Part shown: piece by piece, positions 1 through 64,000 of the stretch | How positions within the stretch are numbered: the stretch's first letter is position 1 | Layout of the letters: each line of letters begins with the position of its first letter | Assembly (NCBI RefSeq): GCF_010586825.1 | Contig: NZ_JAAAGB010000001.1 | Location: 1,550,001-1,614,000 of the forward strand | Length of the DNA stretch: 64,000 nucleotides | Reading direction: 5' to 3' | Origin: Draconibacterium mangrovi | GTDB taxonomy: Bacteria; Bacteroidota; Bacteroidia; Bacteroidales; Prolixibacteraceae | Translations under genes and position numbers: made by a program | Notes under the pieces: model-generated | What the model was told of the DNA's origin: nothing | Database searches by the model: none | Seen by the model: only the letters and a program-made list of their open reading frames with translations

Positions 1-1
1 C

Positions 2-361
2 TGGAGACTTGCAATTTGGTTTATAATAATGCTTTACCTGCTTTTTATGCCGGCAAATCAACTACCAAGCAAACCATTTTTACAAATTCCGAATTTCGAC
101 AAAATCGTTCATTTCGGGATGTTTTTTATCCTTTGTATGCTAAGCTTCAGGCCGGTAAAACAGTTCACACCGAACTTTTATTTCTGGACGCCATTATTGA
201 CACTTGTTGCTGCCATTGTACTTGAATACGTTCAACAAAAAATATCGCCAAGCCGCCACAGCGATGTTTACGACCTGTGGGCCAATGCCGCCGGATTATC
301 GTTTGCCACCTTTTTTTATGCCCTCTTTGTAAATAAAAAGTGGCTGGAACGCTTTTTCTGA
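2..361 (+). CDS. VanZ-like family membrane protein (5' end outside window)
   Basis: Small VanZ-like integral membrane protein; the family is linked to teicoplanin resistance in Gram-positives, and its role in Bacteroidota is unknown. An ATG lies at 29, but the same frame is open back to base 2 and encodes a hydrophobic stretch (WRLAIWFIIMLYLLF) that forms the first membrane helix. The true start is therefore probably before the window and this is a partial gene. Visible features are helix 1, the family-like segment FDKIVHFGMFFILCMLSF, a third helix around LLTLVAAIVLEYVQQ, then SRHSDVYDLWANAAG and a final helix. The SDxxDxxANxxG pattern is typical of VanZ-like proteins. It converges on the rrf2 gene on the other strand. 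Confidence 0.8.
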   Translation, partial: WRLAIWFIIMLYLLFMPANQLPSKPFLQIPNFDKIVHFGMFFILCMLSFRPVKQFTPNFYFWTPLLTLVAAIVLEYVQQKISPSRHSDVYDLWANAAGLSFATFFYALFVNKKWLERFF

Positions 362-389
362 TCTTCCGCGATTAGAATTTCTGCCGCAC

Positions 390-833
390 CTAAAGTTTTA
401 CCAGATCTTCGTATTTATCGATGTCTTTTCCAACCGTTTCCAACGAAGTGGTTTTGTAAAAATTAGAAATGTCCTGGCGTAACCTTTCGTATTGTGCGTG
501 TACCGGACAAAGTGGTTTCGACGGGTCGTGCGTTTTACACGGCTCTAAACTGATCAGGCAGTTGGTGAAAAACTCTTCGCCATCAACCTTTATTACAATG
601 TCCCACAACGAAATTTCAGACGCATCACGCGAAAGCGAGAATCCTCCATTTGGTCCTTTGGTAGAAACCAGTAGTTTTTGTTTTACCAGGTTTTGCAGGA
701 TCTTTCCTAAAAACGGTGACGATAAACCCAAATCTTCCGAAATCTTTTTGATTCCAACACGTTTGTCTTCTTTCGAAAATTTACCTAGATAAATCAACGC
801 TCTGAGTGCATATTTGCATGTATTCGATAACAT
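390..833 (-). CDS. Rrf2 family transcriptional regulator, probably Fe-S sensing
   Basis: 147-residue winged-helix regulator of the Rrf2/IscR/NsrR family. The N-terminal HTH (about residues 1-65) carries the family pattern LSSPFLGKILQNLVKQKLL followed by the wing STKGPNGGFSL. Three cysteines in the dimerisation/sensor region (C92, C99, C109) match the usual Fe-S cluster ligand arrangement, so it may sense Fe-S status, NO or redox state; this is inferred from family knowledge. The start codon abuts the stop codon of lutB with no spacing, so it is translated as the last gene of an rpiB-lutB-rrf2 operon. It may autoregulate that operon. Confidence 0.9.
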   Translation of the reverse strand: MLSNTCKYALRALIYLGKFSKEDKRVGIKKISEDLGLSSPFLGKILQNLVKQKLLVSTKGPNGGFSLSRDASEISLWDIVIKVDGEEFFTNCLISLEPCKTHDPSKPLCPVHAQYERLRQDISNFYKTTSLETVGKDIDKYEDLVKL

Positions 834-2201
834 CTATTTTAAATTTAAGATTGTTTTACTGTATGATTGTTCTGCAAAAGCAGGAAACTTCTTTTGTTTT
901 CCCAATACATTTTTGTTGGCTTTTAGCAGTGCATTTTTCACTTTCCCGTTTACCCGATCAAGGTTTTTTCGCTTTTTAAAAGCCCATTCATACGCTTTCA
1001 TTCCCTTGTTCCAAGCGAAAGTTCCATGGTTTTCGTCAACCGCTATTTTTCGGTTTAAAAGCAACAAATTGTGCAGCGGAATTTTAACCGGGCAAACATC
1101 AGTGCAAGCCCCGCAAACCGTGCAGGCAAAACTCAAATGATTGTATTTATCAAAGCCTTTCATAAAAGGCGTTATTACCGATCCTATCGGGCCGCTGTAA
1201 GTAGTGTTGTACGTGTATCCACCCACATTTTTATAAATGGGGCAGGCGTTTAAACAAGCACCGCAGCGAATACATTTCAGTGCATCGACATGTTTGGGTT
1301 CGACAGCAATTTTTGTACGATTATTATCGAGCAGAACCACCACCATTTTCTCCGGTCCGTTGGCTTCATCAGCGCGTTTAGGGCCGGTAATCAGCGAATT
1401 GTATACCGTAACCTGTTGTCCGGTTCCCAAAGCCGAAAGCAAGGGAAACATCAGCTGTAAATCATCAATCGACGGAATCAGTTTTTCAATTCCTGCAATT
1501 ACAATATGTACTTTCGGGAAGGCAACCGACATAAAACCGTTTCCTTCGTTTTCGGTAAGTGCCACTCCTCCAACATCGGCCACCAGAAAATTAGCCCCTG
1601 TAACACCCACCTCGGCCGAAGTGAATTTTTCGCGCAATACTTTTCGTACAAAAAGGGTTAATTCTGTTGGCGTAGAATCCTCGGGAGTATCGAATTTTTT
1701 ATGAAAAAGCTCGGCAACATCTTCTTTCGATTTGTGCATTGCCGGTGTTAAAATATGATACGGCTTTTCGCCGGCTACCTGAACGATAAATTCGCCCAGG
1801 TCGGTTTCAACCGGTTCAAAACCAGTTTTTTCAAGATTTTCGTTTAATTCTATTTCTTCCGAGATCATCGACTTGCTTTTTACCAAAAGCTTAGCCTCAT
1901 TCTCATCCAGAATTTTTATGATTTCCGAAACAGCTTCTTTGCTGTCGCGTGCCCAAACCACATCAATTCCGTTGGTTTTGGCATTTGTTTCAAATGTTTC
2001 GAGATAATGCGCAAGATTGGAAACTACTTTCTTTTTGAGATAAGAAGCACGGTGTTTCGCCAAATCCATATTTCGGTAACGAAGTTTGCCTTTAGCAACG
2101 GCTTCATCGTATTTCGAAATATTAAAATTTAAGGTCTTCCGGTGTTTTTTATCGAAAGCAATTTTTGAATCCTTCAGAAATATATTTTTTTGCGCTGTCA
2201 T
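834..2201 (-). CDS. lutB: LutB-type iron-sulfur protein of lactate utilisation
   Basis: 455-residue LutB/LldF family protein, the Fe-S subunit of the LutABC L-lactate oxidation complex in the cytoplasm. The N-terminal LUD domain (about 70-295, with VTGANFLVADVGGVALTENEG) is followed by two ferredoxin-like clusters: C310-C313-C316-C320 (CIRCGACLNAC) and C360-C363-C366-C370 (CTVCGACTDVC). Length is normal for the family. lutA and lutC are not adjacent: upstream is rpiB, with stop and start codons touching, and downstream is an Rrf2 regulator, also with zero spacing. Partners are presumably encoded elsewhere, or the protein serves a different electron-transfer role. Confidence 0.88.
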   Translation of the reverse strand: MTAQKNIFLKDSKIAFDKKHRKTLNFNISKYDEAVAKGKLRYRNMDLAKHRASYLKKKVVSNLAHYLETFETNAKTNGIDVVWARDSKEAVSEIIKILDENEAKLLVKSKSMISEEIELNENLEKTGFEPVETDLGEFIVQVAGEKPYHILTPAMHKSKEDVAELFHKKFDTPEDSTPTELTLFVRKVLREKFTSAEVGVTGANFLVADVGGVALTENEGNGFMSVAFPKVHIVIAGIEKLIPSIDDLQLMFPLLSALGTGQQVTVYNSLITGPKRADEANGPEKMVVVLLDNNRTKIAVEPKHVDALKCIRCGACLNACPIYKNVGGYTYNTTYSGPIGSVITPFMKGFDKYNHLSFACTVCGACTDVCPVKIPLHNLLLLNRKIAVDENHGTFAWNKGMKAYEWAFKKRKNLDRVNGKVKNALLKANKNVLGKQKKFPAFAEQSYSKTILNLK

Positions 2202-2654
2202 TTATTTCTCAAGAGGAATCTGATCTACTCGCTTGGCGTGTCGTCCGCCTTCAAAATCTTCGTTCAGAAAAGTTGAAACAATAGCTATGGCTTCTTCATC
2301 ACTCACAAAACGACCAGGCACTGCACACACATTTGCATTATTGTGCTGACGCGCCAGTGCAGCAATTTCTTCTGTCCAGCAAACCGCCGAACGTACTCCC
2401 TGATGCTTGTTTGCGGCAATGCTAATTCCCTGTCCACTTCCGCAAAATGTTATACCAATTTCGTATTCACCACTTTCAATCGCTTCACCCATTTTATGGG
2501 CATAAATAGGGTAGTCTACGCTTTCGTCGGTGTAACATCCAAAATCTTTGAAAGCAATATTGTTATCGCTCAAAAATTTTATAATCACCTGCTTTTTAGC
2601 AAAACCGGCATGATCGCTTGCCAATGCTATTACTTTTCCCTCTAAATTCTTCAT
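2202..2654 (-). CDS. rpiB: Ribose-5-phosphate isomerase B
   Basis: RpiB/LacAB family isomerase interconverting ribose-5-phosphate and ribulose-5-phosphate in the non-oxidative pentose phosphate pathway. It shows the N-terminal SDHAG phosphate/substrate motif, the active-site cysteine in TFCGSGQGISIAANK, and the conserved C-terminal segment HNNANVCAVPGRF. Length (about 150 residues) is standard. The reading frame also offers a GTG two codons upstream (2660), but the ATG at 2654 gives the usual family start (MKNLEGKVIALASDHAG). The stop codon directly abuts the lutB start. Confidence 0.93.
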   Translation of the reverse strand: MKNLEGKVIALASDHAGFAKKQVIIKFLSDNNIAFKDFGCYTDESVDYPIYAHKMGEAIESGEYEIGITFCGSGQGISIAANKHQGVRSAVCWTEEIAALARQHNNANVCAVPGRFVSDEEAIAIVSTFLNEDFEGGRHAKRVDQIPLEK

Positions 2655-2766
2655 TTGCACAAAATTAATACTTTTTGATATTTATTTCATTTATTCCTAA
2701 TATTTGTTGCACGAGAGGATAACATTAGTAGATTTTACCTTTAGTAATAACCTAATATTCGGATTA

Positions 2767-4251
2767 TTATGACTTATTTATAAAGGGAATAAATCGCTTA
2801 AGCTCATTTATTTCCCATTTAAAAACAAGTGCAATAAATGCCAGTGATAAAACTATGTTGATGGAATATTTAATTATTACCTGTAAATCGAGTGTAAATT
2901 GAGCGATGCTCACAATTACCATTGCCGCCAAAAAATAACTGCCAATTCGTTTGAGATCGTATGGCACCGGAAAATGTTTTTGCCCCAAAAAATATGAGAG
3001 AAGCAGCATCACCAAAAAGCAGACAAACACTGCAATTGCCGATCCCATATAACCCATAACGGGAACCAGAGCAAGGTTTAAAACCAGCGTGATTGTGGCA
3101 CCAATTAAAGCCATATAAGCGCCGTAGCGCGTTTTGTCGGTTAGCTTATACCACAACGACAGCGTAAAATACATACCATAAAAAAGATTGGCCATTAACA
3201 CAAGGGGCACCACTTTTAATCCCTCGTGATATTGCGAGTCGACAATAACCTTTATTACATCGATAAACAATACCATTCCTATAAAAATAATAAGTCCGAA
3301 AATGACAAAGTATTTCATTACAACGGCATATATTTTTGGATCGTCTTTTGATCCTTCACGGGCAAAAAAGAAAGGTTCGAAAGCATAACGAAACGCCTGA
3401 ATAAACATATTCATCAGCACTGCCAGTTTGTAGTTGGCACCATAAATTCCGAGCTGAAACATCGGATCCTGATTCTCTGGTACCAAAAACGGTATCAGTA
3501 CTTTATCGATATTCTGATTCACCATTCCGGTTAATCCAACAATCAGAATAGGGAAACCATAACTCAACATTTGTTTCAGCAGCTTCTTATCAAACTGAAA
3601 TGAGATTCTAAAGATTTCGGGAAGCAGTAAGACCAAGGTAATCAGTGAAGCCAGTAAATTGGAAATAAACACATATCCCACACCGATATCCGCTGAATAA
3701 ACGGTTGAAATTATTGAATCGGGATTATTGGCTAAGATCCTTGGGCACAAGGAAATAAAGAACAGGTTAAAACCAATGTTAAAACTAATATTTACCAGTT
3801 TAATAAAGGCAAATTTTATGGGTCGATTCTTTAAACGGAGCCGTGCAAAAGGAATAGCTGTAAACGCATCGACACCCAAAATTATGGCAAACCACAAAAT
3901 ATACTCCGGGTGATCGGGATACTGGATCCAGGCGGCTATTTCGTTTCGGAAAGCTGCTGCCAGCAATACAAACGAAAAAGTGGTAAAAAACAAAGATACC
4001 ATCGATGTGGAATACACCTTTTCCGGATTGTCGCTTTTTGAGGCAAAACGGAAATACGAGGTTTCCATTCCGTAGGTGAGTAAAACCAGTAAAAATGCCA
4101 CATACGCGTACATGTTGGTTACCACACCATATTCGCCGGGCAAAAACATAAACGAATAATAGGGGACAAGCCACCAGTTTAAAAAGCGGCCCACAATGCT
4201 GCTAACCCCATAAATAGCTGTATCGCTTGCTAATTTCTTAAAAGGATTCAA
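2767..4251 (-). CDS. Polysaccharide biosynthesis protein / Wzx-like flippase
   Basis: 494-residue polytopic inner-membrane protein of the MOP/MATE superfamily (oligosaccharide flippase type, Polysacc_synt). It begins with the characteristic AxxTAIYGxSSIVGRFLNWWLVPYY segment of this family in Bacteroidota, followed by about 12-14 hydrophobic helices and a lysine-rich C-terminus. It is predicted to move lipid-linked saccharide units across the inner membrane. No glycosyltransferase or capsule genes lie beside it, so its substrate cannot be inferred. It is divergently transcribed from the glutaminyl cyclotransferase gene across about 100 bp. Confidence 0.88.
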   Translation of the reverse strand: MNPFKKLASDTAIYGVSSIVGRFLNWWLVPYYSFMFLPGEYGVVTNMYAYVAFLLVLLTYGMETSYFRFASKSDNPEKVYSTSMVSLFFTTFSFVLLAAAFRNEIAAWIQYPDHPEYILWFAIILGVDAFTAIPFARLRLKNRPIKFAFIKLVNISFNIGFNLFFISLCPRILANNPDSIISTVYSADIGVGYVFISNLLASLITLVLLLPEIFRISFQFDKKLLKQMLSYGFPILIVGLTGMVNQNIDKVLIPFLVPENQDPMFQLGIYGANYKLAVLMNMFIQAFRYAFEPFFFAREGSKDDPKIYAVVMKYFVIFGLIIFIGMVLFIDVIKVIVDSQYHEGLKVVPLVLMANLFYGMYFTLSLWYKLTDKTRYGAYMALIGATITLVLNLALVPVMGYMGSAIAVFVCFLVMLLLSYFLGQKHFPVPYDLKRIGSYFLAAMVIVSIAQFTLDLQVIIKYSINIVLSLAFIALVFKWEINELKRFIPFINKS

Positions 4252-4354
4252 TTGTTGAAATTTTAGGCAAAGATAAAATCATTTGCTTTGATGCTTTTCT
4301 ACAAAAGAATCTTTTACAATATGTTTTATCTTTGAAATCAAAAATTACAGTGTA

Positions 4355-5428
4355 ATGAAGCGAAACCTCTTCCCAATAGTACTGATATTTTGTTTGCTTG
4401 TGAGCTTTTTTTCGTGCTCCAATAAATCGAATAAACGCCCACGAAAACCGGTAAGCAGCATAAGTATTAAACCGGCCAAACAACTATATACTTCAGGCGA
4501 TAAAGTTACTTTAGAGATTAAAACCAAACTGCGCGACGGCGAATTAAAATCGGTAAAAGTTTATTACGAAGGCGACTTATTAAAAGAAAGCACCGACCTT
4601 GATTTTGAAATTACCGATGTAGAACTGGATCAGGTTGGAAACAGCAGTTTTAAAGTAGATGCTGAAAAAACCGACGGTTTAAAAAACAGCCGCACAAAAA
4701 CGATTAATGTAATTTCGGATATAGCACCCAAACAACTGACTTACCAGGTGATTGAAAAATATCCGCATTTAAAAACTTCGTACACGCAGGGATTGGAATA
4801 TTACAATGGTTATTTGTATGAAGGAACAGGTGAAACCGGCCATTCGAAACTGATGAAAATCGATATTAAAACCGGCAAACCTCTTCAATCTTTCGACATG
4901 GATGCCAAGTATTTTGGAGAAGGAATTACTATTTTAAATGGTAAAATTTACCAGCTTACTTATCACGCACAAAAAGGTTTTGTTTACGACCTGGAAACCT
5001 TTGCTGTAATCGATAGTTTTACTTACAAGTCGGAACAGGGGTGGGGATTAACAAACGACGGTACCAACCTGATAATGAGCGACGGATCCAATGTTTTAAC
5101 CTGGTTAAATCCTGATGATTTTTCAATAGTCAAAACTGTGCAGGTGGCTAATAACCGTGGAAACATGAATGTTTTGAACGAGCTGGAATACATCGACGGA
5201 ATAATTTACGCCAATATTTATACCACCAACTTCGTTGTTAAAATTGATGCCAAAACCGGTAAAGTTTTGGAAGAAATAAACATGGAAGGTTTAATCGATA
5301 TGTATCACCAGGCAAACGACCGAATTGATGTTTTAAACGGAATTGCATACGATGCCAAAACGGACCGCATGTTTGTTACCGGAAAACTGTGGCCAATGCT
5401 ATTCGAAGTAAAGTTTATCGAACAATAA
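4355..5428 (+). CDS. Glutaminyl-peptide cyclotransferase lipoprotein
   Basis: 357-residue lipoprotein. The N-terminal signal ends in a lipobox-like FFSC, so it is probably anchored to a membrane facing the periplasm. Residues about 36-120 form an Ig-like/beta-sandwich region (SISIKPAKQLYTSGDKVTLEI). The rest (about 125-355) matches the plant-type glutamine cyclotransferase beta-propeller (Glu_cyclase_2), with YPHLKTSYTQGLEYYNGYLYEGTG, GWGLTNDGTNLIMSDGS, LNELEYIDGIIYANIY and the C-terminal DVLNGIAYDAKTDRMFVTGK. The reaction is conversion of N-terminal Gln to pyroglutamate, which stabilises exported proteins. It converges on ruvB, with a palindromic repeat element between the two. Confidence 0.9.
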   Translation: MKRNLFPIVLIFCLLVSFFSCSNKSNKRPRKPVSSISIKPAKQLYTSGDKVTLEIKTKLRDGELKSVKVYYEGDLLKESTDLDFEITDVELDQVGNSSFKVDAEKTDGLKNSRTKTINVISDIAPKQLTYQVIEKYPHLKTSYTQGLEYYNGYLYEGTGETGHSKLMKIDIKTGKPLQSFDMDAKYFGEGITILNGKIYQLTYHAQKGFVYDLETFAVIDSFTYKSEQGWGLTNDGTNLIMSDGSNVLTWLNPDDFSIVKTVQVANNRGNMNVLNELEYIDGIIYANIYTTNFVVKIDAKTGKVLEEINMEGLIDMYHQANDRIDVLNGIAYDAKTDRMFVTGKLWPMLFEVKFIEQ

Positions 5429-5429
5429 A

Positions 5430-5540
5430 GAATTTCGAATGATGATTAACGAATGTAGATTTTAGAAGTATCCATCAACTGAAACTGTCTACTTCTTTTC
5501 CGATCATAAATCTAAAATCGTTAATCGAAATTCATCATTC
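5430..5540. repeat. Imperfect palindromic repeat element, copy 1
   Basis: About 110-bp intergenic element with complementary ends. The left arm has GAATGATGATTAACGAA and the right arm read in reverse has GAATGATGAATTTCGATTAACGA. Inner arms around TAGATTTTAGAAGTA and CTACTTC are partly complementary too. A second copy with nearly the same arms but a different middle lies at 20808-20908. It fills the gap between two convergent genes. It could be a REP/MITE-like repeat or a bidirectional terminator-like structure. Confidence 0.7.
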
Positions 5541-5545
5541 CAACC

Positions 5546-6574
5546 TTAAAAAAGGCTGGGGGAGTCGCCGTACCGAACGCGTCCTAAATGTTTATAGGCT
5601 AAATCGGTAACTTCTCTTCCGCGTGGAGTTCGTTTAATAAAACCTTCTTTAATAAGGAAGGGTTCGTACACTTCTTCAATGGTTCCGGCATCTTCGCCAA
5701 CAGCAGTTGCAATGGTAGTAATTCCCACCGGTCCGCCTTTAAATTTATCGATAATCGATTTTAAAATACGGTTGTCCATTTCGTCCAGGCCGTATTTATC
5801 GATGTTTAAAGCTGCCAAAGCATGACGGGTAATATCCATATCGATAGTACCATCACCTTTTACCTGGGCAAAGTCGCGAACACGACGCAGCAATGAATTT
5901 ACGATTCGCGGAGTGCCACGGCTCCGGAAAGCTATCTCATGAGCCGCCTCTTCGCTTATCTCTACATTCAGTATACCAGCCGACCTTTTTACTATTTGCG
6001 TTAAAATATCGCCGTCATAATACTCCAGGTGAGAATTGATACCAAAACGTGCCCGCAATGGCGACGTTAATAATCCCGAACGTGTAGTAGCGCCGATTAA
6101 CGTAAACGAATTCAGTTCGATTTGTACCGAACGTGCACTCGGTCCTTTGTCGATCATGATATCGATACGGAAATCTTCCATAGCCGAATACAAATATTCT
6201 TCAACAATAGGGGAGAGGCGATGAATTTCATCGATGAACAACACATCGTTTTCTTCGAGGTTGGTTAATAAACCGGCCAAATCGCCTGGTTTATCCAATA
6301 CCGGTCCGGAAGTAATTTTAATACCCACTCCCAATTCGTTGGCAATAATATTCGACAGGGTTGTTTTTCCCAGTCCCGGAGGTCCATGCAATAAAACATG
6401 ATCCAAAGCTTCGCCACGCATTAAAGCTGCCTTTACAAAAATCTCTAGGTTTTCAACAATCTGTTTTTGTCCGCTAAAATCATCGAATTGTAAGGGGCGT
6501 AAACGTTTGTCGAGCTCTCTTTCGGTATCCGTATATGAATTTCCTCTAATATCTAATTCATCTTCCATCAGCAC
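5546..6574 (-). CDS. ruvB: Holliday junction branch migration helicase RuvB
   Basis: 342-residue AAA+ ATPase that drives branch migration of Holliday junctions with RuvA. Walker A GPPGLGKT at 64-71, Walker [11 protein letters not shown] near 110, sensor GATTRSGLL, and the C-terminal winged helix containing [19 protein letters not shown] and RTPRGREVT are all present. Length is normal. The first codons offer two methionines (MLMEDE), and the choice is uncertain by two residues. It lies five bases downstream of a CheY-like receiver gene on the same strand, so the two are probably co-transcribed. Confidence 0.97.
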
Positions 6575-6579
6575 AAATC

Positions 6580-6954
6580 TTATTCGGGAATAAAGATGCG
6601 TATTTTTTCAATAAGCTGGGCAGCTGTGAAGGGTTTTGATAAATACTCATTCATTCCAACGCTAAAACACCGCTCCCGGTCGTTGTCGAGTGTGTTAGCT
6701 GTTATGGCGATAATAGGAACAGGGGTTTCAATGGCATTTGCTGTTTCATATTCTCGTATGGCCGTGGTAATTTCATAGCCATCCATTTCGGGTAGCATAA
6801 TATCCATTAACACCAGATCGTAAGCGTGCTGCTTTACCTGCTCAATAGCCTCGGGTCCGTTGGTAACTGCAGTAACGTTGTAGTTATATTTCTTCAAATT
6901 AAATATAACCACCTTTTGATTTAATAGGTTGTCTTCTACAAGTAGTATGTCCAA
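6580..6954 (-). CDS. Single-domain response regulator (CheY-like receiver)
   Basis: 124-residue stand-alone receiver domain with no output domain. The acidic pocket VEDN (E7, D8), phospho-acceptor D51 in [11 protein letters not shown], the ITA switch region and K107 in LSKPF are all present. The sequence is of the type usually attached to hybrid histidine kinases ([11 protein letters not shown]), suggesting a phosphorelay intermediate or a domain split off a hybrid kinase. No kinase gene is nearby. It precedes ruvB by five bases and shares the upstream AT-rich region with the divergent DUF4175-like gene. Confidence 0.9.
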
Positions 6955-7391
6955 TCTTCTTCTATTATAATTAATAATTAAACAAATTTAAAAATTAATA
7001 CTAGTAATTATATCCTGTTGGTAATTGTTAATTACTATTTTTTACCAATTATGCAGAAACTGTAAACATGTTTGTTCTCCTGTTTTCAACAACTATTTTA
7101 CAGGTTAAATTGTTCTTTGGTAATAAAATAACTTTTCTTTTCAACAACTGTTAATAGTGAATAGGAAAAGAGAACTAACGTTTTTAACAGGTGCATTTCC
7201 TGTGAATAAACAGGCATCAAAAAAATGTAAGATTAACGATGGTTTTTGGAAAGCGAAATTATATGATGAAAAAATTGAAGAAACCAAAAATTAGTATAAA
7301 AGATTACTTTTGTTTTTTTGACATGTTTGTACACACTTATTAACAATTGGTGTAAAAAATAAACGTTTGAACAATAAGAACTTTAAGCAGA
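6955..7391. promoter_or_regulatory. AT-rich divergent intergenic region; promoters, possible origin
   Basis: 437 bp without a gene, very AT-rich, separating a leftward block (receiver, ruvB) from the long rightward housekeeping run. It holds a 12-bp direct repeat TTTTCAACAACT at 7083-7094 and 7138-7149. TGTGAATAA at 7201-7209 is, on the other strand, a DnaA-box-like TTATTCACA, and looser variants include TTATTAACA near 7338. A Bacteroidota -7 promoter-like TACTTTTG lies at 7305-7312 upstream of the + strand gene, without a clear -33 element. It must contain divergent promoters; an origin function is only a hypothesis. Confidence 0.45.
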
Positions 7392-10300
7392 ATGACTGAT
7401 AATTTCAACATACTTGTTAATAAACTAAACGCATTTAGGTTTAAGTATGGCTTGTACACGTTGATAAGAGGGGCGGCTTTGGTTTTTGTATTGTTAATTA
7501 CCTTATATACAGTATTTTCTGTAGTTGAATACTATATTTATCTTTCATCGTTTACACGCAAGGTTATTTTCTACGGCTATCTGATTTTTACCGGTTTGTT
7601 AAGTACACAGTTTATTCTTATTCCATTTTTTCGATTGCTGCATATTTTAAAACCTATCGATCTGAAATCTTCAACTAAACTGATTCAAAAGTATTTTGGT
7701 GAGATTAAAGATAAATTATTGAATATCATCGAATTATCAGATTTGAACGACAATCAGTATTCCAGGGATTTATTAATTGCCAGTATCGATCAGAAAATTG
7801 ATGAGTTAAAAGTGTTCGATTTTAATGAAGCAATTGAGTATAAGAATATTAAAGTTATTTCTATTTATCTGATATTTAGTGTTTTAATTACCTCTGGAAT
7901 ATTATTATTCAATAAAAGCATATTTACCGAATCGACAAACCGTTTAGTTCATTACAACCAGGAGTTTGTTAAACCTGCTCCTTTTTCTTTTCAATTAACA
8001 AACGAAAGTCTGAAAGCAAAAAAGGGAGATTCGTATACGGTAAAAGTAATAGCGGAAGGCGATGAAATTCCACAAATCGTATATATAAATATTGAGGGAA
8101 ATAATTACCTGATGAAAACAACTGAAACCGGTAATTACGAGTTTGAGATGGCTTCAGTAATCAATCCCGTTTCCTTTTATTTTACCGATTTAAATTATAA
8201 ATCAGAGAGTTATACGCTTCAATTGTTACCTAAACCGGGTATTAATTCTTTTACGGTAAATGTAATTCCGCCGAGTTATACATTAAACGAATCGCAGTTG
8301 CTTGAGAACATCGGAGATTTGCAGGTTCCATGTGGAACAATTTTGAAATGGGAGTTTTCAGGAATAGATGTTGACTCGCTGGCATTGTTGTTTAATGATT
8401 CGATTCGGGCAAACGCAACGCAAAATGAAGGATTATTCGAGGTAGAAAAAAGGGTTTATAAATCAAGTAATTACAATGTTTATATCCGCAATAAGGTTAC
8501 TGAGGAAGAATTGGCGTTGTCGTATAATATTGACGTGATACCGGATATTTACCCGGATATTGAAGTCATGCGTATTGAAGATTCAACACGTTTAACACGT
8601 TTCTTTTTTAAAGGAGTTATTGGTGATGATTATGGTTTTTCGTCGCTTAAGTTTCACTACAATATTGCCATCGAAGACACTGCTATTTCTTTGCCATTCT
8701 CGAGAAATATGGCCGATCAGGAGTTCTATTTCAGTTACGATTTTAACGCCATTGAAACGGAAGGAGCAATTTCTTACTATTTTTCAGTATCGGATAACGA
8801 CATAATAAACGGTTATAAAACCACCACATCTGATAGTTACACTTTTGTATTTCCTGATAAAGAAGAGTTAGAGGCAAACGAACAAGAGCAATTCGAAAAC
8901 CTGGAGAAAATGATTGCCGAGAGCCAGCAATTATCAAAGGAAATTCAGAATAATTTACAGAATCTGCAGATTAAGAATATGGATACGAATATATCCGACT
9001 GGGAAAAATCGCAGATGGTAAACGACATTGTTCAGAAGCAAAATCAGCTGGAAAAACTATACGATAAAATAAAGCAGGATAATAAAAATCTTAATAATTA
9101 CCTTAATTCATTTAATGACAATTCAGAGGAGATCATCGAAAAGCAAAAGCAAATTGAAGAATTGCTTAAGGAAGTTTTTACCGATGAGTTACAAGAATTA
9201 ATGGACGAATTTAATAAACTGGCTGAAGAATTCGACAGTAAAAAGCTGAATGAACTTACCCGCGATATGAACGTGACCATGGACGATCTGCAGAAACAGT
9301 TGGACAGAAACCTGGAGATGCTGAAGAAGTTCAAGGTAGAGCAAAAATTACAGGAAATTACAGACGAAATGAACGAAATGGCCATGGAAGAGGAAAACAT
9401 GGCTAAAGAGATAAGCGAAAAGAAAAATTTTGAAGAAATAAACGAAAAGGTAAGCGAACATCAGGAAAACCTAAAAGACCTCGAAAGGCGTTTAAATGAA
9501 GCTTTGGAGATGAATAAGGAATTGGACAAACCGATTGGTTTTGACGATTTTGACGAGGAATTTGATGAGCTTCAGAAAAGTACAGAGGAGAGTAAAGAAA
9601 ATCTGGAGAAAAAAAGCCGTAACAAGTCAAGTCAAAGTATTCAGAAAACTTCAGAGCAAATGAAAAATGCAGCGTTTGCCATGCAGCAAATGCTTGATTT
9701 GAATAGTATGCAACAAAACCAGGAAAACATTCAAAATCTTAGGCAAATATTGGATAACTTGGTGTTGCTGTCATTTAATCAGGAAGATATATTAACCGGT
9801 TTAAGCGAAATAGGTGCTAAAGATCCGAGATTAACAGAACTGAATAAAGAACAGAAACGAATAGAAGATCAAAGTAAAATTGTTAGAGATTCGTTATACG
9901 CGCTGGCCAAACGAACACCACAAATTTCGAGTATGATAAACAACGAGTTGGTAGACATGGAGATAAACCTTAAAAAATCGGGTCAGGAGCTGGAAGAGGC
10001 CTTATTTCCGCAAGCCAGAAGTAGTCAGCAATTTGTAATTACCGCCACAAATAACCTGGCACTTTTATTAAACGAATCGCTGGAACAGTTAGAAAAACAA
10101 ATGGCAAATGCACAGCCTGGCGATCAGCAATGCGAAAATCCCGGAGGAATGGGGAGTGGAATGCAAAATTTAAAAGAATCATCGGAAAGTATAAAACAGC
10201 AGTTACAAAAGATGATTGAACAAATGAAAAACGGTAATTCACAGGGATTAAGCCAACAATTGGGGCAAAGTTTGATGCAACACGAAATGATGCAACAGAT

Positions 10301-10679
10301 GCTTCACGATTTAATGAATAACGGTCAGGTGGGTAGTCAGGCGCAGGAAACATTGAAAAAAATTGATCAAATGTTGGAGGAAAACCGGAAGGAGTTGATG
10401 AATAAATCGATTAATGCGGAAACCATTGCACGTCAGAACCTTATAACCACACGATTGTTAGAAGCTGAAAAGGCCGAAACAGAGCGTGAATTCGAGGATA
10501 AACGCGAATCGGAAAGCGCGGACGAGTTCTACAGTAACCCTGTTAAGTTTTTTGAGTATAAAGAAAAAGAGAATTTTACGCTGGAGTATTTAAACCGTAA
10601 TTCAAATACATTAAATAATTTTTACAATAAAAAATATAAAGATTATCTAAACAAAATTCAAAACCAGAGTGAAGAATAA
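7392..10679 (+). CDS. Large membrane-anchored coiled-coil protein, DUF4175-like
   Basis: 1095-residue protein of unknown function. Hydrophobic helices lie near residues 25-45, 57-80 and 152-172. A beta-rich extracytoplasmic-looking region (about 190-480) follows, then a very long charged coiled coil (about 490-760) and a Met/Gln-rich region (about 780-960, for example HEMMQQMLHDLMNNG). This architecture resembles the DUF4175 family, found in Bacteroidota and alphaproteobacteria. The gene overlaps the next one (HATPase protein) by 11 bases and heads an operon running through ybeY and mnmG, so it is translationally coupled to core RNA-processing genes. The function is not known; an envelope-associated structural or sensory role is inference. 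Confidence 0.8.
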   Translation: MTDNFNILVNKLNAFRFKYGLYTLIRGAALVFVLLITLYTVFSVVEYYIYLSSFTRKVIFYGYLIFTGLLSTQFILIPFFRLLHILKPIDLKSSTKLIQKYFGEIKDKLLNIIELSDLNDNQYSRDLLIASIDQKIDELKVFDFNEAIEYKNIKVISIYLIFSVLITSGILLFNKSIFTESTNRLVHYNQEFVKPAPFSFQLTNESLKAKKGDSYTVKVIAEGDEIPQIVYINIEGNNYLMKTTETGNYEFEMASVINPVSFYFTDLNYKSESYTLQLLPKPGINSFTVNVIPPSYTLNESQLLENIGDLQVPCGTILKWEFSGIDVDSLALLFNDSIRANATQNEGLFEVEKRVYKSSNYNVYIRNKVTEEELALSYNIDVIPDIYPDIEVMRIEDSTRLTRFFFKGVIGDDYGFSSLKFHYNIAIEDTAISLPFSRNMADQEFYFSYDFNAIETEGAISYYFSVSDNDIINGYKTTTSDSYTFVFPDKEELEANEQEQFENLEKMIAESQQLSKEIQNNLQNLQIKNMDTNISDWEKSQMVNDIVQKQNQLEKLYDKIKQDNKNLNNYLNSFNDNSEEIIEKQKQIEELLKEVFTDELQELMDEFNKLAEEFDSKKLNELTRDMNVTMDDLQKQLDRNLEMLKKFKVEQKLQEITDEMNEMAMEEENMAKEISEKKNFEEINEKVSEHQENLKDLERRLNEALEMNKELDKPIGFDDFDEEFDELQKSTEESKENLEKKSRNKSSQSIQKTSEQMKNAAFAMQQMLDLNSMQQNQENIQNLRQILDNLVLLSFNQEDILTGLSEIGAKDPRLTELNKEQKRIEDQSKIVRDSLYALAKRTPQISSMINNELVDMEINLKKSGQELEEALFPQARSSQQFVITATNNLALLLNESLEQLEKQMANAQPGDQQCENPGGMGSGMQNLKESSESIKQQLQKMIEQMKNGNSQGLSQQLGQSLMQHEMMQQMLHDLMNNGQVGSQAQETLKKIDQMLEENRKELMNKSINAETIARQNLITTRLLEAEKAETEREFEDKRESESADEFYSNPVKFFEYKEKENFTLEYLNRNSNTLNNFYNKKYKDYLNKIQNQSEE

Positions 10680-11079
10680 TCCACCCAACATATTAGTTAT
10701 AAGATCAGTAAGTACAGAAATTAGAAGGGTTGAAGAATTTGTAAAGGCTATTTTTAATTTTCACAATATGCCTGAAAAATGTTTTAATCCAGTGTTTTTA
10801 TGTATTTCTGAAGCTACTACAAATTCTATTGTTCATGGTAATAAAGAAGATCATACAAAAACTGTAGAGCTAAATATTGATTGTAAAAGTCACCTCATTC
10901 AGGTGCGGGTTACCGACGAAGGAGATGGATTTGACGTTGAAAAAGTTCCGGATCCAACACATGAAGATAATCTGTTAAAAGAAACCGGACGCGGACTACA
11001 CATTATAAAAAGCATTGCCCAAAACGTAGAATTTAACGATAAGGGAAATAGCTTAAGTTTTGAAATTATCTGTAAATGA
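10669..11079 (+). CDS. HATPase-domain protein, anti-sigma-factor-like (RsbW type)
   Basis: 136-residue GHKL ATPase of the HATPase_c_2 type seen in anti-sigma kinases such as RsbW/SpoIIAB. The N-box SEATTNSIVHGN, G1 box VTDEGDGFD and G2 box GRGLHIIK are intact. The start is a GTG inside the end of the previous gene; no in-frame ATG exists before the conserved core, so the GTG is accepted. It overlaps ybeY by four bases. No anti-anti-sigma (STAS) partner or sigma factor is adjacent, so its target is unknown. Confidence 0.88.
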   Translation: MKNNPPNILVIRSVSTEIRRVEEFVKAIFNFHNMPEKCFNPVFLCISEATTNSIVHGNKEDHTKTVELNIDCKSHLIQVRVTDEGDGFDVEKVPDPTHEDNLLKETGRGLHIIKSIAQNVEFNDKGNSLSFEIICK

Positions 11080-11513
11080 ATTCAATAGACTTTTATTTTG
11101 AAGATATCAAACCGATATCTTTCCATGAAGATTTTCTAAAAAATCAGATTGAAAACCTCGTTATCAATGAAAAGTATGAACTTGGAGAACTAACAATTGT
11201 GTATTGTTCCGACGAGTTTTTACTCAATATGAATAAACAATATCTTGATCATGATTATTATACAGATATAATAACTTTTGATTACGTAGAGAAAAATGTA
11301 ATTTCGGGCGATTTATTTATAAGTATAGACAGAGTAAATGAAAATGCAGAAAATTACGGAATTTCACAATTAAAGGAGTTGTATCGTGTTGTATTACACG
11401 GAGTTCTGCATTTAGTAGGATATAAAGATAAAACGGAAGAGGAACAAGAGGAAATGACAAAAATGGAAGAGTTTTATCTTGCAAAAATAGATTTTAAAGA
11501 ACTGAAGGTATGA
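11076..11513 (+). CDS. ybeY: Endoribonuclease YbeY, 16S rRNA maturation
   Basis: 145-residue UPF0054 metalloprotein needed for 16S rRNA 3'-end processing and ribosome quality control. It has the N-terminal [32 protein letters not shown] and the metal-site segment [12 protein letters not shown]. The classic motif is H-x3-H-x5-H; here the third histidine position is aspartate (YKD). I believe this variant is common in Bacteroidota but cannot verify it. It is coupled by 4-base overlaps to the genes on both sides. Confidence 0.93.
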
Positions 11514-13390
11514 TGGAGAAATATGATGTGATTGTTGTTGGGGGAGGACATGCCGGATGCGAAGCAGCAACAGCAGCTGCAAACCTTGGATCGAAAACAT
11601 TACTGATTACGATGGACATGACCAAATATGGTCAGATGTCGTGTAATCCTGCTATGGGCGGAATTGCAAAAGGTCAGATCGTGCGTGAAATAGATGCTCT
11701 GGGTGGTTACTCGGGTATTCTAGCCGATAAAACTACTATCCAGTTCCGTATGCTTAACAAATCGAAAGGACCTGCAATGTGGAGTCCGCGTGCTCAAAAC
11801 GATCGCTTTCGCTTTGTTGAAGAATGGAGAAATATTCTGGAAAACACGGATAATCTCGATTTGTGGCAGGATGCTGTTATTCAATTGATAATCAATAATA
11901 AAAAGGTAACGGGCGTTAAAACGAAGATAGGTATCGAATTTGAGTCGAATACTGTTGTTTTAACAAATGGTACCTTTTTAAACGGTTTAATGCATATAGG
12001 GCAGGAAAAGCTCGCCGGAGGACGTATTGGAGAAGCGGCTTCGTATAATATTTCGGAACAGTTACTGGAAGCAGGTTTTAAAACCGGCAGAATGAAAACC
12101 GGAACACCTGTTCGAATCGATGGCAGAACCATTGATTTTTCGAAACTTACTGAGCAAAAAGGCGATGAAGGACATTATAAATTCTCTTATTTACCTGGTA
12201 CAGAGACAAAGTTAAAACAGCGCTCTTGCTGGATCACACATACAAGTGCTGAAGTACATGAAGAACTTCAGCAGGGATTTGAAGATTCGCCAATGTTTGA
12301 TGGTACTATTCAAAGTACCGGTCCACGTTATTGTCCGAGTATAGAATCGAAATTGGTAACCTTTGCCGAAAAGGAAAAACATCAGTTGTTTTTGGAGCCG
12401 GAAGGGGAGAATACAATTGAGTATTATCTGAATGGTTTTTCATCGTCTCTTCCGTGGCAGGTTCAGTTAAAAGGTTTACATAAGATTGCAGGTTTGGAAA
12501 AGGCAAAAATATTCCGTCCGGGTTATGCAATCGAATACGATTATTTTGATCCAACTCAATTGAATCATACTCTGGAAACCAAAATTATCAATAATTTATT
12601 TTTTGCCGGACAGATTAATGGTACAACCGGTTATGAAGAAGCAGGTGCCCAGGGAATCATGGCCGGTATAAATGCCCATTTAAAATCGGCAGGAAATAAC
12701 AATACTTTTGTCTTAAAAAGAAACGAAGCTTATATTGGAGTTCTCATTGACGATCTTGTTACAAAAGGTGTAGACGAACCTTATCGAATGTTTACGAGTA
12801 GGGCTGAATTTCGAATTTTGCTGCGACAAGACAATGCTGACATCCGTTTAACGGAAAAATCGTATAAATTGGGCCTTGCTTCGCTAGAACGTCTCAATTT
12901 GCTGCAAGAAAAAACACGCTTAATTCAGGAAATTATCGACTATGTGAAGGACTTTTCTGTAAAGCCACGCTTTGTAAATCAGTTACTTACGGAGAAAGGA
13001 ACCTCCGAATTAAAACAAGGAGTTAAATTATTTGACCTTATTTTACGCCCTCAGATTTCAATATTTGATTTGATTGAAGTGATGACCCCGTTTAAAACAT
13101 TTCTCGAACGAGTTCCGGAAGCCAGAAAAACAGAAATTATAGAAGGAGCCGAAATTGTGATTAAATATGAAGGATATATTAACCGCGAAAAACAATTGGC
13201 TGAAAAGTTGGATAAATTTGAGAATATAAATATTGAAAATAAATTTAATTATAACGAGTTAAAATCAATCTCTACGGAAGCACGTCAAAAGTTAGATAAA
13301 ATTAAACCAAAAACAATAGGACAGGCAAAACGTATCTCGGGTGTCTCACCGTCTGATATAAACGTTTTACTGGTACTTTTAGGACGTTAA
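11510..13390 (+). CDS. mnmG: tRNA uridine 5-carboxymethylaminomethyl modification enzyme MnmG
   Basis: 626-residue FAD-dependent enzyme (GidA) that, with MnmE, installs the cmnm5 group on U34 of tRNAs. The Rossmann motif [12 protein letters not shown] is at the N-terminus, followed by [24 protein letters not shown]. The GidA signature regions [29 protein letters not shown] and [19 protein letters not shown] are intact, as is the C-terminal MnmE-binding helical domain ([28 protein letters not shown]). Length is normal. Two adjacent start codons exist (MMEKY). Its stop codon is immediately followed by a parS-type palindrome. Confidence 0.98.
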
Positions 13391-13406
13391 TGTTTCACGT
13401 GGAACA
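13391..13406. promoter_or_regulatory. parS: parS-type chromosome partitioning site (ParB binding)
   Basis: The 16-mer TGTTTCACGTGGAACA, read on the other strand as TGTTCCACGTGAAACA, fits at every position the parS consensus known from Bacillus subtilis and widely conserved in chromosomal ParABS systems. It lies in the 20-bp gap directly after the mnmG stop codon. Chromosomal parS sites usually cluster near the replication origin, and mnmG is often origin-proximal. parA and parB are not in this window. Confidence 0.85.
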
Positions 13407-13417
13407 ATTATGTGAAA

Positions 13418-13939
13418 ATGGATTTAAAAAGAGAAATACGTGAGATTCCGGATTATCCAAAAGAGGGGATAAGCTTTAAAGATGTAACAACGCTGTTTAA
13501 AAATAAAGAGGCATTAAGATTTGTTACGAATACAATCGTGGAAAATTTTAAGGAGAAAGGAATTACAAAAGTTGTTGGTCTTGAAGCACGCGGTTTTGTT
13601 TTTGGTGGTGCAATTGCTGATCGTCTTGATGCCGGCTTTGTTCCGATTCGTAAGAAAGGAAAATTGCCAAGTGCAGTTTTGAGTGAATCTTATGAACTGG
13701 AATATGGAATGGATAGTGTAGAAATGCATAGTGACGCATTGGAAAAAAATGATGTGGTTTTGATTCACGATGATTTGTTGGCCACCGGAGGAACCGCTGT
13801 CGCGGCATTAAATCTGGCAAAAAAGTGTGGTGTTGAGAATATTTATTTCAGCTTTATTTGCGATCTTGAATTTATTGATACACCTAATAAGGCGATACTA
13901 AAAGAATACGAAACTCAGGTATTAGTAAAATATCAGTAA
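13418..13939 (+). CDS. apt: Adenine phosphoribosyltransferase
   Basis: Purine-salvage enzyme converting adenine and PRPP to AMP. Conserved regions are IREIPDYPKEGISFKDVTTLF, GLEARGFVFGGAIADRLDAGFVPIRKKGKLP, and the PRPP-binding loop VLIHDDLLATGGTAVAAL. A GTG two codons upstream (13412) is in frame, but the ATG at 13418 (MDLKREIREIPDYP) matches the normal family length of about 173 residues. The parS-type site lies just upstream, and uvrC follows with no gap, so apt and uvrC are probably co-transcribed. Confidence 0.96.
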   Translation: MDLKREIREIPDYPKEGISFKDVTTLFKNKEALRFVTNTIVENFKEKGITKVVGLEARGFVFGGAIADRLDAGFVPIRKKGKLPSAVLSESYELEYGMDSVEMHSDALEKNDVVLIHDDLLATGGTAVAALNLAKKCGVENIYFSFICDLEFIDTPNKAILKEYETQVLVKYQ

Positions 13940-15763
13940 TTGAAATATAAGACGGTAAATAAAAATATTGATCACTTAAAAACGCTTATATCGGTGTTGC
14001 CGAATAAGCCCGGGATTTATCAGTATTTCGATCAATCGAATACGATAATCTACATCGGAAAAGCAAAGAACCTGCGAAAGCGGGTTTCTTCGTATTTTAC
14101 AAAGAATCACGATCACCGGAAAACGGCTTTATTGGTACGCAATATTACCGATATAAAGCACATGGTGGTGGAGAGTGAGCAAGATGCTTTGTTGTTGGAA
14201 AATAATCTGATTAAAAAGTATCAGCCACGTTATAATATTCGATTAAAGGATGATAAAAGCTATCCATGGATATGTATAAAAAACGAGCCTTTTCCACGGG
14301 TTTTTAAGACCAGGGATCTGGTTCGCGATGGCTCAAAATATTTCGGTCCGTACACTTCTATTTATACCGTCAGGACTTTGCTTGATTTGTTTAAATCGGA
14401 ATATAAGTTACGGACTTGTAACTATAATTTATCACCCGAAAATATTACTTCAGGCAAGTATAAAGTTTGTCTGGAGTACCATATTGGAAATTGTAAAGGA
14501 CCATGTGAAGGACACATTTCAGCAGAGAAATACGACCAGGGAATTGCTGATATTACAGATATTTTGAAAGGAAATATTTCAGGCGTTATCAAGCATTTGG
14601 AAGGCATGATGGCAGAAATGGCGGAGAATTTAAATTTCGAAGAAGCTGCTGCAATCAAAGAAAAGTATGATTCGTTAAAACGTTATCAGAGCCGTTCCAC
14701 TGTAGTGTCTCCGGTTATTACAGATGTTGATGTGTATTCTATTGAGGAGGATGAAAATTTTGCCTTCATCAATTACCTGAAAATTATAAAAGGAGCCATT
14801 ATTCAGACCTTTACTTTAGAGATTAAAAAGGGTCTGGACGAGAATACTGAAGAGCTTCTTTTAGCCGGAATTATTGAAATACGGCAGAAGATTTTTAGTA
14901 ACGCACGCGAAATTCTTGTGCCTTTTAAACTGGAAAATGTGATTGAAAATGTCACCTTTAAGGTACCGCAAAGAGGGGAGAAGAAACAATTATTAGACCT
15001 TTCGATGCGTAATGCAAAGTATTTCCGTCTGGAAAAAGACAAACAAGCGGTACTGAAAAATCCTAAAATACGAACGGATCGTATACTAACAACGATTAAA
15101 AAGGATTTACAATTAAAGGAATTGCCCGAACGAATTGAGTGTTTTGATAACAGTAACCTGCAAGGAACAAATCCGGTTGCAGCGTGTGTAGTCTTTAAAA
15201 ATGCCAAACCGGCAAAAAAGGAATACCGTCATTTTAATATAAAAACCGTTGAAGGGCCAAACGATTTTGCCTCGATGGAGGAGGTGGTTTACCGGCGTTA
15301 CAAACGTTTAAAAGAAGAAAACAAACCATTACCTAATTTGATTGTTGTTGATGGAGGAAAAGGCCAGTTGTCGGCTACAATGAAAGCGATGGACAAGCTG
15401 GAACTACGCGGCAAAATTACGGTAATCGGGATCGCAAAACGGCTGGAAGAAATTTATTTTCCAGGAGATTCAGTTCCTCTTTATATCAATAAAAATTCTG
15501 AAACGTTAAAAGTAATTCAGCATCTAAGAGACGAAGCACACCGTTTTGGAATTACATTTCATCGGGATAAACGCTCGAAAGCTTTTATAACATCTGAATT
15601 AGGAAATATAGACGGAATAGGGGAGAAGACTACCGAGAAATTATTGAAGGATTTTAAGTCAGTTAAACAGATAAAACTACAAAGTCTTGAGGCTTTGGAA
15701 GCATCGATTGGAAAAGCTAAAGCTCGGGTTGTGCACAAGTATTTTCAGAAAGAAAAGGAATAA
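13940..15763 (+). CDS. uvrC: Excinuclease ABC subunit C
   Basis: 607-residue nucleotide-excision repair nuclease that makes both incisions with UvrB. Domains in order: GIY-YIG nuclease (KPGIYQYFDQSNTIIYIGKAKNLRKRVSSYF), a cysteine-bearing linker (YKVCLEYHIGNCKGPCEG), UVR motif for UvrB contact (FEEAAAIKEKYDSLKR), RNase H-like C-terminal nuclease (ECFDNSNLQGTNPVA through VVDGGKGQL), and HhH pair (IDGIGEKTTEKLLKDF). The start is a TTG that abuts the apt stop codon; no ATG exists before the conserved domain, so the TTG is the probable start. Confidence 0.97.
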   Translation: MKYKTVNKNIDHLKTLISVLPNKPGIYQYFDQSNTIIYIGKAKNLRKRVSSYFTKNHDHRKTALLVRNITDIKHMVVESEQDALLLENNLIKKYQPRYNIRLKDDKSYPWICIKNEPFPRVFKTRDLVRDGSKYFGPYTSIYTVRTLLDLFKSEYKLRTCNYNLSPENITSGKYKVCLEYHIGNCKGPCEGHISAEKYDQGIADITDILKGNISGVIKHLEGMMAEMAENLNFEEAAAIKEKYDSLKRYQSRSTVVSPVITDVDVYSIEEDENFAFINYLKIIKGAIIQTFTLEIKKGLDENTEELLLAGIIEIRQKIFSNAREILVPFKLENVIENVTFKVPQRGEKKQLLDLSMRNAKYFRLEKDKQAVLKNPKIRTDRILTTIKKDLQLKELPERIECFDNSNLQGTNPVAACVVFKNAKPAKKEYRHFNIKTVEGPNDFASMEEVVYRRYKRLKEENKPLPNLIVVDGGKGQLSATMKAMDKLELRGKITVIGIAKRLEEIYFPGDSVPLYINKNSETLKVIQHLRDEAHRFGITFHRDKRSKAFITSELGNIDGIGEKTTEKLLKDFKSVKQIKLQSLEALEASIGKAKARVVHKYFQKEKE

Positions 15764-15847
15764 AAATACCGGATCCTATCAGCTGATCAAACCAAAACTT
15801 AGAAGTGAGTTTATTGAATACCGTTAAAAATTTACAATCATATTGAA

Positions 15848-16897
15848 ATGAATAAGCGTGTTTTGCTGGGGATGAGTGGAGGAATTGACAGTTCTGTTTC
15901 GGCGATGTTATTACAAGAGCAGGGTTTTACTGTTATTGGAGTTACATTTCTTTTTAGTGGTACCGATGATCAAAATCATCACTTTTTAAAAGATGCTACT
16001 GATTTGGCTAATCGCTTAAAAATTCAACACATTACCATAGATCTGCGAAAGGAGTTTGAAGAATATGTTATTCGTTACTTTATCGACGAATATATAAACG
16101 GTCGCACACCTTTCCCGTGTGCATATTGTAACCCTAAGCTGAAATTTAAATACCTGGACAAATACGCGAATGCAATGAATTGCGATTCAATCGCTACCGG
16201 ACATTATGTGAAAACCGGAATCTATAATGGACAGGAATATATCTTTCAGGGTGAGGATCCGGAAAAAGATCAATCCTTTTTTCTTTGGGGATTGCCTCGC
16301 GAGATCATCGATAAACTGATTTTTCCATTGGGTAACTTAAAAAAAACCGAGATTAGGAATCTGGCCCGGGAAAAAGGATTTTTATCCTTGTCGGAAAAAA
16401 AAGACAGCCTGGGGATATGTTTTATTGAGGGAAATGATTACCGTCAATTTCTAAAAAAGAGGGGCATAAAATCGCAACCCGGAAATTTTGTTGACCAATT
16501 CGGGAACATTTTGGGTGAGCATAAGGGAATTTTCAATTATACCATCGGACAACGTCGCGGATTGGGACTGAATCTTAATTTTCCGCTATTTGTAGCCGAA
16601 TTTCGTCTAGATGACAACGAAATTGTGTTGGCAAAATACGACGATTTGTACCGCTCTAAACTCCTTCTTGAGAATTATTATATACTTGATAAAGAGATAG
16701 TTGATAGCGATTTGAAACTAATAGTAAAGGTGCGTTACAGGCTTCAGGAAACCCCCTGTAATTTGCATATTTTAAACGATACTGTGGCACAGGTCGAATT
16801 ATTAGAACCTGAAGCCATGATTGCACCCGGACAAACTGCAGTATTTTATCATAACGACAGATTGATTGGTGGTGGATTTATAAAATCAGCAGAATAG
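15848..16897 (+). CDS. mnmA: tRNA-specific 2-thiouridylase MnmA
   Basis: 349-residue PP-loop enzyme that thiolates U34 of tRNA-Lys, -Glu and -Gln. The ATP pyrophosphatase loop SGGIDSS is at residues 10-16. The catalytic cysteines are C94 in FPCAYCNPKLKF and C191 in LGICFIEGNDYRQFL, and the central YTIGQRRGLGL motif is present. Bacteroidota often carry more than one MnmA paralogue, so whether this is the main copy is unknown. It acts on the same wobble base as MnmG, encoded about 2.5 kb upstream on the same strand. Confidence 0.95.
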   Translation: MNKRVLLGMSGGIDSSVSAMLLQEQGFTVIGVTFLFSGTDDQNHHFLKDATDLANRLKIQHITIDLRKEFEEYVIRYFIDEYINGRTPFPCAYCNPKLKFKYLDKYANAMNCDSIATGHYVKTGIYNGQEYIFQGEDPEKDQSFFLWGLPREIIDKLIFPLGNLKKTEIRNLAREKGFLSLSEKKDSLGICFIEGNDYRQFLKKRGIKSQPGNFVDQFGNILGEHKGIFNYTIGQRRGLGLNLNFPLFVAEFRLDDNEIVLAKYDDLYRSKLLLENYYILDKEIVDSDLKLIVKVRYRLQETPCNLHILNDTVAQVELLEPEAMIAPGQTAVFYHNDRLIGGGFIKSAE

Positions 16898-16945
16898 ATA
16901 TTATCTATTAAAAGATCCGATCGGATACAGATTCTTTAAAGAATC
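16894..16945. repeat. Three short perfect palindromes after mnmA
   Basis: Three palindromes follow one another from the mnmA stop codon: ATAGATA-T-TATCTAT (16894-16908), ATCCGATCGGAT (16915-16926) and GATTCTTTAAAGAATC (16930-16945). The last is followed by GAATTTTGTTT and could act as a weak intrinsic terminator. Otherwise the purpose of the cluster is not evident. Confidence 0.45.
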
Positions 16946-17416
16946 GAATTTTGTTTATAACTGAAATAACTACCCTCAAGATTCAGAAAACAGTTTTCTC
17001 CATTATGATTTATTAAGACACAATTGGTATAAGAGCGAATCTTTAATTTTATATCAAGACTATTAAACTTATGTTTTTCTAAAAAGTCAGTTCTATTTAA
17101 TACTAAATAATCAAATAATCGAACTAGTGGCCATTCACCCGTTTCCGGAGGTGGATTATAACAAATGGATCGATTGGCAATTGTCAGTTATTCAGTTTGA
17201 AGTGTCATAGAGTCTTTTTATTCCCTGAAATGATGAAATATGTGTAAAAATAGAAATCAAATATTCAAAAACTAAAATCCCAAAACCTACATCGACTTAA
17301 TTTTGAAGAAAAAGTACACGGTTTCCATACCTGAAAATGAGGAGTAATGGAATTATGACCATTCGCAATATTGATTAATAAAAAAAATAAATCTTAAACT
17401 CTGAAAAGATGTAATT
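16946..17416. other. Gene-free region upstream of the GH43 locus
   Basis: About 470 bp with no credible open frame and no RNA gene I recognise. It is AT-rich and must hold the promoter for the secreted protein/GH43 pair that follows. No convincing -33/-7 pair could be picked by eye. Confidence 0.4.
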
Positions 17417-18154
17417 ATGAACGTAAGACAAAAGACTTTTTTATTGGCGCTTAGCCTTTTTATTCTGGTTGGTTCTGAATTAAAAGCCCAACAAGGAAGA
17501 CCAGGACGTCAGATGGATGATCCTGCTTTAACCGATACTACAGGAAGAAGTATCGATGCTTATTTTACTCCGGTATCGCTTGAAGAAAGTACCCCGGATA
17601 AGGATGGTTTTATTCAACGTTGGTTACTATTAGAACCAATTAGTAAACCCAACCGTAGTAATACTGTATTTACCGACAGCTATCTTCGTGCAGCATTCGA
17701 TACGCTTTATTTCCCGAACCAGTTTACTATTCTGCCTAAAGATGGTGACATAGTAAAAGTGGGGGAAACTGAACTGGCCTGGCATGCATTGGACAGTAAG
17801 TTATTCAACGTTAAATTATTCCGTTTCGCTTATGGATTAACTAAACCCATTTACGGAGTGGTGTTTTGGGCAGTAACCGTTGTTAACGCGCCTGAGGACA
17901 TGGAAAATGTGAGAATGGCAGTGGGTTCAAACTCAGCATCGATGTGGTGGTTAAACGGGGACGAAACATTACTGCTTTCTGGCGACAGACGTATGGTAAT
18001 GGATGATTGTGTATCTTCCCGATTAACACTTAAGAAAGGGAAAAATATTGTCCGTGGCGTTGTAATTAACGGGCCGGGAATGAGCGATTTTTGTGTTCGT
18101 TTTCTGGATGAAAAAGGCGAGCCAATCAAAAACATCACAGTTACCTGTGAATAA
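17417..18154 (+). CDS. Secreted protein of unknown function beside GH43
   Basis: 245-residue protein with a Sec signal peptide (hydrophobic stretch FLLALSLFILVG, probable cleavage after LKA). The mature protein is rich in predicted beta strand and contains DGFIQRWLLLEPISKPNRSN and a jelly-roll-like segment (VRMAVGSNSASMWWLNGDETLLL through GKNIVRGVVINGPGMSDFCVRF). That segment resembles the galactose-binding-like accessory domains found with glycosidases and esterases. No catalytic triad is evident. It is followed 53 bp later by a GH43 enzyme on the same strand, so a role in binding or processing arabinan or xylan is a reasonable guess, not shown. Confidence 0.65.
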   Translation: MNVRQKTFLLALSLFILVGSELKAQQGRPGRQMDDPALTDTTGRSIDAYFTPVSLEESTPDKDGFIQRWLLLEPISKPNRSNTVFTDSYLRAAFDTLYFPNQFTILPKDGDIVKVGETELAWHALDSKLFNVKLFRFAYGLTKPIYGVVFWAVTVVNAPEDMENVRMAVGSNSASMWWLNGDETLLLSGDRRMVMDDCVSSRLTLKKGKNIVRGVVINGPGMSDFCVRFLDEKGEPIKNITVTCE

Positions 18155-18207
18155 CATTGTTTAGTCAAACTATTTTAAATCTAAATTGAATCGAAATTGG
18201 AATTATT

Positions 18208-19656
18208 ATGAAACAAATCAGAATATTGGGCTCAATAGCTCTTTTATCGCTGTTAATCTGCGAAACAGTAATGGCACAAGTAGGCAAACCATATATACAT
18301 GACCCTTCAACTATAATGGAATGCGACGGTAAGTATTATACTTTTGGAACAGGTAGAGGTGGTTTAATATCCGAAGATGGTTGGGTATGGAATGGCGGGG
18401 GAGTAAGACCCGGTGGTGGTGCTGCTCCTGATGCAATGAAAATAGGTGACCGTTACATTGTAGTTTATGGCGCAACCGGTGGTGGCCTGGGAGGCGGACA
18501 TAATGGAAGAATTCTAACCATGTGGAACAAAACACTCGATCCAAATTCTCCTGATTTTGAATATTCAGAACCTATTGAAGTGGTAAAATCGGAAGGAATG
18601 GAAGATAATGATGCCATTGATCCGGGATTGTTGCTCGATCCTACGACAGGGCGCTTATGGTGTTCGTACGGAACTTATTTTGGCTTTATTCGTCTTATTG
18701 AGCTTGATCCTGAAACTGGGAAACGTGTTGAAGGTAATGAGGCAATAGATATTGCCATCGATTGCGAGGCAACAACCATGATGTACCGTAACGGATGGTA
18801 TTATCTGCTGGGTACACACGGAACCTGCTGCGATGGTGCCAACTCTACTTACAATATTGTAGTTGGCCGTTCAAAAGAAGTAACCGGCCCGTATGTTGAT
18901 AATATGGGAAGAGAAATGCTTAAAGGCGGTGGAAAAATGGTTATTGCTGCCGGTGGAAGAGTTACCGGTCCTGGCCATTTCGGATTAATAACTATTGATG
19001 AAGGCGTTCAAAAAATGTCATGCCATTTTGAAGCTGATTTAGATCGTAGTGGCCGCAGTGTACTTGGGATTCGTCCGTTACTTTGGAAAAATGACTGGCC
19101 GGTTGCAGGTGATCCGTTTAAAGAAGGAACTTACGAAATTGAATCGGAAAGAAGAGGATATGCTTTGGAATTAGTGGTTGATTTTGTGCGTATGCCACGT
19201 GGAACACACCGGTTTTGGGAAGATGCAGACAAACCGGTTGAACCTATTCCTTCGCAAACTTTAGAAGATGTAATCGACACCTGGCCAAAAGGAGACATAG
19301 GTGTAAGAATTGGTGATTATATGTTCCGTCCGCACCAACGATGGACGATAACTGCAGTACCTGAAGCCGGTGGATATTTGGGTGGGCCTTACTATAAAAT
19401 CGTTATTGAAGGAACAGAACGTGCATTGGCAGCAACAGCAGATGCTGAAGTAATTGCAGTACCTGAATTTACAGGCGCTGACGAGCAATTGTGGAGAATT
19501 GAGCAATTAATTGACGGTACGTACAGAATAATGCCTAAGGTAGTTCCAAATTCAGATAAAAAGCTGGCGTTGGTATCATCAGGTGACAGTACACCTACGC
19601 TTGCTGAATTTGATTTTAACAGTGACAATTCTAAATGGAATTTTAGGGATCACTAG
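18208..19656 (+). CDS. GH43-family arabinan/xylan-degrading enzyme with lectin-like tail
   Basis: 482-residue exported five-bladed beta-propeller glycosidase. The signal peptide ends near residue 23 (VMA-Q). GH43 catalytic positions are recognisable: base D32 in HDPST, pKa modulator D138 in NDAIDPGLL, and acid E187 in DCEATTMMYRNGWYYLLGTHG. The layout is like endo-1,5-alpha-arabinanases. After about residue 340 comes a C-terminal domain with repeated beta segments (RWTITAVPEAGG, DEQLWRIEQLIDGTYRIMPK) resembling ricin-type carbohydrate-binding domains. It pairs with the upstream secreted protein; no SusC/D pair is adjacent. Exact substrate is not determinable. Confidence 0.87.
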   Translation: MKQIRILGSIALLSLLICETVMAQVGKPYIHDPSTIMECDGKYYTFGTGRGGLISEDGWVWNGGGVRPGGGAAPDAMKIGDRYIVVYGATGGGLGGGHNGRILTMWNKTLDPNSPDFEYSEPIEVVKSEGMEDNDAIDPGLLLDPTTGRLWCSYGTYFGFIRLIELDPETGKRVEGNEAIDIAIDCEATTMMYRNGWYYLLGTHGTCCDGANSTYNIVVGRSKEVTGPYVDNMGREMLKGGGKMVIAAGGRVTGPGHFGLITIDEGVQKMSCHFEADLDRSGRSVLGIRPLLWKNDWPVAGDPFKEGTYEIESERRGYALELVVDFVRMPRGTHRFWEDADKPVEPIPSQTLEDVIDTWPKGDIGVRIGDYMFRPHQRWTITAVPEAGGYLGGPYYKIVIEGTERALAATADAEVIAVPEFTGADEQLWRIEQLIDGTYRIMPKVVPNSDKKLALVSSGDSTPTLAEFDFNSDNSKWNFRDH

Positions 19657-19679
19657 AATAAGGATAAAAATATTTTAGC

Positions 19680-19718
19680 GAAAGGCGCTGGTTGATTCAA
19701 CTTGCGCCTTTCTTTTTT
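19680..19718. terminator. Bidirectional intrinsic terminator between GH43 and rsgA
   Basis: The 9-bp stem GAAAGGCGC (19680-19688) pairs with GCGCCTTTC (19704-19712) and is followed by a T tract on the + strand. It sits between two convergent genes and can serve both. Confidence 0.8.
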
Positions 19719-19720
19719 GC

Positions 19721-20671
19721 TTAAAATGCAGGTCGGTGTTTATCATCCGGTTCCAGTAATCCCAGGTAACTTCTGAAACGGGAAGGAGCGATCTGATAGT
19801 TTTCCACGGCTTCTTTAACGGCACAACCGGGTTCGTGAGTATGCGAGCAATTGTTGTACTGGCAATGCTCCGAATATTTAAATATCTCAACAAAATAATG
19901 CGAAATCTCCCACGGTTCCATTTCCAAAACACCAAAGGCTTTAATTCCCGGCGTATCGATAATATACCCGCCAAAATTCAGCTTAAACAGTTGAGAATAG
20001 GTAGTGGTATGTTTTCCGGTTTTGTGTGAGTCGGAAATCTCCATGGTCCTCAGATTCAAACCCGGCTGAATAAGATTAATGAGTGTAGATTTTCCAACAC
20101 CGCTATGACCGTTAATTACGTTGGTTTTGTCTTTTAAAGCTTCTTTAAACTCTTCGATACCGGTTCCTTCTTTAGCCGACGTTTTAAGGCATTTATAGCC
20201 GATATTGCGGTAGATCTGCATCAACAGGTCCATCTCTTCCGTTTCGTCTTCGTTATAGCGGTCTGCTTTGTTAAAAACAATCATAACCGGAATACGGTAC
20301 GCCTCGGCTGATGCCAGGTAACGATCGATAAAAGTGGTTGTGGTAACCGGGTATTGCATGGTTACTACCAAAACGGCCTGGTCGATGTTGGCAGCAATAA
20401 TATGTGCCTGTTTCGAAAGATTGATAGATCGGCGAATAATGTAATTTTTGCGTTCGTTGATTTTGGTAATCAAACCAACTTGTGCCACATTTTCGTCGGC
20501 AGACACGTTTTGGAGCGTAAATCCCACACGATCGCCCACGGCAACGGGGTTTGTGTTTCGAATTCCTTTAATGCGAAATTTGCCCTTTATTTTGCATTCG
20601 TAGGTATTTCCGTTTTCATCCTCCACGGTGTACCAGCTACCGGTCGATTTTATTACTAATCCTTCTTTCAA
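19721..20671 (-). CDS. rsgA: Ribosome small subunit-dependent GTPase RsgA
   Basis: 316-residue circularly permuted GTPase that assists late 30S maturation. An N-terminal OB fold is followed by permuted G motifs: G4 NKAD (134-137), G5 TSAKEG, G1 GHSGVGKS (188-195) and G3 DTPG (239-242). A C-terminal zinc finger uses C270, C275, H277 and C283 (HCQYNNCSHTHEPGC). Length is normal. The upstream gap to tdh holds a parS-like site and a copy of the palindromic repeat. Confidence 0.97.
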   Translation of the reverse strand: MKEGLVIKSTGSWYTVEDENGNTYECKIKGKFRIKGIRNTNPVAVGDRVGFTLQNVSADENVAQVGLITKINERKNYIIRRSINLSKQAHIIAANIDQAVLVVTMQYPVTTTTFIDRYLASAEAYRIPVMIVFNKADRYNEDETEEMDLLMQIYRNIGYKCLKTSAKEGTGIEEFKEALKDKTNVINGHSGVGKSTLINLIQPGLNLRTMEISDSHKTGKHTTTYSQLFKLNFGGYIIDTPGIKAFGVLEMEPWEISHYFVEIFKYSEHCQYNNCSHTHEPGCAVKEAVENYQIAPSRFRSYLGLLEPDDKHRPAF

Positions 20672-20739
20672 GCTCTTTAATTTTCTGCAAAGGTAGTTTT
20701 TCTGATGTTTATCAGGAAATTTCCCGAAACACCTGATGA

Positions 20740-20755
20740 TTTTTCACGTGGAACA
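20740..20755. promoter_or_regulatory. parS-like site, one mismatch
   Basis: TTTTTCACGTGGAACA differs at one position from the parS-type sequence at 13391-13406. It lies in the intergenic region upstream of rsgA. It is probably a weaker ParB site; function is inferred from sequence only. Confidence 0.55.
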
Positions 20756-20807
20756 ATGGTGGAACAACAAATGAAATGAAGATTATGTGTTTAGTATGGT
20801 TATTTAT

Positions 20808-20908
20808 GAATATCGAATGATGATTAACGAATTAAGATTTTAGAAGTAAAGAGCTAATAGAACCATTCACATCTGAAATCAAAATTCGTTAATCAAAATT
20901 CATCATTC
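20808..20908. repeat. Imperfect palindromic repeat element, copy 2
   Basis: About 100-bp element sharing its arms with 5430-5540: left GAATGATGATTAACGAATT and AGATTTTAGAAGTA, right ATTCGTTAATC followed by AAATTCATCATTC. The middle differs from copy 1. It starts just after the 3' end of tdh. Confidence 0.7.
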
Positions 20909-20910
20909 TC

Positions 20911-21939
20911 TTATTCCCAATCCAAAATGATCTTTCCGCAGTCGCCTGATTCCATAATTTCAAAGGCTTCCTGGTAATCGTCGGCTTTAAATCGGTGGGT
21001 AATAATAGGCGAGATATCGAGGCCGGTGGTAAGCATCATTTCCATGTGGTACCAGGTTTCGTACATTTCGCGGCCATAAATTCCTTTAAGTGTTAATCCT
21101 TTGAAAATGAGTTTACTCCAGTTTATTTGAGTACGTTCGGGCAGCAAACCAAGCAAACTGATCTTTCCGCCGTTGTACATGTGATTTACCATGTCGTTAA
21201 AGGCAATCGGCGAACCCGAGCATTCCAATCCAATATCGAAACCACTCACCATATGATGTACTTGCATGGCTTCTTTAATGCTTTCTTTGGTAGGATCGAT
21301 AACACGCGTGGCACCCATTTTTCGGGCCAGATCGCGACGGTATTTACTTAAATCGGTGCCGATGATATTACGTGCTCCGGCAAATTTGCAAATTGCTGCT
21401 GCCATGGCTCCAATCGGCCCGCCAATGCCGGTAATTAATACATCCTCGCCCAGTAAAGGAAACGATAAAGCGGTGTGTGTGGCATTTCCCAGCGGATCCA
21501 TAATCGCCATCATCTCATCCGAAATCCGGTCATCAACATGCAGCACGTTTTTCGCCGGAACTGAAATATATTCAGCAAAACCACCATCGCGGTTTACTCC
21601 AATTCCAATGGTATTGTCGCAAATATGCTGACGACCGCGCCTGCAGTTTCGGCAAAATCCACACGAAATATGACCTTCAACGGTAACACGTTCACCCACT
21701 TTTACGCGGTCAACTTCCGAGCCCACTTCAACAACGGTTCCCATGTATTCGTGGCCAATAGTTACCGGCGTTTTAATGGTTTGTTGCGCCCATTCGTCCC
21801 ATTTGTAAATATGTAAATCGGTGCCGCAAATGGCTGATTTATGTACTTTCAGGAGAATATCGTTGGGTCTGACAGTAGGCATCGGAACATCTTCCATCCA
21901 AATGCCTTTTTCAGGTTTACTTTTTACAATTGCTTTCAT
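20911..21939 (-). CDS. tdh: L-threonine 3-dehydrogenase, zinc-dependent
   Basis: 342-residue medium-chain dehydrogenase oxidising L-threonine to 2-amino-3-ketobutyrate with NAD+. Catalytic zinc ligands C38 (ICGTDLHIYKWDEWAQ) and H63/E64 (GHEYMG) are visible. The structural zinc set C93, C96, C99, C107 is present, as is the cofactor-binding ITGIGGPIGAMAAA. The ICGTDLHIYKWDEWA segment is specific to Tdh among alcohol-dehydrogenase-like proteins. The partner 2-amino-3-ketobutyrate CoA ligase (kbl) is not in the window. Confidence 0.92.
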   Translation of the reverse strand: MKAIVKSKPEKGIWMEDVPMPTVRPNDILLKVHKSAICGTDLHIYKWDEWAQQTIKTPVTIGHEYMGTVVEVGSEVDRVKVGERVTVEGHISCGFCRNCRRGRQHICDNTIGIGVNRDGGFAEYISVPAKNVLHVDDRISDEMMAIMDPLGNATHTALSFPLLGEDVLITGIGGPIGAMAAAICKFAGARNIIGTDLSKYRRDLARKMGATRVIDPTKESIKEAMQVHHMVSGFDIGLECSGSPIAFNDMVNHMYNGGKISLLGLLPERTQINWSKLIFKGLTLKGIYGREMYETWYHMEMMLTTGLDISPIITHRFKADDYQEAFEIMESGDCGKIILDWE

Positions 21940-22116
21940 TCGTTAGTATTTATATTTTTCGGCAACTCATGTAACTCGCTATAATCACAAGGTTTATCAG
22001 AAAAAGTTGTAGAAGCTCGTTTCATTTACATATAACTTGTTAGATGTTATCAGGTGCAAGTTAAAACAAAAATATGGCTGAAAATCTAAGGAAAGTCAGT
22101 TTTGAAAATTCTTCAA

Positions 22117-23349
22117 TCATGCGATATTTGAAGGAGCTAACTGTTTGTTCGACATGAATTTAACGGGGTACCATGAGGCAATAAATCCAATAATTAAAAC
22201 CGCGGCAAATGCCAAAATGATGTCGGTAAAAATGATATGAACCGGGTAGGCCGAAATAACAAATGAACCACCGGCACCCGGCAATTTTATCAGGCCAAAA
22301 GCATTTTGTAACCAGCACACAAAAACACCCAGGATGGTACCTAAAACTCCTCCTGCCAGCGAAATTAACCAGCCTTCGTAAAGAAAAATCCGGTTTATTT
22401 GTTCTTCCTGCAAGCCCATGCTTCCCAAAATAGAAATGTCCTCTTTTTTATCGATATAAAGCATGGTTAGATTGCCGATCATATTCCCCGAAGCCAGCAG
22501 CAAAATAAATACAAGGATAAAATATACCGCCCATTTTTCCGATTTCATGGTTTTAAATACCAAATCGTGTTGCTGTTCTTTATTTTTCACGTGAAACCCG
22601 GGGCCGACAATTTCTTCCAGTTTATCCTGAATAGCATCAACATCGGTTCCGTCGGCAACGGACAATTCAATGGCAGAAATGTTGTTTTCACTCTCAAAAA
22701 GCCGGGTGGCAAACGCTTTCGATACCAGCATGTATTTGGCATCCACATCTTCGAGCACAGCAAACACCGCCGACGGAAACAGGTAGTCGTGGTTAAAAGC
22801 CCGTGAAGGATTTAGTGAAACCTGTTTCCCTTTTTTGGGCACATAAACATGCAGCGGATCGAGAAAGGAAACGCCAACGCCAAGATTATTGGCAATTCCG
22901 CGGCCCACAACAGCGTAATCTATTCCGTCTTTTTTGAGGTAATATTCGCCTTCAATCAGCAATTTATCGATATTCGTATAATCCGGATAATTATCGGGAA
23001 CACCTTTAATTGTTGCCGCAAACTGGCGTTTTCCATAGCGCAACAAAGCAACTTCTTCAACAACTTCTGCATACGAGACTACGTCGGGTAAGGCTTTAAT
23101 TTGTTCAATATCAATAGTATTGGGATCAAACATTTTCCCTTCAACCGACGAAATTTTAATATCAGGATCGAAGTCGCTGTAGAACACGCCAATCAGATCG
23201 GTAAACCCGTTTAATACCGAAACAATGATGATAATTGCCATGGTACCTACCACAATTCCAGCCATCGAAATCCATGATATTATGTTAATAATATTTTGTT
23301 TCTTTTTCGAGAACAAGTATCGTTTTGCTATGAAAAATGGTAAGTTCAA
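22117..23349 (-). CDS. LolC/LolE-type ABC transporter permease
   Basis: 410-residue FtsX/MacB-type permease of the lipoprotein-release family. The N-terminal helix is preceded by the typical FFIAKRYLFSKKKQNIINIISWISMAGIVVGTMAIIIIVSVLNGF. A large periplasmic domain (about 50-270) and three C-terminal helices follow. In Bacteroidota a single such protein probably combines with a LolD ATPase to release lipoproteins from the inner membrane; the ATPase is not adjacent. rbfA lies 38 bp upstream on the same strand, so the two probably share a transcript. A degenerate CACGTG palindrome occurs inside this gene. Confidence 0.87.
   Translation of the reverse strand: MNLPFFIAKRYLFSKKKQNIINIISWISMAGIVVGTMAIIIIVSVLNGFTDLIGVFYSDFDPDIKISSVEGKMFDPNTIDIEQIKALPDVVSYAEVVEEVALLRYGKRQFAATIKGVPDNYPDYTNIDKLLIEGEYYLKKDGIDYAVVGRGIANNLGVGVSFLDPLHVYVPKKGKQVSLNPSRAFNHDYLFPSAVFAVLEDVDAKYMLVSKAFATRLFESENNISAIELSVADGTDVDAIQDKLEEIVGPGFHVKNKEQQHDLVFKTMKSEKWAVYFILVFILLLASGNMIGNLTMLYIDKKEDISILGSMGLQEEQINRIFLYEGWLISLAGGVLGTILGVFVCWLQNAFGLIKLPGAGGSFVISAYPVHIIFTDIILAFAAVLIIGFIASWYPVKFMSNKQLAPSNIA
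22583..22598. promoter_or_regulatory. Weak parS-like palindrome inside the permease gene
   Basis: TTTTTCACGTGAAACC differs from the parS consensus at two outer positions. It sits inside coding sequence, which is common for parS sites, but it could be chance. It is listed because a near-exact site lies 1.8 kb away. Confidence 0.35.
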
Positions 23350-23387
23350 ACGCCGGTGTTTTGTTTGAAAACGAAAAGTTTTGGAAA

Positions 23388-23732
23388 CTATTTTTTCAGC
23401 AGGTTATCAATATTGTCGATATAATCGAGGCTGTCGTCTATGTAAAATTCCAGATCAGGAATAACACGCAGGCTTTTTCCAGTTTTTCGGCCCAGTTCGC
23501 CACGCAATTGTTTGCCCGTAAGTTTGATTTCTTCCAATATTTCCTTGGCAAATTCCGAGGGAAAAATACTGAGGTGAATGCGCGCAATGGATAGATCTTT
23601 TGTAATGCGCACTCCGGTAACGCTAAGCAATTTACCCGGGAAACGTTCTTTGTTTACTTTTAAAAGGATTTCGGCCATCTCGCGTTGAATGAGCCTTGAG
23701 ATTTTATTCTGTCTTGTGCTGTATTGTTCCAT
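23388..23732 (-). CDS. rbfA: 30S ribosome-binding factor RbfA
   Basis: 114-residue KH-like cold-shock ribosome assembly factor that binds the 16S 5' helix region during 30S maturation. It shows the family start TRQNKISRLIQREMAEILL, the central VRITKDLSIARIHLSIFP and the C-terminal LRVIPDLEFYIDDSLDYIDNIDNLL. Length is standard. It lies just upstream of the LolC/E-type permease gene. Confidence 0.95.
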   Translation of the reverse strand: MEQYSTRQNKISRLIQREMAEILLKVNKERFPGKLLSVTGVRITKDLSIARIHLSIFPSEFAKEILEEIKLTGKQLRGELGRKTGKSLRVIPDLEFYIDDSLDYIDNIDNLLKK

Positions 23733-23827
23733 TGTTTCTGATTATAAGCCACAAAATTACGCAAAAACCTTGGAATAGTAAGATAATACCATTATTAACG
23801 CTCATTCGCCATTAAAATTGGAATAAA

Positions 23828-25348
23828 TCAGTTAAACAGCGATTGTTTAAAAGCATTTCGCAGGCTTTCGTTCGGTTTAATGATGTTGTAGTTTTCCCAG
23901 AATTTTTCGTCGTAGGCACCCAAAACCTCCACAAAAATGTCGTTGCGGGTAAAACGTTCGTCTTTATTGAAACGCTTTAAATCAGTGGGTTGAATATTGG
24001 TGATTAACAGGTCGGAGACGCTGTGAAACTCGGAGTTTATGCGGTCTCTTTTGCTTCGGACTTTAAATTTTACCGAAGCTTTTGCCGAAGCCAAATGCCA
24101 TTTTCCCTGGTATTGCCGGTAATTAACCTGGTAATTTACGTAGGTTGGCCGCGCTTTCACATTTCGTGGTTTCTTTTTAATCATAATCTCCTCGGCCTTT
24201 TTTAATCCCACCTTATCTAAGTGGTAATTGGCATGCACCAAGGCAAATGTTTCACGATGAACATACATTTCGCCTTCAAAAGGCGGGTAAAATTCGCCGG
24301 ATTGAGCTTGAAATTTTACCACATAAACCGGTTGGTTTTCATACAATATCACATCGCTGATCTGATATTCATACACACGCTCGTATTCGGGATCAATAAA
24401 AGTTTCAACGGTTTTTACGGCATCCAGTTCGGTAATGGTAAAGGGGCCTCCCATCAGTTTGAAATTCAGCCACTTAAAAGGTTGAACTTCTCGACTTTTT
24501 CGCCCTTTTAACAAACGCACCAAATCTCCGCGAGAGGTGCCAATATAAGGTGCTTTTAACACTTCCATCACCGCTTCCGAAACACTTATATAATTTTTAT
24601 CTTGTTTAACAGTTTCGCGGTAAAAGGCTGTCATCAGTTTGCTTGATGGCGTATAATTCTTTTCATAATTGGCCCGCATATTCTTCAACAATTTTTCGGG
24701 TGTGATTGCTGTAACTTTTATCTCCTTTATTTTTATTGAAGCCGGTTCAAGAATAAAAAGATCTTCATCGAGCAACTGGTTGGCCGGTAACAACTTTTGC
24801 TCGTACCCCATGCACGAAATAACAATGGTATCGGCGATATACGCCGGATGAACTTTAAGCAAAAACTCGCCATCGGTATTACTGATAGTACCAATTGGTT
24901 TATCTAAAATAGATATCGATGCAAACTCAACGGGCCGCCCTTTTCGGCTTTCAATTAACTTACCCGACAGAAAAAAATACTTAACCGGAACTGAATCCTG
25001 TACTGCCGGCAGCGTTTTATCGTCTGATATTCGGGTAATAATTACCTGGTTTTGCAACTCGCTAAAACGATATTGGGTGGTGTCGAGCAAAGTATTCAGA
25101 ACGGTGTATAGCGACTTATCCTGGGCCGAAATACTTACTTTTTGCGCAGGATTGAAAATAGTGGCATCGTAGGAAAAAAATACATTTGCCTGCCAACTGA
25201 TCTGTTCCAAAACAAAATCGAGCGACTGATCGGTTTGATAAATACTTATGCGGCGCTCGAAAATAGAGCCATCCTGTTGTTGGCCTTTTGTAGTAAAAGA
25301 TAGCAACAGGATGGTTACAAATATGATCAGTTGTTTTACTTGTTTCAT
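23828..25348 (-). CDS. Exported STN plus carboxypeptidase-regulatory-like domain protein
   Basis: 506-residue exported protein (signal peptide to about residue 22). Residues about 33-107 form an STN (secretin/TonB N-terminal) domain, with ISIYQTDQSLDFVLEQISWQANVFFSYD. Residues about 127-205 form a CarboxypepD_reg-like beta sandwich (PVEFASISILDKPIGTISNTDGEFLLKV). The remaining 300 residues are beta-rich and resemble the C-terminal part of carboxypeptidase-like surface proteins of Bacteroidota, without a TonB-dependent barrel. Its ATG shares one base with the stop codon of the upstream retropepsin gene (TAATG), so translation is coupled. It is the last gene of a sigma/anti-sigma operon. Function unknown. 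Confidence 0.8.
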   Translation of the reverse strand: MKQVKQLIIFVTILLLSFTTKGQQQDGSIFERRISIYQTDQSLDFVLEQISWQANVFFSYDATIFNPAQKVSISAQDKSLYTVLNTLLDTTQYRFSELQNQVIITRISDDKTLPAVQDSVPVKYFFLSGKLIESRKGRPVEFASISILDKPIGTISNTDGEFLLKVHPAYIADTIVISCMGYEQKLLPANQLLDEDLFILEPASIKIKEIKVTAITPEKLLKNMRANYEKNYTPSSKLMTAFYRETVKQDKNYISVSEAVMEVLKAPYIGTSRGDLVRLLKGRKSREVQPFKWLNFKLMGGPFTITELDAVKTVETFIDPEYERVYEYQISDVILYENQPVYVVKFQAQSGEFYPPFEGEMYVHRETFALVHANYHLDKVGLKKAEEIMIKKKPRNVKARPTYVNYQVNYRQYQGKWHLASAKASVKFKVRSKRDRINSEFHSVSDLLITNIQPTDLKRFNKDERFTRNDIFVEVLGAYDEKFWENYNIIKPNESLRNAFKQSLFN

Positions 25349-26916
25349 TAAAACATCTTTTTCAGCTCAAAAGAAGTTTTAAACTCTTCTCCATTACGTA
25401 ATACAGTGAGTTTAATTTTTTTGTCTTCACGGCTTTGAAGCAGCAGGTTAATATCATTTAACTCCAACGACTGGTGATTACTGCTGTTAATACGAATAAT
25501 CTGGTCGTTTTCCTGCAGCCCGGCAATGTGTGCGGGCGAATTTTCACGGATATCGGCAATGGTGAAAATGGGTAACCCGGGCATCGGATTGGTAACTTCC
25601 ATTCCACTCATATTGTAATTAAAGTCCTCCTTAATTTTATTATTTGGGCGTAGTGTTAATCGGCTGTTTCTATAGTCGATTGTAACATAAAAGCGCCTTA
25701 AAATTTCTGCGCCAATGGTTCCGTTCCTGCCGTTCACGGATATCAGGCTATCGATATTTTTGGAGTTCGGAAAGGCTACAATTGGTTTTGTAAGCAGCAG
25801 TGGCCCAACCCAAATTGCATCAATACGTCCTTTTGTTCCGTACAGGTCGCCATTTAAACCGCGGCCCAAAAATGTTTCAATGTGTTTTTGCGGCAGATTA
25901 ATACGTTCGTCTGAACTTTCTGATAACCAAAGCGCATCGCTGGCACCGGTGTCAACCAATAGTTTTACCGGAACTTCTTTCATTTCGTCGGTAACAATTG
26001 TGGTGCGCACAAAAGGTTTGTTTCCATCAAAATGTAAGGGCATAATAATGTCTTTGTCGCGGTCGCGGTACTTGTAATATTCAGGTTTGTACAATGTCAG
26101 TTTTTCATTCAGGTAATCAACTTTTACAATGTAATCTTTAAACAGGTTAAAGCCAATCAATCCGTGAACCGGAATACCTAACATGTGCGAAATCTGGAAG
26201 TTCTCATCGATAATCATTTGTACTTCCTGGTTACGCGCGGTTAATCCGTCGATATGCATAACGTTATTGCCCGAACGATAAGCTGTTAACGATTCTCCTT
26301 CTCCAAGTCCTTGTACCTTAACCGGCATCATGTAGTTCAAATTCAGTTTGTTAATAAACGGAAGCTCGGTAATAATCGGATATCGTACGCCTGTGTCGAG
26401 AATAAAATTCAGCGTATCCGAATCATTAATATTCACCGGAATGATAATTAAGTTACTGGCCGATTTAAATTTTATGGTGATTTGTTTATCACGCGGATTA
26501 TCGAAAAGAAAACCACGATTGGTACTGGCAAATTGTTGCGTGGTATTTTCGTATTCCATACTCTCATCGATAGGAACGTAATCGCGCACTACCAGCAGGT
26601 TATCTTCAATTTCAAAAAGCAGGTAGAAATCTTTCATCAGTTTATCGAGCACATATTTTAATGGCTTGTTCGATACGTTTAAACTGATTTTTTTATCCGC
26701 AACCATTTCTGCGTTGTACGAGTAATCAATGTCCAGGTATTTACAGATCTTTTCAATAACATCCGAAAGTGGCTCGTCTTCAGCATAAATACTGATGTTT
26801 TGATCGAGCGCCTGGCTCTTTGTATCCTGGGCAAAACTGGTGTTAGGTACCACTAACAATGCCAGCAAGGCCATTAGGACAATAATTTTTATTTTATTCC
26901 ATTTTATTGGTTTCAT
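25348..26916 (-). CDS. Exported STN-retropepsin-like aspartyl protease-PDZ protein
   Basis: 522-residue exported protein with signal peptide to about residue 29. Domains: STN at about 35-112 (ISIYAEDEPLSDVIEKICKYLDIDYSYN), two retropepsin-like aspartyl protease lobes with D174 in FILDTGVRYP and D322 in LLVDTGASDALWLS, and a C-terminal PDZ domain at about 435-515 (IRENSPAHIAGLQENDQIIRINS). The two DTG motifs in one chain can form a pepsin-like pair. It follows FecR by 12 bp on the same strand. STN domains normally receive or pass a signal at FecR, so this may be a protease branch of a surface-signalling pathway; that is inference. Confidence 0.85.
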   Translation of the reverse strand: MKPIKWNKIKIIVLMALLALLVVPNTSFAQDTKSQALDQNISIYAEDEPLSDVIEKICKYLDIDYSYNAEMVADKKISLNVSNKPLKYVLDKLMKDFYLLFEIEDNLLVVRDYVPIDESMEYENTTQQFASTNRGFLFDNPRDKQITIKFKSASNLIIIPVNINDSDTLNFILDTGVRYPIITELPFINKLNLNYMMPVKVQGLGEGESLTAYRSGNNVMHIDGLTARNQEVQMIIDENFQISHMLGIPVHGLIGFNLFKDYIVKVDYLNEKLTLYKPEYYKYRDRDKDIIMPLHFDGNKPFVRTTIVTDEMKEVPVKLLVDTGASDALWLSESSDERINLPQKHIETFLGRGLNGDLYGTKGRIDAIWVGPLLLTKPIVAFPNSKNIDSLISVNGRNGTIGAEILRRFYVTIDYRNSRLTLRPNNKIKEDFNYNMSGMEVTNPMPGLPIFTIADIRENSPAHIAGLQENDQIIRINSSNHQSLELNDINLLLQSREDKKIKLTVLRNGEEFKTSFELKKMF

Positions 26917-26928
26917 GACTTTAAAGCT

Positions 26929-27972
26929 TTACTGATTGTTTGTACGGCTCATTAAAGTGTAATGTTTGCCTTCAACCGATAAATCCAGATCAAATGTGAG
27001 CCGAATTACATTTAAAACGAAATCAACCGGTTTCTGATCAAAATGACCTTCGTATAAGAGGTCGTTTAGCTCCGGTTCCATCACGTCGATATCAATGTGG
27101 TAAGCTTTTTCAAGACATTCAACCACTTCGTGTAACGGAACAGTGTTAAAAATGAGGTCGTGTGTTTTCCAGGACAGGAAATTCGGATCGCTGTTCACCG
27201 TTTTCATCAGTTCGCAGTTTGATACATGCAGCGTTCCTTTTTCGCCGGGAGACAAAAATACCTCGCGGCTTTCCATTTCAGGAATATCGTTTTTGCTGAT
27301 TACCTGAACTTTACCTGTTTTAACAATAACCTCAACAGTTTCTGCGTCCGGGTATGCACTAACGTTAAAAGAGGTACCTAAAACTTTAACCTGTGCATTG
27401 CCGGCATTTATTACAAACGGTTTTTCGGGATTACGCTGAACATCAAAAAATGCTTCGCCAATGATGGTAACTTCGCGGGTGTTGCCTTTAAACTTTTTCG
27501 GAAACAGCAGTTTCGAATCGTTGTTTAAAGTAACCACCGAACCATCGGGTAAAACATATTCGTTCAATACCTGATCTTTGGCCGAGATCGTTTCGCTGTA
27601 ATAAGCCTTTTCCGGATTGTGGAAACCAAGGTAATATACAACTGAACCCAATAAAAGTGCGATAACAACTATTGCAGCATATTTGTAAAATTGTGCAATA
27701 ACCTCCTTTCTTGTTTTTTGTAGCTGAATAGATCGAACTTTAGCAGGGCTTATTTGTGTATGTACAGATTTCCAGGCTGTTTCGTCATCGAATTTTTTTG
27801 CCTGGTAGTAGGAATCTACTTTATTGAGCATGTTTTTATACTGCTCAAACTCCGCCCGGTTTTTATCAGATTGATTTAACCAGGTCTCCACCTCATTATT
27901 TTCCTGCGAACTGGTTTCGTTACTCAAATATTTGGTAACCAGTTCCCAATCAAATTTTTCTATGTTCTCCAT
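26929..27972 (-). CDS. FecR-family anti-sigma factor
   Basis: Inner-membrane anti-sigma/sigma regulator with a cytoplasmic N-terminal domain (IEKFDWELVTKYLSNETSSQENNEVETWLNQSDKNRAEFEQYK). One membrane helix (YAAIVVIALLLGSVVYYLGF) is followed by a periplasmic FecR domain (YVLPDGSVVTLNNDSKLLFPKKF, VTIIGEAFFDVQRNPEKPFVI, VKVLGTSFNVSAYPD) and a C-terminal DUF4974/STN-like segment. The longest reading frame begins at 28041 and overlaps the sigma gene, but ATGs at 27981 and 27972 give the normal FecR start; 27972 (MENIEKFDWE) is chosen. It pairs with the sigma factor immediately upstream. Confidence 0.92.
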   Translation of the reverse strand: MENIEKFDWELVTKYLSNETSSQENNEVETWLNQSDKNRAEFEQYKNMLNKVDSYYQAKKFDDETAWKSVHTQISPAKVRSIQLQKTRKEVIAQFYKYAAIVVIALLLGSVVYYLGFHNPEKAYYSETISAKDQVLNEYVLPDGSVVTLNNDSKLLFPKKFKGNTREVTIIGEAFFDVQRNPEKPFVINAGNAQVKVLGTSFNVSAYPDAETVEVIVKTGKVQVISKNDIPEMESREVFLSPGEKGTLHVSNCELMKTVNSDPNFLSWKTHDLIFNTVPLHEVVECLEKAYHIDIDVMEPELNDLLYEGHFDQKPVDFVLNVIRLTFDLDLSVEGKHYTLMSRTNNQ

Positions 27973-28015
27973 TTTTCCCATCTCGTTTAAATGACAATAC
28001 ACAAGTAATTTACCC

Positions 28016-28603
28016 CTAAATATTTTTTGTCCTGCTAACAAAAAAGTAGAAGATGAAGGTGTTATATTTGTTTAATTTATCTCGTAATGATTTGATTGCC
28101 AAACTTATTTGTGCTTCAACTGTTTTGATTGAAATATTTAATTTTTCGGCAATTTCGCGGTATTTTAATCCTTCTTCGCGGCTCAACCTGAATATTTCGC
28201 GACGTTTTTCGGGCAGTTCTTCAATGCTTTTGGCAATGTCGGCAGCCAGGTCAACTTCAATATAATCATTGTTAAAACTGTTTATTTCCGATTCGGCAAT
28301 CATTTTTTGAGCATACAATAATTTTATATTACTATGTTTAATGTGATTCAGGCAAAGGTTTTTTACCGAACGAAAAAGATAGTTTTTTAGCGACGTTTCA
28401 ACTTTAAGATCGGCCCGGCGCTCCCAAAACTTCACAAACAAATCCTGAACGATTTCTTCGGCAGCCACATCATCGTTAATTAGTTTAGTGGCAAAGTTGC
28501 ACAGGTATCCGTAATACAGTTTAAACAGCTTTTCAAAAGCTTTTTCATCGCCCTGCTGAATATTTTCGAATAGATTGTTTTCTTCGAATGAGTTCATGTA
28601 CAA
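28016..28603 (-). CDS. ECF RNA polymerase sigma factor
   Basis: 195-residue sigma-70 family protein of the ECF type expanded in Bacteroidota. Region 2 is NIQQGDEKAFEKLFKLYYGYLCNFATKLINDDVAAEEIVQDLFVKFWERR. Region 4 is SIEELPEKRREIFRLSREEGLKYREIAEKLNISIKTVEAQISLAIKSL. The first codons give two possible methionines (MYMNSF). It heads an operon with FecR, the STN-retropepsin-PDZ protein and the STN-carboxypeptidase-like protein. It is divergent from the POT transporter across about 140 bp. Confidence 0.95.
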   Translation of the reverse strand: MYMNSFEENNLFENIQQGDEKAFEKLFKLYYGYLCNFATKLINDDVAAEEIVQDLFVKFWERRADLKVETSLKNYLFRSVKNLCLNHIKHSNIKLLYAQKMIAESEINSFNNDYIEVDLAADIAKSIEELPEKRREIFRLSREEGLKYREIAEKLNISIKTVEAQISLAIKSLRDKLNKYNTFIFYFFVSRTKNI

Positions 28604-28741
28604 TTAGTTCTAACGGTATTTGCGAAGGTATGAAAAAGAAATACTTTGCAAAAGATTGAAATTATGTTTAAGAAATTTATATCATTTTGTGCTTTCGATT
28701 AAGCTGCTATTTTTGCTGATCTTAACTATCATTTAACAAGA

Positions 28742-30121
28742 ATGGAAAAGAAAGTAAAAGTGAAGTTCCCCAAGGCTTTTTGGGTGGCTAATGCAGTGGA
28801 GTTATTAGAGCGAGCTGCGTATTATGGTGTGTTTATCGTTATCACACTTTATTTATCGCGAATTTTAGGATTTAACGATTTTCAGGCTGCAATTCTGGCC
28901 GGATCTTTTTCGGCAGGACTTTACTTTTTACCAACATTTGCCGGAGCTGTGGCCGATAAAATTGGCTTTAAAAAATCTTTGCTCATCGCTTTTACATTAC
29001 TTTCTATTGGCTACTTTTCGATGGGTATACTACCAACAATGCTCGAATCATCAGGTCTGGTTGAATATACTAAAACAACCCAGTTTAATGGGCTTCGTGA
29101 AAGTAATTTGAAATGGATTATCATTCCGATAATGATAGTGATTATGATTGGCGGATCGTTCATAAAATCGTGTATTACCGGAACCGTAGCTCGCGAAACG
29201 ACCAAAGAAACCCGCGCACAAGGCTACTCCATTTTTTATATGATGGTAAACATCGGTGCTTTTTCGGGTAAAACCATTGTAAAACCATTGCGCGATGCCA
29301 TGGGTAATGAAGGACTGGTTACGCTAAACTACTTTGCCGGAGGAGTCACCCTTTTGGCTGTAATATTGGTGGCCCTATTTTACAAAGCAAGTCGTTCACA
29401 CGAAGAACCGAAGAGCTTTTCACAGATATTCGATGCATTGATTAAAGTGCTTTCAAATGCACGTTTAATAATCCTGATTCTTATTATTACCGGCTTTTGG
29501 ATGGTGCAACACCAATTGTATGCTACCATGCCAAAATATGTATTGCGACTGGCAGGCGAGGGTAGTGCCATTTCGTGGTTTGCCAACGTAAATCCGCTGG
29601 TAGTTTTCCTTACAGTTGGTTTTGTTACACAAATGATGCACAATAAAACATCGCTGTTTTCAATGAAAGTGGGAATGTTTATTATGCCGGTTTCTGCACT
29701 TTGTATGGCCTCAGGACATTTAATGGGCAGCGATCCTATATTAGGTCTTCATCCCGTTGCTTTTATGATGATTGTAGGTATTGTATTCCAGGGTCTGGCC
29801 GAAACGTTTATTTCGCCACGTTACCTGGAGTATTTTTCGCTACAGGCACCAAAAGGCGAAGAGGGTTTGTATCTTGGCTTTAGCCATTTGCACTCGTTCT
29901 TGTCATCTATCCTTGGTTTTGGCCTTTCGGGCTGGTTGCTTACCAAATATTGCCCCGATCCCTTACTGTTTGACACACATGCCGAGTGGGAAGCCGCTTC
30001 GGTAAATGCACATTATATCTGGTTTTATTTTGTAGGAATTGCTTCTGTATCAGCTATTTCATTAATTGTATATGGAAAAGTGGTAAAATACATCGACCGT
30101 AAAAGGCAAATTTTGAATTAA
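28742..30121 (+). CDS. Proton-dependent oligopeptide (POT/PTR2) family transporter
   Basis: 459-residue, 12-helix-type major facilitator protein. The first helix contains the POT signature ExxER (E18-L-L-E21-R22 in ELLERAAYYG), used for proton coupling. DKIGFKKSLLIAF follows as the loop 2-3 motif, and ARETTKETRAQGYSIFYMMVNIGAFSGKTIV matches the PTR2 loop/helix pattern of this family. It probably imports di- or tripeptides across the inner membrane with protons. It stands alone and is followed by tRNA-Leu. Confidence 0.88.
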   Translation: MEKKVKVKFPKAFWVANAVELLERAAYYGVFIVITLYLSRILGFNDFQAAILAGSFSAGLYFLPTFAGAVADKIGFKKSLLIAFTLLSIGYFSMGILPTMLESSGLVEYTKTTQFNGLRESNLKWIIIPIMIVIMIGGSFIKSCITGTVARETTKETRAQGYSIFYMMVNIGAFSGKTIVKPLRDAMGNEGLVTLNYFAGGVTLLAVILVALFYKASRSHEEPKSFSQIFDALIKVLSNARLIILILIITGFWMVQHQLYATMPKYVLRLAGEGSAISWFANVNPLVVFLTVGFVTQMMHNKTSLFSMKVGMFIMPVSALCMASGHLMGSDPILGLHPVAFMMIVGIVFQGLAETFISPRYLEYFSLQAPKGEEGLYLGFSHLHSFLSSILGFGLSGWLLTKYCPDPLLFDTHAEWEAASVNAHYIWFYFVGIASVSAISLIVYGKVVKYIDRKRQILN

Positions 30122-30182
30122 TATTTTGCTGATTCGGGTTAAATAATTAGTTTTGCACACCAATTTTCCACAAAGGAAGTTT

Positions 30183-30266
30183 GCCCGGGTGGCGGAATTG
30201 GTAGACGCGCTGGATTCAAAATCCAGTTCTGGCAACGGAGTGCGGGTTCGATTCCCGCCCCGGGTA
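30183..30266 (+). tRNA. tRNA-Leu (anticodon CAA)
   Basis: 84-nt class II tRNA. Acceptor arms are GCCCGGG and CCCGGGT with a G-U pair at the end. The D-arm is GGCGGAATTGGTAGACGC, the anticodon stem CTGGA/TCCAG has loop TTCAAAA and anticodon CAA at 30217-30219, a long variable arm follows, and the T-arm is GCGGGTTCGATTCCCGC. CCA is not encoded. It reads UUG leucine codons. Its 3' end is the integration target of the adjoining island. Confidence 0.97.
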
Positions 30267-30267
30267 C
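30245..30267. repeat. attL: 23-bp direct repeat at the tRNA-Leu 3' end
   Basis: Begins GGTTCGATTCCCG and ends CCCCGGGTAC. It covers the T-arm and acceptor 3' strand of tRNA-Leu and is identical to 53570-53592; the flanking bases differ on both sides. Confidence 0.9.
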
Positions 30268-30290
30268 TTGGTGAAACACCAAAAAACATT

Positions 30291-30326
30291 AAAAGCGCTT
30301 AGATCATTGATTTAAGCGCTTTTTGT
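30291..30326 (+). terminator. Intrinsic terminator after tRNA-Leu (island side)
   Basis: Perfect 11-bp stem AAAAGCGCTTA (30291-30301) with TAAGCGCTTTT (30313-30323) followed by T residues. It lies inside the island boundary, so the tRNA now uses a terminator supplied by the element. Confidence 0.85.
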
Positions 30327-30379
30327 TTGGCATAAATATCAAAAAAAGTGCTTTAAAAGCATTTAAAATGCGACAAAAT

Positions 30380-30525
30380 CGAGACCTATGGTTAAATAGA
30401 TCCGACGGGTCTCGCTAAACGCTGTAACTCGCTGATTCATTTCATTTTAATTGGTTTGATTTGGTTCGTTTTACTGTTTCAAAAGTGGCATTTATAATGT
30501 ATTTTTAGACAGTGAGCGAGACCTA
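30380..30525. repeat. Arm-type repeats CGAGACCT next to attL
   Basis: CGAGACCTA occurs at 30380-30388 and 30517-30525, with an inverted GGTCTCGCT at 30408-30416. A related CGAGACCT lies at 53513-53520 beside attR. Spaced short repeats beside both att cores are typical of tyrosine-integrase arm sites; that assignment is inference. Confidence 0.5.
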
Positions 30526-30546
30526 AATTGTTAAAATTTATGGATT

Positions 30547-31290
30547 ATGAGGATTACAATTGCATTTTTACTTAAAAAATAAAAGTAGCGGGAAGACAGA
30601 ACTTGTCCCGTTAATGTCAGGTTTACGCTCAATGGAAAACGTGTTGAATTATCGACAAAGCTATTTGTTGATCAAGACTCATAGGATCTGGCCAAAGAAA
30701 GAATGTCTGGCTCGACAAATAGCGCGAAGACAGTAAACAATCGATTGGATAAGGTAGCATCTAATATTCTTAATATTTATAATCAGTTTGAAGCCGGGAA
30801 CAAAAAGTTTGATGTAGTTGATATTAAAAACAAACTTTGCGGCATAGAAGAAGAGCATGGAATAGTTGAAATGTTTGGTGTTTACATGAACACAATAGAA
30901 TCCAATATTGGCAAAGGTTTTTCAGCAACTACATTAAAACACTATAAAACCTCTAAAACACGTCTTTTAAACTTTTTATCTGACGTTTATGGGAAGAAGG
31001 AGTGGAACCTTAGCAACATAGGTTATAAGTTTATTAACGATTTTGATGTATACCTAAAAACCAAATACAACAACTGTGTAAATACTGCCTGGTGTTATCA
31101 TAAGCACATGAAGAAAGTATTGAATATTGCAGTGGCAATGGTTAATATTGCAACGAATCCATATGTAAAGTTTCAGGTCAAAACATAACAACCGGAAACG
31201 ATGGTAATAAATGGATTATTATAGACCGAACAAAAAATGGATCAAGATGCAGAGTTCCATTATTGCCTGCAGTTAAAAACATTTATATTC
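30547..31290 (+). pseudogene. Tyrosine recombinase (integrase), decayed
   Basis: Remains of a Bacteroidota-type phage integrase. Translation from 30547 starts MRITIAFLLKK, the typical arm-binding domain start, then runs into stops and frame changes. An open frame at 30703-31188 encodes the SAM-like core-binding domain (GFSATTLKHYKTSKTRLLNFL, INDFDVYLKTKYN, NTAWCYHKHMKKVLNIAV). Immediately after, out of frame, comes a catalytic-domain scrap reading TGNDGNKWIIIDRTKNG followed by RCRVPLLP. The catalytic Arg/His/Arg/Tyr residues are absent. It lies beside attL with its 5' end towards the tRNA, as expected for the integrase of this island, which can no longer excise by itself. Confidence 0.88.
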
Positions 31291-31380
31291 AAAGATAAAA
31301 AAGTTATGCATGAATATGATATTCAATATCTTAAAAGTATAACCTCTTGCCAAAAAACTTCTGATATACATAACTAGAAA

Positions 31381-32275
31381 TCAAATTACGACAGATTCTT
31401 CCTCAGTACTAAATCTGTCTTTAAAAATCGGATCAACTCTTTCGACAATTTCTATTCTTATAGAAACCTGCCCAAAATGTCTGACTGTCAAATTATTGCT
31501 TTTGCTATTACTGGCGAATCGCTTGGAATCGATAGTGAAGCTTTCCTGTGGGCAAAAATCAAAACCGAACATGCAGATGATTTTTTCAACTTAATTGACC
31601 GAAGTAACTTTAATCGTAGGAGAAAGCGCTTGTACCCCTTTATTGAAGAGTTGAACAAGCCAATTGCCAGCTATCTCAATGAACGAGAAGACTGTTTCCT
31701 TGTCGATTCAGTATTTATATCGGTCAGCAAACATGCCTGTGAACAAAGAAGCAAGGTTTGCAAAGAAAACTTTGAAACGGCTCCCAATAAAGGATATTCT
31801 GCTGTAAATAAAACCTGGTATTACGGCCATAAGCTTCATTTACTAACCTCAGCAAGTGGTGTCTTTCACAGTATGAACTTAAGCAAAGCAAGCGTTCATG
31901 ATGTTCATTACTTATCTCAGGTTAAACACTCTGGCTTAAACAACTGTATATTGCTGGGCGACAAAAGTTATTTATCCAACTCTCACACATGACCTGTTTT
32001 CTTCCTGCAATGTAAAACTGGAAACTCCAATGCACTCAAATCAAGAAGATTACACTTTGTATCCACCTGTTTTCAAGAAGTATACAAAAAGGATAGAAAC
32101 ATTGTTTTCTCAACTCGCCGACCAGTTTATGCTGAAACGCAATCATGCCAAGACTCTTATTGGGCTTTCTGTCAGGATATTTACAAAGGTTACTTCGGTA
32201 ACTTTGTAACAATACATTAATTTATAGAAAGGTAAACCAATAATAATTTCAAATATGCGTTGGCGAGTTAAAGCG
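31381..32275 (+). pseudogene. IS982-family transposase, degenerate
   Basis: The main frame (ATG at 31477; coding similarity extends upstream) contains LPKMSDCQIIAFAITGESLGIDSEAFLWAK and CEQRSKVCKENFETAPNKGYSAVNKTWYYGHKLHLLTSASGVFHSMNLSKASVHDVHYL, which are IS982 DDE transposase signatures. It stops at 31990 by a frameshift. The C-terminal part continues in the next frame (SCNVKLETPMHSNQEDY, KRIETLFSQLADQFMLKRNHAKTLIG) and breaks again near 32209. No start for the N-terminal part is intact, and clear terminal inverted repeats were not found. Confidence 0.85.
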
Positions 32276-32794
32276 TACAACGGGTTAATCGATATATTAC
32301 TCTGGCATACTATGGGCAACTCCAAGTATTCTAAATTGAGAATAGAGATTGATCAGAGTAGGCCCAAAAGGAATACTTCTGAAGCTTTGATTTAGAAATA
32401 TCGCATTTTTTTATGAAAATGGATCCAGCAAATTTGAGATTTAGATATAGGTTACTTTAGTGTATGATAGGGAGGTAGATATTTGCTTAATGTTTGTATT
32501 TGTTTGGATGTTGGTTCTGTCGCATTTATTCAGCACGATTCTTGAAATAATATTTCACTTTGAATTATGAAGCCATGGAATAAAATGTTTTAAAGGTTGT
32601 GTATTTTGAATCAATAATTTCAAAAACGTTCATTTTTTCGGAAGTTATATACAAAATTTCTATATTAAGCCATTAAAACCGATTAAACTGTTGTAATAAA
32701 ACCTAAATAAAGAAATACAATCAGCTCTTTTTGAAACGATTAGCAGACCTTTTATTTAAACATAATCTAACGTCTAAATTTTTAAACCAACTGT
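32276..32794. promoter_or_regulatory. Gene-free region upstream of the island ECF sigma gene
   Basis: About 520 bp, AT-rich, with no credible open frame. It separates IS982 debris from the sigma factor and must carry the promoter of the sigma-FecR-SusC-SusD block. No specific motif could be assigned by eye. Confidence 0.4.
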
Positions 32795-33376
32795 ATGGAT
32801 GAATACGAATTGATTAGCGGCATAAAAAATGGCAATGAACACGCTTATCGTCATCTGTATACAAAATTTTATATCCCATTGTGCTATCATGCACAAAAAA
32901 TTGTTGCCGAAAAAGACCAGGCTGAGGAGGTAGTCCAGATTACATTTCTAAAATTATGGGAAAACCGTGAAAAATTTACAGTTATTGGTTCCCTTCACTC
33001 CTATTTATACAAAGCTGTTATTAATAACAGCATCAACCATATAAAAAGTAAATCGGCAAGATTAAGAAAAAACAATGTACAGCTCGACGACCTGTACGAC
33101 TATCTGGCAATAAGTCAAGACAATGGCTATTCAATATATATAGCAACAGAGCTAAAAAACAAGATTGAAGATGCAATTGATTCGCTACCCGAAAAATGTC
33201 GGGAAATATTTAAAATGAGTCGTTACGAAGGGAAATCGAACGAAGAAATTGCCAACACCTTGGAAGTTTCAAAAAACACCGTTCAGAAACAAATATCGAT
33301 TGCACTACAAAAACTAAAGGAATCGATAAAAGACTCAATACTAGTACTTTTAGCTATTCCCATAAAAAAAATGTAA
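32795..33376 (+). CDS. ECF RNA polymerase sigma factor (island)
   Basis: 193-residue Bacteroidota-type ECF sigma factor. Region 2 is GIKNGNEHAYRHLYTKFYIPLCYHAQKIVAEKDQAEEVVQITFLKLWENR; region 4 is SLPEKCREIFKMSRYEGKSNEEIANTLEVSKNTVQKQISIALQKL. It is followed 68 bp later by a FecR anti-sigma gene, then SusC and SusD. By analogy with FecI/FecR/FecA-type surface signalling it should activate the SusC/D genes when the STN domain of SusC senses transported substrate. Confidence 0.95.
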   Translation: MDEYELISGIKNGNEHAYRHLYTKFYIPLCYHAQKIVAEKDQAEEVVQITFLKLWENREKFTVIGSLHSYLYKAVINNSINHIKSKSARLRKNNVQLDDLYDYLAISQDNGYSIYIATELKNKIEDAIDSLPEKCREIFKMSRYEGKSNEEIANTLEVSKNTVQKQISIALQKLKESIKDSILVLLAIPIKKM

Positions 33377-33444
33377 ATTTTTTCGACTTTTCTTTTACTG
33401 CAGCTTACATTTTTTTTGTCTTAATAGTGTAAGCCAGTAAAAAA

Positions 33445-34539
33445 ATGACAAAATTAGACGAACTCATAATTGGATTTTTAAACAATCAACTTGATAGTTC
33501 TCAGAAAGAGGAGTTAAAAAAGTTGCTTGACGAAAGCTCTTCCAACAGAAAGCATTTTAAAGAGTTGGAAGGAATATACAATGCCTCTGAAATGGTTGGC
33601 AACCACAAAAAATTCAAACCGGATTTTTCCAATAGCCACCTTCGCACTCAAATTTTGGTTGACGAAAAAACCAGGAAAATAAGATCACGCTATCTATACT
33701 TTAACATAGCCTCTGTTGCTGCACTTATTTTGGTAGCTCTTATTTTCGCTATTGTTTCGCCAAAAACAAGTTTGTTTAATTCGAACAGCGAAGAAGTGGC
33801 ATATCAGGAAATTAGTACCCCTAAAGGATCTCGTTCACAACTCGTTCTTATCGATGGAACAAAGGTATGGCTGAATGCCGATAGTAAACTTATTTATCCA
33901 AGTAAGTTTAGCGATAGCGAACGTGAAGTAAAACTCATTGGCGAAGCTTATTTTGATGTAAAAACAAATAAGGAAAAACCATTTTATGTTCGTGCAGGCG
34001 AAATTAATGTGAAAGCTACCGGAACCACTTTTAACGTTAAAAATTATCCGGATGAAAATCTAATAGAAACCACCTTACTGGAAGGAACTGTGATTATTGA
34101 AAAGGCAGCCTTTGAAAACAGCGAGGCAATTGAATTGATAACATTAAAACCAAACGAAAAAATAACCTTAACCAAGGGAGAAAATAGCAGTATAAAAGAT
34201 TTGATCAGCCTTGCCGATCCAATGGATGAAAACCTTAACGTGGTAGCATTAAAGTCAATTAAAACTGCCGTTTTAACTAAAGATGCCAATGTTGAAAAAT
34301 CGGTTTCGTGGAAAGACAACAAAGTGATTTTCGAGAAAGAATCATTTGAGATGATTGTTAATCAGCTCGAAAGACGCTTTGGAGTAAACTTCATTTTCAA
34401 AAATGAAAGTACGAAGAAAATTCTGTTTACCGGAACTTTCGACGAAGTGAGTATAGAAGGAGCACTGGAAGCAATGAGTTTTGCAACTCCTTTTGCATAT
34501 GAAATAGAAAATGATTCGATTATAATTTCAAAAAACTAA
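33445..34539 (+). CDS. FecR-family anti-sigma factor (island)
   Basis: 364-residue membrane signal transducer. The short cytoplasmic N-terminal domain is followed by one membrane helix (YFNIASVAALILVALIFAIVS). The periplasmic FecR domain includes STPKGSRSQLVLIDGTKVWLNADSKLIYPSKF, VKLIGEAYFDVKTNKEKPFYVRAG and VKATGTTFNVKNYPDENLIETTLLEG. The C-terminal DUF4974 domain (VIFEKESFEMIVNQLERRFGVNFIF) probably docks with the SusC STN domain. It lies between its cognate sigma factor and SusC. Confidence 0.94.
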   Translation: MTKLDELIIGFLNNQLDSSQKEELKKLLDESSSNRKHFKELEGIYNASEMVGNHKKFKPDFSNSHLRTQILVDEKTRKIRSRYLYFNIASVAALILVALIFAIVSPKTSLFNSNSEEVAYQEISTPKGSRSQLVLIDGTKVWLNADSKLIYPSKFSDSEREVKLIGEAYFDVKTNKEKPFYVRAGEINVKATGTTFNVKNYPDENLIETTLLEGTVIIEKAAFENSEAIELITLKPNEKITLTKGENSSIKDLISLADPMDENLNVVALKSIKTAVLTKDANVEKSVSWKDNKVIFEKESFEMIVNQLERRFGVNFIFKNESTKKILFTGTFDEVSIEGALEAMSFATPFAYEIENDSIIISKN

Positions 34540-34575
34540 AAATAACTTAACAATAATGCCTATGTAACAAACAAA

Positions 34576-34610
34576 AAGGCCAAAAAATGCTACCAACATT
34601 CTCTGGCCTT
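34576..34610 (+). other. Leader hairpin upstream of susC
   Basis: AAGGCCA (34576-34582) pairs with TGGCCTT (34604-34610), with a further AATG/CATT pairing inside. No T tract follows, so it is not a standard terminator. It could be a 5' leader structure or processing site. Confidence 0.35.
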
Positions 34611-34677
34611 GAAAAATCTAACAAAATGTACACGCTTAAAATGTAACATTAGTGTTAAACAAAATCAAAACAAATTT

Positions 34678-37600
34678 ATGAACAAAATTGAGAAACTTAC
34701 ATCTTTTTCGAAAGAAAAGGGTATTAATCAAACCTTACTTAAAATGAAACTATTAGGTTTTATCATCCTTATTTCTGTTTTACATGTTTCAGCAGAAAGT
34801 TACTCTCAGCAGACGAAATTAGACTTGAACTACAAGAATTACTCAATTAAACAGGTTTTGAGTGAGATTGAGAATCAGAGTCATTATAAATTTCTATATC
34901 CAAGCGACTTAATCGATGTGGATAAACGAATTGATGTAAAAATAAAGAACGAAGACATTATCCAGATCATGGAAGAAGTCTTTAAAGATGAATCAGGGAT
35001 GATCTTTAAAATAGTAGAAGAGAATCTTGTGGTAATTTCATCGGAAGAGGCTCAGCAAAAAACTGTTACAGGGAAAGTTGCTGACACGGACGGTAACCCG
35101 TTACCTGGAGTTACAATTTTAATTAAGGGAACTACAAATGGTACCATTACCGATACCGATGGAAACTTTATTTTGCCCAATGTTGGTCCGGAAGAAACAC
35201 TGGTTTTTTCATTTGTGGGATTAGAAACACAGGAAGTCCTTGTTGGTGGGCAGTCAAATTTGAGCATTACGATGCAAGAAGGTACTGTTGGACTGGATGA
35301 AGTTGTTGCAATCGGATACGGAACAATGAAAAAATCGGATTTAACCGGTGCTGTATCATCTGTTAAAAATGAAGATCTGGAAGCTGTTCCGGTATACAAC
35401 ATGGAGCAAGCTTTAAAAGCCAATGCATCAGGTGTTCGCGTTAGTCAAAACTCTGGTCAGCCCGGATCCAGGATTGAAGTTCGAATCCGTGGAGGAAACT
35501 CAATGATTGGTGATAACGGACCATTATATGTTATTGATGGTTTCCCTATAACCGGGGGCATTAATTTTATCAACCCTTCCGATATTGAATCTATCGACAT
35601 TTTAAAAGATGCATCTGCAACGGCAATCTACGGAGCAAGAGGTGCCAATGGTGTTGTATTAATTACATCGAAAAGAGGAAAACAAGGTCAAAAAAGTAAA
35701 ATTGAGGTGAATAGTTTTATTGGTTTTCAAACCGATACAAAACGTTACGACCTGTTAAACGCTCAGGAATATGCCATCGTTTCCAATGAATGGCTGAGAA
35801 ACGGCAATCTTGAACCATTCTTCTCTGATGAGGAGATCGCCACCCTTGGAGAAGGTACAGACTGGCAGGATGCAATTTTAAGAACAGCTCCTATCCAAAA
35901 CCATACGGTTACCTTCTCAGGAAGCTCAGAAAAAACACGTTATTCATTATCCGGAAACTACTACGATCAGGATGGTATTATCATCAATTCAGGAGTTAAA
36001 AGAGGATCAGTTCGCTTGAATCTGGATCATGAATTAAACAGCTGGCTAACCATGGCCGTTAATCTTAATCTTTCAAGAAGATCAAATACCAGTATTCCAG
36101 TTGATAACGGCTATCGTGGAACATCTACTTTATCTGCGGCAGCTTCTGCCCCTCCAACTTTGCCGGTATACGACGACGAAGGCCTGCCAACTCAAATTGA
36201 AAGATTCTACAATTTTGGTTCAGCCGATATGCGTAACCCAATGATTTTTGCCAGCCGTCAAACTACAACATTAGCAAATACCATTGTTGGTAACGGAAGT
36301 TTTGATGTAAAACTGACAAAAGATTTGACCTTCAGAACGCTCCTCGGATTGGAATATTCTTACGCATGGCGCGATTATTACAATCCAATTATTTATGACA
36401 ACGACAGAGGAAGTGCGTCTCAAAGAACATCGTACAACAACTCATTTCTGAACGAGAACGTGTTGACTTACAAAAAAGAAATTGCAGACCTTCATGATAT
36501 AACGGTAACAGGTGGATACACTTACCAAACATACATGAGCAGGGCTTTAAACGCCAGCGTTAGCGGTTTTGCGAATAATACTACTGAAAATTACAATCTT
36601 GGCGCTGCAGAAATCGTTGATCCGCCATCTTCGTACTATTCAGAATGGGTGCTGGCATCGTGGTTAGCACGTTTTAATTACTCTTTCAATAATAAATATT
36701 TAATCACAGCTAGTGTTCGTGCCGATGGATCTTCCCGGTTCGGAGCTAATAACAAATGGGCAACATTTCCATCAGCAGCTTTAGCATGGCGTGTTTCTGA
36801 AGAGTCATTCATGCAGGATGTTACATTCATGAGCGATTTAAAATTCAGAGCTAGTTATGGTATTACAGGAAATACAGCTTTAAGTCCTTATCAGTCGTTA
36901 GACCGTTTAGGAACTGTTAAAACCATATTTGCGAACCAGGCCGACGAAGTGGGTTTTGTTCCAACAGGTATTTCAAATGCAGATCTGAAGTGGGAAACAA
37001 CGTCACAAATGGATATCGGTTTTGATGTAAGTCTGTTAAACAACAAGTTGCGATTAACAGCCGACTATTACAAGAAGAACACAACCGATCTGTTAGCTTC
37101 AGTTCCGCTACCTCCTTCAGTTGGTTTCGGTTCTATCCTTCAAAACATTGGTGAGATTCAGAATCAGGGTTTTGAATTCACTGCAAATGCAGAAATTATT
37201 AGAACTGCTGATCTCGTTTGGAACGTTTCTGCTAATTTCTCAACTAATAAAAATAAAGTGGTAGAAATTGCAGGTGGCAGTGATATTTTTGCTTCCGGAC
37301 AGGGTGCTGCATGGTCAAGTACCAACATTGCCCGCGAAGGAGAACCTATTGGAAGTTTCTACGGATTGGTTGAAGACCATATTGGCGACGATGGATATAT
37401 TGTGTACAAAGATTTAAGTGGCCCGGATGGAACTCCCGACGGGGTAGTAAATGCACTCGACCGTGTTATTTTAGGCAGTCCGCTTCCTGATTTCTTCTAC
37501 GGTGTGAATTCATCTCTTTCTTACAAAAATTTTGACTTGAATATCATTCTGGACGGAGTTTACGGAAATGAGATTTTTAATGCAACTTTAGGAACCCATC

Positions 37601-38007
37601 TTAACTCTTTCCAACGCGGAAACAACCAGTTTAAAGACATTATGGGCAATTACTGGACGGCAGAAAACCCTGATCCAAATGCCAAATATCCTAAAATCAG
37701 TGCAGGCACTCAAATGGATGTTTCTGACCGCTTTATCGAAGATGGAAGCTACTTAAGAGTCAAATCGATACGCTTAGGATACAAAATCCCAACCGAGAAA
37801 TTGGGTATTCCATGGTTCGATTTTGCACAGATTTACCTTTCCGGAACTAACCTGTTTACTTTTACAGATTATTCAGGACTTGATCCTGAAGTAAATACCA
37901 AAGGTGGAGATAGTCAAAATATTGCCAGCCGATTGAATATGGGCCACGACCAAAGCGGATATCCTAATGCGAAAACATATGCAATTGGTTTAAAACTTAA
38001 TTTCTAA
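34678..38007 (+). CDS. SusC/RagA-type TonB-dependent outer membrane transporter with STN domain
   Basis: The frame extends back to a TTG at 34609, but the ATG at 34678 ([15 protein letters not shown]) gives a normal signal region, so about 1109 residues are expected. Domains: long signal peptide ending near SAESYSQ; STN domain ([32 protein letters not shown]); carboxypeptidase-regulatory-like domain ([35 protein letters not shown]); plug with [17 protein letters not shown] and the SusC signature around [42 protein letters not shown]; then the 22-strand barrel to the terminal aromatic residue. The STN domain marks it as a signalling transducer for the adjacent FecR/sigma pair. Substrate unknown. 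Confidence 0.96.
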   Translation: [1109 protein letters not shown]

Positions 38008-38020
38008 AAATTCCGAAATT

Positions 38021-39475
38021 ATGAAAAGAATAACATTATATATTTTAATCGCAATCCTGTTTTCATCTTGTGAAAACATGTTAGACGAAGTTCCAAAGGA
38101 TTTTGTTTCACGTGCTAATTTCTACCAAAACGAAATAGATGCACAGGGAGCTTTAAATGGAGCATATGATGCCACCGGACCTGATTTTTATGGCATAACC
38201 CACTACTTAATGATTGAATTACATGGTGATTATCTGAATGGTAGAGGTTCTCAGGCTCCGATTTCAATTATGGATCAGGTTTTAAATCAACAGAATATCG
38301 GCAGATGTGAAACCAACTGGCTAACGCTGTATCGTGCCGTTAACCGTGCTAATGCAGTACTGGATAATGTTGTGGATATGGTTGATATTACCGACGAAGC
38401 TAAATCGCGAATTTTGGCAGAAGCTCACTTTTTAAGAGCAATGGCATATTTCGAATTGGTTAGAGGCTGGGGACCAGTACCTATTAAAACAAAAGAAAGT
38501 ACTGACCTTAGTGAACTGGAATCTCCAAGAATGCCGGAAAGTGAAGTATATAAACTAATTGTTGATGACCTGCTGGTTGCAGAGAGAGATCTTTCGGAAG
38601 ATGTAGGAGCTGAAACCGGTCGTGCAGGGAAATGGGCTGCAAAGATGCTATTATCTCATGTATACCTTACATTAGGCCAATGGGCTGAGGCAGCAGAAAA
38701 AGCTGACGATGTAATTAAAAGTGGTATGTACGAAATGGTAAGGGTTACTGAGCCTAACGATTTCTACAAGATTTTTGCAGCTGAAACCAGCTCTGAGGAT
38801 ATCATGTCTATTCACCACTCAGAAACAAGTACATCAACCATCCCAACTTATTTGCACCGTGGAAGCGCTTATCCGTATAACAACAGCAGTACCGGTTACT
38901 TCGCCTGGTTACCGGATATGAATTCATTTATTGGAGACAGTTGGGATACCAATGATTTACGTAAGCAATTCAACTTTTATTACGAATATCAGGATGCAGA
39001 CGGAAACTGGGTTTCACTGCCTTCAACTGTTCCTGTACTGATGAGAAAATTCATTAACAACGCAGATGGTCTAAGCATTTACAGTGTACCGATTTACCGT
39101 TACACCGAAGCTTTCTTGTTCTATGCCGAAGCTTCTTGTCAGGCTGAAGGAGGACCTTCTGCACTTGCTCTTGAGCGTTTAAATATGGTAAAAAGAAGAG
39201 CGTACGGTTACGATCCTACTGTTGCTTCTCCGGTTGATTATCCTTCTGGCATGAGCAAAGACGAATTCGTTGATACTGTTCTTCAGGAGCGTGCCTACGA
39301 GTTTATGGTAGAACGCAGACGCTGGTACGATTTAAAACGTACAGGAAAAGTAAAAGAAGCCTTCGCTGCCGTAGGTAAAAATATTCTGGATGAAAGAATG
39401 CTATTCCCTATTCCGGAAGATGAAATCAATAATAATCCTGCTATTAATCAGGAAGATCAAAATCCTGGGTACTAG
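38021..39475 (+). CDS. SusD/RagB-type outer-membrane nutrient-binding lipoprotein
   Basis: 484-residue surface lipoprotein that caps the SusC barrel and binds the substrate. The lipobox LFSSC lies after a short signal; the N-terminal domain follows (LDEVPKDFVSRANFYQNEIDAQGALNGAYDA). Helical TPR-like segments are visible (RAVNRANAVLDNVVDM, ILAEAHFLRAMAYFELVRGWGPVPI), and the C-terminus has the usual ERAYEFMVERRRWYDLKRTGKVKEAF and LFPIPEDEINNNPAINQEDQNPGY. It begins 13 bp after SusC. A strong terminator follows, so the oxidoreductases downstream need read-through or their own promoter. Confidence 0.95.
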   Translation: MKRITLYILIAILFSSCENMLDEVPKDFVSRANFYQNEIDAQGALNGAYDATGPDFYGITHYLMIELHGDYLNGRGSQAPISIMDQVLNQQNIGRCETNWLTLYRAVNRANAVLDNVVDMVDITDEAKSRILAEAHFLRAMAYFELVRGWGPVPIKTKESTDLSELESPRMPESEVYKLIVDDLLVAERDLSEDVGAETGRAGKWAAKMLLSHVYLTLGQWAEAAEKADDVIKSGMYEMVRVTEPNDFYKIFAAETSSEDIMSIHHSETSTSTIPTYLHRGSAYPYNNSSTGYFAWLPDMNSFIGDSWDTNDLRKQFNFYYEYQDADGNWVSLPSTVPVLMRKFINNADGLSIYSVPIYRYTEAFLFYAEASCQAEGGPSALALERLNMVKRRAYGYDPTVASPVDYPSGMSKDEFVDTVLQERAYEFMVERRRWYDLKRTGKVKEAFAAVGKNILDERMLFPIPEDEINNNPAINQEDQNPGY

Positions 39476-39518
39476 ATTTATGTCTATTAAGTGATTTTGG
39501 ATTATATATACATACAGC

Positions 39519-39556
39519 AAAGAGTCCAAAAATTATTTTGGACTCTTTCTTTTTCT
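39519..39556 (+). terminator. Intrinsic terminator after susD
   Basis: Perfect 13-bp stem AAAGAGTCCAAAA (39519-39531) with TTTTGGACTCTTT (39536-39548), followed by a T-rich tract. It separates the SusC/D transcript from the FAD-oxidoreductase genes. Confidence 0.88.
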
Positions 39557-39687
39557 TAACTTAAGAAGGTTTTCAGCAATACTTAACAAATAATAACAGC
39601 ACAGCTTAAACACGCTCTTATTTGCCAAACCAACAAAGGGCGACTAAACATTTTTATTTTCAAGTAAATACCTATACCAACTAAAAC

Positions 39688-42654
39688 ATGAACCAGAATA
39701 AAAATAGATTTTCGGAACAGCTTATAAAGCAAGTTATCAATATCCTTGTGTTGGTTTTGCTGTGCGCTAGCGTACAAGCAAGCAATAAAGTAAAAGAATC
39801 ATCAGATTTTGTGCGTCAATCGGAAAGAGAAATTCCGCTTGAAAAATCAGTTGATGTATTGATCGTTGGGGGCAGCGTTCCGGCAGTTGCCGCAGCTGTT
39901 GAAGCCTCAAAAAATGGGGCCAGTGTATTTTTAGTAGCGCCAAAACTTTATTTGGGAGAAGATTTATGTGCAACCTTACGCTTACAGGTTCAACCGGAAC
40001 GTGAACTTAAAACCGAACTGGAACGAGAGATTTTTGGAGATAGCCTTATCACCACCCCGTTAAAAGTAAAAGCGACGCTAAATAAAGCTTTGTTGGATGC
40101 AAATGTGGAATTTGTATTCGGCTCTTTTATCTCTGATCTTTTATGGACAACAGATGAGAAACTCGCCGGCGCTGTTATCTGTAACCGCGCAGGACGTCAA
40201 GCTATTGCAGCAAAGACAATCATCGATGCCACCGATAATGGATGGATATCGCAAATGGCCGGGGCACAAATGGAGCCATGGAACGGCGAATCGATTAACT
40301 TTGAACGTACAATCCTTCTCCCCGGAGCAAATGATAATTCACTAAAATACGAGGTGAAAAAGTTAGCGATTCCAATGCAGGATCTTTCTTTCTCGTCGTT
40401 TGCAGAAGCAGAACAACTGGCACGCCAGCAAACCTACGACAAAGAACAACTGCGAGCTGCGGAATCTCTTTTCTTCGTCCCTCCCTACTCCATAATTTGT
40501 AAGAAGAATCAAGATCAGTGGAATTCCTTTCCTAATTTGGATTCAGACTATTTTCAGTCAAAAAACGTCGAAAACCTGTTTGTGCTTTCAGGAATGGCAG
40601 GAGTTCCCCGAACAGTTGCTGCTTCTCTTCTAAAGCCTGCAGCTTTATGTGAAGCGGGAATAATGGTAGGGTACAAATCAGCGGAATTAGCTGCAACAAC
40701 AGAACCGACTTCAGACATACATTTTAAAATTAATTCTGTTACAAATTCTAAGGGAGACATTGGAGAGATACTTACAGGTTTCCGGCCTGTACATGATACA
40801 CCAAACAGTATTAAACAACCAGAAACAGGCTTGCCGGTATTGGCGAATTACGATGTGGTTGTTGTTGGAGGAGGAACCTCAGGAGCTCCCGCTGCTATTT
40901 CTGCGGGCCGCATGTGGATGAAAGTTCTGGTAGTTGAATACCAGGAAGGTCTTGGTGGTGTGGGCACCCTGGGTTTAATTGGAAAACCATGGCATGGTCG
41001 TAATGTAGGCTTTGCCAAAGAAGTACCGTTCCCAAAAACCAATATTGAACCGAAAATGGAATGGTACCGTTCCGAGATTAAAAAAGTTGGCGGTGACATT
41101 TGGTTAGGCGTTCTAGGATGTGGAGCATATGTTGAAGACGGCCATGTAAAAGGAATTGTTGTAGCAACGCCCGAAGGAAGAGGCGTTATTCGTGCCAATG
41201 TAGTAATTGATGGTACGGGCAATGCAGATGTGGCTATTGCTGCAGGTGCAGATTATATGTATGGCGATATTGAAAATGGGAAAATCGCATTACAAGGCAC
41301 CGGCTTACCATCAAGAAAACCAACAGGGAACTATGTAAATACTGACTACCTGCTGGTTGATGAAACAGATGTTGTGGATGTTTGGCGAACTTTAATTAGC
41401 GTTCAGCAAACTAAAAACGCTGATAATATTTACGATGTTGGCTCTTTGATTCAAAGCCGTGAGCGTAGACGGATTGTAGGCGAATACGAACTAAACTACC
41501 TCGATCAGGTAATGGAACGCACCTTTCCGGATGTGATCGTTTTTTCGGGAAGTGATTACGATTCGCACGGTTATCCCAGTTCGCCCTATTTTGCTCTTTT
41601 GCCACACGACAAGGTATCCTGGAAACAAAATCATCCTGCGCCGGGAGGAACTTGCTATACGCCCTTTCGTAGTTTGATCCCCAAAAAACTGGACGGAATT
41701 ATTGTTACAGGACTTGGAATTAGTATGCACCGCGATGCTTCCGCCATGGTTCGTATGCAACTCGACTTAGCTAACCAGGGATATGCCGCCGGAGCAGCCG
41801 CGTCAATGGCCATATCTTCAGGTAAAGAGTTAAGGGATATCGATATAAAAGAGCTTCAAAAAATATTGATTGCCAAAGGTAATCTTCCCGATTCTGTTCT
41901 CAATTTAGGCGACTCATTTCCGCTTTCAAATAAAACAGTTAGAGAAGCAGTTGCCGACTACGGAAAAGCAACCAATCCGACTGAAGCAGGCAAACCTTTG
42001 GCAATAATTCTAACGCATAAAGAAGAAGCATTACGCGAAGTAAAAAAAGTTTATAAAGAGTCGGAAGGAAAAGAAAAGTTACAGTATGCCAGACTTTTGG
42101 GAGTTTGCGGCGAAAAGGACGGTATCGAGACTTTATTAGCGGAAATTGAAAATTTTAAAGGCTGGGATGAAAAGATATTTCAGGGATCGATGGCAGATTA
42201 TGCTCACCTTCCCACGCCGACCGACGGAATTATCTGGGCACTTGGAAATACCCTGGACAAACGGGCTTTACCAGCATTGTTGAAACTTACCGAACAATTG
42301 GATTCCGACGTTACTCTCTCGCACCACCGTGCGCTTGCACTTGCATTGGAGAAGCTCGCAGATCCTTCGGCGGCTAAACCTCTGGCCGACTTACTGGCAA
42401 AGCAAGGAATGCAAGGCCATGCAATGCTGAATTTAGACGATGCCATGACCGATCTGGAGAACGATGGTAAAGGCAAAAACAGTAGGCTTCCGTTGCCGAA
42501 ACGCACAAAAGCTCTTCGCGAAATTATCCTGGCACGTGCACTATATAATTGTGGCGACTACAACGATGTTGGGAGAAAAATTCTTGAATCATACAGACAT
42601 GACATGCGTGGACTATTTGCTAGGCATGCTACCAATATACTCGACAGTAAATAA
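39688..42654 (+). CDS. Exported tandem FAD-dependent oxidoreductase, type A
   Basis: 988-residue protein with a Sec signal (VINILVLVLLCASVQA). It carries two dinucleotide-binding regions: VDVLIVGGSVPAVAAAVEASKNGASVFLVAPKLYLGEDLC near residue 52, whose glycine pattern is degenerate, and a canonical YDVVVVGGGTSGAPAAISAGRM near residue 389, followed by VLVVEYQEGLGGVGTLGLIG. The last 200 residues look like HEAT-type helical repeats (GIIWALGNTLDKRALPALLKLTEQ, HRALALALEKLADPSAAKPLADLLAK). Fusion of an apparently degenerate and an intact FAD_oxidored module with a helical tail is unusual. A homologue (type A') lies 3.6 kb downstream. Substrate unknown; a periplasmic oxidation or dehydrogenation step is inferred. 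Confidence 0.85.
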   Translation: MNQNKNRFSEQLIKQVINILVLVLLCASVQASNKVKESSDFVRQSEREIPLEKSVDVLIVGGSVPAVAAAVEASKNGASVFLVAPKLYLGEDLCATLRLQVQPERELKTELEREIFGDSLITTPLKVKATLNKALLDANVEFVFGSFISDLLWTTDEKLAGAVICNRAGRQAIAAKTIIDATDNGWISQMAGAQMEPWNGESINFERTILLPGANDNSLKYEVKKLAIPMQDLSFSSFAEAEQLARQQTYDKEQLRAAESLFFVPPYSIICKKNQDQWNSFPNLDSDYFQSKNVENLFVLSGMAGVPRTVAASLLKPAALCEAGIMVGYKSAELAATTEPTSDIHFKINSVTNSKGDIGEILTGFRPVHDTPNSIKQPETGLPVLANYDVVVVGGGTSGAPAAISAGRMWMKVLVVEYQEGLGGVGTLGLIGKPWHGRNVGFAKEVPFPKTNIEPKMEWYRSEIKKVGGDIWLGVLGCGAYVEDGHVKGIVVATPEGRGVIRANVVIDGTGNADVAIAAGADYMYGDIENGKIALQGTGLPSRKPTGNYVNTDYLLVDETDVVDVWRTLISVQQTKNADNIYDVGSLIQSRERRRIVGEYELNYLDQVMERTFPDVIVFSGSDYDSHGYPSSPYFALLPHDKVSWKQNHPAPGGTCYTPFRSLIPKKLDGIIVTGLGISMHRDASAMVRMQLDLANQGYAAGAAASMAISSGKELRDIDIKELQKILIAKGNLPDSVLNLGDSFPLSNKTVREAVADYGKATNPTEAGKPLAIILTHKEEALREVKKVYKESEGKEKLQYARLLGVCGEKDGIETLLAEIENFKGWDEKIFQGSMADYAHLPTPTDGIIWALGNTLDKRALPALLKLTEQLDSDVTLSHHRALALALEKLADPSAAKPLADLLAKQGMQGHAMLNLDDAMTDLENDGKGKNSRLPLPKRTKALREIILARALYNCGDYNDVGRKILESYRHDMRGLFARHATNILDSK

Positions 42655-42675
42655 GAACGAATTAAATTTAAAGAC

Positions 42676-44361
42676 ATGAAACAGCTATTGATTATTATTT
42701 TCTGCCTATTTTCTATAACTCACCTCCAAAGTCAACCTCAATATGACATTGTAATTTACGGCGGCACTTCTGCCGGAATATCAGCCGCAATCCAAAGTTC
42801 GAGAATGGGGAAATCAGTTTTATTGATCGAACCTACACGCCGCATTGGCGGATTAACAACCGGAGGACTTGGACAAACCGACATCGGAAATAAACAGGCA
42901 ATTGGCGGAATTTCCAGAGAGTTCTATCAAAACATAAAAGCTTACTACGAAAATCCCGATAACTGGAAGTGGCAAACCGCTGCAGAATACCGAGATGGTG
43001 GACAAACCCGTACAAAAGCAGGAGAAGATGCAATGTGGACATTTGAACCGTCTGCCGCGCTAAAAGTATACGACCAAATGATAGCCGCTGAAAACATTGA
43101 TTTGGTTTACGAAGAAAGATTGAACCGAAAAAATGGAGTTGAAAAAGATGGGACACAAATTGTGGCAATTGAGATGGAGAGCGGTAAAAAATACTCCGGA
43201 AAAATGTTTATCGACGCAACCTATGAAGGAGATTTATTGGCTACTGCCAACGTTAGTTATGTAATTGGCCGTGAATCGAATAAAGAATATGGCGAAACTT
43301 TAAACGGTGTGCAGGCAAACGATATTGGAATCACACTTCGGAAAACAATTTCACGTAACAGCGTTCATCATAACTTTATAGACAGAGTTGATCCGTATAT
43401 CGTAAAAGGTGACCCGGAGAGCGGTTTGCTACCTTTTATTACAGAAGGTGGTCCGGGAGTAGATGGCGACGGAGATAAAGGCATTCAGGCTTATTGTTTC
43501 AGAATGACACTTACCGATGCTCCTGAGAATCGTATTCCGTTTGCAAAACCTGAAAATTACAATGAACTGGACTATGAGCTTCTTTTTAGAAATTATGAAG
43601 TTGCACCGGGGGCAATGGAAGAAATGTACGAGTACGGCGATCCATTGGTGCCATGGATTAACTCGGCAATGCCAAACCGGAAAACAGATACCAACAACCA
43701 GAAAGGATTTTCTACTGATTTTATTGGTCAGAACTACGATTATCCCGAGGCTTCATATGCTGAACGTGAAAAAATTGTAGAGCGACACCGCAGCTACCAG
43801 CAGGGCCTGATGTGGACACTTGCCTATCATCCACGCATTCCTCAGAAAGTAAAAGATAAAGTTTCTAAATGGGGTACCTGCAAAGATGAATACGAACGGG
43901 AAGACGGCTGGCAGCAACAGCTTTATATACGAGAAGCCCGCCGAATGGTAAGCGGATATGTAATGTCTCAGAAGAATTGTGAAGGTTTTGAAGTGGTGGA
44001 AGATCCGATTGGACTTGCCGCTTACGGAATGGATTCGCACCAGGTGCAACGCTATGTTGATGCCAATGGATTTGTTCAAAACGAAGGAAATGTGGAAGCT
44101 TCTGTGCCTGCCCCTTACCCAATTAGCTATCGTTCTATTGTTCCGAAAAAGGAAGAATGTACAAACTTATTGGTGCCTGTTTGCCTTAGCGCTACACACA
44201 TCGCTTTCGGATCGATAAGAATGGAGCCCGTATTCATGGTTTTAGGGCAATCGGCGGCTACTGCTGCGGTTTTGGCGATAGGCAGCGAAGTAGGTGTACA
44301 AAACCTGAATTATTCGGAATTAAAGGAAAAACTATTAAGTGATAAGCAAGTATTGAAATAA
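42676..44361 (+). CDS. Exported FAD-dependent oxidoreductase, type B
   Basis: 561-residue FAD_oxidored (PF12831-like) protein with a Sec signal ([16 protein letters not shown]). The FAD-binding segment is [49 protein letters not shown]. Family segments [57 protein letters not shown] and [24 protein letters not shown] are present. Such proteins in Bacteroidota are often called xanthan lyase-like or FAD-dependent oxidoreductases, but their reactions are mostly unknown. It starts 21 bp after type A and is closely similar to the next gene, a probable tandem duplicate. Confidence 0.88.
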
Positions 44362-44428
44362 AAAGAATCAAGTATCTAAATACTACTCGCTTTATTACAA
44401 AAAGAAATTACCAACTAAAAGAATAGAC

Positions 44429-46117
44429 ATGAACATAAAGTTAAACATTAGAATCTTAAGATCATTTATCGCAATATTTACCTTCTGCCTTGTTTTTATA
44501 GGATGCCAACAGGCACAGAAAACGGAAAGCAGTAACACAGCAGATGTTATCATTTACGGAGGTACATCAGCAGCCGTTACCGCCGCGGTGGAAGTAGTTC
44601 AGTCGGGCAAATCCGTTATTGTTGTCTCACCCGATATTCACCTCGGAGGACTTTCTTCCGGAGGACTTGGTTTTACTGATACAGGTAATAAATCAACCAT
44701 TGGAGGGCTTTCTCGCGAGTTTTATCACCGCGTATGGCAACATTACAACGAAGATGCTGCCTGGGTTTGGGAGAAGCATTCGGAATACGGGAACAAAGGC
44801 CAGGAAACTGTTGCTATGGACGGTGAAAACCGAACCATGTGGATTTTTGAGCCTCATGTAGCCGAACAGGTTTTTGAAGATTTCGTTACTGAAAATAACA
44901 TCCGTGTTGACCGCGACGAATGGCTTGATCGGGAAAACGGTGTAGAAATGGAAAACGGAAAGATATCAGCCATTACTACCCTTTCAGGGAAAACCTACAA
45001 AGGCAAAATTTTCATAGATGCCACTTACGAAGGAGATTTAATGGCAGAGGCGGGAGTGAGTTACCATGTTGGGCGCGAAGCTTGCTCGGTTTATGGCGAG
45101 GAATGGAACGGCGTTCAGGCAGGAGTTTTCCATCATGGCCACCATTTTAGTAATAACATTGATCCTTATGTAATTCCGGGAGATCCTTCCAGCGGACTGT
45201 TACCTAAAATATCAGCAGAAAAACCTGGGACAAATTGCAGCGGCGATAATAAGGTACAAGCCTATTGCTTTCGCATGTGTATGAGCAATCATCCTAATAA
45301 CAGGGTGCCTTTCCCAAAGCCGGATAACTACGATCCGAAAGATTATGAATTGCTGGCACGTGTTTTTGATGCCGGTTGGCGTGATTGGTTCAATAAATTC
45401 GATATGATTCCGAACAAAAAAACAGATACTAATAACCATGGGCCTTTTAGCAGCGACAATCTCGGGATGAATTACGATTATCCGGAAGCTTCTTATGAAA
45501 GAAGAAAAGAAATCATTAAAGAACATGAAGATTATCAAAAAGGCTTGCTTTATTTCGTAGCAAATGATGAAGGTGTACCACAGGAAATTCGTGAAGAAAT
45601 GCAAAACTGGGGCTTGGCTGCTGATGAGTTTACTGATAACGGTAACTGGCCGCATCAACTTTATATACGCGAAGCCCGCAGAATGATTGGCGACTATGTT
45701 ACAACTGAAAATGATGTATTGGGAAAAAGAGAGGTTCCTAAACCTGTTGGAATGGGCTCTTACACCATGGACTCGCACAATATTCAACGTTATGTAACGG
45801 AAGAAGGCTACGTACAGAATGAAGGAGATATTGGAGTTCATCCTCATCATCCTTATCAAATTTCCTACGGGTCTATAATTCCTAAAAAGGAAGAATGCAA
45901 CAACTTGTTGGTTCCGGTAGCAGTTTCATCAAGCCATATTGCATTTGGGTCTATCCGTATGGAACCGGTATTTATGATTCTGGGGCAATCAGCCGCTACT
46001 GCCGCTTGTATCTCAATCGATGAGAAGATTGATGTTCAAAATGTACAATACGAGGAGCTGGAAAAACTTTTGCTTTCAAAAGGACAAGTATTAAGTTCAG
46101 CTCAAACAGAACAATAA
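44429..46117 (+). CDS. FAD-dependent oxidoreductase lipoprotein, type B'
   Basis: 562-residue paralogue of the preceding gene, with a lipobox (LVFIGC) instead of a plain Sec signal, so probably anchored to a membrane. The FAD-binding segment ADVIIYGGTSAAVTAAVEVVQSGKSVIVVSPDIHLGGLSSGGLGFTDTGNKSTIGG is intact. The same family blocks follow: [76 protein letters not shown] and [24 protein letters not shown]. Different localisation from type B suggests two compartments or two substrates. A weak hairpin follows the gene. Confidence 0.88.
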   Translation: MNIKLNIRILRSFIAIFTFCLVFIGCQQAQKTESSNTADVIIYGGTSAAVTAAVEVVQSGKSVIVVSPDIHLGGLSSGGLGFTDTGNKSTIGGLSREFYHRVWQHYNEDAAWVWEKHSEYGNKGQETVAMDGENRTMWIFEPHVAEQVFEDFVTENNIRVDRDEWLDRENGVEMENGKISAITTLSGKTYKGKIFIDATYEGDLMAEAGVSYHVGREACSVYGEEWNGVQAGVFHHGHHFSNNIDPYVIPGDPSSGLLPKISAEKPGTNCSGDNKVQAYCFRMCMSNHPNNRVPFPKPDNYDPKDYELLARVFDAGWRDWFNKFDMIPNKKTDTNNHGPFSSDNLGMNYDYPEASYERRKEIIKEHEDYQKGLLYFVANDEGVPQEIREEMQNWGLAADEFTDNGNWPHQLYIREARRMIGDYVTTENDVLGKREVPKPVGMGSYTMDSHNIQRYVTEEGYVQNEGDIGVHPHHPYQISYGSIIPKKEECNNLLVPVAVSSSHIAFGSIRMEPVFMILGQSAATAACISIDEKIDVQNVQYEELEKLLLSKGQVLSSAQTEQ

Positions 46118-46125
46118 AAACATTA

Positions 46126-46154
46126 CTCCGGCTGATTGTAAAGGTCGGCCGGAG
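46126..46154 (+). other. Hairpin between type B' and type A' oxidoreductase genes
   Basis: CTCCGGC (46126-46132) pairs with GCCGGAG (46148-46154) across a 15-nt loop. There is no T tract, so it is a weak terminator or a processing/stability structure within the cluster. Confidence 0.4.
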
Positions 46155-46282
46155 CTTATAATAAACAACCTAAAAAACGTCATTAAGTTGATAAAAGACA
46201 CCTGTTATCCACTACCAACTTTCTTAAAAATTAAAACTAAAAACTGATATTTAAGCAAAAATCAATCAAACCAAAACCAACA

Positions 46283-49200
46283 ATGAAACGACGTAACTTT
46301 ATTAGAACAACTGCGGCTGGTTCGGCATTATTATTTACCCCCGGCGCATTTACTTTTGGCAATACCTTAATCGAGGATAAGAAATTTTGCTATCAATCGG
46401 CAAGAAAAATACCAGTAGCTTATAACGTTGATGTGTTGGTAATTGGCGGTTCAATGGCGGCAGTAGCTGCAGCTGTTGAAGCAAAAAAATCGGGTGCTAA
46501 CGTTTTTTTGGTAGCCATGGAAACCTATCTGGGTGAAGATGTTTGCGGAACTTTTCGCTTTTGGACAGACGACAACGGCGTTAATGATACCGAACTCGGA
46601 AAAAGTATTTTCGGGAATGGCCTCCCCACACCACTACATGTAAAGCGCACACTTGACAATGCGTTGATCGACAACGACATTAATTTCCTATATTCCAGCT
46701 ACGTAACCGACATTTTAAGTGATAAAAACAATCAACCGGCCGGAGTGGTAATTTCAAACCGCTCAGGAAGACAAGCAATTATCGCCAAAACAATTATCGA
46801 CACTACTCCACGGGCAATGGTTGCTCGCATGGCCGGAGCTCAGTTTGGAGTTTATCCTTCAGGCGAACAAACTTTTAAATTCACAGTAGTTGGAAATCAT
46901 TTAAAAGAAGCGCCGGGCCTAAAAGGAAAAATACAGGATAAAAAAGTACAGTTGAAATACGCTTCCACCGGAGATACACAGGGAACTGGTTTTTCAGATG
47001 CAGATATTCAATACGATGCTATCGAATACTCTATTCAAATTAATATGAAGGATGGAAGTTGGGCATCGTTTGCAGAAGCTGAGCAGGTTGCCCGCGACCT
47101 TACCTGGGATTCGGATCAGGTTGAATCGTCTGACATAATTTTCCAGAATCCTCCGGATAAACTGGTCGGTCAAAAACGATGGAATAATACTGACGTTGAT
47201 CCGGATAATATCAATCTGAAAGTCTTCAAACCCAGAAAACTGGAAAATATTTTTGTATTAAGCGGAAGTGCCAATTTAAGTGCCGCAGCTGCCGAAACGC
47301 TGCTAAAACCGGGGAAACTTATTCGAATTGGAGAGCGAATAGGTGTGGAGGCTGCAAGTGTTTCTGCTACCTTTGAAGAACCACAATCGGTTAAAATTAA
47401 AGGCGATAAAAACACTGGAGTTGTTTCGGGCGATGTAGGTGAAATTTTGGAAGGTTTGCGCCCTTCTCTCAATATTGGTGAGATTAACGCTGAAGAAACG
47501 ACTCTGCCTGTTTTGGGGACCTATGATGTAGTTGTGATGGGTGCCGGCACTGCCGGAGCTCCCGCCGGTGTTGGCGCAGCAAAAAAAGGAGCGAAAACGC
47601 TAGTGCTCGATTACATGCACGGGATGGGCGGAATGGGAACGGTTGGTATGATTGGAAGATACTACCACGGCTACCGAAAAGGATACACCAACACCGTTGA
47701 CGCGGGTGTGAAAAATATGGATGCTGACAATCCGCGCAAAAAGAAATCGATGGCAGAGTGGGTTTTCGACTGGAAAACAGAATATTTCAGACGGGAAATC
47801 CGAAATGCTGGTGGTGAAATTTGGTTCGGAGTGCTGGGTTCGGGAGCCTATGTTGAAAACGGAAGAGTTAAAGGTGTGGTTGTTGCAACCCCCGAAGGCC
47901 GGGGAATTGTACTGGCTCACACCGTAATTGATTCAACAGGAAGTGCCGATATTGCTATTGCAGCAGGTTCTGAATATAATTACACCGATGGATATTCAAT
48001 TGCCGTTCAGGGCTCCGGACTTCCATTCAAAAATCCGAATGACTTTTACAACAATACCGACTGGACATTTATCAACGATTCAGACATGCTGGATGTATGG
48101 CGTGCCTTTGTGGTTGCAAAAGATAAATTTAAAGACCAGTACGATATTGGAAAAATACCGCAAACCCGTGAACGCCGAAGAATGGTTGGCGATTTCACTG
48201 TTGGAGTACTGGATGTATACAACGGTCGCACATATCCTGATATTATTTCAGCTCACCTCAGCTCTTTCGATACGCACGGATTTACAGAAGATCCGTTCTT
48301 CTCGCTAAAACCACCGGCTCACAGCGGAGTAGATGTTTTAGCTTTTGTTCCATTCAGAGCGCTACTCCCGAAAGGACTGGAAGGTATTGCCGTTACCGGG
48401 CTTGGTGCCAGCGCTCATCGCGATGCTATGCCGGTTATCCGTATGCAGCCTTGTTTGCAAAACCAGGGATACGCAGTTGGAATGGCTGCAGCACAGGCAA
48501 AATCGAATCAACAAAATATTCGATACATCGATATCAAAACACTTCAAAAAGAGCTTGTAAAAATTGAAAGTCTCCCGGAACATGTACTTACCGACATAGA
48601 CAACTACCCACCACCTTATGAGAAGATACAACAGGCGGCAATCTCAGTTGTCGACAACCTGGAAGGGTTGGAAACGATTTTGTGGGATAAAGACCGGGGT
48701 ATAACCGCACTGATTGACCAGTATCATCTCACTAAAAACGAGGAAAACAAACTGGTTTATGCGCGTATTTTGGGTATGCTTAGCGATCCAACCGGATGGG
48801 AAGACCTGATTAAAGCAATTGATACTTACGATGAATGGGACGAAGGCTGGAACTATACAGGAATGGGGCAGTTCGGAAAGAGTATCAGTTACCTGGATAG
48901 TTTAATAATTGCTGCTGGCAGGACGCAAAAAACAGAAGCTATACCGGCCATTGTGCGGCTGGCAGAAAAACTGACGCCGGAGAGTCATTTCTCTCATTTC
49001 AGGGCAGTTGCCATTGCTCTTGAAACAATTGGCGATAAAAAAGGAGCCGAACCACTTTTCAAAATTCTTGAAATGCCGGGAGTAAGGGGGCATGTTATGC
49101 CGGATATAAAAACAGCAAAAAAACTTGCACCTGCTTTTAAAAACGATGTATCGACCCGAAATAACGCGTTACGTGAAGTAATCCTGGGGCGTGCATTATA

Positions 49201-49339
49201 CAAATGTGGCGATTATAACGGTGTCGGAAATCAAATTCTAAACGAGTATTCGAAAGATTTACGCGGACACTTCTATCGCCATGCAAGCGGAGTTTTACAG
49301 CTCTTTACTGCTCCGAAAGATGTGGAGGTTGAATTATAA
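46283..49339 (+). CDS. Tat-exported tandem FAD-dependent oxidoreductase, type A'
   Basis: 1018-residue homologue of type A with a twin-arginine-like signal (MKRRNFIRTTAAGSALLF), which would export it folded with bound flavin. The first dinucleotide-binding region is VDVLVIGGSMAAVAAAVEAKKSGANVFLVAMETYLGEDVCGTFRFW; the second is YDVVVMGAGTAGAPAGVGAAKKGAKTLVLDYMHGMGGMGTVGMIGRYYHGYRKG. The C-terminus has HEAT-like helices (AIPAIVRLAEKLTPESHFSHFRAVAIALETIGDKKGAEPLFKIL) and ends like type A (LREVILGRALYKCGDYNGVGNQIL). Type A uses Sec and this one appears to use Tat. It is followed by the FMN-binding-like gene. Confidence 0.86.
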   Translation: MKRRNFIRTTAAGSALLFTPGAFTFGNTLIEDKKFCYQSARKIPVAYNVDVLVIGGSMAAVAAAVEAKKSGANVFLVAMETYLGEDVCGTFRFWTDDNGVNDTELGKSIFGNGLPTPLHVKRTLDNALIDNDINFLYSSYVTDILSDKNNQPAGVVISNRSGRQAIIAKTIIDTTPRAMVARMAGAQFGVYPSGEQTFKFTVVGNHLKEAPGLKGKIQDKKVQLKYASTGDTQGTGFSDADIQYDAIEYSIQINMKDGSWASFAEAEQVARDLTWDSDQVESSDIIFQNPPDKLVGQKRWNNTDVDPDNINLKVFKPRKLENIFVLSGSANLSAAAAETLLKPGKLIRIGERIGVEAASVSATFEEPQSVKIKGDKNTGVVSGDVGEILEGLRPSLNIGEINAEETTLPVLGTYDVVVMGAGTAGAPAGVGAAKKGAKTLVLDYMHGMGGMGTVGMIGRYYHGYRKGYTNTVDAGVKNMDADNPRKKKSMAEWVFDWKTEYFRREIRNAGGEIWFGVLGSGAYVENGRVKGVVVATPEGRGIVLAHTVIDSTGSADIAIAAGSEYNYTDGYSIAVQGSGLPFKNPNDFYNNTDWTFINDSDMLDVWRAFVVAKDKFKDQYDIGKIPQTRERRRMVGDFTVGVLDVYNGRTYPDIISAHLSSFDTHGFTEDPFFSLKPPAHSGVDVLAFVPFRALLPKGLEGIAVTGLGASAHRDAMPVIRMQPCLQNQGYAVGMAAAQAKSNQQNIRYIDIKTLQKELVKIESLPEHVLTDIDNYPPPYEKIQQAAISVVDNLEGLETILWDKDRGITALIDQYHLTKNEENKLVYARILGMLSDPTGWEDLIKAIDTYDEWDEGWNYTGMGQFGKSISYLDSLIIAAGRTQKTEAIPAIVRLAEKLTPESHFSHFRAVAIALETIGDKKGAEPLFKILEMPGVRGHVMPDIKTAKKLAPAFKNDVSTRNNALREVILGRALYKCGDYNGVGNQILNEYSKDLRGHFYRHASGVLQLFTAPKDVEVEL

Positions 49340-49532
49340 ACGAATACTTGCTTCCGATATAGCAAGTTTAATATCAATTTTCAACAGAGGAAGATTGTGA
49401 TGCAGCAACATGGTTGGAAATGTGTTGATAAATACGATAAGGAAAATGCACAAAATTATAACGTAGGCAGGACACTGGGCTCCAAATAATAAACAGGTTT
49501 AAAAAAAGATAAATTTATCTAAGTGGCAGGAT

Positions 49533-50621
49533 ATGGTAAAGCAGTTTTGGATTTTGATTATGATCGTTTCCGGGGGATTATTCTGTCTTTCCTATTTCAA
49601 TTTAAATAGTAGAGAAAACTTTCTGTCCTGGGAGGGAGAGCGTATGTCTCACGCCTTTAACGATACAGTTGATGAACTTTCTGAGCAACAGATTATTGAG
49701 TTGCAAAACGAGGAAGGGATGCCTGTTTATTTTGGCAGATACTTTTTTAAAGATGTTTGTATATCGGGAAAATGCAAGATGATTCGTGTTTGGCTGTTTT
49801 GGGATGGTGCCGGGAATTATTTGGGGCATCAGGTGCCCGTTGATGAGCCGCTGACAAAATCGGATCATACTGTTTTTGAGCCTAAGGATTATCAGAAGTT
49901 GGATAAAATTCTGGCAGATCGTTCTTCTATTTTGAAAGATTTGAAACAGGAGGATTTAGTAATTATTCCGGACTCAATTGAGAATCCGTATGAGTTAGAT
50001 GGTTACACTGCGGCAACTCAACCCGCTTTATCAGAAGTTATAGTAAAAGATGCTGTTTATACTTGCCATACGCTTTGGCATACGGTTTACGGTCCTACTC
50101 AGCAGGAAGTATTACGTTTACTCGACGAGCGAACGAATGCCGATTTTTTGAGAAAGATGCTTTCATCAAAACAACCCGGCAAAATTATCTGGGTAATTGA
50201 AACAGTTGAGAAGCACCGAAAATATCACGAAGAGTTTTATCCCCATTTTATAGAGTATATAAAGTCGGAAGATGATATCCTGGCCGATAAGGCATTGGAT
50301 TATTTCCAAAATAGTATGCTGAATGACGAATTGATACAGAAGCGTCTTGTCAGTGAAATGCCTTACTTTTCAGCAAGTACCAATGTTGAACTGATCTGGA
50401 GACTTATTGAACACGGAACGGTCTCTGACGAAATATTCGGAGAACTCATACAGTTTGTAAAAGAGGGAAAACTGCAGGTGACAGCACTTAACATCGTTTA
50501 TCAGCTTTTTCAACCTGATTTTTTAAAAGACGAACAAATAAAAACAACAATGAATAACTTTTTGAATGGAGAAGATGCCTATGTGCGCCGATTAACTCAA
50601 AAGGTTATGGAAACAAAATAA
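49533..50621 (+). CDS. Membrane-anchored protein, FMN-binding-like region plus helical repeats
   Basis: 362-residue protein with one N-terminal membrane helix (FWILIMIVSGGLFCLSYF). Residues about 55-190 resemble periplasmic FMN-binding proteins of Bacteroidota: DVCISGKCKMIRVWLFWDGAGNYLG, then D156-G-Y-T-A-A-T162, compatible with the flavinylation motif D-x-x-(S/T)-G-A-(T/S) except for Ala in place of Gly, then AVYTCHTLWHTVYG. T162 would be the covalent FMN site added by ApbE; no apbE is in the window. The C-terminal half is a set of short helical repeats. Its position after four exported FAD enzymes suggests a redox partner. The family assignment is by recall and moderate only. Confidence 0.6.
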   Translation: MVKQFWILIMIVSGGLFCLSYFNLNSRENFLSWEGERMSHAFNDTVDELSEQQIIELQNEEGMPVYFGRYFFKDVCISGKCKMIRVWLFWDGAGNYLGHQVPVDEPLTKSDHTVFEPKDYQKLDKILADRSSILKDLKQEDLVIIPDSIENPYELDGYTAATQPALSEVIVKDAVYTCHTLWHTVYGPTQQEVLRLLDERTNADFLRKMLSSKQPGKIIWVIETVEKHRKYHEEFYPHFIEYIKSEDDILADKALDYFQNSMLNDELIQKRLVSEMPYFSASTNVELIWRLIEHGTVSDEIFGELIQFVKEGKLQVTALNIVYQLFQPDFLKDEQIKTTMNNFLNGEDAYVRRLTQKVMETK

Positions 50622-50631
50622 AAAATATAGG

Positions 50632-52086
50632 ATGATTACATTTATTATTTCCATAGCAGTACTTGTAGCAGGATATTTTATTTATGGTGGCTATGTCGAT
50701 CGCAAATTCAAAAGCGATCCTTCCCGACCAACTCCGGCAATCGAAAAAAATGATGGAGTGGATTACGTGCCTTTAAAAACAGGCAAAATTTTCCTGATTC
50801 AGTTTTTGAATATTGCCGGCTTGGGGCCAATCTTTGGAGCAATTGCAGGGGCAATGTGGGGGCCTGTTGCTTTTATTTGGATTGTGCTGGGGTCTGTATT
50901 TGCAGGTGGTGTGCACGACTATTTCTCAGGTATGCTTTCTGTGCGGCACGGAGGAGAGAGTATCCCCGAAATTGTTGGAAAATATTTGGGAATTGGAGTA
51001 AAGAACTTTATGCGGGTTTTTGCTCTGGTCTTGCTGATTTTGGTCGGTGTTGTTTTTGTAAAAGGGCCAGCAACAATTCTTGCCGGGCTGTCAAGTGTGA
51101 GCTCGTTTTATTGGATCTTCATCATATTTCTATACTACATTTTGGCTACAATGATTCCTATTGATAAGCTAATTGGTAAGATCTATCCGTTCTTTGGCGG
51201 TTCCTTACTTGTTATGGCGTTAGGAATCTTTGCAGTATTGCTTTTCGGGAAATATACGATCCCCGATCTAACGCCTGCAACCTTTGCCAATATGCATTCG
51301 AATTCCGATAAGTTTCCGGTGTTTCCAATGTTATTTATTACCATTGCTTGTGGAGCAATTTCAGGATTTCACTCTACGCAATCGCCTCTAATGGCTCGGT
51401 GTCTTTCGAATGAAGCCGATGGTAAAAAAATATTTTTCGGAGCTATGATCACAGAAGGTATAGTTGCGTTGATTTGGGCTGCTGCGGCCATGGCTTTCTT
51501 CGGAGGTGTGCGCGAGTTGGGTGAAACAATGGCACAGCCCGGGCATAATGCAGCTTGGGTGGTCAATCAAATTTGTGATACGATGCTGGGAAAAATCGGT
51601 GGTTTGCTAGCGATCATCGGAGTGGTTGCTGCACCCATAACATCGGGTGACACGGCATTTAGAAGCGCTCGTTTAACCATTGCCGATACATTCGCTTTTA
51701 AGCAAGGTAAACTGACACAACGTTTGGTTATTACAATTCCCATTTTTGTTGTGGCTATACTTCTCACTACAATTAATTTCGATATTATTTGGCGGTATTT
51801 CGGGTGGTCAAATCAAACGCTGGCAACAGTTGTATTATGGACTGCAGCAGTTTATATGCTAATTAGAGGCGAGAATTTCTGGATTGCGCTTATTCCTGCA
51901 ATTTTTATGACAGCAGTGGTAACAACATACATACTTGTAGCACCAGAAGGCTTGATGTTACCCTACGCTTTATCCGCATTTATTGGATGTATTGTAACGG
52001 TCATTCTGACAGGCTATTTTTTCTTTTTTAGATCGAGAAAAGTTGTAACCGGACGTGTAACAATGAGCTCTGTTCGAAGTAATTAA
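50632..52086 (+). CDS. CstA-family carbon starvation permease
   Basis: 484-residue inner-membrane protein of the carbon-starvation protein A family, known or suspected to import peptides or pyruvate. It has KFKSDPSRPTPAIEKNDGVDYVPLKTGKIFLIQFLNIAGLGPIFGAIAGAMWGPVAFIWIVLGSVFAGGVHDYFSGMLSVRHGGESIPEIVGKYLG and ITSGDTAFRSARLTIAD, which are CstA signatures. It is shorter than E. coli CstA (about 700 residues), like other short Bacteroidota versions. It starts 10 bp after the FMN-binding-like gene, so it is co-transcribed, and may take up the end product of the pathway encoded upstream. Confidence 0.92.
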   Translation: MITFIISIAVLVAGYFIYGGYVDRKFKSDPSRPTPAIEKNDGVDYVPLKTGKIFLIQFLNIAGLGPIFGAIAGAMWGPVAFIWIVLGSVFAGGVHDYFSGMLSVRHGGESIPEIVGKYLGIGVKNFMRVFALVLLILVGVVFVKGPATILAGLSSVSSFYWIFIIFLYYILATMIPIDKLIGKIYPFFGGSLLVMALGIFAVLLFGKYTIPDLTPATFANMHSNSDKFPVFPMLFITIACGAISGFHSTQSPLMARCLSNEADGKKIFFGAMITEGIVALIWAAAAMAFFGGVRELGETMAQPGHNAAWVVNQICDTMLGKIGGLLAIIGVVAAPITSGDTAFRSARLTIADTFAFKQGKLTQRLVITIPIFVVAILLTTINFDIIWRYFGWSNQTLATVVLWTAAVYMLIRGENFWIALIPAIFMTAVVTTYILVAPEGLMLPYALSAFIGCIVTVILTGYFFFFRSRKVVTGRVTMSSVRSN

Positions 52087-52165
52087 TTGAATTTGTAAAC
52101 GAACGAATAATAAGAACTGTCTCGGTCTTCAAATGAAGATTGAATGATTGCTTAATACTGAAATT

Positions 52166-52560
<395 letters not shown>

Positions 52561-52677
52561 GATGCCTAACTTTATTTCTGTAAAAAGACCCTTTCGAGGA
52601 AGGATAGAAAGTTTATGTTTTGGTAAGACCAAAACCCATGTTTAGTATCCCGTTGGTCTAAAAAATGGTAATAAAAT

Positions 52678-53412
52678 ATGGTGCAATTTTCGTATAAAGT
52701 CAATTTTGATCCGGTAACGATTAATGATATCTATACAAATCACCGTAATCTTAGTCGCAAAATAAGTGAAAAGCTGAGGCCATTACCGGCATTCAGAAAA
52801 TATACGGAGGTGGGCTATCTACCCATCTTTATGGAAGGAGAAGATTCCTATTTGTTGAAACTGAATCAAGTAATAAATACAATTGTTGATACCGATCTGG
52901 CCTATATTGCAGCTTATAATTCGGGCACGGCCAATAAAGTAAAAAAATTACTGGCAGTAATTGCTGAATCCGTACCCTTTAAACCAAACATCGCTGCGCT
53001 GTCAAGAAAACTGGATTTGAGTCGTGACAGTGTTTATCAATACATCTACCAGCTTGCAGATGCACATTTGTTAAATACTTTAAGCTCTGAAGGAAGAGGC
53101 GTTTCAACTTTACAGAAACCTGACAAAATATATCTTGAAAATACGAACCTGGCATATGCGTTAAAGAGTAAACCAGATATTGGAAATATTCGTGAAACGT
53201 TTGTATTTAACCAGTTACATAATGCGGGACTTCAAGTATATTTACCAAAAGCCGATGATTTTGTTTTCGACGGTTATACTTTGGTGATAGGAGGGAAGAA
53301 TAAAACCACAACGCAGGTGAAACATTTAGATAATTACCTGATTGTATCTGATGATATTGAAGTTGGAACAGGTAATAAAGTGCCTATCTGGTTGTTTGGT
53401 TTTTTATACTAA
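52678..53412 (+). pseudogene. DUF4143-type AAA ATPase, N-terminal part missing
   Basis: 244 residues matching the C-terminal two thirds of AAA_14/DUF4143 ATPases: RPLPAFRKYTEVGYLPIF, a winged-helix-like KPNIAALSRKLDLSRDSVYQYIYQLADAHLLNTL, then LQKPDKIYLENTNLAYAL, NIRETFVFNQL and the terminal YLIVSDDIEVGTGNKVPIWLFGFLY. The N-terminal Walker A/B domain is absent and nothing like it is visible upstream, so it is a 5'-truncated remnant. These ATPases are common, poorly understood passengers in Bacteroidota genomes. It ends about 160 bp before attR. Confidence 0.82.
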
Positions 53413-53512
53413 GATGAGTTAAGAATCGGGATCACTATGGCTTGAATAAGACCACAGAATTTTGTATCTCTAAGCTATAAAATATTGAAAATGAACCAGT
53501 GAGAGACAAAAA

Positions 53513-53520
53513 CGAGACCT
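53513..53520. repeat. CGAGACCT repeat next to attR
   Basis: It matches the repeats at 30380 and 30517 just inside the other end of the island; a related AGTGAGAGAC lies 13 bp upstream of it. It is possibly an integrase arm site. Confidence 0.45.
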
Positions 53521-53569
53521 CACTATTCGCATTGAAATAACACATTGATTATAAGTGTATTTGGGATGT

Positions 53570-53592
53570 GGTTCGATTCCCGCCCCGGGTAC
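53570..53592. repeat. attR: 23-bp copy of the tRNA-Leu 3' end
   Basis: Exact copy of 30245-30267, without the rest of a tRNA. It marks the right end of the island and the original chromosome junction. Confidence 0.9.
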
Positions 53593-53595
53593 AAC

Positions 53596-53634
53596 AAAAG
53601 CCTGATATTCGAAACGAGTATCAGGCTTTTTTGT
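53596..53634. terminator. Original tRNA-Leu terminator, now beyond attR
   Basis: A 12-bp stem AAAAGCCTGATA (53596-53607) pairs with TATCAGGCTTTT (53619-53630), followed by T residues. Directly after attR, it would have terminated tRNA-Leu before the island inserted. It can also serve the regulator gene converging from the right. Confidence 0.85.
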
Positions 53635-53672
53635 TTTCAGTGGTGCCAAATATGGTCTTCTTATCATTTAGT

Positions 53673-56459
53673 TTATTTTTTTGCGTACTCACTAGGCGAC
53701 ATCCCAAACTGGTCTTTAAAACATTTTGTGAAATACGATGGCGATGAAAATCCAACTTCGTAGGCAATCTCAGCCATTGTTTTTCCACTGTTTTTTATCA
53801 GGTTTAACGAGAGTTTCAATTTTACCGAGCGTACAAATTCGCTGACTGACATTCCTGTAAGTTTTTTTATTTTCCGGTAAACATGCACGCGCGATAATCC
53901 TAACATCTGACTTAGTTCTTCTACCGAAAACTCCTCCTTGTCGCGGTGTTCTTCCACTATTTGCGAGATTTTATTCAGAAATTTCCGATCGAGGCGCGAA
54001 AGATCTTTATCGTCTTCTGCAATAAGTAGCTGACCTTTGTAGCGTTCCTGCATTTTCTTTCTGAGTTCGAGCAATTTCTTCACCCTGATTTGCAAGTGAC
54101 GGCTGTTAAACGGTTTTGGAATGTAGGAGTCGGCTCCTTCTTCCAGTCCCTCAAATTTTTGCTCTTGTGAAGCCTTTGCGGTTAGCAGAATAACTGGAAT
54201 ATGACAGGTTTTTAAATCTGTTTTTAAGGTGCGGGTAAGTTCCAACCCATCCATTTCTGGCATCATGATATCGCTCACAATAAGGTCGGGTTCATCATCA
54301 CGGATGATTTCCAGTGCCAGTTTTCCATTTTCTGCTTCCAGAATATGATAATGATCTTGCAAACTGTCTTTTATATATTCCCGAACATCGTTTTCATCCT
54401 CAACCAAAAGAAGCGTAGGTTTTTCCTCAAAATTTATTTCAATATTCTTTTCTCCGGTATTTAAAACCGGATTGATATGAATTTCGTTGTTTCGTTGAAT
54501 CTGCTTCTTTTTCGTATCGTTTACAGGTGTTTCAATTTTTTCGGATGCACTAAGATGGGTATTTCCAAGTGGCAAATGAATAGTAAAAGTTGTTCCTTCT
54601 CCAATGTTGCTTTTAACCTCGATCTCTCCGTGGTGCAGGTCGACAAATTCTTTCGAAAGCGAAAGCCCCAGTCCTGTTCCCATAAAGCCGTGTGAGCTTT
54701 CTGCCTGGAAAAAACGATCAAAAATATGCTCTATCTGATCCGTTGGAATTCCGTTACCGTTGTCGGAGATTTTAATTTCCACTTCTTCATCCCAAATCTT
54801 CTGTGTTAAAGGCTTAATTACTTTTAGCGTGATTCGTATAGTGCCATTAACGGGTGTGAATTTAATGGCATTTGAGAGCAGGTTGAATATAACTTTATCA
54901 AGTTTATTCATGTCGAACCAGGCATTTAAATGGTTTTTTTCAGCTTCAAAAACAAGAGAGATATGCTTCTTCTCCGCCAGATCATAAAAGGGCATCACAA
55001 TTTCTTTCAGAAAACCAACAATGTCGTAACTGGCGGCCTGCAACTGCATTTTATTGTTTTCTATTTTCCTGAAATCCATCAGTTGATTAATCATGTGCAG
55101 CAGGCGAAGTGAATTCTGGTGCATCATGGAAACCTGCTTCTTAAAACGCTCCGGAATATCTGTTGATTCGATCATATCCTCTAGCGGACCAATGATGAGC
55201 GTAAGCGGCGTTCTGAACTCATGCGACATATTAGTAAAAAAGCGAAGTTTGGTTTGTGTAGCCTCTTCCAGTTTTTCCGAAACTTCAAGAATTTGGTCTC
55301 TTTGTTTTATTATTTCCCGGTTTCTTTTTTCTATTTCTAGTTTCTGATGCTCCAGTTTTTCGTTGGCCGCACGTTTGTTTTGGTAAGCTCTGAAGGTTTG
55401 AATAACCAAAATAACAATAGCTGCCAGTAAAACCAGTACAACGATTAAAAAGCTCCGTTGACTTTTAAAGCGGGCAATCTGGTTTTCAAGAACAGATTTT
55501 TGGTTTTCAATTTTTCCCTGCAGGTCGTCAACAGCCTCGTATTGAAGTTTTAATATCTTGGCATTGTTGTTATCAATAACCACGGTTTCAAGAATGTTGA
55601 TACGCTCAAAAGGCTGTTTGTTTAGAATTTTATCAGCCAGTTGGATGGCCTCGGCTCCACCTGTAGGATAAAGAAAGGTAGCATCAATTTTACCATCGAT
55701 CACATCTTCTATTCCACCGTCATCTCCTAATAATCCGTCGATACCCAGGATAAATTTATCGCTGATATTATTGGCGGCAATTACTTCGTAGGCTGCTCTG
55801 GCAATTCGGTCGTTATGCGAAAAAACCAGATCAAAGTCCAGTTTTTGGTCAAGGAAATTTTGCATAACAGTTTTACTGTCGCTGTAATTCCATTTACCCG
55901 ATTCCGATGCAACCAGTTCAATATCGGGATATTGCGAAATCACTTCCATAAAACCATTGTGCCTGTTAATGGCAGGCGAGGACCCCTGCAGCCCGGTAAT
56001 TTCAACGATTTTACCTTTGCCGTTTAATAATTTTACCGCATAATCTCCGGCTTCTTTTCCAATTAAATAATTGTTGGCACCTACATACGCAGTATAAGCC
56101 TCCGAGGCTATTTGTCTGTCGATAACGATAACGGGAATTCCGCTATTATATACCTCTTCAACAATTGGTGTTATTGGTTCCGATTCGTTGGGAGAAACAA
56201 TCAACAGGTCGATTTTTTCTTCCAATAACTGCCTGATGTCGTTTATTTGTTGGTCGCTATTGTCGTTGGCGTCTTTTATTACCAGTTCAAAATCGGGGAA
56301 AAAGGCCAGTTCTATCATCATTTCGCGGTGCATCGATTTGCGCCAGTCATCGCCTGTGGTGCATTGCGAAAATCCAATTTTGTATTTTTCTTTTGACGAA
56401 AGACTAAAGAAGGAGAATAACAGTACGAATAGAAATAGGATCGATAGTTTCTTCGTCAT
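53673..56459 (-). CDS. Hybrid two-component regulator with periplasmic sugar-binding sensor (BT1754-like)
   Basis: 928 residues from the ATG at 56459; the frame opens earlier at 56522, but this start gives a proper signal sequence (MTKKLSILFLFVLLFSFF). Domains: periplasmic-binding-protein-type sensor (about 26-310; KIGFSQCTTGDDWRKSMHREM, VIVIDRQIASEAYTAYVGANN, GIDGLLGDDGGIEDVIDGKIDATFLYPTGG), membrane helix 338-355, HisKA with H413 (MSHEFRTPLT), HATPase with N530 (NLLSNAIKF), receiver with D730 and K782, and AraC-type HTH at about 830-928. The fructose-sensing regulator BT1754 of Bacteroides thetaiotaomicron has this architecture. The divergent genes (porter, fructokinase, SusC/D) support a fructan or fructose role. 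Confidence 0.95.
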   Translation of the reverse strand: MTKKLSILFLFVLLFSFFSLSSKEKYKIGFSQCTTGDDWRKSMHREMMIELAFFPDFELVIKDANDNSDQQINDIRQLLEEKIDLLIVSPNESEPITPIVEEVYNSGIPVIVIDRQIASEAYTAYVGANNYLIGKEAGDYAVKLLNGKGKIVEITGLQGSSPAINRHNGFMEVISQYPDIELVASESGKWNYSDSKTVMQNFLDQKLDFDLVFSHNDRIARAAYEVIAANNISDKFILGIDGLLGDDGGIEDVIDGKIDATFLYPTGGAEAIQLADKILNKQPFERINILETVVIDNNNAKILKLQYEAVDDLQGKIENQKSVLENQIARFKSQRSFLIVVLVLLAAIVILVIQTFRAYQNKRAANEKLEHQKLEIEKRNREIIKQRDQILEVSEKLEEATQTKLRFFTNMSHEFRTPLTLIIGPLEDMIESTDIPERFKKQVSMMHQNSLRLLHMINQLMDFRKIENNKMQLQAASYDIVGFLKEIVMPFYDLAEKKHISLVFEAEKNHLNAWFDMNKLDKVIFNLLSNAIKFTPVNGTIRITLKVIKPLTQKIWDEEVEIKISDNGNGIPTDQIEHIFDRFFQAESSHGFMGTGLGLSLSKEFVDLHHGEIEVKSNIGEGTTFTIHLPLGNTHLSASEKIETPVNDTKKKQIQRNNEIHINPVLNTGEKNIEINFEEKPTLLLVEDENDVREYIKDSLQDHYHILEAENGKLALEIIRDDEPDLIVSDIMMPEMDGLELTRTLKTDLKTCHIPVILLTAKASQEQKFEGLEEGADSYIPKPFNSRHLQIRVKKLLELRKKMQERYKGQLLIAEDDKDLSRLDRKFLNKISQIVEEHRDKEEFSVEELSQMLGLSRVHVYRKIKKLTGMSVSEFVRSVKLKLSLNLIKNSGKTMAEIAYEVGFSSPSYFTKCFKDQFGMSPSEYAKK

Positions 56460-56522
56460 ATAGTTTAGTCTGATTAATATACTTTTGTGAAAGTAATAAA
56501 TTTCAAAGAACCAATATCTCAA

Positions 56523-56726
56523 TTCGCGTGATAACGTGAAAGAAATTTACCATTATTTTTTCAAAGTGTATCATAGTTGACAGTGATGTAACATAATTGC
56601 AAACGTATTGATATTTAGGCTGATAATGTTACATGGTTTTAACATCTCGTAACATTTCTTAAAGCCGAAAAAAGGCTGCCCCCATACCTTTGATTCAGAG
56701 TTTTAAACCAATAATTCTGAATCGAA
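56523..56726. promoter_or_regulatory. Divergent control region of the fructan-type PUL with ATGTAACAT repeats
   Basis: Between the regulator and the sugar porter. Three related sites occur: ATGTAACAT (56586-56594), ATGTTACAT (56626-56634) and CGTAACATT (56648-56656), candidates for HTCS binding. A -7-like TACCTTTG (56685-56692) fits the Bacteroidota TAnnTTTG pattern and would start transcription just before the porter gene. Binding is inferred, not shown. Confidence 0.5.
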
Positions 56727-58070
56727 ATGAAGACACAAAATGTATTTTCTGTTGCCATTATAATAGCCCTTGGCGGCTTTCTTTTTGGTTACGACATAGC
56801 TATGATGTCGGGTACCACTTCGCAACTGGAAACCTTATTCGACTTAAATAGTTTTTGGCTGGGTTTTACAGTTGCTGTTGCCATTATGGGTACCATAGTT
56901 GGTACTGTTATAATAGGTAAACCGGCTGAAAAATTCGGGCGCCGCAAATCGTTAATCGTATTATCCGGTCTTTTTGCCTTATCAACTTTGGGTAGCGCAT
57001 TTGCCATTAACTGGGGAATGTTGCTGGCCTGCCGTTTTATAACCGGAGTTCTTTTAGGTTGTATTTCGGTGGTTACACCCATGTTTATAGCCGAAATATC
57101 GCCGGCAAAAAAGCGCGGACAGCTGGTTTTGTTAAACCAGTTTTTTGTGGTTACTGCCATCTTTCTGGCGTTTGCAGTAAATTATCTTTTGGCAAATATT
57201 TTCGAAAGTGGATCGTGGCGCTGGATGATCGGTGTGGAAGCTATTCCTGCTGCAACCTTCTTTTTATTGCTGAACCTGGTTCCTGAAAGTCCGCGTTGGT
57301 TGGTAAACCAGGGACATACCGATGAGGCATTGGCTGTATTTCAGCGTATCAAGGCTGAAAATCCAACGGAGGAAGTACGTATTGTAAAACAATCGGTAGG
57401 TGAAGAGGAAGCTATGGGGCACGGAAAGTTGTTTGTAAAAGCTTACCGGTTCCCGATAATGATTGCCTTTTTAATTGCCGCCTTTAACCAGCTGGCGGGT
57501 ATAAATGCCATAATGATTTATGCACCACGCGTATTCGAAATGGCGGGTTTTGGAACCAATGCATCGCTGTTACAATCCATTTCGGTTGGTGCTACAAATT
57601 TGGTATTCACTTTCGTGGCACTTTTTCTTATCGATAAATACGGGCGAAGAACACTTCTTATGGCCGGATCAGTAGGAATGGTAGTGTTTCTTGGTCTGCT
57701 TTCCAAGTCGTTTTTTACCAATAACTACTCCGATTTTGGCGGCTACGGTGTAATGATTTACCTGATGGGTTTCATTGCTTTTTTTGCTTTCTCTCAAGGG
57801 GCAGTGCTTTGGGTGGTTATTTCCGAAATTTTCCCCAACAAAGTACGCTCGCAGGGACAGGCGCTGGGAAGTTTTACCCATTGGATTTTTGCCGCAGCTC
57901 TTATTTGGGGATTCCCGGTATTGAATAACACCGTTGGTGGCGGTATCTCCTTTGGCTTTTTCGCTGCAATGATGGTGTTGCATTTCTTCTTTGCCTGGAA
58001 AGTTCTTCCCGAAACCAAAGGCAAGTCGCTGGAGGAAATTCAACAGGAAATGAAATCACGAATCAAATAA
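56727..58070 (+). CDS. MFS sugar porter (probable fructose permease)
   Basis: 447-residue sugar porter family transporter with 12 helices. It has GGFLFGYDIAMMSG in helix 1, GRRKSLIVLSG after helix 2, the family motif PESPRWLVNQGH in the central loop, QLAGINAIMIYAPRVF in helix 7 and the C-terminal PETKGKSLEEIQ. It is predicted to bring hexose across the inner membrane. It is followed 12 bp later by a fructokinase-like gene, matching the porter/fructokinase pair of Bacteroides fructan loci. Confidence 0.93.
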   Translation: MKTQNVFSVAIIIALGGFLFGYDIAMMSGTTSQLETLFDLNSFWLGFTVAVAIMGTIVGTVIIGKPAEKFGRRKSLIVLSGLFALSTLGSAFAINWGMLLACRFITGVLLGCISVVTPMFIAEISPAKKRGQLVLLNQFFVVTAIFLAFAVNYLLANIFESGSWRWMIGVEAIPAATFFLLLNLVPESPRWLVNQGHTDEALAVFQRIKAENPTEEVRIVKQSVGEEEAMGHGKLFVKAYRFPIMIAFLIAAFNQLAGINAIMIYAPRVFEMAGFGTNASLLQSISVGATNLVFTFVALFLIDKYGRRTLLMAGSVGMVVFLGLLSKSFFTNNYSDFGGYGVMIYLMGFIAFFAFSQGAVLWVVISEIFPNKVRSQGQALGSFTHWIFAAALIWGFPVLNNTVGGGISFGFFAAMMVLHFFFAWKVLPETKGKSLEEIQQEMKSRIK

Positions 58071-58082
58071 TACTAAACAGAC

Positions 58083-59015
58083 ATGGAAATTAAAAACAAC
58101 GAAATATTGTGTTTTGGCGAGGTGCTTTGGGACCGTTTGCCATCGGGCGCAAAAGCCGGTGGTGCACCCATGAACGTGGCGCTTCACCTGAGTGCTATCG
58201 GTTTGGATGCTACTATTGCCAGTAGCGTGGGAAACGACGAACCGGGAGCAGAGCTAAAAAAATTCCTCGAAGATTCAGGTATGTCTACCGCATACATTCA
58301 AACCGATAACAATTTGCCTACCAGTGAAGTACTGGTGCATTTGGATGAAAACAACAACGCTACATACGAAATTTGTGAACCCGTAGCCTGGGATAATATT
58401 CAACTAACTGATTCGCTCATGAAAAAAGCCGGGCAGGCAGGTCTGCTGATTTACGGATCACTGGCTTCGCGCAATCCTTTAACACGTGAAACGCTAATGA
58501 ACCTGCTGGATTACGATGGAGTGAAACTGATCGATGTAAATTTTCGCAAACCTTATGATTCTCAGGAGGTAGTTGAAAAGCTTCTGGAGAAATCGGATAT
58601 CGTAAAATTAAACGATGACGAACTAAATGTTTTTGCAGCATGGCACAAACACTCGGACACTGATGAACACAGCCTAATTGAATGGTTTGTAAAACATTAC
58701 AACATTAAAATGTTGTGTGTAACCAAAGGCGAAAACGGTGCTATGTTGTATTGTAATGGCAAATTCTTCGAACACCCCGGATTTAAAGTAAATGCTGTTG
58801 ATACCGTTGGCGCCGGCGACGCATTTCTTGCCGGGCTAATTGCTTCCCTCCTCAATAAAAAGAAACCTGCCGAAGCGCTGGCTTTTGCCTGTGCTACCGG
58901 AGCTTTTGTGGCATCAAAAGCCGGTGCTACACCAAAATACGACATGGTCGAGATTGAAAAGATCTTATCGACTGACCAACCAACTATCGAAAGAAATAAC
59001 ATTCAAATTAATTAA
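58083..59015 (+). CDS. PfkB-family carbohydrate kinase (probable fructokinase)
   Basis: 310-residue ribokinase-fold kinase. It starts with ILCFGEVLWDRLPSGAKAGGAPMNVALHLSAIGLDATIASSVGNDEPG, typical of fructokinases (GGAPxNVA), and has the C-terminal signature DTVGAGDAFLAGLIASLL with catalytic Asp in GAGD. It would phosphorylate fructose imported by the neighbouring porter. Fructose specificity is inferred from context and the N-terminal pattern. SusC follows 12 bp later. Confidence 0.92.
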   Translation: MEIKNNEILCFGEVLWDRLPSGAKAGGAPMNVALHLSAIGLDATIASSVGNDEPGAELKKFLEDSGMSTAYIQTDNNLPTSEVLVHLDENNNATYEICEPVAWDNIQLTDSLMKKAGQAGLLIYGSLASRNPLTRETLMNLLDYDGVKLIDVNFRKPYDSQEVVEKLLEKSDIVKLNDDELNVFAAWHKHSDTDEHSLIEWFVKHYNIKMLCVTKGENGAMLYCNGKFFEHPGFKVNAVDTVGAGDAFLAGLIASLLNKKKPAEALAFACATGAFVASKAGATPKYDMVEIEKILSTDQPTIERNNIQIN

Positions 59016-59027
59016 ACTAATCTGATT

Positions 59028-62000
59028 ATGGTAAAAAGAATCAAACTTAAAAATGCGACTAAGGGAATGTTTTTCATTCTGCTTAGTTTGTTTTCAACAA
59101 TCGCATTTGCCCAGGAAATTTCGGTTTCGGGTACTGTGAAAGACGCCTCGGGCATGGCATTGCCAGGTGTAACAATTGTTGAAAAAGGAACAACGAACGG
59201 TACCATTACCGATATTGATGGTGTTTACACCATTGAGGTAGCGGGTGCCGATGCAGTACTGCAGATTTCTTTTATTGGAATGAAATCACAGGAAATTGCA
59301 GTAGCAGGCAGAACCTCCATTAATGTTGCTATGGAGGAAGAAACCATTGGTTTGGCAGAAGTTGTAGCCGTTGGTTATAGCGTTCAGCGAAAAGCCGATT
59401 TAACCGGTGCGGTTGAAGTGGTAGAGATGGACGCAATTGAAAATATCAGTTTAAGTTCGGGTAACCCGATGCAGGCATTGCAGGGACATGTTCCTGGTCT
59501 TTATATTGAAAAAACCGGTACTCCAAGTGCCACCAGCAGCCGAATTCTTATTCGTGGAGTAAACACGCTGGGAGATAACAACCCTTTGTATATTATCGAT
59601 GGAGTACCAACCAAAAGACCAGAGGTATTCCAGGGGCTAAGTGCCGGTTCAATTGTTTCGGTGCAGGTGCTGAAAGATGCTTCGGCTTCTTCAATTTACG
59701 GGGCACGTGCATCAAACGGTGTTGTAATTGTTACCACCAAAAACGGATCGGATAAAAAAGGTGAAGTGAATGTTCAGTTTAACTCTAACTTTTCGGTTCA
59801 AAGCGAAAAATCGCAACGATACAATATGCTGAATGCGCTTGATCGTGGCCGGGCCCTGTGGCAGGCATCGGTAAACGACGGTGTTGATCCAACAAGCGGA
59901 TACGGCGAAATTTACAACTTCGACTGGAATGGTGATTATAATAATCCGGTACTGAATAGTGTAGGCGTTCAGCCTTATGTTGGTGGAGATACCAATGTTC
60001 CTGCGGGCGATACCGATTGGCAGGATGCAACTTACGAAACCGGTTTTGTAATCAATAATGACTTGACTGTTTCAGGAGGAACTGAAAAGTCTTCGGTACT
60101 GATGAATATTGGTTACATTAAAAATACCGGTATGCTGAAATTCACCAACTACGACCGTATTACGGCCCGTATCAACGGACAAACCAGCATGCTCGATGAT
60201 AAGGTGAAGTTTGGAATCAATGCACAGGTTGTATCGTCGAACGAAACGCTGGAAACTCCCGACCTTGGTAGTGCTCCAACTCCGGGACTGGCAATTACTT
60301 TAGCGCCAACAATCCCCTTGTACGATTCAAACGGAAATTATGGTGGCCCTCTCGGATCAGGTTATTCCGACCGTAACAACCCGGTAATGATGCAGGATAT
60401 CAACCGGTGGGATAATACCAATCGCAGGTATTTGTTTGGTAGTGTGTTTGCTGAAATTCAGCCGGTAAAAAATCTTGTATTGCGCACAACCCTCGGAATC
60501 GACTACTCGATGGTTAAAGACAAAGATATTGAACCCGCTTTTAGTAATGGTTTTATTGCACGTTCAGTAAATAACCTAAGAATTTACAACAGCGATTTCA
60601 CCAGTGTAACCTGGTCGAACACTGCCAATTACAAGCTTGATATAGGTAAAAGTAAATTCGGATTCCTTTTAGGTATCGAAGCTGTAAGCGATAATTTTCA
60701 GGATTTCACCGGATATAAGGAAGGTTTTTCTTCGCAAACTGAAGAGTTTTTTGTGTTGAGTGCCGGAACCAGCAACGGAAATAGTTTTGGAACAGCTACA
60801 AGCAGTCGTTTATTCTCTCAGTTCGGTAAGATCGATTATAACTACAACGAACGTTTTCTGGCGTCGTTTACCCTGCGTCGTGATGGTTCGTCGCGATTCG
60901 GTGCCGATAACCGTTACGGTTTCTTCCCTGCGGCTACCTTCGGATGGCGTTTGAGTGAAGAGGAGTTTATGTCAGGAATGGAGAAACTTTCAAACCTGAA
61001 ATTCCGCGCCGGTGTTGGTCGCGTTGGTAACCAGGATGTTGGTGATTTTGCCAGCCTCGGATTGTTTGAACCTCGTTACGGAGCAGTGGCCAGTCAGGTA
61101 GATGGCATTTTCCACAACGACTTTTTTGATGACTACTGGAATGTTGGTTCAGCTTATGCTTTAGATGGTCAGGATTCAGGAAACCTGCTTTCGGGTTTTG
61201 TATCGGTGCAAGCCGGAAACCCTGCCTTGAAATGGGAAACTACAGATGAATTGAACCTGGGTATCGATTTCGGACTTTTCGATAGTAAGCTGGTAGGAGC
61301 ATTCGATTGGTATACACGTAAAACAACCGATATTTTGATTCAGCCACCGGTAGCTTCGGCTTTAGGTGAAGGACAATTGCAGTTCCTGAACGGTGCAACC
61401 AAGAAAAATACAGGTTGGGAATTTGCGTTGAGCTACAGAAAACAAGTGAACAGCGACCTGTCATACGAGGTCGCAGGTAGTGCCAGCCACTTTGCCGATA
61501 AAATCACTGAACTGCCGGAAGAAGTTAGAACAGCTTATCCCGGTAACTCCGAGCAAACGGTTCTTGGCCATTCAGAGCTTTCGATTTTTGGTTACGTAGC
61601 TGACGGTATTTTTAAAAACCAGGGAGAAGTTGATGCACATGCCAGCCAGGTTGGTGCTGCTCCGGGGCGTATTCGCTGGGCTGATTTGAATGATGATGGA
61701 GTTATTAACTCGCTCGACCAGAAATTCCTTGGAACACTGCTTCCAAAACTCGAGTACAGTTTAAGAATTGATGTGAATTACAAGGACTTCGATTTGTCAG
61801 TTTTCGGATCGGGTGTTGCCGGAAAAACCGGTTATGATCCTTATACTTACTATAACGATTTTATTCGTGGTCGCGATAACGTAGGACCTGGTGTTTTCAG
61901 AGCCTGGACTACCCAAAATCCGGATTCAGATGTTCCTGCATTAACATTGTCGGATAGCAATAATGAAACGCGTACTTCAAGCTATTTGAACGTAAATGCG

Positions 62001-62216
62001 TCTTATTTCAAATTGCGTAACATCCAGCTTGGTTACTCCTTGCCAAAAAATACATTGGATAAAGTTGGCATGGACAAGGTTCGCTTTTACCTGATGGCCG
62101 AAAACCTGTTTTGGATTCAAAGCAACGAATTTCAGGGACCCGATCCGGAACGTACAGATGTAAATACCATCCCTATTCCAAGAACTTTCTCTGCCGGTGT
62201 TAATGTTTCATTCTAA
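59028..62216 (+). CDS. SusC/RagA-type TonB-dependent outer membrane transporter (fructan-type PUL)
   Basis: 1062 residues. Signal peptide (MFFILLSLFSTIAFA-Q), carboxypeptidase-regulatory-like domain (VSGTVKDASGMALPGVTIVEKGTTNGTITDIDGVYTIEV), TonB-box/plug region (AEVVAVGYSVQRKADLTGAVEVV, ILIRGVNTLGDNNPLYIIDGVPT, VLKDASASSIYGARASNGVVIVTTK) and a long barrel. Unlike the island SusC it has no STN domain, which fits control by the hybrid sensor rather than by sigma/FecR. It imports oligosaccharides, probably fructo-oligosaccharides by context. Confidence 0.95.
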   Translation: MVKRIKLKNATKGMFFILLSLFSTIAFAQEISVSGTVKDASGMALPGVTIVEKGTTNGTITDIDGVYTIEVAGADAVLQISFIGMKSQEIAVAGRTSINVAMEEETIGLAEVVAVGYSVQRKADLTGAVEVVEMDAIENISLSSGNPMQALQGHVPGLYIEKTGTPSATSSRILIRGVNTLGDNNPLYIIDGVPTKRPEVFQGLSAGSIVSVQVLKDASASSIYGARASNGVVIVTTKNGSDKKGEVNVQFNSNFSVQSEKSQRYNMLNALDRGRALWQASVNDGVDPTSGYGEIYNFDWNGDYNNPVLNSVGVQPYVGGDTNVPAGDTDWQDATYETGFVINNDLTVSGGTEKSSVLMNIGYIKNTGMLKFTNYDRITARINGQTSMLDDKVKFGINAQVVSSNETLETPDLGSAPTPGLAITLAPTIPLYDSNGNYGGPLGSGYSDRNNPVMMQDINRWDNTNRRYLFGSVFAEIQPVKNLVLRTTLGIDYSMVKDKDIEPAFSNGFIARSVNNLRIYNSDFTSVTWSNTANYKLDIGKSKFGFLLGIEAVSDNFQDFTGYKEGFSSQTEEFFVLSAGTSNGNSFGTATSSRLFSQFGKIDYNYNERFLASFTLRRDGSSRFGADNRYGFFPAATFGWRLSEEEFMSGMEKLSNLKFRAGVGRVGNQDVGDFASLGLFEPRYGAVASQVDGIFHNDFFDDYWNVGSAYALDGQDSGNLLSGFVSVQAGNPALKWETTDELNLGIDFGLFDSKLVGAFDWYTRKTTDILIQPPVASALGEGQLQFLNGATKKNTGWEFALSYRKQVNSDLSYEVAGSASHFADKITELPEEVRTAYPGNSEQTVLGHSELSIFGYVADGIFKNQGEVDAHASQVGAAPGRIRWADLNDDGVINSLDQKFLGTLLPKLEYSLRIDVNYKDFDLSVFGSGVAGKTGYDPYTYYNDFIRGRDNVGPGVFRAWTTQNPDSDVPALTLSDSNNETRTSSYLNVNASYFKLRNIQLGYSLPKNTLDKVGMDKVRFYLMAENLFWIQSNEFQGPDPERTDVNTIPIPRTFSAGVNVSF

Positions 62217-62236
62217 TCAAAACAAACTAAAGAATA

Positions 62237-63979
62237 ATGAAAATGAAAAATATTAAAATATATATAGTTGCACTGATAAGTCTGTTGGCTGTCTCGTGCG
62301 ATAATTACCTGGAAACTGAGCCGCAAGGGTTCATTTCAGCCGGAAGCCCAACGGCCGAAGGCGCTGAAGGTTTGGTTACCGCGGCTTACGCCGGAATTGG
62401 AAACAACGATATGATTGGCCCTATAGCAAGTATGTGGGTTTATGGTAGTGTGCGCTCTGACGATGCTTACAAAGGAGGCGGTGGTGTTTCCGATGTTGAG
62501 CCTTACAACTTTTACGAGCAATACAACCTTACTCAACCATTCCAAAGTTGGTTGGCCGGTTTACCTTACACCTGGGAAAATTATTACCGCGCTATTTCGC
62601 GTGCCAACTCGGCATTACGCACCTTAAATGAGTTAACCGACGAAGAATTTGCTTTGCGCCAGACAAGGATTGCTGAAGCACGTTTCCTTAGAGGGCATTC
62701 GCATTTTATGCTGAAAGTGTTGTTCAAATATGTTCCGTATATCGATGAAAAGCTGAGCAACGAAGAGATTCTTCAAACGTCGAACCGCGAATATTCAAAC
62801 GATGAATTGTGGAACAAAATCTCTGAAGACTTTGAATTTGCAATGAATAATCTTCCCGAATCTCAATCGCAGGTTGGTAGAGCCAATAAATATGCGGCTG
62901 CTGCTTATCTTGCAAAACTGAGGTTATACCAGGCTTACGAGCAAGATGAAAACAACCAGGTTGTAAACATTAACCAAAGCCGTTTGCGGGAAGTTGTTAA
63001 CCTGTGCGAAATGGTTATTGCATCAGGGCAGTACAGTTTGCAGGCTGATTTTGGTGAAAACTTTACGGGTGGTTACGATAATGGTCCTGAATCGGTTTTT
63101 GCGATTCAGTTTTCGATTAGCGACGGAACAACATCAGGACGTTTGAACTTCGAGAATGGATTGAACTACCCACACGGAGCTCCTCAATACGGATGTTGTG
63201 GTTTCCATCAGCCAAGTCAGAATATGGTGAATGCTTTTGCAACCGATGAGAATGGTTTACCAAAATTCGACACGTTTAACGATGTTGAACTAAGTGCAGC
63301 CGATATTACTCCTGATGGAGTACCTGTTGACCCGCGTATCGACCACTCTATTGGTATCGACGGTCACCCGTACAAATACCGTAACGAGGAATCCTACATT
63401 TTCAGCAACAGCTGGGTGCGCGATCCGGGAGTATACGGTTACTTTCAAAGTATGAAAGAGCAGCAGGCTGCCGATTGTTCCTGCTACAAAAAGCAAGGTC
63501 CGTTTATGGGCGTATCAAAAAACATCGATATCATTCGTTATGCCGATGTACTGTTAATGCAGGCTGAAGCATACATCGAACTGGGACAGCAAGATATGGC
63601 CCGTCCATTAATCAACCAGGTTCGTAAACGTGCCTCTGAAAGTACCAGCAGAACGCGTTTTGCTGATGGTACTGCTCCATCAAATTATATGATCTCGGAA
63701 TACGACGGATCGAATTTGGCATGGACACAGGATAACGCACGCAAAGCATTAAAGTGGGAGCGTCGTTTGGAGTTTGCTTTGGAGAGCCCTCGCTTTTTCG
63801 ACCTGGTACGTTGGGGAATTGCAGAACCAACTTTGAATGCTTACCTGGCAAAAGAGAAAACAAGAAAAGACTTTTTGAATGATGCTCAATTTACTGCCGG
63901 AAGAGACGAATATTTCCCGATTCCGCAGCGTGAGATAGACTTTACAAAAGGTTTGTACGAACAAAATGTTGGCTATTAA
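62237..63979 (+). CDS. SusD/RagB-type nutrient-binding lipoprotein (fructan-type PUL)
   Basis: 580-residue surface lipoprotein. The lipobox LLAVSC is followed by DNYLETEPQGF. Helical segments include NYYRAISRANSALRTLNELTDEE and RIAEARFLRGHSHFMLKVLFKYVPYI. The C-terminal blocks IDIIRYADVLLMQAEAYIELGQ, WERRLEFALESPRFFDLVRWG and YFPIPQREIDF are typical of SusD. It begins 21 bp after SusC and probably ends before further PUL genes outside the window. Confidence 0.95.
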   Translation: MKMKNIKIYIVALISLLAVSCDNYLETEPQGFISAGSPTAEGAEGLVTAAYAGIGNNDMIGPIASMWVYGSVRSDDAYKGGGGVSDVEPYNFYEQYNLTQPFQSWLAGLPYTWENYYRAISRANSALRTLNELTDEEFALRQTRIAEARFLRGHSHFMLKVLFKYVPYIDEKLSNEEILQTSNREYSNDELWNKISEDFEFAMNNLPESQSQVGRANKYAAAAYLAKLRLYQAYEQDENNQVVNINQSRLREVVNLCEMVIASGQYSLQADFGENFTGGYDNGPESVFAIQFSISDGTTSGRLNFENGLNYPHGAPQYGCCGFHQPSQNMVNAFATDENGLPKFDTFNDVELSAADITPDGVPVDPRIDHSIGIDGHPYKYRNEESYIFSNSWVRDPGVYGYFQSMKEQQAADCSCYKKQGPFMGVSKNIDIIRYADVLLMQAEAYIELGQQDMARPLINQVRKRASESTSRTRFADGTAPSNYMISEYDGSNLAWTQDNARKALKWERRLEFALESPRFFDLVRWGIAEPTLNAYLAKEKTRKDFLNDAQFTAGRDEYFPIPQREIDFTKGLYEQNVGY

Positions 63980-64000
63980 TACATAGAAAAAGATCATGGT

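Follow-up and report, generated by a model that had tools for sequence, protein, structure and literature searches.

A recurring type of SusCD locus with exported flavoenzymes in Draconibacterium mangrovi and relatives, and a candidate FMN-binding-fold electron carrier

The locus occupies positions 32795..52086 of the window, the whole 64,000-nt stretch of Draconibacterium mangrovi DNA that was analysed. It holds ten genes, each one intact open frame on the + strand, and the list of open reading frames agrees with the coordinates first given in an earlier note on this DNA. The genes and one motif are as follows.

32795..33376, + strand: ECF sigma factor, 193 aa (PF08281, sigma-70 r4_2, 4.9e-15, 55.4 bits; PF04542, r2, 3.7e-11, 43.1 bits)
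33445..34539, + strand: FecR-type anti-sigma protein, 364 aa (PF04773, FecR, 1.5e-18; PF16344, FecR_C, 7.6e-19)
34609..38007, + strand: SusC TonB-dependent transporter, start codon uncertain (TIGR04056, 922.9 bits; weak STN)
38021..39475, + strand: SusD lipoprotein, 484 aa (PF07980, 6.9e-25; PF14322, 7.7e-21)
39688..42654, + strand: A1, predicted exported FAD oxidoreductase with two FAD-binding motifs, 988 aa (PF12831, 4e-61, in four stretches)
42676..44361, + strand: B1, predicted exported FAD oxidoreductase, 561 aa (PF12831, 1.6e-113, residues 24-553)
44429..46117, + strand: B2, FAD oxidoreductase with a lipoprotein-like N-terminus, 562 aa (PF12831, 4.5e-112)
46283..49339, + strand: A2, FAD oxidoreductase with two FAD-binding motifs and a Tat-like start, 1018 aa (PF12831, 5.1e-57)
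49533..50621, + strand: putative FMN-binding-fold protein with an N-terminal hydrophobic segment and HEAT-like C-terminal repeats, 362 aa
49998..50018, + strand: flavinylation-type motif of the 362-aa protein, D156-G-Y-T-A-A-T162
50632..52086, + strand: CstA-family permease, 484 aa (PF02554, 1.8e-56)

The open frames and their Pfam and NCBIfam matches bear out the earlier account of the ECF sigma factor, FecR, SusC, SusD, four flavoenzymes and CstA. SusC had also been described as STN-bearing; its identity as SusC is clear, and the STN match is weak, with 24.0 bits against a Pfam cut-off of 28.4. The SusD shares 90% identity with that of a related locus, L088. Adjoining SusC and SusD homologues, which mark a PUL, are present (Pfam, NCBIfam), and the glycan-cleaving enzyme also required of a PUL is not found among the ten frames (Pfam). 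The same scan lists no hydrolase, lyase, sulfatase or peptidase domain in any of them, in line with the earlier statement that no such gene is intact here.

Just upstream of the locus lie a tRNA-Leu (30183-30267), a phage-integrase SAM-like frame and a transposase DDE frame (to 31992), and the GC fraction is 0.33-0.35 across 30001-34000. Arrival of the locus as an island is possible. Downstream of CstA, positions 52678-53412 hold a 244-aa frame whose DUF4143 match falls right on the Pfam cut-off. A hybrid two-component sensor, an MFS sugar transporter, a PfkB kinase and a second SusCD pair follow at 53673-63979, a region that resembles a PUL in its own right, possibly of fructan type.

The four flavoenzymes match PF12831 (FAD_oxidored) far above its curated cut-off of 27 bits, with 208 bits for A1, 380.6 for B1, 375.8 for B2 and 194.5 for A2. 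FAD-binding motifs lie at residues 57 and 390 of A1 and at 51 and 416 of A2, and a HEAT_2 match near the A2 C-terminus is weak (2.2e-4, below cut-off). A hydrophobic signal opens A1 and B1, B2 begins like a lipoprotein (..VFIGC), and A2 has a Tat-like twin-arginine start; export of all four, as the earlier note had it, is thus predicted from signals judged by eye and a hydropathy scan. In sequence searches of the PDB, B1 had a single, weak match, to a thioredoxin reductase, and A1 had none. With a profile of the B type, the best 60 of 311 matches cover the FAD-binding end alone, where flavocytochrome c fumarate reductases appear together with many unrelated flavoproteins. With matches weak, absent or confined to that end, no solved structure of telling role is reached by sequence from A1, B1 or the B profile.

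Named relatives of single locus proteins come from Draconibacterium, Maribellus, Mariniphaga, Sunxiuqinia and Prolixibacteraceae records. Querying genome contigs with a single protein returned two Sunxiuqinia loci only, and an alignment query would reach further. Within the host's family, 86 of 140 genomes have a B1 match at 1e-60. From 135 B matches, 20 core loci anchored on B genes were selected, namely high-scoring ones plus G066, which is of B2 type only; three high B matches stand outside the 20 (G129, which is L041; G038:C145; and G135:C13). Profile searches of the 20 find B1 in 19, B2 in 17, A2 in 13, A1 in two and CstA in 11, and 14 of the loci carry SusC or SusD on the same strand (in L098, too, Pfam detects a SusD). 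Several of these stretches stop at contig ends, and the loci are not all independent, since L093 and L094 are near copies in one genome and L091 and L092 are near-identical relatives. Because the set recurs, it is more than a chance assembly.

Hydrolases are recognised in a few of the core loci: a sulfatase in L087, GH78 in L097, GH92 in L098 and, by BLAST only, one in L105. None is found among the assigned genes of, for example, L088, L089, L091, L093, L101 and L104, and most of the 20 lack a recognised hydrolase, part of their frames having been scanned. The absence of a hydrolase described earlier holds for the window's locus, and some related loci do carry GH or sulfatase genes. Loci that join SusCD to exported flavoenzymes, often with CstA and in most cases with no recognised hydrolase, form a type that recurs. 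Titles and opening lines of abstracts, which made up most of the open-licence literature consulted, name no SusCD locus with PF12831 enzymes, an FMN protein and CstA.

Loci anchored on A2 alone come from another 11 genomes of the family and often have GH2-type genes beside A2. Across the wider order, 10 of 393 genomes, the host's own included, have an A2 match at 1e-150 (two candidates scored per genome), and four of the nine other loci (L136, L137, L140 and L143, from other families of the order) have an adjoining B-type gene at 47-52% identity; SusCD is found in L140 and L144. The B-type oxidoreductase at L140:11130-13130 carries an extra Golvesin C-terminal domain (PF25275).

The earlier note had proposed that its claim would fall if conservation of the oxidoreductases did not extend to this SusCD pair, a check that the claim largely withstands. 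Apart from the SusD of this locus, five SusD genes reach 64-90% identity; four of the five lie near A or B genes, and the fifth (L156) meets a contig end just past SusD. SusD genes at 34-44% identity are mostly unlinked (six of 24 near B, none of 24 near A), and other B loci have a SusD only about 23-26% identical to the window's. The enzymes and the importer are thus linked, and the importer is exchangeable.

The permease is a member of the CstA family, with a PF02554 match of 192.5 bits against a cut-off of 27. At 1e-80, the family genomes hold 68 CstA matches, the host's own two included, and within 10 kb of these lie B genes in 28 cases, A genes in 18, FMN-like genes (homologues of the 362-aa protein) in 14 and any of the three in 44, against about 0.8 CstA expected near such genes under random placement in a 5.2-Mb genome. 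Of the A matches, 20 of 39 are near CstA, as are 44 of 135 B matches and 14 of 59 FMN-like matches. In the host genome, each of the two CstA genes directly follows one of the two FMN-like genes. Import, exported flavin enzymes and CstA are therefore tied by gene linkage. Still, 24 of the 68 CstA genes lie away from A, B and FMN-like genes, which counts against the oxidative reading developed below; of 17 such neighbourhoods inspected, 15 show no PF12831 protein and two (L159, L160) have one. Three SusD loci were read alongside them.

The 362-aa protein has no Pfam match at E 0.001 nor at E 1. PF04205 (FMN_bind) is absent among 25 of the 41 families listed for 56 family members, so at most one of the 56 could match it. 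There are 240 homologues, and among the 120 matches listed the named ones are hypothetical or uncharacterised proteins. Residues C76, C81, W90, K109, H112, F115, L127, D156, A161, T162 and W182 are invariant in the 56 aligned members, and D-x-x-[ST]-[GAS]-A-[ST] is found in 54 of them. The flavinylation motif given in the accessible part of PMC12052999 is D-x-x-[S/T]-G-A-[S/T], and replacing G with A there lowered flavinylation of a model protein to about 50%. That strict G form is present in 16 of 56 members; the window's protein has A, which counts against the preferred explanation. Among 32 FMN_bind loci of the host's family, a frame with the motif is found in 12, and in 10 of these it reads D-[AG]-I-T-A-A-T.

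A full-length fold search was swamped by HEAT/ARM proteins, reflecting a HEAT-like C-terminal part, so the N-domain was modelled alone. Its model has a pLDDT of 85.4, with the loop 125-130 beside the motif below 50. The best Foldseek matches to the model are RnfG and NqrC, at values that are not significant (E 0.076 and up). Re-ranking of that list with VIA-align places RnfG at 8.1, 8.1, 7.9, 7.7 and 6.4, NqrC at 5.4-5.0 and CbFMN4 at 4.9; ranks 1-14 are all RnfG, NqrC or CbFMN4, and unrelated chains score 3.7 and below. Aligned with 11 FMN_bind proteins (mostly RnfG-like as read here), the N-domain profile falls in register on the motif (pairwise E 8.5e-5, probability 60%), and the full-length profile reaches pairwise E 7.4e-4 with probability 26%. 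An FMN-binding fold of RnfG/NqrC type is thus supported for the modelled domain, and the family is missed by Pfam. The earlier description of a membrane-anchored FMN-binding-like protein agrees with this fold and motif; as to anchoring, the hydrophobic segment at the N-terminus may either hold the protein in the membrane or be removed as a signal. The host genome has three ApbE genes and three PF04205 genes, none of them in the locus.

The context of FMN-like genes was followed in 40 loci (40 of 63 matches, the window's own gene left out). A PF12831-type gene is found in 24 (adjacent in 19), CstA in 12 (adjacent in 10) and SusC/SusD in 15; the 16 with no PF12831 gene in the stretch count against the oxidative reading. 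In the close relatives, the gene mostly stands after one for a PF12831 enzyme of some 617 aa, and GH2, GH3, Melibiase-like and sulfatase genes are among the neighbours. More distant members adjoin di-haem oxidoreductases or a peptidase, so the FMN-like protein serves more than one system. Short FMN-like proteins of about 290-300 aa stand next to di-haem oxidoreductases in L056-L059; the latter was identified as PF06537 in L056 and belongs to the same protein cluster in all four loci. An 821-aa protein without a Pfam match at 1e-5 (L061:13063-15528 and relatives) forms a cluster that recurs in 10 of the 40 loci.

The earlier note had grouped the FMN-like protein with the core enzymes, and this does not hold among relatives. 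Profile searches find its gene in none of the 20 core loci, which counts against the oxidative reading, and an FMN-like match anywhere in 12 of the 19 genomes bearing them; in the seven without any, electrons would need another route. One core locus with the FMN protein does exist, since L041, the second-best B1 locus, holds parts of B2, B1 and A1 together with an FMN-like gene. L053 and L054 combine an FMN-like gene and CstA with a gene of the B2 type (76%). In the CstA tree, the window's CstA falls in a 99/97 clade with L061, L063 and L064, all FMN-like loci, and another group (100/100) unites 13 CstA of B loci lacking an FMN-like gene with seven of FMN-like loci. From this placement, the window's locus is probably a mosaic of a B-type core and an FMN-like/CstA cassette, the latter looking, from sequence relationships, as if it came from another locus type.

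Taken together, the locus may serve oxidative nutrient acquisition, with the FMN protein carrying electrons and CstA taking up the product, a reading to which we give an even chance as a whole. Under sigma/FecR control, the outer-membrane SusCD pair would import a ligand, most likely a sugar derivative, and the exported A- and B-type enzymes would oxidise it outside the cytoplasm. The oxidised product would then pass the inner membrane via CstA. The 362-aa protein, RnfG/NqrC-like and probably bearing FMN on Thr162 through the action of a host ApbE enzyme, would take electrons from the FAD enzymes and deliver them to the membrane electron chain. Sugar chemistry is favoured by the neighbours of related loci: A, B or 617-aa-type genes lie near GH2, GH92, GH95, GH78, sulfatase, PF06439 or sugar-acid genes, with sugar-acid genes in L106 and a Gfo/Idh-like gene (BLAST only), a TIM protein and DUF6807 in L098. 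The earlier proposal of uptake coupled to extracytoplasmic oxidation gains from the recurring SusCD/flavoenzyme locus type, often with CstA; the oxidation, the direction of electron flow, the substrate class, ApbE action and entry through CstA are inferred.

Electrons could also run the other way. In the accessible part of PMC8238504, characterised flavinylated systems are described as moving electrons from a donor in the cytosol to an acceptor outside it, which counts against the oxidative reading, although by the same source the direction could be reversed. Here electrons would pass outward through the FMN protein to the FAD enzymes, and these would use them to reduce an organic compound taken up from outside, in the manner of exported fumarate- and urocanate-reductase systems. 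The fumarate reductases matched by the B profile agree with such a role, but the match is limited to a FAD-binding stretch common to many unrelated flavoproteins, and SusCD, CstA and nearby glycan genes would suit a carbon source better. No membrane electron-transfer partner is seen within the locus (Pfam), which weighs against inward flow and, for want of a donor, against outward flow too. A respiratory role is considered unlikely.

A special form of the oxidative reading, which we hold to be quite unlikely, has the FAD enzymes make keto-glycosides (e.g. at C3) for a 3-keto-glycoside cleavage route. Such a route, with the LacABC glycoside 3-dehydrogenase and DUF1080, is known from Caulobacter and putative in Pedobacter according to the accessible part of PMC9007349. 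Single loci are suggestive: L158 (same SusD subfamily, 63%) combines a PF06439 3-keto-disaccharide hydrolase with Gfo/Idh, a xylose-isomerase-like TIM protein and CstA; in L072, SusCD, PF06439 and Gfo/Idh accompany a 635-aa PF12831-type protein and an FMN-like protein; and L160 has PF06439, a PF12831 protein and CstA. However, PF06439, the mark of such loci, is absent from the window's locus (Pfam). PF06439-like genes occur in nine of 100 loci, four of which supplied the search profile, against about 5-6 expected as estimated from the host genome's 20 PF06439 matches, so they are not clearly enriched. PF06439 as a standing partner, attractive from single loci, was dropped.

It is improbable that the FAD enzymes replace hydrolases by cleaving the imported glycan in a redox-neutral cycle of oxidation, elimination and reduction. 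The paired FAD-binding motifs of A1 and A2 and the scarcity of recognised hydrolases in the core loci, as far as their frames were scanned, would fit, but there is no sequence or structural sign of lyase chemistry, and some related loci do have hydrolases. An ECF sigma factor, FecR and an STN domain are typical of the regulation of siderophore or haem uptake. Scavenging of iron or a cofactor, with flavoproteins reducing the metal, is nevertheless highly improbable: flavinylation and iron-transporter genes colocalise (accessible part of PMC8238504), but a SusD partner and CstA are present here, and the same regulators precede SusCD in many related loci, glycan ones included.

A wider picture, which is doubtful, is that of a family of uptake loci in which extracytoplasmic flavin redox replaces hydrolysis. 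They would be served by a new class of flavinylated HEAT-repeat carriers, invisible to Pfam, which would move together with CstA as one cassette and fit different sets of exported flavoenzymes, making sugar uptake and respiration one device. Polysaccharide loci are recognised through hydrolases and lyases, and a recurring SusCD locus bearing exported flavoenzymes only would escape surveys based on these. The FMN-fold protein offers a testable electron carrier for some such loci. To our knowledge, the substrates of the CstA family in Bacteroidota are unclear, and the linkage described here gives a functional handle on these transporters.

The locus resembles a PUL of the ECF sigma/FecR type in its regulators and its outer-membrane importer pair, and differs in that its enzymes are PF12831 flavoproteins, with no hydrolase or lyase domain, joined by an FMN-fold protein and CstA. 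With LacABC, as described in the accessible part of PMC9007349, it would by description share periplasmic glycoside oxidation as a first step, with C3 chemistry hypothetical here and PF06439 missing from the window's locus. The window's CstA belongs to the same PF02554 family as the pyruvate symporter PRK15015/CstA, and its 484 aa score 99.7 bits, where that model's cut-off is 1188. The 362-aa protein is like RnfG and NqrC FMN_bind proteins (PF04205) in its modelled N-domain fold and its D-x-x-T-x-A-T motif. Unlike them, it escapes the PF04205 profile, bears HEAT-like repeats at the C-terminal end along with the invariant pair C76/C81, and adjoins exported flavoenzymes rather than Rnf or Nqr genes.
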